From Catonia carolina (Eukaryota > Arthropoda > Insecta > Hemiptera > Achilidae): a stretch of DNA of 64,000 bases. Positions 1 to 64,000 of this stretch are shown here, piece by piece. The DNA is taken from NCBI GenBank assembly GCA_035578175.1, contig JAQMRL010000016.1:4510721-4574720 (forward strand), given 5' to 3'. The translations under genes and the position numbers were made by a program. The notes under the pieces were generated by a model. It ran no database searches. It was not told the DNA's origin and saw nothing but the letters and a program-made list of their open reading frames with translations. Each line of letters starts with the position of its first letter. Position 1 is the first letter of the stretch.

Positions 1-115
1 GGGTCTGGAAATTTTCACGTGTTGAGTCACCCAGTTAATGTTACATAACCCTCCGTAGTCGCTAATGACTAAGCAGTTGATGTGGCTTTAAATTAAATTT
101 AAAAAAATTGATGTT
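1..115 (+). repeat. SINE4 tail (window starts inside it)
   Basis: GGGTCTGGAAATTTTCACG, then GTCGCTAATGACTAAGCAGT and an A-rich end: the same tail follows the tRNA-like head at 30955. The head lies upstream of base 1. Confidence 0.7.
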
Positions 116-125
116 GCTTTAAAAT

Positions 126-510
126 GCCCATAATGGACAGGTTATGTGTCAAATTATTTACACTCAATCTGTTCATTGCAGGGCTAAAATAAATAGTTCT
201 GTTTCTTATCACGTGGTCAGCCAATTATGATTGAATTGTTAAAAACAGAAGAGGTAGAGGTGCAAAAGACACTAATCGGAGTTGTCTCCTCGGAAAGTAA
301 TGAATTTCATTATACAACCAGACACTGTGGTGAATGAAGTGAAGGTGTCAATTGCAGGGTGAAAAATATGTGCGTTTCAGAAAGCCCGGCATTCTGATAA
401 GCGTACTTTTCCACTCAGTGAGGAAGGCAACAATAAACCACCTCACTCCTCGATTGACTTAGCAAAACTTCTACAGGTTCAAACCACCTAAGGCTGATGA
501 CCTAAACAAC
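126..510 (+). repeat. SINE1 copy
   Basis: The SINE1 family is about 390 bp, starting near GCCCATAACAGACAGGTGGA and ending GCTGATGACCTAAACAAC(AAC)n. In six copies 10-12 bp target duplications fix the borders, so it is a LINE-mobilised retroposon. Only a B-box-like GGTTCAAACC near the 3' end recalls a polymerase III promoter. This copy is diverged. Confidence 0.8.
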
Positions 511-989
511 ACATTGTTTTAAAGGTCTAATGTTTTCTAATGATTCCTAAGTTTTGTGACAAGTCTTAATTTATTTGTGGGTAGAAAATATTAAAAAACT
601 AATGAAAATCAATGCTATTTCCCTTGTTTCAAATTCCGTGGGACAACCGGTGTATATTGAGTGTAGCGTCGTGTTTACATTGCCTCCACTGAACTCGTAC
701 GTTTGTGTATTGTTGCAAATAAAAATAATGATAAATGTTCGCTCATTCATAGAATTATATTTATTGAGGATAATCTATGTGTTGGTTCAAAGTACATTAT
801 GATAACACTACTACGTAGAAATTAACGGCTGTATTGTGATTCGTTCAATGTTCATTCGCCTTATTTATTTGTAGTAATTAATTAACTGACTGTTTTTATT
901 ATTATTTATTTAATAATAAAATGTTTCATTTCATTTTTAATTTTTATTTGTTTTATTTTATTTTAAATAAAATAATATTTTTATTTGAA

Positions 990-1360
990 ACCTATATGAA
1001 CCTACGGGTCCCAAATTTACGGTTCAATTCTAACTTGCAACGAATTCAAGCATTCCAGTCAAAAACATTACGCCTTATAGCAAAAGAACCTCTTTACGTT
1101 AGCAACCAAACCTTTCATACAGATTTGAAAACACCACTTGCACAAAATTCCATCGAATACCTATACAAACACTTTCATGACAAATCACACGAACATGAGC
1201 ACCCACTGGTGGGTTCACTTTCCACCTTCTATTTACCTGATAATCCTGCTAGATGCCTTAAAAGATGCTGGAGTAGAGACCTGCTAATTTGATATACAAA
1301 TTTCATTCTTGGGGAGGCCCCAATTGTGGCCCTACCCCTCATGCCTATCATGTCATTTAC
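990..1360 (+). pseudogene. Jockey-like LINE, reverse-transcriptase C-terminal tail
   Basis: The frame ending at 1292 encodes LQRIQAFQSKTLRLIAKEP, YVSNQTFHTDLKTP and a tail ending LKRCWSRDLL, the pattern found after the RT domain of jockey-type non-LTR retrotransposons. About 100 residues survive. The preceding 60 bases are poly(A/T) and not part of it. The 3' end probably extends to about 1360. Confidence 0.7.
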
Positions 1361-1418
1361 ATTATTATCATAATCATCACATTTGCTTGTTGTAAAATTT
1401 TAGTTATTTTACAGTTGT

Positions 1419-1516
1419 TTATTTCTAATGTTGTATTACTAATGTTAGGTTTATTGCTAATTATTTGCATTTGCAAGAGAAAGTTGTGTGAGTGTTTCAC
1501 ACCAGATTTTTTGACT
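1419..1516 (+). repeat. F4 repeat, 3' end fragment
   Basis: F4 is a repeat of about 900 bp that opens ACTTTCTCTTGCC and closes GGCAAGAGAAAGTTGTGTGA...CACACCAGATTTTTTGA. Only the closing ~100 bp is here. Confidence 0.75.
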
Positions 1517-1550
1517 TCCGGTTTGGACCACTTCCAAACTACGTTACCAA

Positions 1551-1722
1551 CGACGCATTGGTGTAGTTGGTAACGAGCTCACCTCTCATCATGCGGTCTT
1601 GGGTTCGAATCCCATTCAGGCACGGCATATTTTCATACGTTACAAAAAAATCATTTCATCCTTCACCATCTGTATTAGCAGTAATTGCAGAACAGTCGGA
1701 CGTTAAACCAAAAAACAAGGAC
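1551..1722 (+). repeat. SINE2 copy with tRNA-like head
   Basis: SINE2 family: head GCATTGGCGTAGTTGGTAAC (A box) and GGTTCGAATCCC (B box), then a tail ending in GCAGTAATTGCAGAACAGTC, GGACGTTAAACC and poly(A), about 170 bp. Here 3' to an F4 fragment. Confidence 0.85.
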
Positions 1723-1768
1723 CATATTTGGTCAAAACCGGAACTACAAACCTTATTTTTTTAGGCCC

Positions 1769-1908
1769 ACCAACTTTTTGTGTAGATTGCGGATCCAAAA
1801 ACTGTTTGTTGTTATCTTTTGTAGTTTCTGACTTCTGGGTGTGACGGACAGACGGACTGAAGAAAATGATAGATGAGAATTTTAAAAATTGCCACCAATA
1901 AATAAATA
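1769..1908 (+). repeat. F5 repeat fragment
   Basis: Shares ACTTTTTGTGTAGATT, TCTTTTGTAGTTTCTGAC and AATTTTAAAAATTGCCACCA with the copies at 31225-32245 and 39462-39592. Non-coding. Confidence 0.6.
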
Positions 1909-2339
1909 TCTTAGTCAAGTGTGTTAATTTCTCATTGACCTATTTTATGTTAATTTAATTATTTATTTATTAAATTGTCTATTACATCATTTATTTTTTT
2001 TTAAACTTTTGTTAGGCTGGCTGTTTTATTGTTTTCTCTATTCTCTATCACATCTAGGTTTAAAAAAATACTTATTACTATTTGTGTCTTAATTGCAGCT
2101 GTGACCTTAACACAGATTTATTCTTGTGAAAACTTGTTTATTACTTTCTCTTGCCCTATATTGTGCTTCCCAACAAATTTGATGTGTAGTAAAATTAAGA
2201 TTGGACAAATCACTGTCAACATTATTCTTATTATAAGGGTGTAATTTTACTTTTATTACTCGAGTCATTAGGAAACAGAATAAAAATGAGTCTAAAAAAG
2301 ATTTAAATGGCTAATAATCGAATTATTAATTAATTAAGG

Positions 2340-2516
2340 CATTTTTTTTGGTTTACGTCTGAATGTTTTGCAATTTCTGCTAATGCAGATGGTGGAGAAT
2401 AATGATGTATTAAAATAAGTGATGAAAAAATGCCAGATTTAACTGGGAATTGAACCCAGGATCCCGGCGTAGAAGCCAGTTACGCTAACCACTACCCGAT
2501 CGGGCCAGCCAAATAA
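2340..2516 (-). repeat. SINE2 relative with a different tRNA-like head
   Basis: On the - strand: TAGTGGTTAGCGTAACTGGC and GGTTCAATTCCC, then the SINE2 tail (CTGCATTAGCAG...GACGTAAACC type). Same tail, different head from 1551-1722. Confidence 0.75.
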
Positions 2517-2987
2517 AAAGGAATAATGTTATTCAATTCCGATATAGTACGGTAAAGAAAAAATTTTGCTTTTATTGTTGTCTGAACGTTAGCTGGGCAT
2601 GTAAAGTGGTCAGAGTTTATTTCATTTTTGATATTATAGTAATATTACTCAAAAGTTCGAGTCCTACACATTAAAACTTTATTTATTTTTTATTTTTTTT
2701 GTTAATTGATCAGCGATTATTATTAATTAAATAATGAAAAACATTTAAAATCGTATTTGTAATTTTTAAATTCAACTAACTTTCAATTCAGAACTAACTT
2801 TTAATTAACTGTCTGTTCAATTGAGAACAATAAGCAACCCCATGACCCAATGAGATGAGAATGATGTGTATGACGTGTAAATGAGGTGTAGTCTTGTACA
2901 GACTCAGAGAGTATGGTTAATTGAGCCCCAACTGTTAAAGTACACCGGTAACCACTGTCTAGCCTTCAATCCGTATAAAATTAACTA

Positions 2988-4347
2988 ACGGGTGATTCAA
3001 AAAGAGCGCCGGTTTTTAAACGGCTGGTAAATTTTTGTTTATCGGTTGGCAACATTGTTAGACCTCATTTCTATTTCGGAGAACCTTCAGATTGACGATT
3101 CAGTTGTAGTTTCTCTTGTTCGCAGTGTAGTACTCTCGCAGTCTGTGTCTAACCATGGAGAAGTTTACTATTGCACAACGAGTGTTAATCGTCAAAACAT
3201 TTTACCAGAGTGGAGAGAGTTATGCGGCTACTGTCAGGCGACTTCGCGGTACTCTAGGACGTAATGAAGCACCGAATGAATCAACAGTGCGCAGGCTCAT
3301 GAAAAAGTTTTTTGAGACGGGTTCAACGGTCGACCTTAAAAGTTCTGGACGTCGTCGTTCTGGCCGAACTGAGCAGAACGTTGCGTTGGTTCGTGACAGT
3401 GTGGCTGTTAGCCCAGCAAAATCAATACGTCGCCGTTCTCAACAATTGGGTTTACGATGTTCTTCTGTACGGAGAATTCTTCGGTACGATCTCCAATATC
3501 ACCCGTATAAAATTCAGTTGACGCAACATTTGAAAGTGGCAGACCACCAGAAGAGACGACAGTTTTTTGACTGGGTATTGAGAAAACGGCAGGATGATGA
3601 CACCTTCGCAAACAAAATCATTTTCAGTGATGAGGCGCACTTCCACTTAAACGGTTTTGTTAATAAACAGAACTGCCGTATGTGGAGTTTAGAAAACCCT
3701 CGCGTGGTTAATGAAAGGGAAACGTATGCACAGCGAGTGACAGTTTGGTGCGGCTTTTGGTCGAGCGGTGTCATCGGCCCTTACTTTTTTGAATATCAAG
3801 AAGGACAAGCCGTGACAGTAAATGGAGACCGATACCGTACGATGATTAGAGAGTTTTTGTGGCGTCATTTGGATGGAATGGACATTGACGAGTTGTGGTT
3901 TCAGCAGGATGGTGCCACCTGTCACGCTGCACGAGAAACAATGTTGTTGCTCCGTGAACGGTTCCAGGATCGCATCATTTCTCGTAATTCCGACCATCAA
4001 TGGCCACCAAGGTCGTGTGACTTGACGCCTTGTAACTTTCATCTTTGGGGTCATCTGAAGTCATTGGTGTATGCCAATAAACCCCGAAACATCAATGACT
4101 TGAAGGAGGAAATTCGACGGGTTATCGGGCAAATGGAAGTCGAAACTTGTCGTGCAGTAATATCCAATTTCATGGACAGAGTTGATGCGTGCCAGCGCAG
4201 TAGAGGAGGACACATGCATGACATCATTTTTCATACATGAAATCGGAAGGTAAGATGAACTTGTTGATGTATTTATTTTCAGTTTTTCAATAAAATAAAT
4301 CTCTTAATTTGATATATCAAAACCGGCGCTCTTTTTGAATCACCCTA
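2988..4347 (+). mobile_element. DD41D-type mariner element, full length, 1360 bp
   Basis: Terminal inverted repeats contain GGGTGATTCAAAAAGAGCGC (left) and its complement (right), followed inward by CGG. TA target duplications lie at 2986-2987 and 4348-4349. It carries one transposase ORF. It is inserted inside a SINE3 copy (2815-2987 and 4348-4445). Deleted relatives with the same ends lie at 12242-13172 and 54472-55396. The D-x41-D spacing between second and third catalytic positions is that of the group including the tephritid rosa elements (family knowledge). Confidence 0.92.
3155..4240 (+). CDS. Mariner (DD41D) transposase, 361 aa, third catalytic Asp replaced by Asn
   Basis: Cut-and-paste transposase of the IS630/Tc1/mariner superfamily. 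The N-terminal ~110 residues form the paired helix-turn-helix DNA-binding part ([15 protein letters not shown], then [10 protein letters not shown]). The catalytic core shows IIFSDEAHFHLNG (Asp159) and WFQQDGATCHAA (Asp252). The third position, 42 residues on, reads LTPCNFHLWG, so Asn294 stands where both sister copies in this window read LTPCDF. The ORF is otherwise uninterrupted and of normal length. The start at 3155 matches the homologous protein start (MEKFTIAQR); a same-strand small ORF from 3046 covers the 5' region in another frame and is not coding. The enzyme is probably dead, though the element could still be mobilised in trans by a relative. Confidence 0.93.
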   Translation: MEKFTIAQRVLIVKTFYQSGESYAATVRRLRGTLGRNEAPNESTVRRLMKKFFETGSTVDLKSSGRRRSGRTEQNVALVRDSVAVSPAKSIRRRSQQLGLRCSSVRRILRYDLQYHPYKIQLTQHLKVADHQKRRQFFDWVLRKRQDDDTFANKIIFSDEAHFHLNGFVNKQNCRMWSLENPRVVNERETYAQRVTVWCGFWSSGVIGPYFFEYQEGQAVTVNGDRYRTMIREFLWRHLDGMDIDELWFQQDGATCHAARETMLLLRERFQDRIISRNSDHQWPPRSCDLTPCNFHLWGHLKSLVYANKPRNINDLKEEIRRVIGQMEVETCRAVISNFMDRVDACQRSRGGHMHDIIFHT

Positions 4348-4873
4348 TACCTTTACTGCCTTTACTACCATGAACCTTCGTCTCCAAAATCAGCTGTTAA
4401 ACAGCTGATTTTGGAGACGGCTTTACCTCTAGACCGACCCGGTGTGTCAATTCAACTAACTTGAAAACTTTTTTCTATTTAATTAAGTTAACAATTTATT
4501 TAATAATTTTAATAAAATTATTTAGCAAAAAAAACAAAAAAAAATTTAAATAGTGTATGCGATTTGAACTCAGCCTCTCGTACTGTAATATCAAAAAATG
4601 AAAATAAACTGACCACTTTACAAGCCTGGCTAACGTTCAGACAACAATGGAAGCTAAATTGTTTCTTATATAAGTACCACGCTGTATCGAAATTGAATAA
4701 CATTTTTGCCTTTTTTTTTTATTAATAATTAAATTATTAGCCATTAAGCATTATTCACTCATGATTAAAATTCGGTTATGTTTTTCAATTTACTTTATTT
4801 AAAATTAAATTATCCGTTCTTTATTTTAGTCGATGAATATAATTTTGTCTGTGTTTGCTTTTTATGTGCGTAG

Positions 4874-4999
4874 GTAGTTCCAGTCCATACAGATCCAGAA
4901 GTATTTGATAGCTATTACAATGGATGCTGTAATGGTACGTTTTGGCCACTGTTCCATTCGATGCCAGACAGAGCTAGTTTCTCCGCTAGCCATTGGAGA
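4874..4999 (+). CDS. TPS: TPS exon A (first exon in window)
   Basis: Phase 0 at both ends: acceptor TAG at 4871-4873, donor GTAAGT at 5000. It encodes 42 residues ([11 protein letters not shown]...HWR) containing [15 protein letters not shown], the part of the GT20 N-terminal half where the conserved FWPLFH segment lies. An upstream exon must exist, since this one opens mid-protein and no ATG-led TPS sequence is visible in bases 1-4870. Confidence 0.93.
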
Positions 5000-7900
5000 G
5001 TAAGTTGGTAAATTAAAAATTATAATAATGTACTTAGTATTTTTTTTGTTGTTACGTTCAGTTGAACTTCCGTAACTCTTAACGTCTATACTCGAATTTT
5101 ATGTACAATGGAGCATCTAGAGTGGTTTAGAAGAGATAAGAAATTTAAAAGTTTTTAATTTTCTCTTTGCGACAGTTTAACTGTCTCTTTATGCTCATTT
5201 ATTGAATTAATTTCGTATAAAGTTAAAATATTTACGTTGTGTTAGTTAAAATATATTATTGTAAAGTATAAAATAAAAATTATAATATCGCTATTATAAT
5301 ATAGCTACCAGTAGTAATTTAACTTAGTAATTTTATAGTAGTTATAAGTATTTAAGTGAATTAATGTTTTTGTTCTGTATACTCCTATGCGCAGACAGAA
5401 CTCTTTGTGAAGAAGAATTTTTGTGTATAAGTATATTTAGTTTAAAATATTGTACATAGCTTAGTATAGTCATGAGTAATTTTAATGTAGCTATATTTTA
5501 CTAAATAAAATAAATAAAAATAAATAAATAAAAGTAAGCAATGAAAGCATGCAGGAAGTTGGGGAATGCTGCTATCTAGGGACGAAAATAAAAAAGAATG
5601 GCAGAAGTATTGTGTGGTTCCAAGCTCCATGTAGTTGCGGTATTAAGAGTACGGGTGAGGTATAATGAATGAGTGATGCATGTTGGGAGAACGATTGTTG
5701 TATTACTCTAATATTCATTTGATACAAAATATTAATTTGCAAACTTTCCGTATATAACATATTTGTTTGTGTTTATTATATTTATTTATTTACATATTTT
5801 GATATAAATTAACAAGTTAAATATTATGAATCCGACCAAGTTAATAACCCGGTAGGTGTTGGTTAAATTAATGCGCCGGATGATAACAATATTTTTTTAT
5901 AAAAAAGTCTAGTTTTTTTTTATAGAATAGTTAGTACACGCTATCACTACAAATGCATCAGCTGTGAAACACTACTAACTTATTCATTCTCCCACTACTA
6001 CAACAATCCACTGCATTCCTTCCAACTACACGGAGCTTGGACTCAAGCTAGAAAAGCTTTGGAAATGAAAAACAACTACTGACTATAAACATTGATTTTC
6101 AGATAGGAAAAATTTCATAAAATACGATGGTTAGAGTGTAGCATTATACAGGAATGAAATGTGGGTGATAGGGGTTGTAGAAAGGAAGGGGATAAAATAT
6201 TTTGAAATATGATGTTTTAGGAAAATGTTAATGATTAGATGGGTGGACAAAATAAGTAATTTTAGAGGTTGTTAAGACGAGAAGATGAAGAAAGTAGTGT
6301 ATGAAAAGATGTTACCAGAAGTGATAGGCTAGTGGGGCATATCTTAAGACATTTATCAATAATGGAAGGTAATATTGTGAAAGTGAATTGTAGGGGGAGG
6401 CAGAGGTTAGAATTTATAAAGAAAATTACAAAAGATTTAGGGTGTTACAGATATGTAGATATGAAACGACTTGCACAAGATAGAACAGCTTGGAGAACTG
6501 TATCAAACCAGTTGAGAGACTGATTACAAAAAAAGAGCGTCAGTAATCCAGATATTAAAAATCCTGACCATTGATAATTCGGATTCGATCTGGTGAAAAA
6601 AACTACAGTTACAGTATGAATGTATTTATATAAAAGCACTGAAAACAATTAATATGCGTCGTTTCCGTCAGAGTGTGTGCAAGTGATGTGTTGTGTGTGT
6701 CTCACTTTTATGTTATTTTACTTTACAGTACTTTAATTCTTGTAGGCCTAAATTTATTGTACATAAAGTAAGAAATATATAATACGGTATTTTTTCTTTA
6801 ACCCTAGAGCTAGTAATCGTCGATTTTGAGATGATGTTACCGCTTGAACTGGTCGCGTCGCAAAATCGGATTTGCTTCATAGCATTGTAACGTTGTCCTT
6901 TTTAGTTTTAATTTTATCTACAGACAGCGTTGCTGTTTTGTACAATAGTTAAGTTATGTATAAAGTAAATTTTTACATATAATACAATAGTTTTAGTAGC
7001 ATATTCTTGTTCTGTTTCTCTGTTGAAACCTCGCTGTCCTAGAGTTGAATTTGGTTATTTCTTGGTTTACATGATGTGTTTTTGTATATATTTTCTTCAG
7101 GTTTTTAAACATAGATTCGTTTTTTCATTTTATTTTGAAATAAACATTAAAAGTAACGATTCGTGTATAATGAATTTTGAAAGTAGAGCATAAGAAAGAA
7201 ACTGTAGTGTCATCTGAAATTTTAGAAAAATATTTGTCTAAAAATTATTTTCAAATAGTTTCAGCATCCCTTACTGTCAGATTAAAATTTCAGTAATGTA
7301 TTTATTCCATTTTCCTAAGTTTTCCTGTTATTTTGATGTCACGTGACAAGGTTTTGATTTATAGCAAATGTTTAATGATTTTTTTATAGTTCGATGATTT
7401 GAAATTCTCTGCCGGTTTAGAAAAATTGTTATTGCCAGCTGTAGAGTAAAGTAAAACATATATAGTGCCCGCCACAAAAGAAGTCTGTTATGTTTAAAAA
7501 GCTCATTTTCAATAACAACCAAACAGACTTTTTAACGTTACAGAAAATTGAAGCCTGTTCTTTCCTGCGATAATTCGTTCAACTTCAATTTTTTTATTTA
7601 AAAATTTATCGGAGATGCAGCAGTTTACACATAAAAAGTACCCAGATTTTAGCCGGTTTTCTGTTAGTGTGCTTTTTAAACGTTTGTTACTTCATCTAAG
7701 CTTTACGTAAAAAATCGGGGTTTAAGTATATTAAAGATCACTGCCCATAACAGACAGGTAGAGAATCAAACTATTTACTTTCAATCTGTTTGTTGCAGGG
7801 CTAAAATAAATAGTTTCTGCTTCTTGTCACATCATCAGCCAATTAAATTAATTAAGAACAGAAGAAGTAGTGGTGTAAAAGACACTAATCACAGTTATAT

Positions 7901-10900
7901 CCTCTGAAAGTAATGCATTATACCGCCAACCCTGTCATGAATGAAGTGAAGGTGTCATTTGCAGAGTGGAAAATATGTGGTTTTCAGACGGCCTGGCATG
8001 CTGATAAGCATACTTTTCTATTCAGTGAGGAAGGCTATTGTAAACCACCTCACTCCTCTTTTACTTAGTAAAACCTCAATAGGTTCAAACCAGCTTTTTG
8101 GCTGATGGCCTAAACAAACAAAAGATCACTATTTTTTTCTATAGTGTGAATATTTAAAAAGTGAAATTCAATGTTTCATTTTAATATGGCAGCCATTTAA
8201 AAAAAAGTGTTATTTTGGTTCCATGTAAAGATCGGGAAATGATTTTTCGACTTAACTATGCATTTTTACAACAGTATTGTGCCAAGTTTCATAGACTCTT
8301 GCATTTATAAAATACAATAAAACAGAAATGAAATTCTGATGGAAATAGAAAATTCTATTAAATTAGTTGAGTTACTATTAAATTGGTACCTGATCTTCAC
8401 ATCGGACTTCTTTCGTGGCGTGCACTATAACACTTTTACTACATATGTATGTTGTTGTTTAGGTTAACAGCCGAAAGGTTGATTTGAACCTCTAGAGGTT
8501 TTACTAAGTAAAACGAGGAGTGAGATGGTTTACCCATGCCTTCCTCACTGAGTACAAAAGTGGCCTATGCATAACAGCATGCCAGGCCCTCTGAAAAGCA
8601 TCTACTTTCCACCCTGCAATGACACCTTCACTTCATTCACCACAGAGTCTACCTGTATAATGAAATACATTATTTTCATAGGAGATAACTATGACTAGTG
8701 TCTTTTACACCTCTACCTCTTCTGTTCTTAAATAGTTTACTCATATAATTGGCTGACCATGTGATAAGAAACAGAACTATTTTTTGTAGCCCTGGAACTA
8801 GCAGATCGAGTGCAAATAATTTAACACTCCGCCTGCATGTTATGGGTGCCACATATGTATATGAATGGTTTTATTTATCTGCTCGTCTTCTGTAAACAAC
8901 ACAGTGAATTATGGCCAATTGTAGCTGATTTTGTAGCCCTGGAAAACTAGCAGATCAAGTGCAAATAATTGAACACTCCCCTCCTTGTTATGGGCACAAC
9001 AATACTGTATACTATTATGTTCCAAAAAGGAAAATTTGATACCGTACTATTTCCTCGCCAGTCCTTCGTTAGTGTTTTGGCCACTGTAGGTAGTATGAAT
9101 GCTGTGGGTGGTTGCGAGATAGCGCAGACAGAAAATTTCTCACAGCATTGTGCAGCTACAAGTGGGTAACCCATACGGCGGACTTTGATAGTTGAGGCAC
9201 TCGGTTAGTAGTCAGTTAGTATCTATCTTCGCCATGAGAAGCTCGACACGGAGATTGGTTGTACACTCGCCATTATGAAGTATACTCATTTTTTGCTCTC
9301 CAACTGACCCCTTTCCTTCTCTTCGCTTCACCAATGACTGTTCCTCCTCGAGGCAGCGGTAAATGGTGTTCACCATGTCAGTGACCGCTCATATTCTTTG
9401 GGTAGCCGTGTAGACATATTCATGTAACCAGCAGTGGCAAAAGGTGTACGCCATGTCGGTGACCACTCCTATTCATAAGTAGCGGTAGAAATTGTACTTG
9501 CCTAGCCAGCGGCTGCTCCTCCCCGAGGCAGCAGCAAAGGTTATCTCCAGTTCCTTCCCCCTTTTATAAAGCAGCTACGCCACTGGATGCCTTGCTGCTT
9601 CAGTCAGAAGAAGAACACCGCCTACTCAACTGACGAGAGCTGCAGCCAGCGTAAAAAAATTTTTTTTGGATACCTGTTTCGACTGCAGTGGTTCTTAACT
9701 TGGTGGGCATAAAAGAATTTCAAGAGAGGTGTGAGTGTATTTAAAAAAAATAAAAAAGTAAAACTATAATTTGCTCAGTTTTTTTAGTCTCATGTATATT
9801 TTCAAAATTATCGTAATTTTGTGTACATTGTATTCTAGCAGAGTCTAGCACTTGATTATTGCAGTAACACGGTAATTGTCCTACTTTGGCAACACTGTGA
9901 TCACACGTCTGTTTCTTATTCCGATTATAGGCTACTACTTGTTTTGACCGCTTATAGTGATTTTGGGAGAGGGCATGACTCCACATCAGCGTTTAAAGGG
10001 GTGTACAGTGCCTGAAATCTTGAGAACCAATGTTCTACTGGATTACAGTGGTTTACAATTCATTTGTAGTTTAACCTTATTTGTCAGGAAAGCATCATCA
10101 CTTCAAACGTTAACCTAACATCAAACCTCATCCTGAAAAGTTAAATATCTTCAAAACTTAAACTTTTTAAACTTAAAACAACAATCCAAAACTATCAAAA
10201 CTCAAATTTTTAAACGTAACCATTGAAACTACAAAATTTTAAAAATTCAAGGTGTACATTTTAAACTTTGAAACTCCGAACCAATCAACGCCAAACCCAA
10301 AGCTGAAACTTATCAAGGTTAAACCTATAACACTAATTAAAAATTTTGAAACAACTTTTTAAACTTAAAACAACAATCCAAAACTATCAAAACTCAAATT
10401 TTTAAACGTAACCATTGAAACTACAAAATTTTAAAAATTCAAGGTGTACATTTTAAACTTTGAAACTCCGAACCAATCAACGCCAAACCCAAAGCTGAAA
10501 CTTATCAAGGTTAAACCTATAACACTAATTAAAAATTAAAAATTTTGAAACATTAACCACAACTTACAAACTTCAAACTTAAAAACTAATTATTCTTATC
10601 CACCTAACCCTTTGACCAAACTTCACCCATAAAAGTGCAATAAAACCGTAAAATTTTATGGCTCTGATCCGCTTATGTATTCTGATCCACCTACCCGTCT
10701 GATGCGAGGCACTTCCGTGCCTCGCATCTTGCACTGGAGTGGCGAGTTTATAGTTTAACCTTATTTGTCAGGAAAGCATAATCTGTCGCGTTATTAATAG
10801 TGATGGGTTTTTCCAGGCGTACTACACTGTCAACCAATTGTTTGCTGAGAAAACAGTCCAAGCGTTACATAAATTAGTGAATGATGGCGAAGAAGAAATA

Positions 10901-13900
10901 GGACCACCTCTCGTTTGGTTACATGATTACCATTTAATGATTGCTGCCAACAGTGTTCGTAATGTAAGTACATTTTTTGTCTTTTTCTATTTCTATGAGA
11001 TAGTTAAAACAAGCTACATCCGTCTCTCTTTCCTGTCTCTCTTGCCGGCTGCATTGGCGTAGTTGGTAACGTGCTTGCCTCTCATCATGCGGTCTTGGGT
11101 TCGAATCCCATTCAGGTACGGCATATTTTCATACGTTACAAACAATCATTTCATCCTTCACCGTCTGCATTAGCAGTAATTGCAGAACAGTCGGACGTTA
11201 AGGGCAGCAGACCATTTTCATTATCTCTATACTGCAATACTAACTTAGGTAGATTTTTTGTAGGAACCGTTAAAACTACAAAGCTGAGCTTTGGCACACC
11301 TATCTACAGTACTTTTTTACAAATTTTATACAAGAGCTTTTTCATTTATCTTTATCCAATCTAAAAATGATTTTTATTCTTAAAAAAATGTTCAAATGTA
11401 GCCCACATTTTTTTAATGAAAAAGACACCCAAAATATAAAAACTCCAAAATTTTTGAAATACCTCTGGAGTAAATACACACCTTAGTACTAAAATGTAGT
11501 GTGTGAAATTTCACACTCGTAGGTGGGATGGTTCCTGAAATAAGTGTATCTAAAGTCAAAAAATACAATATGCGGATATAGTAAAAGCATAATTCCGTAA
11601 CAGAAACACCTATTGCCAATTGGAATTAACTTCCAAACAAAAACACACCAATATTATTTATTTACAGCTGATTCCTATGCGTTTTAGAAATTATTGTTTT
11701 TATGTGAACGCGATCTTTGTAATGTTAGAGCAGTAACATAATTATATTAATCTCAATTTAAAAGAATGAAAAACGTGAATAAATATCGAAATAAATACTA
11801 CGTACCTCATCAAAAACATAATTTTTCTCAACAGAAAAAGCAGTGAATGTCGTGTTATATATCAATTTAAAAAGGGAAAAACAATCTATCAATATATGGT
11901 AAAATTGAAAAATCAATATTCTTTATTAAAGAATCTGCTCCCCTTAAACCAAAAAAAACAAAACACAGTTTCCTGTCTCCAAACACAGAAAGACAGCTTC
12001 TCATAATTATTGGTTCTATTAATTTACGTCCATTAAGTTTTTGTTCAGTCACATGTTTCTTTGTGTAAAGTGTATTTAATTATTAAAAAATAAGCGAAAA
12101 TCATCTCGTTGAGTATCACTGAAGGTTACATTTTTGCCAACATAAAATGGAGCGCAAGTAAATTTTTGTAAGACTTGCAAGTATTTTTTTAATTTTTTAA
12201 TTAATACTAGACGTACAAGTGTTGATTTTATGAAATAAATATAGGGTGATTCAAAAAGAGCGCCGGTTTTGATATATCAAATTAAGAGATTTATTTTTTT
12301 GAAAAACTGAAAATAAATACATCAACAAGTTCATCTTACCTTCCGATTTCATGTGTGAAAAATGATGTCATGCATGTGTCCTCCTCTACTGCGCTGGCAT
12401 GCATCAACTCTGTCCATGAAATTGGATATTACTGCACGACAAGTTTCGACTTCCATTTGCCCGATAACCCGTCGAATTTCCTCCTTCAAGTCATTGATGT
12501 TTCGGGGTTTATTGGCATACACCAATGACTTCAGATGACCCCAAAGATGAAAGTCACAAGGCGTCAAGTCACACGACCTTGGTGGCCATTGATGGTCGGA
12601 ATTACGAGAATTGATGCGATCCTGGAACCGTTCACGGAGCAACAACATTTTATACGGGTGATATTGGAGATCGTACCGAAGAATTCTCCGTACAGAAGAA
12701 CATTGTAAACCCAATTGTTGAGAACGGCGACGTATTGATTTTGCTGGGCTAACAGCCACACTGTCACGAACCAACGCTACGTTCTGCTCAGTTCGGCCAG
12801 AACGACGACGTCCAGAACTTTTAAGGTCGACTGTTGAACCCGTCTCAAAAAACTTTTTCATGAGCCTGCGAACTGTTGATTTATTCGGTGCTTCATTACG
12901 TCCTAGAGTACCGCGAAGTCGCCTGACAGTAGCCGCATAACTCTCTCCACTCTGGTAAAATGTTTTGACGATTAACACTCGTTGTGCAATAGTAAACTTC
13001 TCCCTGGTTAGACACAGACTGCGAGAGTACTACACTGCGAACAAGAGAAACTACAACTGAATCGTCAATCGGAATGTTCTCCGAAATAGAAATGAGGTCT
13101 AACAATGTTGCCAACCGATAAACAAAAATTTACCAGCTGTTTAAAAACCGGCGCTCTTTTTGAATCACCCGTTATATATGTGATTTTGAAAATATTTTTG
13201 CGTAAATATTCAGTTCTGGAAATAACTAATCAAATGTATGCAAATTATTAGACTGGAAAGGAATCCAAGTTATTTTCTCTAACAAAATTTATTACTGATG
13301 TGGCTTTGTGGCAAGGAGTCTCTATCAGGGAACCAGTCATTCAGTTGTGGAAGTAGTCTGGTTTGGTCCCTTCTACGTAGAAGGGACTATGAGGCAATTT
13401 CAATAGCTATGTCTACACTCTTGCGCTAAGACACTCTCGATGCCAGGGATGCATGGCCAAGATGAGTCAGAAGTAGCAGATGTTCATAGCGCACAGCGTA
13501 GCGCAAGAAGTTCCACCAGCCTTGGATTTTTATGCGTTTCAACGTTATATTTGTAGTGTTTTACAGTGGGCGCCATGAACGAAGTCCGTTCTGTTTGAAC
13601 AGCTCTATCTCAAAAACTCTACGCCAAATTTAAGCCTATTCTTTTCTGCATTGATTGGTTTGACTTAGATTATTTTATTTAGATATTATTTGGAGGTACA
13701 GCAATTTACTCATAAAAAGTACTCAGTTTTTAGCCGGGTTTCCAGTAATGTACTTTTTAAACATCTGTTACTCTGTCCAGGCTTTATATAAAAAATCGGC
13801 TTTTCAGTACGTTGAAGATCAGAGTTTTCTCTTTAAAATTAATATTTTAAAAGTGAAATGTGATGTTCCGGTTTAATACCCCAGCCATTTTTTTAAGTGC

Positions 13901-16900
13901 TATTTTGGTTCCAAGTAAAGATAAAAAAATGATTTCTGAACTGAACCATGCATTTTTACAACAGTAGGTAAATCTTGATTTCCTATGTTTATTAAGGGGA
14001 GATTGCACGATGGTTTTAACTCAAAATTTCGATTTATGGTTTTTTTTGTTTTTAATAGTTTAGGCCTAGATCTACCAGAAAAAACATTGAATTACGTCAA
14101 AAAAAAAAAAAAAATTACGAAAAAATTAAGTTTTCATCAAGTTTACACAGGAAAATTACCTTGTTCCCAAGAACGAATATTTTTCACAATAAGTCAACTC
14201 AATAAGTGGCTTGTTTTAGTGCAAAGAGAATTTTAGTTTTTAAAATATCTGCATCAGTGTTTTTTGTATTCTCAGCTGTTGGTTCAGCTTTCTGTTGATG
14301 AAAAATATACTTGTTTTTGTACATTTTGTTTGTTTACATTTGTGCCTTCTTGTTTCTTGCGTTTTCCTGTGAATTAGATTTTTAACACTAGGTACATTTT
14401 CCTCAGAAACCAATAAACCTACCAGGCGGTAATTTTTACCAGTTAATTATTTTGTATATCCACATATACCGACTTTTTTATGACTTCCACAGGTGCTCCA
14501 AAAATGAGTAATACGCAAAAAACGTAGAAAACAATTTCTAAAATTTTATGTTATTCATAATATTTTTAAAAAATGGTATGGTCCGAAGATTAAATCGAAA
14601 AAATGTCAGTAGCTCGAGAAGAAACCCGACACCTATGGTGTGTAAAGTTTAATTTCTCTATCTTTTACCAATCCTATGAAAAATGTAACTAAAAATAGAA
14701 AATTTAACATCGGCGGGATACAAAGTACAGTCTTTCCTTAACTCGTCTAATCACTAAATATGCCGCACTGATTCCCCTAACAGAATAATATCATCTTCAT
14801 CCATCTTAACAACACGATAGAAGTGAGGCACAAGTGTGGACAGATGAGGGGCATACTTCTAAGCGCATATTGAATTAAACGTTGAAAGGAAAGTTGAAAA
14901 TGAAAACGCACGAGTGTGGACATAGCTATTAAAAGTGTTAATAAACTTTAATGGAGATTATATGCGTGTATCAAAGTAATATTAAGTACGTGTTTAATTA
15001 TTTTTTGTACAGGCTGCAGACGAACAAAATCTTAGGTTCAAATTAGGATTTTTCTTACACATCCCATTTCCTCCGTGGGATATCTTCCGTCTGTTTCCAT
15101 GGGCTGATGAAATTCTGCAGGGAATGCTCGGTAAGTGAAATTTATTTCTAACAGTAAACTCTTGCTAATCTGGAGTTGATGAAAGTGGATTACATAGAGA
15201 AATCTTAATTTCGGGGTTGTTAAATAACTCTTTAGAAAATTCAAGAAATGGCGTTCATAGTATCGCAAAAAGTATACTTTTAGTAAGCGTTATCACTCAT
15301 TAGATTGCCCACCTTGGGTTTGTCTAGAGGTAAAGTCGTCGCCAAAATCAGCTGATTTTCCGAGATGAAGTTTCGTAATTCAAATCCTAGTAAAGGTAGT
15401 TACTTTTATATGGATTTGAATGCTAGCATTCAAATCTGGTAACCACTGTCTAGTGGTTACCGGTGTACTTTGATGGTTGGGGTTCAATTAACTATACTCT
15501 CTCAGGAATGGTTGACCTGAGTCTGTACAAGACTAAACCTCATTTACACGTCATACACATCATCCTCATCTCATTGGGTCATGGGATTGCTTATTGTTCT
15601 GAATTGAACAGATTGCAACGTACAAAAAAAAAATTAGATTGCCGCTGAAGTTTCAGCTGTTTCCATCTCATGGTTTTTATTTTCATTGTCAATTGATTGT
15701 CCATAACAGGCAGGTGGAGTGTTAAATTAATTGCACTCGATTTTCTTGTTTCAAAGCTATAAAAAATAGTTCTGTTTCTTATCATATGGTCAGCCAATTA
15801 AATGACTGAAGTATTTATGAGCAAAAGAGGTACAGGTGTAAAATACAGTGAACTATTTTTCAAAGCTGTTGAGCTTTGAACATACGCATTGCCGCTTACC
15901 CATTTCATAGCTAGGCAATGACTGGCCAGCAACATTACCAATACTTGCTCTCATTGCTCTGTTATATATTTTTTCAGCCATTTTTAAACGCTTTTATTTA
16001 ACTTACTCTTGGATCCATAAAATCTTGCAACTAAAAATTTTAATACTTCTACTGTATCAATATGAATGAAACTTTGCACACTTGTTTATCTTCGATGACA
16101 ATACGCTGTCATAAAAAAAAATTTACAAAAAAATTTTTTTTTAAACGCTTTTATTATTACAAAATAACTTACTCTTGGATCCATCAAATCTTGCAACTTA
16201 AAATTTTAATACTTCTACCGTATCAATATGAATCAAACTTTGCACACTTGTTTATCTTCGATGACAATAGGTGTTTGTAAAAAAAAAATTACAAAAAAAT
16301 TTCAAAAAAAAATTTTGAAAAATTTTTTTATCAAAAAAAAATTTAAAAAATTTAAAAAACGCTTTAATTTAACAATTACTTAAAAAAAGTAACTAAAAAG
16401 AAAAAAATAAAAAAAATTTACAAAAAAAAATTACAAAAAAAATCACAGAAAAAGAATTATAAAAAAAATAAAAAAAATAAAAAAAAAAATTTTAAGAAAC
16501 GCTATTATTTTTTTAACAATGATTCAAATAAAAAATGAACTAAAAAGAAAAAATAAAAAAAATTACAAAAAAAAATTACAGACATTACTGTTGCAAATAA
16601 AAGCGTGGCGCATTTTTATTGTAAAATATTCGTTGTATAAAAATGCGCCACGCTTTTATTTGTAACAGTAATGTCTGTAATTTTTTTTGTAATTTTTTTT
16701 ATTTTTTCAATCATTTTGGTCTTTCAATTACAATTATAACCTATAAACATACAACCAGGTGATTATATTATAAAGTATTGCATGTTAACGCACTCTATCA
16801 TCGATGTGTTCAGTATGAGATGCAAGACACGAGTGAACTACTGCGGGTGGATGCGTGGGTGTGTGTGTGTGTGTGGGTGTGTGAACAGAATATCTCAAGA

Positions 16901-19900
16901 ATGGAAGATCATATGAACTTGAAACTTGAGTTAGATTACTACTACTGGACCCGAAATGAACATTTTCATCAAAATCGGTCAACTAGAAGTTTACAAGTCA
17001 TTTTTCACTTTTTTGCGATTTTCTCAAAAACGGCTCTTACAATTTTTTTTAAAATCCCCTCGTTTACGAAATTTTTTCGTAAATTTCAGCAATTTCAATA
17101 AATGAAATTATGTACAGAAATAAAGAATTTTTATTATTATTATTATTATATTATAATAGTTTTCCAAATTAATGTTTTTCCAGATGGAAAAACTATTTTG
17201 CGTCTGAAAATTTATAAAAAATATTAAAACAGTGTGATTGTTTTTTTCAGGTTGTGATATGGTTGGTTTTCATATAGAAGATTATTGTATAAATTTTATC
17301 GATTGCTGTCAAAGGAGGTTAGGATGCCGTGTAGATCGTAAAGCTTTACTCGTTGAACAAGGAGGTCGAACCGTTAGAGTACGTCCGTTGCCGATCGGTA
17401 TACCGTTTGATCGGTTCGTACAGTTGGCCGAATCGGCTAAAAAAGTGCTTTCTTTGACCAATCATAAGGTTGTACTCGGTGTCGATCGTTTAGATTACAC
17501 CAAAGGCATTGTACATCGACTTAAAGCGTTTGAGATTCTACTCGAGAAACATCCTGAACATAAAGAAAAGGTATGTAGTATTAAATTTCAATCATTTTTC
17601 AACTTTTTACTTTCTCTTGCCTATATGAATATATAGGAAGGAAAGTATTGTTTTCATGTCGATTTTCAAAATCGAGTTTTCACCGGATCTATACGTTTTC
17701 AGACCCCCTGAACCCAAAAAACATGTTTTTAGCGATTGGTCTGGGTGTGTGTGTGTGTGAACAGAATATCTCAAGAATGGAATATCGTACGAACTTGAAA
17801 CTTAAGTTACATACCACTACCGGACCCGACACGAACATTTTCATCAAAATCGGTCAACCGGAAGTAGTAGTTTATTCGTGTAATTTTTCACTTTTTTGCA
17901 ATTTTCTCAAAAACTAGTCCTACGATTTTTTTTTAAATCGCCTGGTTTACTCAATTTTTTATTTTTTACAAGATAGGGTAGACGCCGTGTTTACTGAAAT
18001 TCTTGGTGAGGCTGTTTTCATGTAAAAACATAGTTTCTTTAAGATTACGGCTTTAATATGCAATTTAGCTCAAAAATTTATATAATTAAAGTTGTAGAGA
18101 ATTAAAAATTCTACAACTTTCATTTCAAACATTTATTTTTATAACACTTAGTTTAGCGGTAATTAGCGATTTTCTGTTTTTTTCTCACGAAAACGTGTGA
18201 AAAATCAATTTTTTTAAGATTTCGGCCTTAGAATGCATTTTACGACAAAAGTGTATATAATAAATTTTATAGTAAATAAAAAGATCTACAACTTTTATTT
18301 AAAGCATTTTTCACTACAGAACCTAGTTTAGCGTGAAAGAGTGATTTTCCGTATTTTTAAGCCAAACTGAGTTCGATTTTCATTGTTTTTGAGGTTAGTT
18401 TTTTTTTTCTAATGTTTTATTACTAATGTTAGGTTGTTAATTATTTTCGTTGGCAAGAGAAAGTTGTGTGAGTGTTTCACACCAGATTTTTTGAAGTGAA
18501 ATTAGGTGCACGTTGCACTGTAAACGAAACTGAACTATCACGCGTAACACACAAGAATGAAATGTTATTTTTATTCAACTCTTTTATAATTGAAATACTT
18601 TTATTCCTTAATGGGGAAACCAAATTTCTGTACTTGAAATTACTTTAATATAATCCGTGTATGTTATTGTATACAGGCCTTTTTATATTTAAAATATATA
18701 ACGTAATACTTAAATAAATTCAGATCTAAAATATTTATAACATTTCAGTTTCCATATACCTATTGTTTCAACCTTTTTACTTTCTCTTGCCTATATGAAT
18801 AAAGAAGGAAAATATTGTTTTTATGTCGATTTTTCAAAATTGAGTTTTCACTAGATCTACACGTTTTCAGACCCCCTGAACCCAAAGAATTAGTAATTGA
18901 TTCAAGTCATTTTTCACTTTTTTGCAATTGTCTCAAAAACAGCTCCTACGATTTTTTTTAAAAATCATCTCATTTACTATTTTTTTGTGCTCTGCTAGAT
19001 AAGGTAAGCGCCATGTTTGCTGAAATTCTTGTAATGCACTATACACTATGTTAAGTTATTAAAACACTATAGTCAAACACAATTCATTGGTTTGAAATCA
19101 GATTCGTCACTATTACCTATGTATTCCGATATGTCTTTATCGGTTAGACGATCCATGTTAAAAATAAACAAAAAGAATCAAAATTAGTTTATGAAATCAC
19201 AGATCACGACAACAACGCAAGATGTACAAACAATGCGGACATGCTACGATGTAAATAAACAGACATAACCTATGCGCTTGATTCGACCACATTGTACTTG
19301 AAATACAAAGAAACTAAAAGTTAAACAGAAACATCTAACGGTAGAAATAAGCACTAAAATATCTAAACTATTCATTCAAAGCGATGTATCGTCATCATAA
19401 TATAGCAACGTAGTCCATTAATAAACAACTAAAAATGGCCGTCGTCATATGATGACATCCTCAGAAATCACAAAACTTTGTCCGTCGTCAATTGACGACG
19501 CTCGCAGGCTAAGTGTTAATACCTGGATTTTGATTTTCCGGATGGCCTTTGGTCCCAGTTAGTCCGGATAAACGAGGTTGCACTGTACTTCCAATAAAGG
19601 TTTTTTTTAACATCCAACTCTTTTGCAATGACTGCCAATGCAGACGGTGAAAGATGATATGATTTTTTGTAACATATGAAAATATGCCGTGCCTGAATGG
19701 GGTTTGAATCTAAGATCGCATAATGAGAGGCAAACATGTCACCAACTATGCCAATGCGGCCGGCCAATAAAGATCAATGGTTCCTGTATAATTTATTTGG
19801 TTTTTTGTGTTGTTGTTTCAGGTGATATTGCTACAAATCGCTGTGCCTTCAAGAACAGATGTAAAAGAATATCAAGACCTGAAAGAGGAAATAGATCAAC

Positions 19901-22900
19901 TTGTCGGACGTATTAACGGTAGATTTACGACGCCCAATTGGTCACCTATCAGATATATTTACGGTTGCGTCAGTCAAGATGATTTGGCTGCATTCTATAG
20001 AGACGCTTCGGTCGCCTTAGTTACTCCACTTCGTGATGGTCAGTTGAGATTTTTTTCGCATTATTTAAAAAAATCTTATGTGCAGTACTTCCTCGAAGTT
20101 TGTTTGTCCATATCTAAGTTTGTTCTCTCTCACCCTTCTTCTCAATTCTCCCCTCACTCTCTCCATCATTTCCTTTTTCTTCTCCACCTACTCTTCTCTC
20201 TCTTTTTCCCCCTTCTTCTCCTGAGGAAGAGGCCTGCTCATAATGTAGTGGACGGCATAACTGGCTTTTACTTATATATATATATAATAATGAACAGCCA
20301 AAACAAAACAAATTAAATATAAAACTCACCGCAGAGTATTATATTCATTCGAGATCTTTCGTCTCTCTCGGAGACATCATCAGGTGTTAGGGTTCCGATG
20401 CGACGGATACCTTGGATATTGAGACAATGAAGAATTACCCACGACGAATAATTATTGAATTTAATAAAATGGCAAATAAAATGATTGTTTCCGGAGAACC
20501 AGATTGCTTTGATAAGATAGTTGGCAATCACAACTAAACGACTGATTGGTTGTAATGGGCAGTTTAAGGCGATTAAGAACGACTGGCAAAATGAACAATA
20601 GAATGAATTGAGGAACATAAATTAGAGGAACTGCACTAGTAAATAACAGAAAATACAACAAATATTTGCACTTACCTTAATTAAGCCTGGAATAGTGTCG
20701 CAATTGTCGCTAACAAGTGGTTGATAGATTGAAAACTCACTAAACATAATTTGCAAATTAAACAGTTATAAATTCACAATACACAAATGAAAAACGCACA
20801 ATAAGAGTTCTCAAGTAGAGATCGAAACGTAATGACTGCCAACGCCTGGCGTTCATCACAAAGAAAGGCCATAATGCGACATTATGACCACGACGAGAGT
20901 ACATCAACTTGTTGCCTTGACTGTTAAGTTACAAGTGCAGAGTTTGGGAAAGACGGAAGTAATAGAGAGCAGTGGTAGGGGTAGGAAGAATGACGTATGC
21001 ATGAGGTCACAGGAACTATTTTACTTAGGAAATTTGAAATGCGAGGTAGCGGGAATCTGAATATATTACAGCAAGAAACGTGCCTTAACATCAGGAATTA
21101 AAACACACTAATCACATATATAACAAAAAAACATTAAAATAATTATTATGGTCAAAGACCACGTCAATTATTGCCTATATCATAAACCATACCGCGCGCG
21201 GTTATTCGGCCGAATCTATAATAATACTCTGAGGTGAGTTTTATGTTTAGTTTATTTTGTTTTGGCTGTTCATTATCATATATGTAGTGGTGCAAACAAA
21301 GGAAAAAAATTTTTAATAAAATAATATATAATTTTTTTTTCCTAATGTGTACGTTGCAATCTGTTCAATTCAGAACAATAAGCAACCCCATGTCCCAATA
21401 AAATGATGATGATATGAATGACGTGTAAATGAGGTGCAGTCTTGTACAGACTCAAGCTGACCATTCCTGAAAGAGTATGGTTAATTGAAACCCAACCATC
21501 AAAGTACACTGGTAACCATTGTCTTGTATTCAAATCCGTATAAAGGTAACTACCTTTACTAGGATTTGAACCAGGAAACTTTGTATTTATATTTTAAACT
21601 TACAATGGTTGTACGAGGGGACACCCAAAAGTAAAGAGACTTGGGCCGTTGTGAAGGGGAGTGATGGTGGGCTTTTGTCAAACACTCTTACTGGGTTAGT
21701 ATGCGAAGCCTCGTCACTGTTAGTTCACCCATTCGTCTGTAGTGAATTTATAAGCGAAAAAAATAAATTAAATTTTATTTACGAGGAATTATTTCTTTTA
21801 TTTGGCTGTTGCCAAGAAATTTATCCAAAAACCTGCAGATGTGTCAAGTGACAGCAAAGTGTGTTCCAACACTGTTGATCGAGGATTAAAATAATCACAT
21901 AGTTCAGGTCTGTCATGAATTTCTTGGTACGAACCACATGGAATCTTGCATTCCTCAGCCATTTCAATATTCACTCTAGCAGCATGGTCATCATCACAAA
22001 ATTGACAAACATGAAAAACTTATTTTACAAGGAAACATTGTAGCACATAACAATGTTATAGAGAGTTTTCAAAAACAGATGTATTCAGGCAACCATTTAC
22101 TTCGCAAGCCAGCACACAGAGTTCCTCTACAAGCATGGAAACACAAATGTAGAGGAAAGCAAGGCATGGGAAAACCTAAAAAGAGATGGATGCCAGAACA
22201 GGCCATTAAGCCTAATCCTTGGCAGATGATGATGATGATGATGATGAGTTGTATATTCAGGTAGAGTTGATGAAACCAGTGATGCCAACCATACAGCTCT
22301 GGGACACACCGTCGCCATGTAATTTAAACAGTCCTGGAAATTTTTGATCGCCCGTCGTAATTTATTGATTTTATTTTAATCGTGTACTTTTGTTTGTTTG
22401 GTATAAGGTATGAATCTCGTAGCGAAGGAATTCGTCGCTTGTCAGATCAACACACCGCCTGGCGTTCTAATTGTGTCCCCATTCGCGGGTGCTGGCGAAA
22501 TGATGCATGAAGCGCTTATTTGCAATCCATACGAGTTCCAAGAAGCCGCTGAAATTATTCACAAGTAATTCAAGTATTGTTGATTTTTTTTATTTTCTTT
22601 AGTTATTGTTTGTAGTTTTGTATTTTAAAACGCACACCGTTTTAAGGGTGCTTTGGCAGATTTTAGAGAATAGTGTACTACATTTACAAACTTGTTAATC
22701 TGAAACTGATTCAAAGATTTTGTATATTGTATAAAGTGTAACTGCGATTATCTGAGCTAGTTTACAAACTTGTTTATCCGAAACATTTTACAAACTTGTC
22801 TGAGCTAATTTACAAACTTGTTTATCTGAAACATTTTACAAATATATACAAACTTGTTTATCCGAAACATTTTACTAACTTGTCTGAGCTAATTTACAAA

Positions 22901-25900
22901 CTTGTTTATCCGAAACATTTTACAAACATTTACAAACTTGTTTATCTGAAACATGTTACAAACATTTACAAACTTTTCTGAGCTAATTTACAAACTTGTT
23001 TATCCGAAAAGATTGAAAGATTTTGTATTGTACTGGGTGATTCATTTAAAAGTAGCCCGCCGCTCGAGTAATTTTCATTTGCTGTATTGGCAGCACTGAT
23101 CTCGATGTGATCGACTGGCCTTGAACAGACAGGCTTGTTAGTGTGTTGTAAAGTTTTAGTGAGATTAGTCGTGTACATTAATCCTTAATACATATTAGGG
23201 ATAACAGGCAGGTGATGTGTTAAATTATTTGCACTTGATCGGCTAGTTCCAGGGCTACATTGAATTAGTTCTCTCTCTTATCACATGGTCACCCAATTAC
23301 ATGACTGAGCATTTAACAACAGAAGAGGTAGAGGTGTAAAAGACACTATACCCCAACGGATTAAAGACTGCAGATGAGATCTAGCCAATAACAGCCAAGG
23401 TCAGATGTGAGGTTGCCCCTTCGCTAAGACACGCTCTGTTCCACCGAACTCCAGCTGACTTTTTGTCAGGCTGTCATCCACAACGTGACAACGCAGGATA
23501 CGATTAACAAAATTTAATTGGCTCTGTGCTGTGATCTAGTTCATTATGCTCTGCCTTCATCTGCAGTCTCCAGTTCGTTAAGCTATAGTCACAGTTATCA
23601 CCTCTGAGAGTAATGAATCACATCTTCATGTGGCTAGACCCTGTGGTGAATGAAGTGAAGGTAACATTTGGAGGGTGGAGAGCAGATACTTTTCAGAGGG
23701 CCTGGCATACTGATAAGCATACTTTTTCACTCTGTGAGAAACGCAGTGGTAAACCATTTCTCTCCTCGTTTTACTTACTCAAGCCTAAAGAAGTTCAAAC
23801 CAGCTTTTTGGCAGATGACCTTAACAAACAAACAAACAAACAAGCAACCGCATGACCCAATGAGATCAGGATGATATGTAAATAAGAAGTAGTCTTGTAC
23901 AGACCTAGGCCAACCATTCCTGAGAGAATATGGTTAATTGAACCGCAACCATCACTGTACCACTGATAATCACTGTCTAGTATTCAAATCCAAATAAAAG
24001 TAACTTCCTTTTCTAGGATTTTTGCCGGTCGCATTGGCGTAGTTGGTAACGTGCTCACCTCTCATCATGCGGTCTTGGGTTCGAATCCCATTCAGGCACG
24101 GCATATTTTCATATGTGACAAAAATGATTTCATCTTTTACCATCTGCATTAGCAGTAATTGCAGAACAATCAGACGTTGAACCAAAAAAAAAAAAAAAAC
24201 ATTTACTAGAATTTGATCCAGCAACTTGTTTCCGAAAATCAGCTATTAAACAGCTGACTTTCCAGCAACAACTTTCCACTAGAGCAATCCAGTGGGTCTG
24301 AGACTGAAATGACTGAAATACTTTCTCATATCACACTGTGTTTTTGTGAGAAAATCAAAAAGTAAACTGAATTTAATAGTGTTTAAAAATTTTCAGAGCT
24401 CTGACAATGCCAGAAGATGAAAGAACATTGCGCATGAATTGTTTACGTAAAAGAGAGAAAATTCACGACGTTGACTATTGGATGCGTAGTTTCTTAAAAG
24501 CGATGGGTTCGATCATAGCTGATGATGGTGAAGAGGTACTTCCAACTACCATGCAACCAGTTACGCTTGAAGATTTTGACGAATATTTGTCCAAGTAAGA
24601 ATCAGTCGTTTCTTCTTTTATTATTGTACAAGTTATTGAACAGGAATGTTATAACCATAAAGGACTTTTCCTTTATAAGGTTCCTCGTAAGATTTTTTTA
24701 CTTTCTCTTGCCTGTATGAATATTAGTAGGGAAAGTATTGTTTTCATGTTGATTTTTTGAAATCGAGTTTGCACCAGGTCTACTCGTTTTCAGACCCCCT
24801 GAACCCAAAAAAAAAACATGTTTTTAGCAATTGGTCTATGTGTGTGAACAGAATATCTCAAGAATGGAACATTTTACGAACTTGAAACTTGAAACTTACG
24901 TTAGATACTTATACCGGACGCGACACGTACATTTTCATCAACATCAGTCAACTGGAAGTAGTAGTTTATTAGTGTCATTTTTCACTTTTTTGTGATTTCC
25001 TCAAAAAACGGCTCCTACGATTTTTTTTTAAAAATCGTTTCATTTAGTAATTTTTTTATGCTCTTTAAGAAGGGTAGGCGCCATGTCTGCTGAAATTCTT
25101 GGGGAGGTTGTTTTCTTGTAAAAAATTGCTTTTTTAAAACATTTTGGCTTTAATATGCAGTTTAGCGCAAAAATGCATATAAAAGTTGTAGAGAATTTTA
25201 AATCCTACAACTTTTATTTCTAACTTTTTTTGTTTAATGCTTAGTGTAGTGGTAATTAGCGATTTTCTGTTTTTTTTTCACAAAAATGTGTAAATCGATT
25301 TTTTAAGATTTAAGCCTTAGTGTGCATTTTACGACAAAAAAATTATATATGTAGGAAATTAAAAGATCTACAACTTTTATTTAGAGCATTTTTATTTACA
25401 GAGCCTAGTTTAGCGTGAAAGTGATTTTTGGTATTAATAAGCCAAACTAAGGTTGATTTTTATTTTGCGTCTTTCACTCATGATTGAAATTAGGTTATGT
25501 TTTTTGAGGTTAGTTTTTTGTTTATTTCTAATGTTTTATTACTAATGTTAGGTTATATTGTTAATTATTTCCATTGGCAAGAGAAAGTTGTGTGAGTGTT
25601 TCACTCCAGATTTTTTACTTTCTCGTGCCGTATATGAATATTATATGGAAGGAAAGTATTAATTTCATTTTGAGTAATGAGATTATTCCTTGACCTATTT
25701 CTATAAAAATATTTATCGATTTTACAAAATAATCTCATTTGTACTTAACAAAAAATATTTTATATTCTAATTTGAGGTGGTGGTTTGAAATGGATTGACT
25801 CGAAGAAAATTGAAATGGTTTTTTTGTTATTTTTAAACAGATATATTGGTCAGACAAATAAATTAGCTCTATTATTGGATTACGATGGTACTTTAGCACC

Positions 25901-28900
25901 AATCGCTCCACATCCCGATTTGGCTGTGATACCTCTAGAAACGAAGAAAGTACTTGAACGCCTCTGTAACTTACCTGAGATATTCATAGCTATCGTGTCT
26001 GGAAGAAGTGTGAAAAATGTCAAAGAAATGGTAATGTATTTATCTGTTTTTTTTAAAATTTGAATTTAGTTTATGAGGTGTAGCTATTAAATAACGAGAC
26101 TGACATTGTAAAAAAATTTATTTTATTTAATACATAATCACTTATTGTCACCTTCAATATACACTCCTTCTCTATCCCTACAATGCTCCATGCGAATTTT
26201 CCATTGTTGGAAACAGTGCTGGAAGTCATCTTCTGTCAGCTCCTTCAGAACACGTGCCGCTTTCTCTTACAGCTTCCACAGACTCAAATCTTGTCCCTTT
26301 TAATGCACTTTTCACCTTAGGGAACAGGTAGAAGATAATAACATGTGATGAAACAGTTTTTTACTTATAATCCGGAAATGAAGCGCCAATCCATGCACTG
26401 GAAGAGCCGAACTTCACAGAGAGCCAAAACAGCTCAAATGAGCAAGTTAAAATTTAAAGCAATGATGATTGTTTTTTTGATATCCATGGGATTGTGTACC
26501 TTCACTGGGTTCCTGAAGATTAAACAATTAATCAATATTACTACCTTGAGGTACTTTCTAAACTACGTCAAAGAATAAGGACAAAACTTCCCAAAATGTG
26601 GAAGGACAAATCATGGGTTCTCCACCAAGACAATGCGCCAGCTCATTCCGTGTTATCTGTCAAGAGGTTCCTAGCCAAGTACAGCATCTCATTGTTAGAA
26701 CATCCACCTTATTCACCAGATCTTGCACTGTGTGACTTCTACCTCTTCCCTAAGGTGAAATCTGCATTAAAGGGACAAGATTTGAGTCTGTGGAAGCTGT
26801 AAAAGAGAAAGCGGCACGTGTCCTGAAGGAACTGACAGACGATGACTTCTAGCACTATTTCCAACAATGGAAAATTTGCATGGAGCGTTGTAGGGATAGA
26901 GAAGGAGTGTATATTGAAGGTGACAATAAGTGATTATGTATTAAAGTCTGAGAAAATCAATGTCGATTAATTACTGTTGTCGATGGGGACCGACGACACA
27001 AGGCAAAACTTTGCTTGCGAAGTTGGTGGCCATGAAAAGGACGTTTAATTGGTTGGGGGTCTCTCGCGGAACTCAATCTTTACTGTGTTGTCATCGCAAG
27101 GGCTTTCTTCGGCTGACCGGTGCGGGAATATAGCGTCCACCACTGGTAGCTTCGACCACAGGTGGTGTGTCCAGTCTTGGCTGCGCTCTTCTTCCTCAGT
27201 CGGGAGCTGGATGGTAAGAGTGGCTTGCAGTCTAGGTCGGCTGCTTAAATCCCGTCTAGCGAGTCCACTGCTGACTGTTTGTCGTTAGCAGGTTCTGGTA
27301 CTGTCTGCAGCACTGATAATTGTGGAGCCATCGGTGACAACATAAAAAAATAAATACTAGATATTGAAGTTTGACTTTTGATTATAACAAAACAAAACAA
27401 AATTATTACTAAAAATATATTGTTTTTCAACAAAATAAAATATATTTTTTTCATTAGGTGGGTAAATAAATTTCTATTTGAAAACCAAGCTGTTGTCACC
27501 GGATGGCGACATTAAGTGGCAATCCTTATTAGTTTGGTGGCCCTGAAAAGGGCCGTTTAAGCGGTGGTCGTCGAGGAGCTGGGCGACACGGCGTGTCGTC
27601 GTCATCTTCTTCCCTCCCAGTAGTGCGTCGATGGCTGCTTCGTCGGGTCCGGTGGGCGTAAGGCTCGGTCGAGGGACCGCTGTGGGCATCGCTCGCGTCA
27701 GCAGGCAATGAGGGTCCGGTCGACGGCTTACGGTGACAGGACGGCGAGCCGAAGCATCATCTTCTCTCTTGTGGGGTCGTCGATTAGTCTTCGCTGGAGT
27801 CCGGCAGCCGTGTGCCGTGGTGGACGTCTTGTGGATGGTGTCTGGTTGGAAGTGAATCCCTCGGTGTCTTGATCGGAATTGAATCCCTCTGCTCAGTGCA
27901 GCGCTCTTTATATAGTCACCAAGAGCGCTGTGGTAGAGAGCGGCTACTGGCTTGGCCTTGATGACAAAGGCCTCTGTCGGTGGGGAGCCAAAAGGTTTGT
28001 CGCTATGCCGTCAAAGTGCCTACCACGCCGACAAAGGCCGGAAGATGTATTGAACTATTTACTGCATTAATTTACTAATGCAGTAAATTAATCATTTACT
28101 GCATTTACGGCAATGCAGTAAATGATTAATTAGAAGGGGTGGCGGTGACACCGTTTTATCCTATTTAAAACAACGGAATATGTGAGGATGAGCACTACTC
28201 ATTATAGTTGTCAGTTTATATATTTATGAACAGCCTTGAACATAATAACTGGAGGTAGTGAAGATTCATGATCGTATCGCCTGAAGAAAACTATACCTAA
28301 TTCTATGATTAGATTCTGTTCTTTTACATTTCGTCGTAATAACCACTGATTGCATTAAATAGTGATCACAATAACCAGTGCTTACTGTATTTATTATTTT
28401 TTTTGTAACCCCTAATATGTGTACGTTGCAATCTGTTCAATTCAGAACAATAAGCAACCCCATGACCCAATCAGATGAGGATAATATGTATGACGTGTAA
28501 ATGAGGTGTACTCTTGTACAGACTCAGGTCGACCATTCCTGAGAGAGTTTGGTTAATTGAACCCCAACCATCAAAGTACACCGGTAATAACTCTAGCATT
28601 CAAATCTGTATAAAAGTAACTACCTTTACTAGGATTTGATCCAGGAACCTTCGTCTCCGAAAATCAGCTGTTAAACAGCTGATTATGCCGACAACTTTAC
28701 CTCTAGACCAACCCGGTCGGTTGTATTTACTTTTAACGGTGTAATTCTTTTATAATCAGTTTTTTCTTTTAAATATAATATTATAAACTTTAAGCAAAGA
28801 TGGGGAAAAATCTGAGTAAAGTTCTTAGAATGAAAATATAAAATTAAAATTAATAAATTGAAACATGAAGTATTTGAAGCTGAAGATGACGATGACCATG

Positions 28901-31900
28901 ATGGAGATGATAATGATGCTGATTATGAGATGTCGATGATCAATTGTAGAATTAAAACAAAAAGATTAAATGATTAATAAAATCATAAATGTAAGTCCAA
29001 TGTTTTAAAACGTTTCGGTCTGTGAGCATGTTCGCTGTTGTCAAGGAGGTTAATTGCTAAAGAATTTTCATGCTAATTTTTGTAAAACCCACCGGGCTGG
29101 TCTAGAGGTAAAGTTGTCGCCAAAATCAGATGTTTAACAGCTGATTTTCTGAGACGAAAGTTCCTGGTTCAAATCCTAGTAAAGGTAGTTACTTTTATAC
29201 GGATTTGAATACTAGACAGTAGTTGCCGGTGTACTTTGATGGTTGGGGTTCATTAACCATACTCACTCAGGAATGGTCGACCTGGGTTTGTACAAGACTA
29301 CACCTCATTTACATGTCATACACATCATCCTCATCTAATTGGGTCATGGGGTTGCTTATTGTTCTGAATTGAACAGATTGCAATGTACACAAATTAGGGA
29401 TTTAAAAAAAAATTGTAAATGTGTTTCATGTTTCTTTTTTATGAAGGGCAGGTTTAGATTGTTTTATAATATTTCATTGGTTACATACCATAAGGATCCA
29501 GTGATTACTGTATTTAACTAGTTTTGTTTTTCGTTTTGTTCTACAATGATAGGTTGGTATTGATGAACTTACATATGCTGGAAATCATGGTTTGGAAATT
29601 GTTCAACCTGATGGTTCCCATTTCATGCATCCAATGCCTACTGAATTTGAAGATAAATGCAGTGCCTTATTACAAAAGCTTCAGGATGAAGTACGTATCC
29701 ATATTTTTAACCCTTTCCGTAAGCATCGATGAGATGTATCTCAGTTTGGTGCAATATAGATTAATAACTGTTTATCAATTTCTATTTTATATAATAATTA
29801 CACTAACCTTCTTTTTAAACTGCGTCACCTTTATTTTTATTCTTACTTACATGTGTTTCGGTAGATCCACCATCATCAGAGTAAATAAAATAATTGAAAC
29901 TAAAAAAATTTTTATCTCACTTATTTAAAATTTACAGAAGATGATACATCTTCAGTCATTTGTATAAAACTTATTTAAAATTAATTTATTTTATTTTATC
30001 CCTTCTCATATTTACTGTAGATAGCAGCAGCAGTCAATATCACTTCATAATTCCTAAATTTGACCTGTTCATTCAAAATGTCCTTCTTTTGCTCTTTTAA
30101 ATATTTATAAATATGGAACATCTCATATTTTTCAATTTTATTTTTATTTTCTATATTACATTGTTATATTATATTAAAATGTTCATCTATTTTACCAAAT
30201 TTATGTTTTTCTTCTTTTATATGATTGGTATAGTTAGATATAATGTAGTCACATTTCAGTGCTTTTTTATGTTCATTATTAAATACCTCACTTGAAAATT
30301 ACGACTAGTCATACCAATTGTTTATCAATTAATCAGAATGAAAACAGGGAATTTGAATTCTTATGTTATCCTTTTTGCATCTGTGCGTTTTTCATAATGT
30401 TTTACTGATAATAGTAAATTCCTTCTGCCCATAATAAACAGGTGGAGTGTCAGATTATTTGCACTCAATCTGTTCGTTGCAGGGCTAAAATAAATAGTTC
30501 TGTTTCTTATCACATGGTCAGCCAATTAAATGACTGAATCATTTAAGAACAGAAGAGGTAGAGGCGTTAAAGACACTAGTCAGAGTTACCTCCTCTGAAA
30601 GTAATGAATTTCACTATACAGCCAGACCCTGTGGTGAATGAAGTGAAGGTGTCATTTGCAGAGTGGAAAATATGTGCTTTCAGAGGGCCCGGCATGCTGA
30701 TAAGCATACTTTTCCACTCAGTGAGGAAGGCAATGGTAAACCACCTCACTCCTCGTTTTACTTAGTAAAACCTCTACGGGTTCAAACTAGCCTTTTGGCT
30801 GATGACCTAAACAAGTAAATTCCTTAAACTAGATAGTGTGTATCAACAGTTTACAATTTAAGTGCACATTACGCTGTAGTATACCTAATGTGTTCTCTTA
30901 AAACAGTTACCAATGTTCTTTTGATCATCTCTGTAACACTACTGTAAATAGTAGTTCGTGGCGTAGTGACTGGTGCGCTAGTCTACAAAGCGAAAGGTCC
31001 TGGGTTCGATTCCCGGCTTGGGTCTGGAAATTTTATCGCATTAAACTCACTGTTACACAATCTAGTAGTTGATAATGACAAAGCTGTAAAAAACTAAAAA
31101 AAAGAAATGCATTTGTTAATTCCTGATACTATCAATCACTGATACTTGGAAAAAAAATCTGTATAAATAACCAATTCTCTAGTATTCAAACTGCAGCGAA
31201 AATGCCGTAATTTTCAAGGGTAAAAGATATTAAAAAAGTCTCTTTCATGAGACTATGTGTCTCATGGCTGGTGGCAATTTTTTTTGAAAAAACCGTAAGC
31301 CTATAGAAAGGCTTACCTTTGACCTGTGGCCAAAACCATTATTAATTTCTGTATTTAGTCTTTAAGAGGAATCGAATGATACTGTTTTCGTTTCAAATTC
31401 CAATTTTGATGTCTAGGCTTCCGGTTGAAACCGCAACTTCAAACCCAATCCAGGCCTGCTAACTTTTTTTGTGTAGATTACAAATGTGAAAACCATTTTT
31501 TAAATGCTTTTATTTAACTTACTCTTGGATCCATCAAATCTTGCAACTTAAAATTTTAATACTTCTACCGTATCAATATGAATCAAACTTTGTACACTTG
31601 TTTATCTTCGATGACAATACGCTGTGGAGGTGTTTGTAAAAAAAAATTTAAAAAAAATTTTTTTAATTTTTTTAAGAAACGCTTTTATTTAACAATTACT
31701 TAAAAAAATTAACTAAAAAGAAAAAAATTAAAAAAATTTACAAAAAAAATTTACAAAAAAATCACAGAAAAAAAAATTACAAAAAAAAAAATTTAAGAAA
31801 CGCTATTATTTAACAATTAATCAAAAAAAATGAACTAAAAAGAAAAAAATAAAAAAATTTACAAAAAAAATCACAGAAATTACAGTTAAAAAAATAGACA

Positions 31901-34900
31901 ATTTTTTATGGTTAAATAAAAGCGTGGCGCATTAATATATATAATATTTATTGTAAAATATTCGTTGTATAAAAATGCGCCACGCTTTTATTTAACCATA
32001 AAAAATTGTCTGTATTTTTTTAACTGTAATTTCTGTGATTTTTTTTTTTGTAAATTTTTTTATTTTTTCCTTTTTAGTTCATTTTTTTTGATTAATTTTT
32101 AAATAATAGCGTTTCTTAAAAATGTTTTTTTTTTAACTTTTTTTTTTGATTTTTTTGTAATTTTTTTTTTGTATCTCTTGTAGTTTCTGCCAGATGGATA
32201 TCAGAAAATGATGGATGACAATTTAAAAAATTGCCACCCATATTAATACGTAGTACAGTTGGGTAATTTTGACTTTAAAAAATATTTCTATATTGCTGTC
32301 GTATTAAATAACTAATTTGGTGAATCTTAATCATGTACTGTAGTCTAATCGCTTGTTTAATTATGAATATGGTTTTCTGATAATGGAACGAGTACAAATG
32401 AATCACTTATCAAACGACGAAAGAAGTCGACACAACCAATTGGGCTTTCATGGTGAATATATTGTACACCATTACACATTTATACTTTGCAAATGGGTTT
32501 TCATAATTTTTTCAATTTTCGTTTTTATAATGTAAAATTAAAACCAATTTAAAAAAACTTCGCCGGCCGCATTGGCGAAGTTGGTAACGTGCTCGCCTCT
32601 CATCATGCGGTCTTGGGTTCGAATCCCAGTCAGGCACGGCATTAGTTCATACGTTACAAAAAATCATTTTATCATTCACCGTCTGCATTAGCAGTAATTG
32701 CAGAACAGTCGGACATTAGACAAAAAAAAAAATTAAAAAAACCGTTTTTTTTTTAATTTTCTAAAATTTTAAGTCTGAAAAAGCAAATGGTAATGGTTTA
32801 CTTTACCCCGATTTTAATTATGTATTACATTAGTGTGTGCTTTTACAGGTAGCGTTTTTGTAAATTTATGCAGAACTTAATGAAATTTTATTAAAATTTT
32901 TTTTACGTGAATTTTAGGTATGTAAAGATGGTGCGTGGGTTGAAAATAAAGGTGCCATTCTAACATTCCATTACCGTGAAACGCCCGTTGATGCTCGGCC
33001 CGCAATGATTGAAAAAGCGACGGCTTTAATTGAAAAGTATGGTTTCAAGGCGGGACAAGCACATTGCGCTCTCGAAGCGAGACCTCCTGTCCAGTGGAAC
33101 AAGGGACGTGCCTCACTGCACATTCTACGTACCACTTTTGGTCTTGACTGGAGCGAGCGAATAAAAATTATCTACGTGGGAGACGACATCACAGATGAGG
33201 ATGCTATGGAGGTATGACTTATTTCTTTTTTTCTTAGTTTTCATCTCATTAAAGCACTAAATTAACTACACACGCACAATATCAGTTGTATGAAATTTTA
33301 ACAAAAAGAATCGCATAGTAAATATAAGAGAAAGAGGGTATGACGTCCCTCTTTTTCAGGCCTGTCAAAACGTATGGTACATCATTTAAAAAAACTTATT
33401 GCCTATTACCCCAAATTGAATCGCAGACATTTTTACCTAAATTTTGTGTGCGCACAACTTATCAACTTTCGACTGCGGCACAAATGTCAAAACGATAACC
33501 ACATGAACACAACACAATGAGTACTACTTTGGAGGCAGCCTGTATTAGACTACGACGCTGTGGTGGGAGATCTACTTACTGCGCATGTGCGGCCCACATC
33601 CCACCGTAGTTGGTTACCATTGTACTTATTTGAACAATTTATCATTTTTGAAAAATACAAAAATTATAATAAATTTTTAATTCGTTCCCCATACGACTAG
33701 ATCATCGGCAAACAAAAAAATATTGTATGGTATTTCAAATACTGAAAAAATATTGTATGGTGACCCAGCGTTGATTAACGCAGGTACGCGCCTGCAAGAA
33801 ATCTAACCAGATACCTGTTTCTTTGTGTTTTAACTCTTATCTGTCTACGCCTCATCCTTTCAGCTATTAACTCAAACATTTTTACATGTGAAAGAATGTT
33901 TGTAGGACATTATGACATTCACCCTGTTACTCAGTTGTTATATTATCTCAGTCAGAGTCTTCTTTTCCGATATTAGTACTGAAAGTAATTTCAAGGAAAT
34001 TTTTTTGGAAAATAAATTGTTTCTTTAATTCCAGTAGTTATGTCTCAACATATCAGTTACGTCAGTTATGTCTCACTGCGTAAAGGTCATCTGATCCTAC
34101 ATGATACTTTATAAAATAACATTTTAAAAATTTCAAATTGTAAAGAATTTTTTTTTGTTTTTATTAAAAAAGCTGGCTAAAGGATGTCACAGTAATATTA
34201 TTTCAATTTAAATTAAGTTATTTTGTTATTTTAAATTTAAATAAATAAATAAATAAATTTATTAAAATTATTCATAAAACTACACTTGTTTTTTTATGAA
34301 AATATAAAAATTGATTTTATTATTTTGTAAAATTTTATTGTATATACAGAGTGATTCAATAAGATGGAAACAATTTCAATAAGCTGTATTTCCTGAACTA
34401 CATGTTATATTTTAATTCTGTAAATTACATTTGAAAGAGAAAGTTTTAAATTTTAATTTACATACATGAAAGTTTATAGATGTTCAATGTGTCCTCCTCC
34501 GGCTGCACGTACAACATCTAGACGGTAACTGAACTCATCCCAAACTCTCTGACGCATGTCTTGGGTCACTGAGTTGACTGCAGCTGTGATACGATTCCTT
34601 AGTTCATTCAAATTGGTGGGAAGAGGTGGTATGTAAACTGCACTTTTCACGAACCCCCACAAGAAAAAGTCACAGGGTGTGAGATCTGGAGACCTCGGTG
34701 GCCAAAACTGAAGTGCAGAGTCGTCATTCGCCATGCGACCTATCCATCGTTGACGTATGGATTCATTTAGGAAACGCCGAACATTGCGATGCCAATGGGG
34801 TGGAGCTCCGTCCTGCTGGAAAATGTAATCTCCTGAATCTTCATTCATTTGAGGAAATCCACCCCATTGGCATCGCAATGTTCGGCGTTTCCTAAATGAA

Positions 34901-35660
34901 TCCATACGTCAACGATGGATAGGTCGCATGGTGAATGAAGACTCTGCACTTCAGTTTTGGCCACCGAGGTCTCCAGATCTCACACCCTGTGACTTTTTCT
35001 TGTGGGGGTTCGTGAAAAGTGCAGTTTACATACCACCTCTTCCCACCAATTTGAATGAACTAAGGAATCGTATCACAGCTGCAGTCAACTCAGTGACCCA
35101 AGACATGCGTCAGAGAGTTTGGGATGAGTTCAGTTACCGTCTAGTTGTTGTTCGTGCAGCCGGAGGAGGACACATTGAACATCTATAAACTTTCATGTAT
35201 GTAAATTAAAATTTAAAGCTTTCTCTTTCAAATGTAATTTACAGAATTAAAATATAACATGTAGTTCAGGAAATACAGCTTATTGAAATTGTTTCCATCT
35301 TATTGAATCACTCTGTATTTTAAGATTATTATATTAAACTGTTATTAATACTACTAATATTAGTAAATGAAATTATGTACAGAAATAAAGAATAAAGAAC
35401 TTTCCTTCCTATTTAAAAATTGTGTTAAATTTCAGGCGCTGAAAGGTATGGCTGCAACATTCAGAGTTACTCAATCGAATATCATAAAAACGGCTGCGGC
35501 ACGTCGTATACCGGATACCGATGCAGTTTTAACTCTCCTGAAATGGGTCGAAAGACATTTCTCCAAACGTGTGCCGAGACCTTCAGAATCAATCCCAAGA
35601 ATACATCAGGGCATCAAAGTACAAATGTCAGTAGCAAAATCTACTAGTATATCAAAATAA
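4874..35660 (+). CDS. TPS: Trehalose-6-phosphate synthase/phosphatase, 5'-incomplete, 11 exons (gene span)
   Basis: Cytosolic enzyme that makes trehalose 6-phosphate from UDP-glucose and glucose 6-phosphate and, through its second domain, removes the phosphate; trehalose is the main insect blood sugar. Coding exons are 4874-4999, 10817-10963, 15013-15130, 17251-17570, 19822-20038, 22408-22564, 24397-24594, 25841-26030, 29553-29690, 32918-33211 and 35436-35660, together 2130 nt and 709 codons plus stop. Every junction keeps frame with GT/AG borders. In the partial protein the GT20 domain shows HDYHLM (Asp79), the Arg210/Lys215 pair in VDRLDYTKG and Asp309/Glu317 in [10 protein letters not shown], the same spacing as the substrate-binding residues of bacterial OtsA. 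The HAD phosphatase domain shows DYDGT (Asp441, Asp443), Ser481, Lys599 and GDDITDED (625-632). Insect TPS proteins are usually about 800-850 residues, so roughly 100 or more N-terminal residues are missing, presumably encoded upstream of the window. Introns are stuffed with transposons. Confidence 0.96.
5000..5540 (+). other. TPS intron 1, unassigned AT-rich start
   Basis: No ORF, repeat family or RNA signal seen. Confidence 0.5.
5545..6523 (+). pseudogene. Decayed LINE (non-LTR retrotransposon) pieces
   Basis: Two pieces of a LINE polyprotein in TPS intron 1. [13 protein letters not shown] at about 5567-5607 matches the usual FCYLGS-ITxDGRS region. From about 6120 a frame with several stops reads [24 protein letters not shown], then [12 protein letters not shown] and a basic tail ([30 protein letters not shown]) to 6523. 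The order agrees with the C-terminal region of many insect LINEs. Non-functional. Confidence 0.65.
6530..7460 (+). other. TPS intron 1, unassigned
   Basis: AT-rich, no recognised repeat and no coding signal. The small - strand frame 7328-7522 looks random. Confidence 0.5.
7463..8427. mobile_element. TIR element of unknown family, split by a SINE1
   Basis: Ends TAGTGCCCGCCACAAAAGAA and, in reverse, TAGTGCACGCCACGAAAGAA give about 28 bp of imperfect inverted repeat, with TA on each side. A SINE1 (7743-8120) splits it, with perfect AAAGATCACT duplications (7733-7742 and 8121-8130). Without the SINE the element is about 580 bp and non-coding. A relative occupies 13560-13975. Confidence 0.7.
7743..8120 (+). 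repeat. SINE1 copy with 10-bp target duplication
   Basis: Bounded by AAAGATCACT at 7733-7742 and 8121-8130. Splits the TIR element 7463-8427. Confidence 0.9.
8451..8850 (-). repeat. SINE1 copy with 10-bp target duplication
   Basis: Reverse orientation, bounded by ACATATGTAT at 8441-8450 and 8851-8860, just beyond the TIR element 7463-8427. Confidence 0.9.
8931..8998 (-). repeat. SINE1 5' fragment
   Basis: Reverse-strand match to the first ~65 bp of SINE1, 80 bp from a full copy. Confidence 0.65.
9250..9600 (-). repeat. Minisatellite-like, roughly 50-bp units
   Basis: On the - strand imperfect units repeat a core like ACCGCTGCCTCGAGGAGGA and GTGACCGAC/GTGGCG-like segments. The same cores recur at 46440-46600 on the + strand. 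GC-richer than surroundings, no ORF. Confidence 0.5.
10067..10779. repeat. Segment bounded by 29-bp direct repeats, holding a 192-bp tandem duplication
   Basis: TAGTTTAACCTTATTTGTCA plus GGAAAGCAT occurs at 10067-10095 and again at 10751-10779. Between them is A/C-rich, almost G-free sequence containing two near-identical 192-bp units (10161-10352 and 10353-10544), then a GC-rich perfect hairpin at 10701-10728. The second direct repeat ends 37 bp before TPS exon B. Confidence 0.85.
10701..10728. repeat. GC-rich perfect hairpin
   Basis: GATGCGAGGCAC, loop TTCC, then the exact complement: a 12-bp stem in AT-rich surroundings. It lies 89 bp upstream of TPS exon B. It could be a replication-type element end (Helitron 3' hairpin) but no clear CTRR-T end follows. 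Confidence 0.8.
10817..10963 (+). CDS. TPS: TPS exon B
   Basis: Acceptor TTCCAG before 10817 and donor GTAAGT at 10964; 49 codons, phase 0 at both ends. It carries [20 protein letters not shown], the HDYHLM active-site motif of GT20 (Asp79 of the partial protein). It continues from exon A as [12 protein letters not shown], matching the expected protein order. Confidence 0.96.
11043..11203 (+). repeat. SINE2 copy
   Basis: Complete head and tail as far as GGACGTTAAG, in TPS intron 2 shortly after exon B. Confidence 0.88.
11205..12240 (+). other. TPS intron 2, unassigned
   Basis: AT-rich sequence between a SINE2 and a deleted mariner; short frames only, none with family motifs. Confidence 0.5.
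12242..13172 (-). mobile_element. DD41D mariner, internally deleted copy, 931 bp
   Basis: Same terminal repeats as 2988-4347, with TA duplications at 12240-12241 and 13173-13174. It lies in TPS intron 2. Relative to the full copy it lacks 429 bp (full-copy bases about 3511-3940), with AAT shared at the two breakpoints; 1360 minus 429 equals the observed 931 bp. Confidence 0.9.
12349..12978 (-). pseudogene. DD41D transposase remnant with in-frame central deletion
   Basis: The reading frame stays open across the deletion: the DNA-binding N-terminus (through YDLQYHPYK) is joined directly to [11 protein letters not shown] of the C-terminus. The two first catalytic aspartates are gone; the third (LTPCDF) is present. 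The original ATG is mutated to AGG, so the open frame begins at an internal GTG codon. A product would contain the DNA-binding domain without catalysis, a form that could act as a repressor if expressed; that is inference only. Confidence 0.85.
13402..14930. mobile_element. TIR-flanked element, about 1.5 kb, unknown family
   Basis: AATAGCTATGTCTACACTCT at the left and AATAGCTATGTCCACACTCG, read in reverse, at the right. Between 13560 and 13975 it carries sequence homologous to the 7463-8427 element. No convincing ORF. The target duplication is unclear, so it may be two nested repeats rather than one element. Confidence 0.5.
15013..15130 (+). CDS. TPS: TPS exon C
   Basis: Acceptor ACAG at 15009-15012, donor GTAAGT at 15131; 118 nt, ends in phase 1. 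It encodes [30 protein letters not shown], the conserved GFFLHIPFP segment of the synthase domain. Confidence 0.96.
15308..15637 (+). repeat. SINE3 copy
   Basis: Full length in TPS intron 3, with a shortened hairpin and a duplicated TGGTTACCGG segment. Confidence 0.85.
15699..15850 (+). repeat. SINE1 5' fragment
   Basis: Matches the first ~150 bp of SINE1, as far as the GAGGTACAGGTGTAAAA segment. Confidence 0.75.
15986..16735. repeat. A/T-rich repeat with palindromic core, copy 1
   Basis: Starts with two tandem copies of a ~155-bp unit containing CTTACTCTTGGATCCATMAA and TCTTCGATGACAATA, followed by A-rich sequence and a palindrome. The palindrome arms are 16567-16619 and 16637-16689, with AAGCGTGGCGCA at the stem core and a 17-nt loop. 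A related, longer palindrome is at 31505-32170. Confidence 0.7.
16855..17075 (+). repeat. F4 repeat, internal fragment with (GT)n
   Basis: GAACAGAATATCTCAAGAAT and ATTTTCATCAAAATCGGTCA match the first third of F4. In TPS intron 3, ending about 175 bp before exon D. Confidence 0.75.
17251..17570 (+). CDS. TPS: TPS exon D
   Basis: Acceptor TTTTTTTCAG before 17251, donor GTATGT at 17571; 320 nt. It completes the split Gly codon of exon C and encodes [16 protein letters not shown] and [18 protein letters not shown]. Arg210 and Lys215 here correspond to the phosphate/UDP-binding pair of OtsA-type synthases. This is the longest TPS exon in the window. Confidence 0.97.
17608..18495 (+). repeat. F4 repeat, full-length copy
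   Basis: Both ends present; contains repeated statements of ACAACTTTTATTTMAAGCAT-like sequence. Begins 37 bp after TPS exon D. No ORF of note. Confidence 0.82.
18771..19050 (+). repeat. F4 repeat, 5' fragment
   Basis: Starts TTTTTACTTTCTCTTGCCTA and covers the first ~270 bp with an internal deletion. Confidence 0.75.
19525..19585. mobile_element. Pogo-like terminal fragment
   Basis: GTCCGGATAAACGAGGTTGC followed by ACTG and then TA resembles the right end of the element at 37032-40296 (both have GGGACC/GGTCCC then CCGGATAAAC/TTATTCG). The other end was not located. Confidence 0.4.
19596..19766 (-). repeat. SINE2 copy
   Basis: Reverse copy with diverged B box (GATCTTAGATTCAAACCCC); ends about 55 bp before TPS exon E. 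Confidence 0.85.
19822..20038 (+). CDS. TPS: TPS exon E
   Basis: Acceptor TTTCAG before 19822 and donor GTCAGT at 20039; 217 nt, phase 1 at its end. It encodes [20 protein letters not shown] through [11 protein letters not shown]; Asp309 is the likely UDP-glucose contact. The intron after it opens with a CT-rich run. Confidence 0.96.
20287..21276. mobile_element. TIR-flanked element, about 990 bp, unknown family
   Basis: Left end AATGAACAGCCAAAACAAAA and the reverse of the right end agree over about 55 bp with few mismatches (through AAAACTCACC and AGAGTATTAT). The interior contains no recognisable protein. Located in TPS intron 5. The flanks are AT repeats, so target duplication length is uncertain. 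Confidence 0.65.
21341..21585 (-). repeat. SINE3 copy, tRNA-like head missing
   Basis: Tail and B-box region only; ends at AGGATTTGAACCAGGAAACT. Confidence 0.8.
21613..21860 (+). mobile_element. Possible mariner 5'-end fragment
   Basis: TACGAGGGGACACCCAAAAG at 21615 resembles the terminal repeat of the 52219-53146 mariner, followed by AT-rich sequence with no recognisable transposase motif. No partner end was found. Weak. Confidence 0.3.
22070..22230 (+). pseudogene. Possible LINE tail fragment
   Basis: [16 protein letters not shown] then [15 protein letters not shown], similar in composition to the basic GKRxRGRPKxRW tail of LINE polyproteins, followed by a (GAT)n run at about 22225-22245. 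Short and weak. Confidence 0.4.
22408..22564 (+). CDS. TPS: TPS exon F
   Basis: Acceptor ATAAG before 22408 and donor GTAATT at 22565; 157 nt, phase 2 at its end. It encodes [12 protein letters not shown], then [14 protein letters not shown], the end of the catalytic core of GT20, including Glu317, eight residues after Asp309. The acceptor has a weak polypyrimidine tract (TTTTGTTTGTTTGGTATAAG) but the frame join is unambiguous. Confidence 0.95.
22681..23036 (+). repeat. Tandem repeat, TTTACAAACTTGTTTATCCG units
   Basis: At least eight imperfect units of TTTACAAACTTGTTTATCYG and AAACAT, with TCTGAGCTAA inserted in every second or third one. In TPS intron 6. The array frame is open by chance (22796-22981). 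Confidence 0.85.
23205..23840 (+). repeat. SINE1 copy interrupted by a MITE
   Basis: Halves 23205-23348 and 23586-23840, separated by the 23349-23585 insertion; tail (AAAC)n. The 3' tail abuts a SINE3. Confidence 0.85.
23349..23585. mobile_element. MITE-like insertion in SINE1, about 237 bp
   Basis: Interrupts a SINE1 copy between its GACACTA and GTCACAGTTAT segments, with TA at the joins. Both ends contain GACTGCAGATGA in inverted orientation (about 23368 and 23565), suggesting imperfect ~30-bp inverted repeats. Non-coding. Confidence 0.6.
23840..24295 (-). repeat. SINE3 copy split by SINE2
   Basis: Parts 23840-24022 and 24203-24295 around the SINE2 at 24023-24202. Ends about 100 bp before TPS exon G. 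Confidence 0.82.
24023..24202 (+). repeat. SINE2 copy inserted in SINE3
   Basis: Splits a SINE3; both joins carry a version of TTTTCTAGGATTT / TTTACTAGAATTT, a likely diverged target duplication. Confidence 0.88.
24397..24594 (+). CDS. TPS: TPS exon G
   Basis: Acceptor TTTTCAG before 24397, donor GTAAGA at 24595; 198 nt. It encodes [21 protein letters not shown] through DFDEYLS, the C-terminal helices of the synthase domain and the linker to the phosphatase domain. Confidence 0.95.
24693..25665 (+). repeat. F4 repeat, full copy plus start of a second
   Basis: 24693-25614 is complete; at 25615 a second ACTTTCTCGTGCCGTATATG start follows directly in tandem and breaks off at about 25665. In TPS intron 7. 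Confidence 0.8.
25841..26030 (+). CDS. TPS: TPS exon H (start of HAD phosphatase domain)
   Basis: Acceptor AAACAG before 25841, donor GTAATG at 26031; 190 nt. It encodes [20 protein letters not shown] motif I with the nucleophile Asp441 and acid Asp443, and IVSGRS, HAD motif II (Ser481). Intact motif residues argue for a phosphatase-competent domain. Confidence 0.97.
26073..26940. mobile_element. DD34D mariner fold-back with inverted 3' ends, right TIR lost
   Basis: Located in TPS intron 8. The left part (26073-26334) is the transposase 3' end on the - strand plus a terminal repeat starting AGGTGTAGCTATTAAATAA. From 26335 the + strand reads the transposase from the first catalytic region (TCDET) to the C-terminus, including HQDNAPAH and [12 protein letters not shown] (34 residues between Asp and Asp). 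The C-terminal ~200 bp is therefore present twice in inverted orientation (26133-26334 versus 26736-26938) around a ~400-bp loop. The outer right terminal repeat is absent after about 26940. Several stops and frameshifts make it dead. Confidence 0.82.
27028..27043 (-). promoter_or_regulatory. Degraded histone-type stem-loop
   Basis: Read on the - strand: CGTCCTTTTCATGGCC, with TTAAA before and ACCAAC after. Same context as 27539-27554, but two stem pairs are broken. A purine-rich stretch (CGCAAGCAAAG) follows, where a U7-binding element would be expected. Confidence 0.4.
27539..27554 (-). promoter_or_regulatory. Histone-type mRNA 3' stem-loop
   Basis: Read on the - strand: GGCCCTTTTCAGGGCC, flanked by AAAC before and ACCAAA after. 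This fits the metazoan replication-dependent histone 3' element (6-bp stem, TTTC loop, ACC tail). Confidence 0.7.
27906..27914 (-). promoter_or_regulatory. TATA box upstream of stem-loop unit
   Basis: TATATAAAG on the - strand, about 350 nt before the stem-loop at 27554. Its link to a real transcript is inferred only from position. Confidence 0.4.
28053..28135. repeat. Hairpin cluster built on TTTACTGCAT
   Basis: ATTAATCATTTACTGCATT and its complement flank ACGGC (about 28086-28130), preceded by a smaller palindrome CTGCATTAATTTACTAATGCAG at about 28061. At the edge of the GC-rich island. Confidence 0.75.
28409..28722 (-). repeat. SINE3 copy, full length
   Basis: Includes tail, B box, hairpin and A box (CTCTAGACCAACCCGG). 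Confidence 0.88.
29087..29408 (+). repeat. SINE3 copy, full length
   Basis: Opens CACCGGGCTGGTCTAGAGG and ends GGGATTTAAAAAAAA, 145 bp before TPS exon I. Confidence 0.88.
29553..29690 (+). CDS. TPS: TPS exon I
   Basis: Acceptor ATAG before 29553 and donor GTACGT at 29691; 46 codons, phase 0 at both ends. It encodes [21 protein letters not shown], the conserved YAGNHGLEI segment of the trehalose-phosphatase cap region. Confidence 0.96.
29900..30412 (+). other. TPS intron 9, unassigned AT-rich
   Basis: Very T-rich; nothing recognised. A GATGATACATCTTC-type motif beside a SINE1 may be repeat-derived. Confidence 0.45.
30425..30813 (+). repeat. SINE1 copy with 12-bp target duplication
   Basis: AGTAAATTCCTT at 30413-30424 and 30814-30825. 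Confidence 0.9.
30955..31105 (+). repeat. SINE4 copy with tRNA-like head
   Basis: A-box-like GGCGTAGTGACTGG and B box GGTTCGATTCC, then GGGTCTGGAAATTTT and an A-rich end. Not a functional tRNA: no CCA-compatible acceptor pairing was evident. Confidence 0.75.
31225..32245. repeat. F5 repeat interrupted by A/T-rich palindromic element
   Basis: The F5 repeat (also at 1769-1908 and 39462-39592) is read as far as about 31504, then resumes at 32171 with TCTCTTGTAGTTTCTG. The intervening 31505-32170 is the A/T-rich element of 15986-16735. Here its palindrome is about 140 bp per arm (about 31794-31933 and 31971-32118), again with AAGCGTGGCGCA at its core. Confidence 0.65.
32562..32735 (+). repeat. 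SINE2 copy
   Basis: Complete head and tail with poly(A), about 180 bp upstream of TPS exon J. Confidence 0.88.
32918..33211 (+). CDS. TPS: TPS exon J
   Basis: Acceptor TTTTAG before 32918, donor GTATGA at 33212; 98 codons, phase 0. It encodes [27 protein letters not shown] (Lys599, HAD motif III) and [13 protein letters not shown] (HAD motif IV, Mg-binding acids 626-630). Confidence 0.97.
33212..34344 (+). other. TPS intron 10, unassigned
   Basis: No recognised repeat in this interval apart from a short duplicated ATATTGTATGGT at about 33720-33760. No coding signal. Confidence 0.5.
34347..35315. mobile_element. Mariner-type fold-back element, 458-bp arms, 969 bp
   Basis: Located in TPS intron 10. 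Arms 34347-34804 and 34858-35315 are reverse complements without indels and with only a few mismatches, around a 53-bp loop. Both outer ends read CAGAGTGATTCAATAAGATG and are bounded by TA (34345-34346 and 35316-35317). Each arm encodes the same transposase C-terminus ([18 protein letters not shown] to the stop), on the - strand in the left arm and the + strand in the right. The - strand ORF at 34905-34474 also keeps [10 protein letters not shown], with 46 residues between the two Asp. The 5' half of the parent element is missing. Confidence 0.92.
35436..35660 (+). CDS. TPS: TPS exon K (terminal coding exon)
   Basis: Acceptor TTTCAG before 35436; 74 codons then TAA at 35658-35660. It encodes [15 protein letters not shown] and a variable tail ending in STSISK. 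The acceptor lies about 120 bp downstream of the fold-back mariner at 34347-35315, which sits in the preceding intron. Confidence 0.95.
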   Translation, partial: ALKGMAATFRVTQSNIIKTAAARRIPDTDAVLTLLKWVERHFSKRVPRPSESIPRIHQGIKVQMSVAKSTSISK

Positions 35661-35850
35661 ATTTAAAATATTTAATTTTTTTAGATATTTAAATTGTAAA
35701 TCTTTATTTAATAGCACCATGAAAAACTTTTAGTTTATTTTATGTATTTATTATTATTTTTTAAGCAAGCAAGAGTTATTTGTAAATATATAATCATATT
35801 ACATAATGTATTTATATGTATATAGTTAATTATGTATTAAATAAATAAAT
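35661..35850 (+). promoter_or_regulatory. TPS 3' UTR with likely poly(A) signals
   Basis: AT-rich sequence after the TPS stop. AATAAA hexamers occur in the run at 35840-35850, about 180 nt after the stop; one also overlaps the stop codon. The 35840 cluster is the likelier signal. The cleavage site cannot be placed from sequence alone. Confidence 0.5.
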
Positions 35851-36173
35851 ATATTTTTTAATACTCTTACAAACTTTGTGTATAAAATTTATAATAATGA
35901 TTGAAATAAGATTGAAATGCCTTGTCCGTAATTTTCATGTTTAAGGTGTGTCCTGAAAGGTATTCACCTACCCTCAAATCTCCGCACTGACATTATTTTT
36001 TTGTCATCCGGTTCATGGTGTCCTTCAAATCAATAAACATTTTTTTAACCCTTTAGGGCTAACTTTTTAAGGGTTCCAATAGCCTGAAACCTGCACCGGC
36101 ATCATAGTTACAACTTAAAAAAAACTGCATGAAAATCGGTTTAGTAATTTAGGAGATAAAGGGGAACATCCAC

Positions 36174-36177
<4 letters not shown>

Positions 36178-36225
<48 letters not shown>

Positions 36226-36240
36226 GCACACACACATCGA
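36178..36240 (+). repeat. (CA)n(CG)n microsatellite
   Basis: CA dinucleotides passing into CG dinucleotides and back. The preceding ATGAAAATCGGTTTAGTAAT is typical of an insect LINE 3' end, so this may be a retroposon tail. Confidence 0.85.
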
Positions 36241-36593
36241 ATTTTATATATATAGATTTGTGGGAAGAGAAACATTACAGTACTTAGCCACTCGCTCATG
36301 TTTTTTTTTGTTAAAAGGCACGCAGACAGATATTTTTGTTAACTTCAACTTTACAACATTTTATTACATTCCATATTAGATTTCGTTCAGCATTGTGAAC
36401 AGTTCAACTGCATTTTTGAGGAACTGTCATTTCCGTTTGCAATAAAAACAGTTATATTTTTACAGTTAACCTACAAAAGGTTCCGCAATATTACTGTGTA
36501 TTGTCTAAGTATAGTTTACATTGTTGTGGTGGCAAACTGATACCAAAGTAGTCGCGCATGTCCACTGATGCTTTCCCCGTTACACCTAGTTTT

Positions 36594-36855
36594 TTATTCC
36601 TAATTTGTGTACGTTGCAAACTGTTCAATTCAGAACAATAAGCAACCCCATGACCCAGTGAGATGAGGATGATGTGTATGACGTGTAAATGAGGTGTAGT
36701 CTTGCACAGACCCAGGCCGACCATTCCTGAGAGAGTATGGTTAATTGAACCCCAACCATCAAAGTACACCGGTAACCACTGTCTAGTATTCAAATCCGTA
36801 TAAAAGTAACTACCTTTACTAAGATTTGAACCCGGAACCTTCGTCTCCGATACAC
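36594..36855 (-). repeat. SINE3 copy, head truncated
   Basis: Tail to B box and the start of the hairpin region (CCTTCGTCTCCGA), then unrelated sequence. Confidence 0.82.
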
Positions 36856-37189
36856 TGAGTTAAAATCAAAAACCAAACTAACACAGTCTGTTGATAACTA
36901 TGGCATCTGGTGAGTTCAGTAGACGATACAGGTTATGCTGTACCTTTCAGAGGTTGCTACAAACGTTGGCGCGAAGATTTGAAGTTATGTGGGATACTTT
37001 TGGGACACACCACATATTTTTGATATAAATACAGTACAATCTTATTTATTCGAACTGACTGGGACCAAAGGAATCTCGAAAATCGCAAATCTGGATAATA
37101 AGCATAAGAAATTCTTTAATAAGCAGATTTACCGTTCATTACGATAAAAAATTATGTTCTTGTAACAAAATTATTAAAAGACATGGTTG

Positions 37190-37877
37190 TTGTTTGTTGT
37201 TTAGGTCAACAGCCGAAAGGCTGGTTTGAACCTCTAGAGCAGTGTTTCCCAAACTTTTTTTTCTCGCAGCACACTACAAAAAAAACGGGCAATAGCCGCG
37301 GCACACCTATTACTTTAGGCCTATGCCATTGATAAACTTAAGTACTTGATATAAACGTACTTATATCATACTTATACATACTTATTTATAGTCATCGGCT
37401 AGGCATTATTTTGTTGGACCGTTTAAATTTAATTTAATTTATTTTCCTTAAATTCCGCGGCTCACTTGGCCGGCCTCGCGGCACACCAGTGTGCCGCGGC
37501 ACACAGTTTGGGAACCTCTGCTCTAGAGGTTTTACTAAGTAAAAACGAGGAGTGGGGTGGTGTACCCATTGCCTTCTTTACTGAATTGAAAGAGTATGCT
37601 TATCAGCATGCCAGGTCCTCTGAAAAGCACATATCTTACACTCTGCAAATGACACCTTCACTTCATTCACCACAGGATCTGGCTGTATAATGAAATTCAT
37701 TACTATCAGAGGAGATGACTCTGATTAGTGTCTTTTACACCTCTACCTCTTCTGTTCTTAAATAGTTCAGTCATATAATTGGCTGATTATGTGATAAGAA
37801 ACAGAACTATTTTTTGTAGCGCTGGAACCAACAGATCCAGTGTAATTAATTTAACACTCCACCTGCCCGTTATGAAT
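37190..37877 (-). repeat. SINE1 copy interrupted by hAT MITE
   Basis: Reverse copy, split by 37240-37520. Possible diverged duplication AGACATGG / AGACACGG at its ends (left end about 37186, right 37878-37885). Confidence 0.85.
37240..37520. mobile_element. hAT-type non-autonomous element (MITE), 281 bp
   Basis: Ends CAGTGTTTCCCAAAC and GTTTGGGAACCTCTG form imperfect inverted repeats typical of hAT. A perfect 8-bp duplication CTCTAGAG lies at 37232-37239 and 37521-37528. The interior has a second inverted-repeat patch (CCGCGGCACAC) and no ORF. It sits inside a reverse-strand SINE1. Confidence 0.9.
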
Positions 37878-37896
37878 AGACACGGTAAATACTTAA

Positions 37897-38903
37897 CCCT
37901 CTTGCAGCGGACTGTTTCGCGTAAAACAGTAAAACCGGTTTTGTATAACCGCGACCTTATTTAAAATGTTTTATCTAGCGTCATTACTAATGAAAAATTA
38001 TGAAAAAATTACAGCTAATTCATGTAAAACGTACGCACATTTTGAATATAATAACATGAAAATTGCTTTATTATTCTTTGCGTTTAGAGCGAGCGAAATG
38101 TTCACCCGCGAAAATTTGGTGTTTACTTTAGATTTTAGATTTTAGATTTTATTTTAGATTTTAACAAGCTTAAATTTCAGTTTAACAAAAATTTGTATAA
38201 AACATGTTTTGTAGGTAAGAGTTTACTGAATAAATTGGTATTTTTCATTTTATTTTCCATAAATATTTCACGGAGTTACAGAGTTTTCAAATTATTAACT
38301 AGATCAAGAATTGAACATGCGAGCAGTAACATATATTTAACAACTTTTGAAGTGACGTCACACAAACAACATTATCTTTAGGGTGCAGCTATTATAAAAG
38401 AAATATAGGAAATTGTTTTATCTACAAAAACCTGTTTTCAAAACGTTTGTAACGTACCAGACAAGGAAGAACATACAATTTACTTTTATCTTTGTTTTTA
38501 CCACTACTTTTTGTTCCTGGAACTGATAATCCCCTCCACAGAAGTGCATTGACCTCTTCAATTGTTACAAAAAGCACGTTTCTATTCAGAAATGTCCCTT
38601 CTACAAGCCAGGTCAATCAGAATTCATCTACGTTCACTTTGTCATGTACACCACATGAATGAGTCGAAAAAGGGAAATTCTATAACCTTGGCTTTTAACA
38701 TCGCACTGTACAGGGAATAAAAAATTTCCCTTTTATGATATCTTTATTCTGAAATGCCTATTACAACCGTTAAGAAATCTACTACCAGATTCATACCATA
38801 TTTTTTGTTCTACGATGTATACTGACTGTGATGTCATGCATTTAGTGAATGACCGCGCGATTCAACCGGTTTGCCACTATTGTGGTATTTCGGTGTATAA
38901 GGG
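37897..38903. mobile_element. Possible piggyBac-like element, 1007 bp
   Basis: Flanked by TTAA at 37893-37896 and 38904-38907, with CCCTCTTGCAGCGGACTG at the left and CCCTTATACACCGAAATA (reverse) at the right. TTAA plus CCCT ends are the piggyBac hallmark, but only the first bases of the two ends match. A 64-residue - strand ORF (38616-38422) is not clearly a transposase. Confidence 0.4.
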
Positions 38904-39022
38904 TTAAAAATAACTTTTCACATATTCTTAACAAAGAATTGGTCCACTGTATTCTGTTTCAAACCCGTGTGGTGTTTGAATGAAGCACGCTTTATCATTA
39001 ATAGTTAAACTTGAAGTATTTT

Positions 39023-39409
39023 TGCCCATAACAGACAGGTGGAGTGTCAAATTGTTTACACTCAATCTGTTCGTTGCAGGGCTAAAATAAATAGTTCTCT
39101 TTCATGGTCAGCCAATTAAATGACTGAATCATTTATGAACGGAAGAGGTAGAGGTGTAAACGACACTAATCAGAGTTGTCTTCTCTGAAAGTAATGAATT
39201 TTATTATCTAGCCAGACTGTGTGGTGAATGAAGTGAAGGTGTCATTTGCAGAGTGGAAAATATGTGCTTTTCAGAGGGCCCGGCATGCTGATAAGCGTAC
39301 TTTTCCATTCAGTGAGTTGTGGCAATGGTAAACCACCTGACTCCTCGTTTTACTTAGTAAAACCTCTACAGGTTCAAACTAGCCTTTCAGCTGATAACCT
39401 AAACAACAA
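39023..39409 (+). repeat. SINE1 copy
   Basis: Full length inside the pogo-like element; flanks AAGTATTTT / AAGCATTTT may be a diverged duplication. Confidence 0.85.
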
Positions 39410-39461
39410 AAGCATTTTATTACCGTAATTTATTGTACAATCTATCCAGGAACTGTGTACT

Positions 39462-39592
39462 AACACTAACTTTTTGTGTAGATTAAAAATTCAAAAAACA
39501 TTTGTTGCTATCTCTTGTAGTTTCTGACATCTTGGTGTTGGGACAGACAAAGGAAAATTATAGATGACAATTTTAAAAATTTCTACCAAAAA
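39462..39592 (+). repeat. F5 repeat fragment
   Basis: Same order of segments as 1769-1908. Lies inside the pogo-like element 37032-40296. Confidence 0.6.
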
Positions 39593-39815
39593 AAAATCTC
39601 AAATCTTGCTACGCAGACTCTCCCAAACAATCCAATAAGATGTCTAAAACATCGATGGAGCCGGGACCTCATCTACTAACATAGTACTTCAATTGACTTC
39701 CAATTACAGTGTTCTAAATGCTACACTTATCTATTCACGTCGGAGTTCTCTCACTGGACTGTGTCTCCACTCATGTTAATTTTTTCCAAATTTTGTGTTA
39801 TCATATTCACTGATT

Positions 39816-40210
39816 CTGCTCATGACGGACAGGTGGAGTGTCAAATTATTTACACTCAATCTGTTCGTTGCAGGGCTAAAATAAATAGTTCTGTTTCTTA
39901 TCACATGGTCAGCCAATTAAATGACTGAACCATTTAAGAACAGAAGAGGTAGAGGTGCAAAAGACACTAATCAGAGTTATCTCCTCTGAAAGTAATGAAT
40001 TTCATTATACAGCCAGACCCTGTGGTGAATGAAGTGAAGGTGTCGTTTGCAGAGTGGAAAATATGTGCTTTTCAGAGGGCCTGGCATGCTGATAAGCGTA
40101 CTTTTCCACTCAGTGAGGAAGGCAACGGTAAACCACCTCACTCCTCGTTTTACTTAGTAAAACCTCTACAGGTTCAAACCAGCCTTTTGGCTGATGACCT
40201 AAACAACAAC
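39816..40210 (+). repeat. SINE1 copy with 11-bp target duplication
   Basis: ATTCACTGATT at 39805-39815 and 40211-40221. Carries the recurrent open frame described in the findings. Confidence 0.9.
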
Positions 40211-40644
40211 ATTCACTGATTGTTTCCAACAGATTGTGAATTTCCTAAATAGAAAAAAAGTCTGCAAATCTGATCCGAATAAACAAGGGTTTACTGTATA
40301 ATATTATAAGAGTAAATATCTTTTAAAATATTATATTAAATTATTTGTTATTACAGTGTTAAGGTGATATTTAGGTGTAGAAACGGCTTTGTACTGCATA
40401 TATCTGAGAATATGCAGTATGCATATTATATGATGTTGTGAGGCAGAAAGAATGTTCTTCTACTTAAATCTTCATAATGCATTCTGCAGCCTATTTAAAT
40501 TTAAAACCTACCATAATGCAGATTTTTAAAATTTTATAAAATTATATTTCTTTCTGCTTCAAATGTCTCTTAGATATGTTGTATAAAACCATATCCGTAC
40601 TTAAGTAAAGGTCAGCTAATGGCTTGTGGCCCCTCCGCACAAAG

Positions 40645-40765
40645 CAATTTGGCATTTTTTCATACGTTACAAAAAATTCATTTCATCCTTCATCGTCTGC
40701 ATTAGCAGCAATTTGCAAAACAGTCGGACGTTAAACCAAAAAAAAAAAACAAAAAAAAACAAAGC
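40645..40765 (+). repeat. SINE2 tail fragment
   Basis: The tRNA-like head is missing; the tail and poly(A) remain. Confidence 0.75.
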
Positions 40766-40927
40766 AAACTACAATCAACAACAGGCTAAATAGATCTCTT
40801 GAAATTGTATAATGCCATCTTGTGTAAAACAGCTGATTTTTAGAAAGCTGCTTTTATTATTATTTCCAATAATAAGAAAATTTCAATAAAATCATGTTTA
40901 TACACAATCATAACAACCATCTTAACA

Positions 40928-41400
40928 CTAGGTGTGGCTATTAAATAATGTGACTGATGTTGTAAAAAATTTTATTTTAATTTTATACATAATCGCTTAT
41001 TGTCACCTTCAATATACACTCCTTCTCTATCCCTACAACGCTACCTGCGAATTTTCCATTGTTAGAAACAGTGCTGGAAGTCATCTTTGTTCAGCTCCTT
41101 CAGGACATGTGCCGCTTTCTCTTTTACAGCTTCCACAGACTCAAATCTTGTCCCTTTTAATGCAGATTTCACCTTAGGGAACAGGTAGAAGTCACATGGT
41201 GCAAGATCTGGTGAATAAGTTAGATGTTCCAACACTGAGATGCTGTAATTGGCTAGGAACCTCTTGACAGATAATGTGAAATGTCTTGATGGAGAACCTA
41301 TGATTTGTCCTTCTACATTTCAGGGTGTTCTTTCCTTACTCTTTGACCTAGTTTTGAAAGTACCTTTGACCTTCAGGAACCCAGTGAAGGCCTTTATAGC
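40928..41400 (-). mobile_element. DD34D mariner fragment
   Basis: Same family as 26073 and 48155. It opens with AGGTGTGGCTATTAAATAAT and continues through sequence complementary to the transposase C-terminus and HQD/SPDLAPCDFYLFP region up to about 41400. Stops and small deletions interrupt every frame, and the 5' part is missing. Confidence 0.75.
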
Positions 41401-42237
41401 CCATATAACATTACTACGTAACAATAAAACAATTGTTTTAATATATTGTCAGAATGACATAAATTACTTATGTAAAGTGTGTGTGTGTAAAAGAAATAAA
41501 GTGACTATACGTGATTGGAGAGGATATCAGCTGCTGTTCTGTAGGGCCACAACCCAGTAGCCGGCCTGTAATACCCTTTGTTATTATATTTATTTACATT
41601 TATATGCAAGTAAATATAACTGATGTACGTAAAAAAATTTTAATTGTAAATAGTTATTTTATTAAGTTGTTATTTTGATTTTTTAAATAGGTAAAAGATT
41701 ATGCAGTTTGGGTGTGATTGGATATTTCTACACTGAGATCTTTAGTTGTACTTAACAATTGCACTGGTCCAGAATCCTGGACATTTTAGAGGACTTTAAA
41801 AAAAATTATACTACGGAATCTGGTTAAAGAAACAATTGTTTAAACGGGACTAATCTCTGGAACGAAAACAAAACGTAGGGGACAGTGGAAATGAACTTCA
41901 GTTATGCAGGACTTTTTCGGGACAGACAACTTTCGTTGGCCGTAATGAAAATGCGATTCATCCTCTTCTATATGTGGTTATTTGAAAGTAATTGAAAGGT
42001 TGTTTCACTCAAATTTTCAAAGCATGTACAGAAGACTTTCTCTAGTTCGGACACCTCGGACATGACCCTTATCTGAATTAAAAACAGCCCATAAAAACAG
42101 AAATCATTGCAAAAAAGACTGAATGTGTATAGTACAATTTTTCAGTGTTTTGTCACCTTCAACATGCATACAAAAATCTTATATGTTTCTACGCCAGTCA
42201 TGCACTATACTGTTACCGACTTTAAAATTGTTAGATT

Positions 42238-42508
42238 AGCTGATTTTCGGAGACGAAGGTTCCTGGTTCAAATCCTAGTAAAGGTAGTTACTTTTATACG
42301 GATTTGAATCCTAGAGTTGTTACCGGTGTACTTTGATGGTTGGGGTTCAATTAACGATACTCTCTCAGGAATGGTCGGCCTGAGTCTGTACAAGACTACA
42401 CCTCATTTACATGTCATACATAATCATCCTCATCTCATTGGGGCATTGGGTTACTTATTGTTCTAAATTGAATAGATTGCAACGTACACACATTAGGGAT
42501 TAAAAAAT
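42238..42508 (+). repeat. SINE3 copy, A-box end truncated
   Basis: Starts within the hairpin (AGCTGATTTTCGGAGACGAA) and ends ACACACATTAGGGATTAAAA. Its 3' flank is shared with 43899-44066. Confidence 0.82.
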
Positions 42509-42608
42509 AATAATAATTGTTAGCAATACTTGTCGTAGATTCACCTTTGTCTAACCATTCTGGCGCATTTAACCTTTGTTCTATACGCATGAAAGTACAT
42601 TCCGTTTT
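42438..42608 (+). repeat. Duplicated segment, copy 1
   Basis: SINE3 tail plus about 90 bp of flank (GTTAGCAATACTTG, GTCTAACCATTCTGGCGCAT) matches 43899-44066. Confidence 0.75.
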
Positions 42609-42609
42609 T

Positions 42610-43597
42610 CACTCATTTTAATGAACAAAGCTCTAGAGAGAGAAAATAGTCATGCACTCACAACAAACAATGTACTGTACTAAAAACAAAAATGACAATT
42701 GATAAACTGATCATTTGAGAAAGCCCATAAGTCAAAAAAACTTATGGAAAAATTAAAAAATTTGTAATTTATTGTTTCAATTTAAAAAAATTTAAATTGT
42801 TCGGAGTGATGTCCCCTGTTATATAAAATATACTTTTCTCTTTTTAAAGACGAGCCCCTTGTTAAAAACAAATTAAAAATTTAGACTTGACGGTGTTTCT
42901 GAAATAAATTGTTGTAAAATGTTAACTTACGTTGTTTTCTGTAAAATACGTTGTTAAACCAAAAAAAAATTGTGCTGTACAATAGTGTTCATTTATTTAT
43001 TTCAGTAATTGCCATTATGACTTAAAATAGCTTTCTGAAATAATAAAAATTGAAATTCTTAATTTTAAGAAAGAAAAATGTTGATTTTCAGGGCTATTAA
43101 CATTCTTCATCATTGTCTTAAACAGTAATTATACACCTTAAGGCCTCTTCCACTAGAAAGTAGAGCTGAAGGTTCTAAAGAACATCCACTTTAATTTTTT
43201 AATTAGAAGGAAACACTTCATATCCTTAAGGATAAGTTTTTTTGTAGAATTATATATTACTTAAGAAAAGCCAGACTTATGTGATTTTTGTAGGGATGGT
43301 GTGCTAAATTCAGTTAGTTCTAAAATACACTAAAGAAAATATGTAAGATTTTGACTTATGGGCTTTCTGAAATTACTAATTCAATTATGTACGTTCGCAA
43401 CGGTACCAAAAACTACATTATTGTCTCGTGTAACTGTGGAATAAACAAAAATATTACTATATTTACAACATTTAGTAAAACAGGATGCGACTTGTAGCTT
43501 GTTATCACTGGCGACTTGCAATGTGGTGTGTGTGAGTAAGCTCAATGATTCGCAATTAGGTGGCTGTCCAAACTAGAGAGAGTCTTCTGTAACTATG
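42610..43597. other. Unassigned intergenic sequence
   Basis: AT-rich; AAGCCCATAAGTCAAAA (about 42722) and TTTTGACTTATGGGCTTTCT (about 43350) are inverted and 650 bp apart, so this may be a degenerate TIR element. Confidence 0.4.
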
Positions 43598-43898
43598 ACT
43601 TACGAGGTGCTATCAGAATGTTCCTGGACTATGTCTAATAGTTTTTTTTTCTTATTTAGGCCACTAATCATTCCTACTCCTTCAAAGTAGTCTCCCTGCA
43701 AAATAATATAACCAATCCAGCATTTTTCCATGCTTTTGAAAGTGTCAAAAAATCCTTTTCCTTTAGGTTCCCAAGCTCCTTGTGTGTTTTGTTTCAAAAT
43801 GGGTCACCTTTTATGGGAATTTTCATCTTTGAGAACAGAGCAAATTCACAAGGAGCTAAATCTGGTAAATATGGAGGGTGTGAAACAACGACCTTATT
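43598..43898 (-). mobile_element. Mariner-type fragment with terminal repeat
   Basis: Begins with a terminal-repeat-like TTACGAGGTGCTATCAGAAT. The - strand then encodes a degraded transposase C-terminus: HPPYLPDLAPCEFALFSKMK followed by a stop, then GDYFEG. The residue at the third catalytic position is Glu here, not Asp. It is cut at 43898 where a partial SINE3 begins. Confidence 0.65.
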
Positions 43899-43973
43899 GT
43901 CTCATTGGGTTGCTTATTGTTCTGAATTGAACAGATTGCAACGTACACACATTAGGGATTACAAAAAAAAATA
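43899..43973 (+). repeat. SINE3 tail fragment
   Basis: Last ~75 bp of SINE3 joined directly to a mariner fragment; the following ~90 bp matches the flank of the SINE3 at 42238-42508. Confidence 0.8.
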
Positions 43974-44066
43974 ATTGTTAGCAATACTTGCCATAGATTC
44001 GCCTTCGTCTAACCATTCTGGCGCATTAAACCTTTGTTCTAAACCCATGAAAGTACATTCAAAAAC
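43899..44066 (+). repeat. Duplicated segment, copy 2
   Basis: Match to 42438-42608 extends past the SINE3 border, so it is a duplication or a longer retroposon with 3' transduction, not two independent SINE insertions. Confidence 0.7.
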
Positions 44067-45881
44067 ATTGTTGTGTTTGAATCATGGGCAGTAGTCATGG
44101 GATGGTACAGTAAAATAGGTGAGTTGCACACCCCGCTCCGCACACTTGAGTGAATGGCACAGAGCATGCCATTCAATTGAACGATGAGACGGGGTGAACT
44201 GTTGGAGTGAGCTAGTAGATTCTAATACGTACACCACTCAGCTCAGCTGAGCTATGTGAATAAACAGACAGTGAGTCGAGCCGAAGGTGATTTTCACTCA
44301 CTCCTTCGCATACAGCACATTGTGTTTGCGCGTGCGTCAGCCTGAACGTTCATGCATCCTTTTCCACTAAGAAATTTTTGTTATGTGTCTTATCTTTTTT
44401 TTGTATGCATGTGGTAAAATGGTTACAGTACAGTACAATGGTATTTTACAATCACTTGTCTCAGGGTTGTTGTAGTATAGGATGAAAGAATAATGACCCT
44501 CTCTCCGCACCCGTCTCCTGTACCCTCATAAACAGAGGCCGAGTTTGATATGATATGTATAATTTCCATGCAGCGTTTAGGTAGCCTTTTCTATGATGCG
44601 ACTAGAGAAAAGTGGTTTAGTCGTGGAGGGGATGTACAAGTCAGCTCTGTGCGGAGAGTGTGCTGCGTGGGGAGAAACGCTCGATGTGCTGGTCGTTCAA
44701 AATAAAAGTGGTGGTAGCTCACCACTCAGTTAAAAGAGCTAGCTTTTATGCGACTTGCTCATGAGCGTCACATCACAAATGGGCAGGCGCAAAACTGGGT
44801 AGCCAGTTATGGTCAAAAAACCATTGTGAAAACCACAATTTGGGGTTTTTTCAGCACGCATTTTCTCCCGGCTGCCTCAAAATGTCACAATAAAATATGA
44901 GTTCATTGTAAAATCAGCTGGTATAAGTTGTCGATTTTATTCAATATTTTTATCCGTTTTGCTTCTAGAAGGTCTTCTTGAACAATTATCTTCAAGTAAA
45001 GTTCTACTGGCCTTGAAACAACCTTACCATTCAAAAACTAGTGTTCTATGTAGGGAACGTTCTTCAAAATCTTCTTAAAGCATTGTAAAAGTTTTAGTAG
45101 ATAATTTACTAAGTTAACAACAAAAAATTTTCCTTTTTTGTGTTTTTATTGTCATCGGAAACTGTACATTAATTATTAACAACCACGCAATTAAATTGAT
45201 TGCTGTATTTTTGACGTGGGTTAGGCATGAATTTGAACAGAGATGCTCAGTAAAGTTTGTTTACGAATGGCTCTCAGTTGGTCACCACACAAAATCACCT
45301 TCCTAAACTGACCCAATCACTTAACAACAAAACTTAATTCAAACTTGTTGCTCAAATTTAACAGCCTTCATAAAATTTCCTGATGAACGTTAACACATGA
45401 TTACAAAACACAACTTGTAGACTGAACATCCTCACATACGAAGACATGCTGGCTTGTACAGTCACTTGCAACAGCCGTGTCCAGTACAGTCCAAGAAATT
45501 TCTGATAGCATCTCGTACTTTTTAAATTATGAAGAAATGTTCCTAAAATAATTGTATTTTAACAGGTATTTTAAATAATTTTTTTGATTAGTTGTTAGTC
45601 TAAACCATTAATTTCTTTTAAATTTCATCATAATGTTTTGAGACATAAAAAAGTAATTAAATATAAATATAATTAATTAATTGAATTTTTTATTAAATTT
45701 AATATAAAATTTTTACTTATGTTCAGCCTTTACAATATTGCTTTGCAAATCATTTGGAAAAACGAAAGTAACATGATTGAAGTAGGCACACTTTGCTCCT
45801 GTTTTTTATAATTTTTATAAATTTATAACATTAATACAAACAAAATTAAAAGATTTACTAAGAATACGGTAACATAAAACT
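44067..45881. other. Unassigned intergenic sequence
   Basis: A moderately GC-rich part (44100-44700) followed by AT-rich sequence up to the 45882 palindrome. No ORF with family motifs and no match to repeats elsewhere in the window. Confidence 0.45.
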
Positions 45882-46134
45882 CTTACCAATGTTTATAACG
45901 CTTTCGTGTATCTTGTACATATCTTCAGTAAATTAAAATTCATTAAAATTTTTCTACGTCAAAATTTAAAACTTCCTACTTGTACTATGGTAGATAAGGA
46001 AGGTAGATAAGGTATTCCTTATCTACCATCGTACAAGTAGGAAGTTTTAAATTTTGACGTAGAAAAATTTTAATGAATTTTAATTTACTGAAGATGTGTA
46101 CAAGATACACGAAAGCGCTATAAACATTGGTAAG
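45882..46134. repeat. Palindrome with 120-bp arms, 13-nt loop
   Basis: Arms 45882-46001 and 46015-46134 are reverse complements without indels, with only a few mismatches (for example CTATGG against CCATCG). Loop GGTAGATAAGGTA. No flanking duplication and no similarity to other repeats in the window was seen. A transcript would form a long hairpin. Confidence 0.9.
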
Positions 46135-46219
46135 TGGTTGTCGCCACCGGCTTTTAGTAGCGCAGTCTGTAGAGCTCATACGACCGGCCGGGCATCCGGC
46201 AGCGTAGCTAAAAAATAAA

Positions 46220-46405
46220 ACCAGATGCCGCAGTTGGTAACGTGCTCGCCTCTTATCATGCGGTCCTGGGTTCGAATCCCACTCAGGCACGGCATATTTT
46301 TATACGTTAAAAATCATTTCATCCTCCATTGTACAATAGTTACACTCCAACGTCATCGCTAATGACCGTTGAAGTTGATGGGACATTAAATAAATAAATT
46401 AAAAA
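46220..46405 (+). repeat. SINE2/SINE4 hybrid-type copy
   Basis: SINE2-type head and middle (GGCACGGCATATTTTTATAC) followed by a SINE4-like tail (CATCGCTAATGACCGTTGAA...GGGACATTAAATAAA). Confidence 0.7.
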
Positions 46406-46439
46406 AAAAAACCAGATGCTTGGGGAAGCCTTGGCCGCT

Positions 46440-46600
46440 ACCTCAAAGAGCAGCAGTTGCTGGCAAGCAAAGGGGGAGGTCATCTTTACCGCTGCCTAAA
46501 TGATTAGGAGCAGTTGCCGACGCAGTGAACACCTTTCACCGCTGCCTCCGAATAGAAGCAGTCGCCGGTGAAGCGAGGGACAGGGAAGGGAGGTGAAATA
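46440..46600 (+). repeat. Minisatellite-like, related to 9250-9600
   Basis: Repeats ACCGCTGCCT followed by GAAGCAGTCGCCGGTGAAGC-type segments about every 50 bp; related to the reverse strand of 9250-9600. Confidence 0.5.
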
Positions 46601-46734
46601 GCAGAAAAAAATACTCAATGTAGAGTGTTAAATCTTCTCCATATCGACCCTCTCATATGAGCGGATCAATACTGACTGTTCACTTTCTCAACTATCGCAT
46701 ACACCAGTGTGTAGATACATCTTTTTTTTTTTTT

Positions 46735-46945
46735 TTTTTAATTAATTTATTTAACGTCGCATCAACTACAACGGTCATTAGCGACGACGTTGGGGTGTAA
46801 CTTTTTGTACGATGAACGATGAAATGATTTTTTGTAACGTATGAAATATGCCTTGCCTGAGTGGGATTCGAACCCAGATACATCTTGCCACGTGGCACAT
46901 GCACTGCCGAGAGGTGTGACCGCTGCGCTATCTATCGGCAGCAGC
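46735..46945 (-). repeat. SINE with another tRNA-like head
   Basis: On the - strand: head with GATAGCGCAGCGGTCACACC and, after an insertion, GGGTTCGAATCCCACTCAGG, then SINE2 middle and SINE4-type tail GCGACGTTAAATAAATTAAT. Confidence 0.65.
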
Positions 46946-47049
46946 AAACCCATCACAGCGCCAACAGTGAGCAAAATATGAACTACGGACCGGCATAAAA
47001 GTAGTAGAGTATCATACTTTATGTTACCGTATTCTGGTGGTTAGAAATA

Positions 47050-47692
47050 CCGTGCGTTCGGAAAGTCGCTGTGCACTGGAATTGTGACTATGGATTTATG
47101 AAAATATGTATAAAGAAATGACTAAGCATTTTGGAAAAAAATTTATTCAATACCTTAATTACATTGTTAAACCGTGATTACATTGTTTATAGAAGGTGTT
47201 CGAAATGACCTCCATTGGCATCAATACAGCATTGCACTCGTTTCATTTTGTTTGCAAACACCTTTCGCAACTGAAGAACAGTGATTCCTTGAATGTATGC
47301 CGTTATTGCGGCTTTAAGTTCGTCAATCGTGTGTGGTCTGTTCCGATACACAGTTTGTTTCGCCGCACCCCATAAAAAGAAATCGGGGGGAGTCAGATCA
47401 GGAGATCTTGCAGGCCACAAATTCTTTGAAATTATTCGTTCACCAAACACGTTGCATAACGTTTTATACAGTTGCGAAAGGTGTTTGCAAACAAAATGAA
47501 ACGAGTGCAATGCTGTATTGATGCCAATGGAGGTCATTTCGAACACCTTCTATAAACAATGTAATCACGGTTTAACAATGTAATTAAGGTATTGAATAAA
47601 TTTTTTTCCAAAATGCTTAGTCATTTCTTTATACATATTTTCATAAATCCATAGTCACAATTCCAGTGCACAGCGACTTTCTGAACGCACGG
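47050..47692. mobile_element. Mariner-type fold-back element, 643 bp, copy 1
   Basis: Arms of 224 bp (47050-47273 and 47469-47692) are reverse complements with one visible mismatch, around a 195-bp loop. Ends begin CCGTGCGTTCGGAAAGTCGC and are flanked by TA at 47048-47049 and 47693-47694. Both arms hold the transposase C-terminus (VFANKMKRVQCC to HFEHLL). The - strand ORF 47546-47187 spans arm and loop and contains LWPARSPDLTPPDFFLWGAA with a third-Asp motif. The same 643 bp recurs inverted at 53366-54008. Confidence 0.92.
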
Positions 47693-47774
47693 TACAATAT
47701 TAAATAGTACCGCTGTTTAAAATCCTACATAGGATGTTTGATAAAATAAAATAAATTACTAAGAATAATATTAT

Positions 47775-48137
47775 GTCCATAACTGAACTGGTGGAGTGTT
47801 AAATTATTTGCACTCACTTTTTTAGTTCCAGGACTACAAAAAAATATTTGTTTCTTATCACACGATCAACTAATTAAATCATTTAAGAACAGAAGAAGTA
47901 GAGGTGTAAGACACTAGTCAGAGTTATATCTCCTGTGAGAGTAATAAATTTCATCATTATACAACCAGATCCTGTGGTGAATGAAGTGAAGGTGTCATTT
48001 GCAGGGTGGATAGAGGGTGCTTTTCAGTGAGCCTGGCATGCTGGCATCCACCCAATGGTAAACCACCTCACTCTTCGTTTTACTTAATAAACCCTCTAGG
48101 AGGTTTAAACCAGCCTTTCATTGATCACTTAAAAAAC
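47775..48137 (+). repeat. SINE1 copy, diverged
   Basis: Full order of SINE1 segments with several small deletions; ends directly before the mariner fold-back at 48155. Confidence 0.8.
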
Positions 48138-48154
48138 AACAAGAATAATATATG

Positions 48155-49018
48155 AGGTGTGATCAAATAAGTAGACCTAAGTTGTAAAAAATTGTATTTT
48201 AATTTTATACATAATCACTTATTGTCACCTTCAATATACACTCCTTCTCTATCCCTATAACGCTCCATGCGAATTTTCCATAGTTGGAAACAGTGCTGGA
48301 AGTCATCTTCTGTCAGCTCCTTCAGGACATGTGCCGCTTTCTCTTTTACAGCTTCCACAGACTCAAATCTTGTCCCTTTTAATGCAGATTTTACCTTAGG
48401 GAACAGGTAGAAGTCATGGTGCAAGATCTGGTGAATAAGGTGGATGTTCTAACACTGAGATGCTGTACTTGGCTAGGAACCTCTTGACAGATAACGCGGA
48501 ATGAGCTGGTGCATTGTCTTGGTGGAGAATCCATGATTTGTCCTTCCACATTTTGGGGCGTTTCGTCCTTATTCTTTGACGTAGTTTAGAAAGTACCTCA
48601 AGGTAGTAATATTGATTAATTGTTTGACCTTCAGGAACCCAGTGAAGGTACACAATCCCATAGATATAAAAAAAAAACAATCATCATTGGTTTAAATTTT
48701 GACTTGCTCATTCGATCTTTATTGGCTCTCCAGTGCATGTATTGGCGCTTCGTTTCCGGATCATAAGTAAAAAAGCACGTTTCATCAGATGTTATTATCG
48801 TTTCCAAACAATTTGGGTCATTTTCAATCGCGTACAAAGTGTTAGTACAAACATTTTTGCGAGCTTCATTTCAAACATTTTTGAGCGGCATGTGTCCTGA
48901 AGGAGCTAACAGAAGATGACTTCCAGCACTGTTTCCAACGATGGAAAATTTGCATGGAGCGTTGTAGGGATAGAGAAGGAGTGTATATTGAAGGTGACAA
49001 TGTCAGTCTCATTTTTTA
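48155..49018. mobile_element. DD34D mariner fold-back, longer copy
   Basis: The - strand carries about two thirds of a transposase in three overlapping frames (48837-48631, 48680-48414, 48424-48215): IITSDETCFF (first Asp), [10 protein letters not shown] (second) and [10 protein letters not shown] (third), then EGVYIEGDN. At about 48879 the sequence switches to a second copy of the C-terminal coding end on the + strand, finishing with GTCAGTCTCATTTTTTAATA and GCCACACCT, the same family end. The inverted shared part is about 115 bp. The N-terminal DNA-binding region is missing. Confidence 0.8.
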
Positions 49019-49063
49019 ATAGCCACACCTTGTATACAAAATTATTAGAGTTATTTACGTAAT

Positions 49064-49366
49064 TAGTGGAAGGCTGGTTTGAATCTCTAGAGTTTATTAA
49101 GTAAAACGAGAAGTAAGGTGTTTTACCTATGGGTGGAAAAGTATACTTATCAGCATGCCAGGCCCACTGAAAAGCATCTACTTTTCACCCTGCAAATGAC
49201 ACCTAATGACTAGGATCTCTTACACCTCTGTTTTTTTCTGCTCTTAAAAACTTCAGTCATATAATTGGGTGACCATATGATAAGAAAGAGAACTATTTTT
49301 TTGTAGCCCTCGAACTAGCAGATCGAGTGCAAATTATTTAACACTCAACATTCCTGTTATGGGCAA
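49064..49366 (-). repeat. SINE1 copy, diverged and shortened
   Basis: Reverse copy lacking part of the middle; starts about 45 bp beyond the fold-back at 48155-49018. Confidence 0.75.
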
Positions 49367-49842
49367 AAATTATTATTAGTAACATTGCGATATTTATAAG
49401 AAAAGTAAAAAATTTCACATTGGATTAAAATTCAATGATGAATTTTATTATTTTGTGTACTGTATTAAAATGTGGTCTTTAGATTAAGAATGTGTTACTT
49501 TTTGAGGTGTAAATAAAACACCTGAGGGAAGGCAACATTAAAGCAAATTTCATGCCAGTAGTTCTGGTGATCGTTTTACCTTAGCTGGTACCAGAGGCAC
49601 AGCCCTCTTACCTCTTCCATTACAGTGCAGATACGAAGATGGTCATCTATTTCAGTTTCTTTTAAACCACCTTGCATTACTTGTTGATGTTAAGACTTCA
49701 TTTCAAAATAATTATCGAATACAAATGATTGTATTTTAAAAGTTGTTTTCAAAATGCGATAAAAAGTTTATACACCAACATGCAAATAGTGATAAATTAT
49801 TACAGAAATCTGCAATAGATTCCTGTATTTGTCATGAATCTA

Positions 49843-50700
49843 CGAGGTGTGATTGGAAAGTTTAAAGAATGGGCTTGTAATGAAACAATGGTGGTACTTA
49901 CATGCTACTGTGATGCATCTCCTTCAAAATAGTCCCCTTCTGTCTGAACACACCGACTCCAACGGTGTTTCCACTTTTGGAAACATTCCTGGAAATTTTT
50001 TTCCTGGAGTAAGTTAAGAACGCTCTCCGTATTTGCCTGGTTGTCTTCAATCGAGTCAAATCGCTTCCCTTTCAGTGAAAATTTCAGTTTAGGAAACAGT
50101 TAGAAGTCCACCGGGTCCAAATCAGGGGAATATGGCGGTTGTGGAAGCACAGGAATGTTGAATTTGATCAAAAATTCAACGATGGAGAAGGCACGATGAG
50201 CCGGAGCATTGTCATGGTGTAGAATCCAACTCCTGTCTTTCCACAATGCAGGCCTTTTCTTCGCACCTTTTCACGCAAACGCTGAAGGTCACATTTGTAG
50301 TATTCCTGGTTAATTGTCTGTCCTCCAGGCGTAAATTCATGCTGCACAATACCGGTAGAATCGAAAAAAATCACCAACATTGTCTTCACCTTCAACCGAC
50401 TTTGCCGTGCTTTTTTCGGTCGTGATGAACTTGGAGTCTTCCACTGCGAAGACTGCAAAAGCTGTTTTTAATAGTTCGTAAGTCTCAGAAGCTGTCCATT
50501 TCATGTCCAATTTCGTGCAGCCAGAATCCGGCAACAAGCACTAACAGACCCGCACTCAACCAGCTGCCACAGCGAACTGAATAAAGGAAATGCAGTTTCC
50601 TGTCAGAGGGCGTTCAAGGACAAGGCAATGACTCACTCCCCCAAACAAATAAGCAGTAGCAATAGCAAATTCATTCTTAAAACTTTCCAATCACACCTCG
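49843..50700 (-). mobile_element. Mariner (DD34D-like), internally deleted, 858 bp
   Basis: Terminal repeats CGAGGTGTGATTGGAAAGTT and complement, with TA at 49841-49842 and 50701-50702. The - strand holds part of the transposase middle (VKTMLVIFFDSTGIVQHEF), a frameshift before the HHDNAPAH motif, and a stop at DPVDF*LFPKLKF. Residues around the first catalytic Asp are deleted. Decayed, but its ends look intact. Confidence 0.85.
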
Positions 50701-50702
50701 TA

Positions 50703-51345
50703 TGATAAAAGAAATTTTATAGCTGTATACATTTAAATGTTGTAATGAGCTGATGATGTGGTAAAGCCACAAAAGTACTTTTCAACTGGTAAGTGTTCTT
50801 ACTCATGATTTGACTGTTTCTTGTGGTTTTTAATAATTTTATTTATAATAAAATAGGAAATTTATTAAACAATGTTTATGCTGCAATGTTTAACAAATTA
50901 ATTTTATTTTGTATAATAAATTTATACAATAAATTTCACTAACCTTGTTAAGCTGCCTTGATTTCAAATCAAGCTATCTGTTAAAGCCTGATTTTCGTAA
51001 GATGAGAGCAGTGGGTAAAATGTGCGTCTGCATTAGTATAGTCTTGTATGTACTGCAATAGTGCAGCATATGTAATCAACAATGGAACAGCATGCCTACT
51101 AAATACAATGGGTTTTGTCAATTTTCAACAATACTCTGACTGTACATCTAACTGTAGGTCGGAGGGGTATGAAGGGTCCAAGTCAAGCATGCGCATGCGC
51201 AGCCCAGCATTCACAACAATTGGCTTGGCCTTTACACATGTTTCGGTGGATTCATCACCATCAGAGTATACAATATCTTTTGAATCTAAAAAATTGTTTT
51301 AAAATCTACAGAAAATTTTAATCTCTTTTTACATCTTCTACAGAT
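50703..51345. other. Unassigned intergenic sequence
   Basis: Contains GCTGATGATGTGGTAAAGCC and CATGTTTCGGTGGATTCATC, motifs that recur near 29850 and 53225 (ACATGT...CCACCGAAAC), so probably old repeat debris. No coding signal. Confidence 0.4.
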
Positions 51346-53190
51346 TAAAAAAAAAAAATCTGGTGTGAAACACTCACACAACTTTCTCTTGCCAATGCAA
51401 ATAATTAACAATAAACCTAACATTATTAATAAAATATTAGAAATAAACAAAAAACTAACCTCAAAAACATAACCTTATTTTAATCATGAGTGAATGACGC
51501 AAAATGAAAATCGAACTCAGTTTGGATTAAAACAATGGAAAATCACTTTCATGCTAAACTAGGCTCTGTAGAGAAAAATTCTCTAAATAAAAGTTGTAGA
51601 TCTCTTAATTTTCTATAAATTTTATTATATACACTTTTGTCGTAAAATGAGTACTAAAGCCGAAATATTAAAAAAATCGATTTTTCACACGTTTTCGTGA
51701 GAAAAAAACAGAAAATCGCTAATTACCGTTAAACTAAGCGTTATACAAAAAAATATTTGAAATAAAAGTGGTAGGTTTTAAAATTGTCTACAACTTTTAT
51801 TATATACATTTTTGCGCTGAAGTGCATATTAAAGCCGTAATCTTAAAAAAACAAAGTTTTTACGTGAAACACCCTTACCAAGAATTTCAGCCAAGATGGC
51901 ACCTACGCTATCTTGTAGAAAATAAAAAATTTAGTAAACCAGGCGATTTTTAAAAGAATCGTAGGACCAGTTTTTGAGAAAATCGCAAAAAAGTGAAAAA
52001 TTATACGAATAAACTACTACTTTTTGATGAAAATGTTCGTGTCGGGTCCGGTAGTGGTATGTAACTTAAGTTTCAAGTTCGTACGATGTTCCATTCTTGA
52101 GATATTTTGTATACACACACAGACCAATCGCTAAAAACATGTTTTTTGGGTTGAGGGGGTCTGTTTACATGTATATCTGGTGTTGAGTGTATTTGTTAAA
52201 ATCTACATGAAAACAATACGAGGGGGTACCCAAAAGAAACCGGAATTATTTTTTAAAACTATTTATTTTTAATTTTTTTACAAAAGAACCTTATCCCCTT
52301 CAAAATACTCTCCATTACAACTAATACATTTGTCCCACCGGTGCTTCCACTGTTCAAAACATTTTTTGTACTCCTCTTCAGTGATGGCTGCCAGCTCATC
52401 CGTCGTTTTTTTCTTGACATCATCAACGTTGTTAAATCGGAGACCTTTCATGCCCCTTTTCATGCGTGGGAACAAGAAAAAATCACACGGAGCCAGATCG
52501 GGTGAGTACGGTGCGTGTGGTAGCAAAACCATGCCGTTTTTCGCCAAAAACTGGGTAACCGAGATTGCCGTGTGTGCAGGCGCGTTGTCGTGGTGGAAAA
52601 ACCAGTCCCCTGTCTGCCACAAATTAGGTCTTTTACGACGAATGCTGTTTCGTAGTCTTCTTAACACTTAAAGATAAAAAGTCAATGGTCTGTCGTCGGT
52701 CTGTTCGTACAATTTCTTTCACTTTCACAACATTTTCGTCTGTTCGGGAAGTCGACGGTCGTCCAGAACGAGGTTTGTTCTCAATCGACATGTCGCCATT
52801 TTTAAAGCGCAAAAACCACTCGTACACTTGGGTTTTTCCAATAGCGTCGTCTTTGTAAGCTGTGTTCAACATTACAACTGTTTCCGCGGCGTTTTTACCG
52901 AGCAAGAAGCAAAATTTCACAGCCGCACGTTGTTCATTAAAACTTGCCATCATGAAAAACGACACGAGCACAAAACAGCACTAGCGAGAACAATCACTGC
53001 ACGAGAACAGAACAAGCTAGATCAACGAACAAAATGGCATTGAACTGGCAATGAGTAGCGCTACAAGCAGCCTAGTGGCGGGAATTTGTACTGCACAAGC
53101 TCCGCCCACAGCAGAGCTATTCCGGTTACTTTTGGGTACCCCCTCGTATGTTCCTTCCTATATATTCATATAGGCAAGAGAAAGTAAAAG
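51346..53190 (-). repeat. F4 repeat, reverse copy split by a mariner
   Basis: Parts 51346-52218 and 53147-53190 around the mariner 52219-53146; both F4 ends are present. Confidence 0.82.
52219..53146 (-). mobile_element. Mariner DD34D, internally deleted, 928 bp
   Basis: Ends CGAGGGGGTACCCAAAAGAA and complement (nearly perfect 28-bp repeats), TA at 52217-52218 and 53147-53148. Inserted into an F4 repeat. The - strand ORF 52971-52633 is the helix-turn-helix N-terminus (FNEQRAAVKFCFLLGK); ORF 52667-52278 is the C-terminus with FFHHDNAPAHT and SPDLAPCDFFLFPR, 34 residues between the Asp. The centre with the first Asp is lost and the two halves are in different frames. Confidence 0.9.
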
Positions 53191-53365
53191 TTAGTTTCAA
53201 AAGATATTGTGTACTATGATGATGGTGGATCCACCGAAACACATGTAAGTAACAGAAAGTAGAAATCAAGGCAACTTAACAAGGTCAGTGAAATTTATTG
53301 TATAAATTTATTTATTATATAAAATAAAATTAATTCTAGTACAGTCCATTCGAAATACCATGATA

Positions 53366-54008
53366 CCGTGCGTTCGGAAAGTCGCTGTGCACTGGAATTG
53401 TGACTATGGATTTATGAAAATATGTATAAAGAAATGACTAAGCATTTTGGAAAAAAATTTATTCAATACCTTAATTACATTGTTAAACCGTGATTACATT
53501 GTTTATAGAAGGTGTTCGAAATGACCTCCATTGGCATCAATACAGCATTGCACTCGTTTCATTTTGTTTGCAAACACCTTTCGCAACTGTATAAAACGTT
53601 ATGCAACGTGTTTGGTGAACGAATAATTTCAAAGAATTTGTGGCCTGCAAGATCTCCTGATCTGACTCCCCCCGATTTCTTTTTATGGGGTGCGGCGAAA
53701 CAAACTGTGTATCGGAACAGACCACACACGATTGACGAACTTAAAGCCGCAATAACGGCATACATTCAAGGAATCACTGTTCTTCAGTTGCGAAAGGTGT
53801 TTGCAAACAAAATGAAACGAGTGCAATGCTGTATTGATGCCAATGGAGGTCATTTCGAACACCTTCTATAAACAATGTAATCACGGTTTAACAATGTAAT
53901 TAAGGTATTGAATAAATTTTTTTCCAAAATGCTTAGTCATTTCTTTATACATATTTTCATAAATCCATAGTCACAATTCCAGTGCACAGCGACTTTCCGA
54001 ACGCACGG
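53366..54008. mobile_element. Mariner-type fold-back element, 643 bp, copy 2
   Basis: Same length and, by eye, the same sequence as 47050-47692 read in the other direction; its 119-residue ORF (53512-53871, + strand) is identical to the one at 47546-47187. TA at 53364-53365 and 54009-54010. The arms (53366-53589 and 53785-54008) look perfect here, without the mismatch seen in copy 1. Confidence 0.92.
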
Positions 54009-54471
54009 TAGTATTACTTAAATGGAATAAAGAACTGAGGGAATTTTGTAATGTGCTCATGTCAGTGCTAGAATTTAAGAAATTTTTGTGTTAACTTTCC
54101 CCATTAGAGAATGAAAGCGTTTTAAAAGATAAATTAATTATGGGAAGAAAAAATAATGATTTTTTTTTAGCACACAGAAAATAGAAGTAAAATTTATTTA
54201 TTAAAAATTAATTAATAAATAGTAATGTGTTAATTTTTTTTTAAATCTCTTATGTGTGTACGTTGCCATCTGTTCAATTTAGAACAATAAGCAACCCCAT
54301 GACCCAATGAGATGAGGATGATATGTATGACATGTCAATGAGATGTAGTCTTGTACAGACTCAGGTTGACCATTCCTGAGAGAGTATGGTTAATTGAACC
54401 CCAACCATCAAAGTACACCGGTAACCACTGTCTAGCATTCAAATCCGTATAAAAGTAACTATAGGGTGATT

Positions 54472-55396
54472 CAAAAAGAGCGCCGGTTTTGATATATCAA
54501 ATTAAGAGATTTATTTTATTGAAAAACTGAAAATAAATACATCAACAAGTTTATCTTTCCTTCCGATTTTATGTATGAAAAATGATGTCATGCATGTGGC
54601 CTCCTCTACTGCGCTGGCACTCATCAACTCTGTCCATGAAATTGGATATTACTGCACGACAAGTTTCGACTTCCATTTGCCCGATAACCCGTCGAATTTC
54701 CTCCTTCAAGTCATTGATGTTTCGGGGTTTATTGGCATACACCAATGACTTCACATGATCCCAAAGAGGAAAGTCACAAGGCGTCAAGTCACACGACCTT
54801 GGTAGCCATTGATGGTCGGAATTACGAGAAATGATGCGATCCTGGAACCGTTCACGGAGCAACAACATTGTTTCTCGTGCAGCGTGATAGGTGGCACCAT
54901 CCTGCTGAAACCACAACTCGTCAATGTCCATTCCATCCAAATGACGCTACAAAAACTCCCTAATTTGCTGGGTTAACAGCCACACTGTCACGAACCAACG
55001 CAACGTTCTGCTCAGTTTGGCCAGAACGACGACGTCCAAAACTTTTAAGGTTGACTGTTGAACCCGTCTCAAAAAACTTTTTCATGAGCCTGCGAACTGT
55101 TGATTCATTCGGTGCTTCATTACGTCCTAGAGTACCGCGAAGTCGCCTGACAGTAGCCGCATAACTCTCTCCACTCTGGTAAAATATTTTGACGATTAAC
55201 ACTCGTTGCGCAATAGTAAACTTCTCCATGGTTAGACACAGACTGCGAGAGTACTACACTGCGAACAAGAGAAACTACAACTGAATCGTCAATCGGAATG
55301 TTCTCCAAAATAGAAATGTGGTCAAACAATGTTGCCAACCGATAAACAAAAATTTACCAGCCGTTTAAAAACCGGCGCTCTTTTTGAATCACCCTA
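54472..55396 (-). mobile_element. DD41D mariner, internally deleted copy, 925 bp
   Basis: Ends match the 2988-4347 element. It is inserted in a SINE3 copy at the same TA as the full copy, but in the opposite orientation; the left TA is at 54470-54471 and the right one has become CA. About 425 bp are missing (full-copy bases about 3421-3845), a different breakpoint pair from 12242-13172. Confidence 0.88.
54569..55229 (-). pseudogene. DD41D transposase remnant, frame broken by deletion
   Basis: The N-terminal 89 residues (55229 to 54960, from MEKFTIAQR) end at a stop just past the deletion junction. The C-terminal part (54940-54569) is in another frame and retains WFQQDGATYH (second Asp) and LTPCDF (third Asp). 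The first catalytic Asp is deleted. Confidence 0.85.
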
Positions 55397-55999
55397 CACC
55401 TTTACTAGGATTTGAACCAGGAACCTTTGTCTCCGAAAATCAGCTGTTCAACAGCTGATTTTTGCTACGACTTTACCTCTAGACCAACCTGGTAAGTTTG
55501 AATACCAATGGGAATTTTTTTGTCAATCCTAGTAGCAGTGAGAAGGTGGTGCTGCTTTTCAACAAATTCTGTCTGGGTTTCTCCGTACACCACTTTCATA
55601 CCCTGCCATTCTCATATAGTCAATACATATATCGGGTGTCTCACGTAATTTCAACCATAGGGATTGATTTTCGTTAGTTTGTTAATATTTTCTTCTCACG
55701 AATAAATGAAGACTTGTTAAGCAGGAATCATTAGAAAATGTTAAGCCTTTAAAAAATATCAATTTCGATACATTTAACCTGTACTTTAGCTTAAAATACA
55801 TAAATTTGTATACCGTTTTATATTTAAGTATTGTAAATTTTAAAAAACATTTTTATATGGTGTTAGCGTCATAGTGTGTCAAGATAGTAATTGGTGGTTT
55901 GAATCCATCTGCGATAAAAAAAATTTATTGTTAAAAAATTATTAGAAATTTTAAATAAAATTACTTAATTATTTTTTAAATTTCGACGATTGTTTTTTT

Positions 56000-56155
56000 T
56001 TATTGAGTGATGATGCCTACATAAGCCTTGGGCTTGTGCGTAGGTAATGATATGTGGTGATTTACAAAAGGCCAGACCTGACCGGGAATCGAACCCGGGA
56101 CCACGGCATAGTAGCCAGTTGCGCTGACCACTACACCATGGGCCGGCCCAAAAAT
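56000..56155 (-). repeat. SINE with tRNA-like head
   Basis: On the - strand: GGTGTAGTGGTCAGCGCAAC and GGGTTCGATTCCCGGTCAGG, then a tail with GCCCAAGGCTTATGTAGGCA. The best-preserved tRNA-like head in the window, but embedded in a SINE. Confidence 0.65.
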
Positions 56156-56307
56156 TTCTCATCAAAAAGTTATTGCAACAATTGCCTTTCTCCAAATATT
56201 AAATGTGATTACCTTCATACCATCGCGGTTTTACAACACGTTGTGTAATTGTTTATCGTAATTTGCTTCAGTCTATTATTTATTATTTTCATTAATATTA
56301 CTTAAAT

Positions 56308-56606
56308 TCCAGCCTCTCTTAGTTTGCTCCTAATGTAAACAAATAATTATGTCACTGAGCATGCGCATTTTATAAAAATGAGTACACGCTGATTAAAAAG
56401 TAACAACAAAATAACTTTTAAAAGTATTTTTATTAATGAAATTATTAGGCCTACATCAAATCATGACTGATGTTTTAAGTACTTATAATTTAAAACATAG
56501 TTAACTTAATAGGAATACGACATCCATAAAGTTGTGGACCCTAACGTGCACCCTGTAGTAGCTGGCTTTGGTTTATTGACCGTAAGAGCAAACTAACAAC
56601 AGCTGA
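56308..56606. mobile_element. MITE-like repeat, about 300 bp, copy 1
   Basis: Left TTAGTTTGCTCCTAATGTAA and right end, reversed, TTAGTTTGCTCTTACGGTCA give imperfect inverted ends. The same sequence recurs at 61981-62706, there split by a SINE1. No ORF. Confidence 0.6.
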
Positions 56607-56904
56607 ACTTTAGTTTGTTATTTATTTAAAAATTGGTTTTTTTTGTAATCAAATTCATTCAGTATTTTTTAAATACCTAATTTTTTTAAATATTTCCGGT
56701 AATTTTTTAACAATATAAAAATATTAAGTGCATATTGATGGATTCGAACCACCAATTACGTGGATACTCTATGACACTATCCACTAATCAGAACACACAA
56801 TATTAATGTTATATGAAATTTACAATACTTAAATAGAAAATGGTTTACAAATTTATGTATTTTAAGCTAAAATACAGTTTTTAACACATTTATCAATTTA
56901 TTTT

Positions 56905-57062
56905 GTCTGACTATTTTGCAATTGCTGTTAATGAAGGCGGTGAAAAGGGTGACAGATAAAGATGAGTGATGAAAAAATTCCAGATCTGATCGGGAATCAA
57001 ACCTGGGGTACCCCGACGTAGAAGCTAGTTGTGCTAACCACTACGCCAACAAGCCGACCATT
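56905..57062 (-). repeat. SINE2 relative
   Basis: Head on the - strand TAGTGGTTAGCACAACTAGC and GGTTTGATTCCCGATCAG, tail as at 2340-2516. Confidence 0.7.
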
Positions 57063-57096
57063 ATATCATTAAAAATATCAAAATTGATTTTTTTTT

Positions 57097-57366
57097 TTTT
57101 TAATTCCAAATATGTGTACGTTGCAATCTGTTCAATTCAGAACAATAAGCAACCCCATGACCCAATGAGATGAGGTGTAGTCTTGTACAGACCCAGGTCG
57201 ACCACTCCTGAGAGAGTATGGTTAGTTGAACCCCAACCATCAAAGTACACAGGCAATCACTGTCTAATATTCAAATCCGTGTAAAAGTAACTACCTTTAC
57301 TAGGATTTGAACCAGGAACCTTCGTCTCCGAAAATCAGCTGTTAAACAGCTGATTTTGGCGATATT
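57097..57366 (-). repeat. SINE3 copy, A-box end truncated
   Basis: Tail, B box and complete hairpin; stops after CAGCTGATTTTGGCGA. Confidence 0.85.
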
Positions 57367-57719
57367 TTTTAAAAGTGTAAACATTTTATAATGATATCTG
57401 ATTATAACAAGTCTTCATTTATTCTTGGGAAGAAAATTTTAACTGACTAATTAAGGCTATTTCCCTATGTTTCAAATTCCATGAGACACCGGTATATATT
57501 CAAATTCAGTTGTTACTAGAGCAATTAGTGACCATTGTCAGTGGCCTCTCACAGCTTGCATAACTCAAAAGAAAATTGAAAGAAATTCACTTGGATACTA
57601 GAACATTCACTATACAGCCAGGATTTATTCCTTCTGTGTGATGGCCATCTGTTTGAACCATCGAAAGAACTTTTCAAAAAAAATCAAAAAACTTCCAAAA
57701 TGTGTTTCAGTATAGGTAC

Positions 57720-57988
57720 CAGACGAGCTAATGTCCCATAGCCGAGCGAGTGAGAGGGAGATAAGTGGCATAATTACGCATGCGCTCAAAGGTCTTTACC
57801 GTTGTAATCCAAATCTGAAAACATACTAGTCGTTATCTTGCTTGTTAGTTTACTGCATGCATAAACGCTTGCTTACAACAATGAGTAAAATTATACGACA
57901 ATGTTATTGGAACGGCGCGTATGGCTTGTGCGAGTGAGAGCGTTATGCATTCTCTCACTCCCACGGCTAGGGGAAATTAGTTCATCTG
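57720..57988. mobile_element. MITE, 269 bp, copy 1
   Basis: Ends CAGACGAGCTAATGTCCCAT and, reversed, CAGATGAACTAATTTCCCCT, continuing AGCCG-GAGTGAGAG; about 38-bp inverted repeats. A diverged copy lies at 59920-60170. No ORF. Confidence 0.75.
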
Positions 57989-58807
57989 AATATTATATAA
58001 GGGAACTATAAGGAAAAATTTAAAAAAATTATTTTTATTATTTTGGTATTTAAGGTTATTTCAAAGTTTAAAAGTGATTTTTGTTGAAGTTTAAAACTTA
58101 TTAATACCGATTCTCGTAGTTTTCAGACCGGTAAAAATGCCGTAATTCTCTAACAACAAAAGATATTAAGTATTAACACAATTAGGTTATTTTGGCTTGA
58201 GAGTAAAAAAAAAATGGTTGTCATGGTTGACTTATATTTGTACGAATACGGCTTTCCGAAAAATGAACGAGCCCAAAATACGAATCACTTAAAGATAAAC
58301 AATATTTTCGATCAATACGCACAGATTGTGTATCAGTTTATTTGAGTTAAAAGAATGTCAGAATATGCACAAGAGATTATCAACCAAAGTTGTAGTTTAA
58401 TAAAATAATTTTAAAAACTAAAATTTTGATGACTGCAGTACTTGTAAATATTGACAAGTTGGTATTTCATTGAATAAAAATTACGTGGTACGCAAAAACC
58501 ACGCTATCTACCGGTTGGTAGTAGAAATAAATTAATATTCAAAACTGAATTACTGAATACACTATCGATATGAACAGAAAAAAAGCGAGGGAAATGTAGG
58601 TAAATTTATGTTTAAAAATTGGTAAGACTGTTCAAAAAAAAGGTATATAAGTAAACTCAAAAAAGGGGTTTGTGTGGGTGGGGCATTTCATTCCAACTTT
58701 CGACCTCGTACGGTTAACATCAATACAGCATTTTTGTTCCGTAGCGAGTTGACAATCTTAATATTAGAATTCTAAAATATATCGTACGTTTTCAAAGAAT
58801 GATTTTC

Positions 58808-58941
58808 CCGCCATCCGCTAGATGGCGTGAGAATGCACTTTTTACAAAGTGTAGTTCCACTGCTATCCAATAGATGGCGTGAGAATGCACTTTTTACAAA
58901 CTGTAGTTCCACTGCTATCCAATAGATAGCGTGGGAATGTA
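58808..58941 (+). repeat. 52-bp tandem repeat, about 2.5 copies
   Basis: Units repeat TAGATGGCGTGAGAATGCAC and TTTTTACAAA-TGTAGTTCCA with period 52 (GATGGCGTG at 58821 and 58873, GATAGCGTG at 58925). Confidence 0.85.
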
Positions 58942-59059
58942 TTTTTTTTAATCAATTTGATGTAATTTTCTTAATGCAAGACGATTCGTATCATCTGATT
59001 ATGATAATGATTCGTATAATTGATTATAATAAGATGAAGTACTACAGACTTCTTGACGT

Positions 59060-59790
59060 ATCAAGAAAAAAAAAAAAATCTGTTGTGAAACACTCACACG
59101 ACTTTCTCTTGCCAATGCAATAATGATCAAGATAACCTATTTTGTAAGATGATTCGTAAATCGATACTAAAATTACTATCAACAAAAGCCTTCATTAGAA
59201 GGCTTCCATATTGGCTTAAGCCAATATGTATTTGTGCAGAAATATTCGTACACCAAAGATTAAAATATGATGAAGTACTTCAGACTTCTTGACATAATAA
59301 AAAAAAAAAAATCTGTTAAACACTTACACGACTTTCTCTTGCCAATGCAATAATGATCAATATAACCTAACAAAAGATAACCTATTTTAATCATGAGTTA
59401 GATGCAATATTAAAACCCACCTTAGTTTGGCTTAGTTATACGGAAAATCACTTTTTGATACTAAATTAGGCTCTGTAGAGAAAAATGCTTGGAATAAAAG
59501 TTACTGATTTTTTAATTTCCTATAAATTTGATTATAATACACTTTTTAATAAAATGCATACTAAGGCAGAAATTTTTAAAAATCCATTTTCTTGTAAGGA
59601 AATGGATTCATCATTTTCATGATGAAAAAAAAACAGAAAATCACTAATTACCGCTAAACTAAGTAAGCATTATACAAAGAAATGTTAAAAATAAAAGTTG
59701 TACGTTTTTAAATGTTCTACAACTTTGACTATACAGTAATACACTTTTTCGCTAAAATGCATCTAAATTTGGTGGCAGACAGAACCAGAA
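59060..59790 (-). repeat. F4 repeat fragments with duplicated 3' end
   Basis: The F4 3' end appears at 59067-59130 and again at 59300-59360 (with GATGAAGTACTNCAGACTTC before each), the second continuing as F4 to about 59790. Confidence 0.7.
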
Positions 59791-59812
59791 TTAAAAAGAG
59801 AAAAGGTCGCCT

Positions 59813-60215
59813 CTTTAGCGTAGTAGTTAGTGTGCTAGCCAGCAACAAGGAGGTCCCACGTTCGATTCCCAGCTAGGGTCTGAAAATTTTTACAAATTAA
59901 AACCCACAGGTACAGTTATCAGATGAATTGATGTCCCATAGCCGAGCGAGTGAGAGGGAGATATGTGGCATAACTACGCATGCGCCCAAAGGTCTTCCTT
60001 TACCATTATAATCCAAATCTGAAAACATACTACAGTCGTTATCTTGCTTGTTAGTTTACACACCAATGAGTAAAATTATGCAATGTTATTGGAATAGTGC
60101 GTATGGCTTGTGCAAGTGATACCGTTATGTATTCTCTCACTCCCACGGCTAGGAGACTTTAGTTCATCTGAATACGAGCTGTTGATGGGACTTTAAATAT
60201 AAAAACCTAAAAAAA
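59813..60215 (+). repeat. SINE4 copy split by a MITE
   Basis: Head 59813-59919 (TTAGCGTAGTAGTTAG, CGTTCGATTCCC) and tail 60171-60215 (GAGCTGTTGATGGGACTTTA), interrupted by 59920-60170. Confidence 0.75.
59920..60170. mobile_element. MITE, 251 bp, copy 2
   Basis: Same family as 57720-57988 (CAGATGAATTGATGTCCCAT start, TTCATCTG end). Inserted inside a SINE4 copy whose two halves lie at 59813-59919 and 60171-60215. Confidence 0.75.
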
Positions 60216-60885
60216 GAAGAAAAATCAAAAGAATGTTGATGATTACAAAAGTAAACAAACAAGATGTATAAACATATTTTATTCATTTATTTTGGTATCG
60301 AATAATATTATTTTCACAAAAGCCAATAAGTTAACTTACTTCTTCACAAAATAAATTACCAAATCAAAATATTAGCACTTCAAATATTTTTGTGAAATAC
60401 ATCTAACAACTCTGTTTAACACCGGTTTTATGAAATAATCTCTACATAGTAATTATTAGCAATAAATAATAACATACAGCATTTAATTATATTATTACAT
60501 CAATAAATATATTATGAACAGTAGACTTATTACATCAATAAGTTTTCAACCAAAATGCTGGTATTATGGGTAATTAACACATTACACTATGGACAATTTT
60601 ATTTGAACTGGCACAACTGTTGCTCTACGTGTACACACAGTTCCGCATACAGTATATCCATAACCTATTCTTTCAACAAGGTCTATAAATTTTAATGTAC
60701 GCAAATGCCTACAACCTTATTACAATGGACAAACATACAAATAGTTATTTCATTTTAAAATATGTATTTAATTTGTCCCAGGAAAAATTTAAATTATAAA
60801 TTACAAGAACTAAACTGTAAAAACTCACCAAACTATACTCTACAGATGCACGCAACTAACTAAACGAATTGGTGTGAATATTTTT

Positions 60886-61282
60886 GTTGTTGTTTAGGTA
60901 AACAGCCGAAAGGCTGGTTTGAACCTCTAGAGGTTTTACTAAGTAAAAACGAGGAGTAAGGTGGTTTACCATTGCCTTCCTCACTGAGTTGAAAGCCTAT
61001 GCTTATCAGCATGCCAGGCCCACCGAAAAGCACCCACTTTCCACCCTGCAAATGACACCTTCACTTCATTCACCACAGGGTCTAGCTGTATAGTGAAATT
61101 CATTAGTATCAGAGGAGATAACTCTGACTAGTGTCTTTTACACCTCTACCTCTTCTGTTCTTAAATAGTTCAGTCATGTAATTGGCTGACTATGTGATAA
61201 GAAACAGAACTATTTTTTGTAGCCCTGGAACCAACAGATCAAGTGCAATTAATTTAACACTCCACCTGCCTGTTATGGGCAT
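60886..61282 (-). repeat. SINE1 copy with 11-bp target duplication
   Basis: TGAATATTTTT at 60875-60885 and 61283-61293. Confidence 0.9.
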
Positions 61283-61293
61283 TGAATATTTTT

Positions 61294-61980
61294 AATGAAC
61301 AGAAAATCATATATGAAAACAAATTAGTTACGTCATTATGTCTGACAGATTATTAATAACGACAGTGAAAACAAAGCGTAGTGACCGTCCGTGAGTCACA
61401 CATTACAGTAACGATTGTATACTTTTGTGACTGTACTGTCGTTGTATGGTGAAGGGGCAAAGAGTGGAATAGATAACCACCAAAGCTGCTTGTGCCAATT
61501 CAAATGGTCCAAAGTATACGTAATTACAATAGAATAACAAACTAAAAAATTTGCTATACGCATGTGCCAACTAAAGATTACGGAAGAGCTTCCCCTCTTT
61601 GTGATGATAGCTAAAGAAGCATCAGTGACGATTAACACCTGGATCGGCAGTAGGGGAATAGTATCAATGCACAGGAGAGGGAAACGTGAAAAAGTACAAG
61701 CAAGGCAAGTCACAGGCATTCTTGTGACCCACTTATCTATACCATAGTTTTAAGCAAAAAAATTTTAATATAAAAAAAAATTCTGTTTAATTTTTTTAAG
61801 TCACAATGGTTATTATATATCGACTCGCTTTGATTGTTAGGTTAGACTTTTGAAAAAAAATGTTTCCTTCAGTAATCACGTAACATTTAGCTAATGTTAT
61901 AATATAAGTATAAGATTGTATTATACTTGATTTGTTTTCCCTAATTTGTCATGGCATCTATATTAATTATTCATCTACAG
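61294..61980. other. Unassigned intergenic sequence
   Basis: Overlapping small frames on both strands at 61396-61747; neither shows a recognisable domain. Confidence 0.4.
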
Positions 61981-62706
61981 TCCAGCCTTTATTAGTTTGC
62001 TCCTAATGTAAACAAACAATGACATCACTGAGCATGCGTATTATATCAAAATGTGTACATGCTGATTAAAAAGTAACAACAAAGTACTTTCAAAAGAATT
62101 TAAATAAAATTATTTTTCTAAATGAAATTGTTAAGCTTACATCATATCATGACTGCCCATAACAGACAGGTAGAGTGTCAAATTATTTACACTCAATCTG
62201 TTTGTAGCAGGGCTAAAATAAATAGTTTTGTTTCTTATCACATGGTCAGCCAATTAAATGACTGAATCATTTAAGAACAGAAGAGGTAGAAGTGTAAAAG
62301 ACACTAATCAGAGTTATCTCCTCTGAAAGTAATAAATTTCATTAAACAGCCAGACCCTGTGGTGAATGAAGAGAAGGTGTCATTTGCAGAGTGGAAAATA
62401 TGTGCTTTTCAGAGGGCCCGGCATGCTGATAAGCGTACTTTTCCACTCAGTGAGGAAGGCACGGTTAAACCACCTCACTCCTCGTTTTACTTAGTAAAAC
62501 CTCTACAGGTTCAAACCAGCCTTTTGGCTGATGACCTAAACAACAACATATCATGACTGATGTTTTTAGTACTTAAGTGCTTATAATTTAAAAAAATAGT
62601 TAACTTAATAGGAATACGACATCCGTAAAGTCGCAGACTCTAGCGTGCACCCTGTAGTAGGTGGCTTTTGTTTGTTGACAGTAGGAACAAACTAACAACG
62701 GCTGAA
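61981..62706. mobile_element. MITE-like repeat, copy 2, split by SINE1
   Basis: Homologous to 56308-56606 over both halves (61981-62154 and 62559-62706). The SINE1 between them is bounded by CATATCATGACT on both sides, a clean 12-bp target duplication. Confidence 0.65.
62155..62546 (+). repeat. SINE1 copy with 12-bp target duplication
   Basis: CATATCATGACT at 62143-62154 and 62547-62558; inserted in the MITE-like repeat 61981-62706. Confidence 0.92.
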
Positions 62707-63103
62707 CTGTACAACATCCAATCGGATTACGGTATAGTACATTTGTTTTAGGAAGAAGCTTGTAAGAGGAGGACGAGTAGGTAGAGTAGGGATAGTTTCA
62801 AGGGGCAAGTGTTGTCTCCTTCTCACTTAATGATCATTCCCTCTCTTTCTAACTGTATACTACTGTTACAACTACGAGGTGCTTCCCCCACCACTAAACA
62901 GAACAGCTCAGCGGCACACAGCGTTGGAGGGAGAGCTTCTAGCTAGAACAAATGACCTGTACTTCATTAGTGGAAGGTACTTACCTAAATAATATGAATG
63001 TGCCTACTGAACCTAATAACATCTGTTGTTTCAAAATTAACAAAACTTAAAATTGGTAATAATAAATTAAAATTTTAAATAATTTCTTATCTATAACTTA
63101 AAC
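62707..63103. other. Sequence 3' of the cuticular protein exon
   Basis: Would hold the 3' UTR of the - strand cuticular gene; no clear poly(A) signal seen on that strand. Confidence 0.4.
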
Positions 63104-63290
63104 CTAGACTGATTTAGGATCATCGATAACTCTGTACCCATTATGATCTGCGATATAATGTACCGATATTTTCTTGCCTTCTGGACTTGTGTATGAGTAA
63201 CTGCCTTTTTTTGCAATTACATATTCCCAGCCTCCATTTGTTGTGATTAGAGAACCTTGTTCACTGACTTGAGTTCCTTTTGTATTAAAT
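63104..63290 (-). CDS. Cuticular protein, RR-type chitin-binding domain, 3' terminal exon
   Basis: Structural protein of the insect cuticle, secreted and chitin-binding. On the - strand the exon starts after a TTTTTCAG acceptor (bases 63298-63291), takes one base to finish a split codon, and runs 61 codons to a TAG at 63106-63104. The encoded tail contains GSYSYTSPEGKKISVHYIAD followed by HNGYRV, the core of the Rebers-Riddiford consensus (G-x-Y-x-Y, then YxADxxGYR). The usual Glu of ADENGY is replaced by His. It resembles the RR-1 (soft cuticle) subgroup more than RR-2. Signal peptide and the front of the domain must be in upstream exons, to the right and not found before 64000, so the gene is cut by the window edge. 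No obvious AATAAA follows. Confidence 0.8.
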
Positions 63291-63504
63291 CTGAAAAATG
63301 TAATCAATCAATATTTATTTTTATTTTATCAACAAAACTGATTTTTTTTAAAACAAACTACTCTTAATTCATTGCTTGTTGAACGTTTAGTGAAAATATA
63401 TACATGTCGCACTGTAGGAAGAAGAGTGTTGCAATTTAAAAATACACTTTTGGAGAAATAAGCGTTTAAAATTTTAGTCCAAGTTCGTGAGTGTATACCA
63501 TATG

Positions 63505-63900
63505 CCTGCCCATGACAGGCAGATAGAATGTCAAATTATTTACTCTCAATCTGTTAGTTGCATGGCTAAAATAAATACCTCTGTTTCTTATCACGTCGTC
63601 AGCCAATTAAATGACTAAATAATTTAAGAACAAAAGAGGCAGAGGTGTAAAAAACACTAATTAGAGTTATCTCCTCTGAATGTAATGAATTTCACTATAC
63701 AGCCAGACCCTGTGGTGAATGAAGTGAAGATGTCATTTGCAGAGTGGAAAATATGTGCTTTTCAGAGGGCCCGGCATGCTGATAAGCGTACTTTTCCACT
63801 CAGTGAGGAAGGCAATGGAAAACCACCTCACTCCTCGGTTTACTTAGTAAAGTCTCTACAGGTTCAAACCAGGCTTTCGGCTGATGACCTAAACAACAGC
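63505..63900 (+). repeat. SINE1 copy with 10-bp target duplication
   Basis: ATACCATATG at 63495-63504 and 63901-63910, upstream of the cuticular protein exon. Confidence 0.9.
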
Positions 63901-64000
63901 ATACCATATGTACTGATTCATTTAAATTAAATTGGATTGTTTAATCTGATGGATCATGTTTTAATTAACATGGTACAATCAAAGGAAATATTCAAATTTT

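What the first reader, a model, noticed from the sequence alone, without database searches (positions are those of the whole stretch)
26073..54008. Recurrent 3'-3' architecture in unrelated mariner families
Five elements (26073, 34347, 47050, 48155, 53366) from at least three families by terminal repeat share one rearrangement: duplicated, inverted 3' ends and no 5' end. None of the opposite (5'-5') kind was seen. For Mos1, artificial elements with two 3' terminal repeats have been reported to transpose better than wild type because the 3' end binds transposase more strongly (recalled from the mariner literature). Inference: an active mechanism keeps making 3'-3' fold-backs in this genome and they are favoured as efficient non-autonomous passengers, a distinct route to MITE formation.
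Basis: partly seen in the sequence, partly recalled or inferred. Interest (0 to 1): 0.85.

Follow-up and report, generated by a model that had tools for sequence, protein, structure and literature searches.

The report
Same-end (3'-3') mariner-type transposon derivatives
Several short, defective mariner-type jumping genes in this animal genome carry the same (3') end twice, back to back; such derivatives are already described in insects, and here they arose three or four separate times for a reason that remains open.

Summary
The elements are real. Four of the five carry two inverted copies of a transposon 3' end (transposase C-terminus plus terminal repeat) between TA dinucleotides; the fifth (26074) has lost its outer right end. 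They are not five origins: 47050 and 53366 are one element in two places (40 identical genome copies scored), and every other junction was also found elsewhere, giving four junctions in three families. Only family A is mariner in the strict (DD34D) sense. No 5'-5' form was recognised in the window, in 200 kb of randomly drawn genome, or among 40 scored matches to the 5' end of family A; with four founders the bias is not significant by itself. The proposed cause, a stronger 3' terminal repeat, is weakened but not excluded: in the four families with both ends readable the two repeats differ at 0-2 positions. The architecture is published (Rpmar17, Rpmar49 of Rhodnius), while seven rearranged Drosophila MITE sublineages are all 5'-5', so 3' ends are not generally favoured. 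Most likely these are abortive-gap-repair derivatives amplified in trans. One unexpected point: plain-deletion and 3'-3' derivatives of several families share a narrow length class (927-944 bp, 5 of 8 founders).

The parts
26074..26945 (+). A1: family A (mariner DD34D) 3'-3' derivative; short left arm (L029 1396-1128), long right arm (L029 723-1338), right terminus missing
48153..49032 (-). A2: family A 3'-3' derivative with another junction (L029 639|1203); long left arm, short right arm with a ~38-bp deletion between ATTGT repeats (by eye); TA flanks
40930..41390 (-). A3: single 3' fragment of family A, not palindromic
34347..35315 (.). B: 3'-3' element, arms ~460 nt, 43-nt loop, TA flanks; second copy in L014, 98.7% identical
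47050..47692 (-). C1: 3'-3' element, 643 bp, TA flanks, same founder as C2
53366..54008 (+). C2: 3'-3' element, 643 bp, TA flanks; one of 40 identical scored genome copies
2990..4345 (+). D1: full-length element of a fourth family (terminal repeat resembles the rosa DD41D repeat printed in PMC5490172), parent form for D2 and D3
12244..13170 (-). D2: internal-deletion derivative, 927 bp
54464..55394 (-). D3: internal-deletion derivative with other breakpoints, 931 bp
52219..53146 (-). E: internal-deletion derivative of another mariner family, 928 bp
49843..50700 (-). G: shortened element of another mariner family, 858 bp, not palindromic; 5' part without transposase match

Best explanation
The elements are non-autonomous, MITE-like derivatives of three families of the IS630-Tc1-mariner superfamily. 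In each founder the 5' part was replaced by an inverted copy of the 3' part; the founder was then multiplied by transposase supplied in trans (shown: the same junction at different sites, TA flanks; inferred: the transposase source). Inferred formation: after excision the gap was repaired from a sister or homologous copy; the strand copying from the 5' side slipped from the 5' terminal repeat to the near-identical 3' repeat, copied inwards from there, and the two tracts were joined early (abortive gap repair). This makes the 3'-3' form an internal deletion plus one template switch. A true 3' advantage is neither needed nor excluded.
For: Same junction at different sites: C, B and L014, A1/L012/L015, A2/L031. 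TA flanks. Terminal repeats nearly identical at the two ends in the four families where both were read (A, D, E, G), which permits the switch. Arms of the young elements nearly identical (C2 0 differences in 224 nt, B 5 in 458), as expected of one template. One 3'-3' founder (A2 type, 936 bp) and four plain deletions share a length class. Filee et al. describe the same derivative and invoke abortive gap repair, though between two neighbouring copies (PMC4678618).
Against: The template switch was not observed, and parent 5' ends of B and C are unknown. The A1 junction shares only about 1 bp (by eye). Arms of A1, A2 and L003 differ by about 5-6% and those of L012 by 15%, which also fits two parental copies; A2's left terminus differs from its right and L003 has two kinds of 3' subterminal sequence. 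Nothing here explains why all four founders are 3'-3' rather than 5'-5'.
Confidence: 0.55

Rival explanations
1. Selection for the 3' end: transposase binds or cuts the 3' end better, so among all rearrangements only 3'-3' forms multiply.
For: No 5'-5' form recognised in window or sample, 0 of 40 scored matches to the A 5' end. For Mos1 two right ends work best in vitro, and Mboumar-9 shows an end preference with only 2 of 32 bp different (PMC4505599, abstract and passages).
Against: 5' and 3' repeats are the same or differ at 1-2 positions in A, D, E, G. Drosophila rearranged MITEs are all 5'-5'; Mboumar-9 prefers the left end. Only four founders.
Confidence: 0.25
2. Neighbouring-copy origin: two copies lay near each other in opposite orientation and a deletion removed both 5' halves (Filee et al. 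propose deletion between two neighbouring, in their words head-to-tail, copies).
For: Published for Rpmar49 and Rpmar17. Arms of A1, A2 and L003 are 5-6% and of L012 15% diverged, and two kinds of 3' subterminal sequence occur in L003.
Against: C and B arms are (nearly) identical, which would need two near-identical parents in one place; needs a nested insertion each time.
Confidence: 0.2
3. A1 and A2 are one founder followed by deletions around the centre, as proposed for Rpmar17, so there are only three founder events.
For: L003 carries a centre-rearranged form in which pieces near the A1 junction are duplicated and others deleted.
Against: Needs two extra deletions, since A1 has the longer short arm and A2 the longer long arm.
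Confidence: 0.35
4. Chance and small numbers: 3'-3' and 5'-5' arise and spread equally and four 3'-3' founders is luck.
For: One-sided probability 1/16 for four founders; B and C were not tested for 5'-5' forms.
Against: 0 of 40 for the A 5' end, though this is one family and the top-scored copies only.
Confidence: 0.3

Closest known systems
Rpmar17 and Rpmar49 of Rhodnius prolixus (Filee et al. 2015, PMC4678618)
   Same: 5' part replaced by inverted 3' part, long terminal repeats, lengths 922 and 970 bp; Rpmar17 is a drosophila-subfamily mariner, and the repeats of that subfamily (Rpmar83 most of all) resemble family A by eye
   Different: Most Rpmar17 copies have their own breakpoints, while here each junction is shared by several copies; B is not a DD34D mariner and C could not be tested
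Rearranged Dromar7/11/28/36 MITEs of Drosophila (PMC4161770)
   Same: Same kind of rearrangement, unusually long terminal repeats, MITE-like amplification
   Different: Opposite polarity: 3' part replaced by 5' part in all seven sublineages
Two-3'-end Mos1 constructs (pBC-3Tet3, PMC2642840, passages; Auge-Gouillou 2001, only its title seen in reference lists)
   Same: Two 3' ends bounding a mobile element
   Different: Artificial; Mos1 ends differ at 4 of 28 bp, here at 0-2 of 27-32
Internal-deletion MITEs of mariner and rosa elements in aphids (PMC5490172, section 11 and passages)
   Same: Non-autonomous, trans-mobilised; irritans ones 908-1165 bp
   Different: Described as internal deletions; rosa ones are much shorter (349-578 bp)

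Membership tests
mariner (DD34D) | Mariner-type transposase, 34 residues between second and third catalytic D (family A) | tested here: met
   PF01359 and PF13358 above cut-off, Mos1 match E 1.9e-24; 34 residues counted by hand (one residue unresolved in A2)
mariner (DD34D) | 34 residues between second and third catalytic D (family B) | tested here: not met
   46 residues counted by hand; only a below-cut-off PF13358 match; no PDB match
mariner (DD34D) | 34 residues between second and third catalytic D (family C) | not testable with these tools
   The 3'-3' element begins after the second D; relative P0271 has 38 (counted by hand); no Pfam or PDB match
IS630-Tc1-mariner superfamily | TA target duplication and terminal inverted repeats | tested here: met
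   TA directly at both ends of C1, C2, D3, E, G, L003, L029, L031 and of B and A2 (read); D1, D2 and the L009 copy have TA at the 3' end but TAAC at the 5' end
3'-3' derivative of the Rpmar17/49 kind | Both ends derive from the 3' part of the parent | tested here: met
   A2/L031 by comparison with full-length L029; B and C by transposase C-terminus on both strands
3'-3' derivative of the Rpmar17/49 kind | Both 3' termini present in the A1 junction type | tested here: inconclusive
   3 of 3 copies (A1, L012, L015) lack the outer end of the long arm; L003, a rearranged relative, has both
3'-3' derivative of the Rpmar17/49 kind | Parent 5' end known and absent, families B and C | not tested
   The search for longer B was sent 14 times and never answered; that for C was sent once and not answered
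MITE | Non-autonomous, short, many similar copies | tested here: met
   C: 40 of 40 scored matches identical over the query; for B only 2 copies were seen

The most novel reading that the evidence does not exclude
One length filter acts on the longer non-autonomous mariner-type derivatives, whatever their architecture: internal deletions and 3'-3' forms of unrelated families converge on about 935 bp with varying breakpoints, so that 3'-3' formation is a by-product of gap repair and the final length, not the identity of the ends, decides what multiplies.
Probability: 0.2. Interest if true: 0.55.

Novelty: new member of a known kind. Interest (0 to 1): 0.35.

Why it matters
It adds another genome in which 3'-3' derivatives recur, extends them to a family outside strict mariner (B; C untested), and weakens the attractive idea that a stronger 3' terminal repeat drives them. 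The shared length class of two architectures makes the question 'what limits the size of mobile mariner derivatives?' testable with simple constructs.

Tried and rejected
Rejected: five independent origins (C1 = C2). Rejected: the right end of A2 being a 5' terminus. BLAST matched its last 35 bp slightly better to the L029 5' repeat (91.4%) than to the 3' repeat (88.6%), but the letters next to it fit a 3' end with a microhomology deletion, and L031 with the same junction has the full 3' arm. Rejected: other window palindromes (45882-46134, 31742-32169, 16547-16708) as transposase-bearing 5'-5' elements: no match. Of 16 inverted pairs listed in the sample, 2 are family A or B 3'-3' elements (L012, L014); the other 14 overlap no match and were not classified (L024 4660-5262 has ITm-like ends but no clear transposase match; the ends of L013 and L027 resemble the common ~390-bp repeat). 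A 5'-5' element without coding sequence would be missed. L015 8668-9184 was found by similarity: its remaining arms do not overlap, so it is recognised by its junction only. L031 was fetched because its hit began at residue 131; L030 and L032 were fetched as possible 5'-5' forms and are ordinary.

Length test: eight founders (D2 927, D3 931, L009 944, E 928, A2 type 936, B 970, C 643, G 858). Left out: A1 type (end unseen; about 933 predicted), L003 (468, secondary), A3, the degraded remains at 43.6-45.2 kb, and near full-length elements. An earlier run used wrong ends for E and G and slightly different D and A2 lengths; it had 4 of 8 within 18 bp and gave weaker figures (7e-4, 0.018, 0.11). 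The 18-bp width was chosen after seeing the data; three of the eight share one parent family. B is 969 bp by its exact ends; D2 and L009 are 2 bp longer if the AC after TA belongs to them. Against a length filter: Filee et al. argue that the Rpmar17 size homogeneity is not due to selection for transposition, since most copies have their own breakpoints; [quoted passage not shown] C (643 bp) is the most uniform element here.

Searches without use: IMG/VR scans for B and C (6 and 13 pattern matches, none confirmed); PDB for B and C (none). The positive control, the same search with the A 3' end, did not complete; that this tool lists opposite-strand partners is shown only, where both arms lie inside the query. 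The K2P line for L015 aligned 9 nt only and is void; the offset mismatch counts printed are void too and were replaced.

Full report
Setting. The window lies in a large eukaryotic genome held without a name (1.47 Gb in 142 contigs; window = C54:4510721-4574720). Named relatives of the transposases come from arthropods. The genome is full of mariner remains: a search with a 354-aa relative had 109,354 candidates in the first look, of which 115 were scored.

What is there. Inverted arms were found at all cited places. Orientation was set by transposase homology: both arms of each element match the C-terminal part of transposases on opposite strands. Family A (26074 and 48153) is a mariner: PF01359, Mos1 as best solved relative, 80% identity to an unnamed relative (P0001) and to a Trichonephila 'mariner Mos1 transposase' (P0002). 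B (34347) and C (47050, 53366) belong to other branches: B has 46 residues between the second and third catalytic D by my count, and its named relatives are mostly in termites and cockroaches, with a spider; one listed relative each of B and C carries PF16087 (P0176, P0325). So 'unrelated mariner families' is right about being unrelated, loose about mariner.

How many origins. C1 and C2 differ at one base of 647 and share the junction; 40 of 40 scored matches (584 candidates, C2 among them) were complete and identical, and the 8 fetched lie at different sites with TA on both sides. B has a second copy in 200 kb of random sequence, 98.7% identical over its length. A full-length family A copy (L029, 69-1391, TA flanks) gives coordinates: A1 joins 1128|723, shared by L015 exactly and by L012 within 4 bases; A2 joins 639|1203, shared by L031 with the same junction sequence. 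Twelve of 116 protein matches begin at residues 127-134, where the A2 long arm begins (132), which suggests that this type is common; only one of them (L031) was read. L003 holds a shorter element with both 3' ends and a rearranged centre. Hence four junctions in three families, or three events if A1 and A2 are centre-deleted forms of one founder.

The opposite kind. None was recognised in the window. In the 20 random 10-kb stretches 16 inverted pairs of at least 60 nt were listed: two are 3'-3' elements (L012, L014), 14 overlap no transposase match, and no place has N-terminal matches on both strands. A search with the A 5' region (L029:99-420) gave 40 matches from 40 scored of 385 candidates, and no two lie near each other on opposite strands: 0 of 40. 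Limits: only the best-scored copies of one family; the matching 3' control did not complete; B and C 5' ends are unknown; D was searched only with the whole element, where all 40 scored of 329 candidates were full length. By founder the count is 4 to 0, probability 1/16 one-sided.

Why 3'-3'? For Mos1 and Mboumar-9 the repeats differ and one end is preferred, the right one in Mos1 but the left one in Mboumar-9 (PMC4505599, abstract and passages). Here the two repeats are nearly the same: A 2 differences in 32 (and 0 in 32 between the L029 5' end and a 3'-type end of L003), D 0 in 27, E 1 in 28, G 1 in 29. That weakens the reason but does not exclude it, since Mboumar-9 differs at only 2 of 32 and still shows a 2-3 fold effect, and since subterminal sequence was not tested. 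Published cases point both ways: Rpmar17 and Rpmar49 in Rhodnius are 3'-3' (PMC4678618, section 13 read), the seven rearranged Drosophila sublineages are 5'-5' (PMC4161770, section 6 read). So the architecture is known and its polarity differs between hosts or families.

Likely formation. Near-identical terminal repeats at both ends offer a place for a repairing strand to change template; the result of abortive gap repair would be an internal deletion if no change occurs and a 3'-3' (or 5'-5') element if it does. This is inference. It agrees with near-identical arms in the young elements. Filee et al. prefer deletion between two neighbouring copies; the more diverged arms of A1, A2 and L003 (5-6%) and of L012 (15%) would fit that as well.

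A by-product: length. Eight derivative founders measured here are 927, 931, 944 (D, three different deletions), 928 (E), 936 (A2 type), 970 (B; 969 by exact ends), 643 (C) and 858 (G) bp. Five lie within 18 bp: four plain deletions and one 3'-3' form. Eight lengths drawn at random give such a cluster with frequency 1.25e-5 (range 100-1300), 8e-4 (600-1000) or 0.011 (800-1000); the width was chosen afterwards and three share a parent, so this is suggestive only. Filee et al. [quoted passage not shown] Against a strict rule: aphid rosa MITEs are 349-578 bp, and the two most successful Drosophila MITEs are the shortest.

Literature searched for prior descriptions: (listings). In those listings I saw no paper that joins the length of internal-deletion and 3'-3' forms into one statement, but I looked only into the papers named here, mostly in passages (also PMC4168063 and PMC8277862, passages, on template switching in gap repair).

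Noticed in passing
window 2990-4345: Full-length element with a terminal repeat like rosa DD41D and an open frame of about 361 aa in which the DLTPCNF motif has N where relatives have the third catalytic D; the 40 scored genome copies are full length at 98-100% identity, so the family was active recently.
   Followed up: partly
genome: A mariner family about 72-73% identical to P0001 has 365-aa frames without stops at many places: a likely live transposase source, not tested for mobilising family A.
   Followed up: no
window 2990, 13170, L009 5992: Three of four D copies have TAAC rather than TA before the 5' repeat, the fourth (54464-55394) has TA directly.
   Followed up: no
window 10161-10345 and 10353-10537: Exact 185-bp direct duplication 7 bp apart.
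   Followed up: no
window 125-511 and about a dozen further places: A ~390-bp repeat at roughly 70-95% identity occurs throughout the window and sometimes as inverted pairs (ends of L013 and L027 pairs look alike).
   Followed up: no
window 45882-46134: Palindrome of 253 nt, 94% self-complementary, without transposase match.
   Followed up: no
L003 2147-2153: A C element sits within 10 bp of a complete 468-bp family A 3'-3' element.
   Followed up: partly
window 25860-26030 and 35434-35640: Exon-like stretches next to A1 and B that read like a trehalose-phosphatase/synthase (label recalled from the reading, no search run), so both elements may lie in introns.
   Followed up: no
L024 4660-5262: Fold-back element with ITm-like ends and arms 82% alike, family unknown.
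   Followed up: partly
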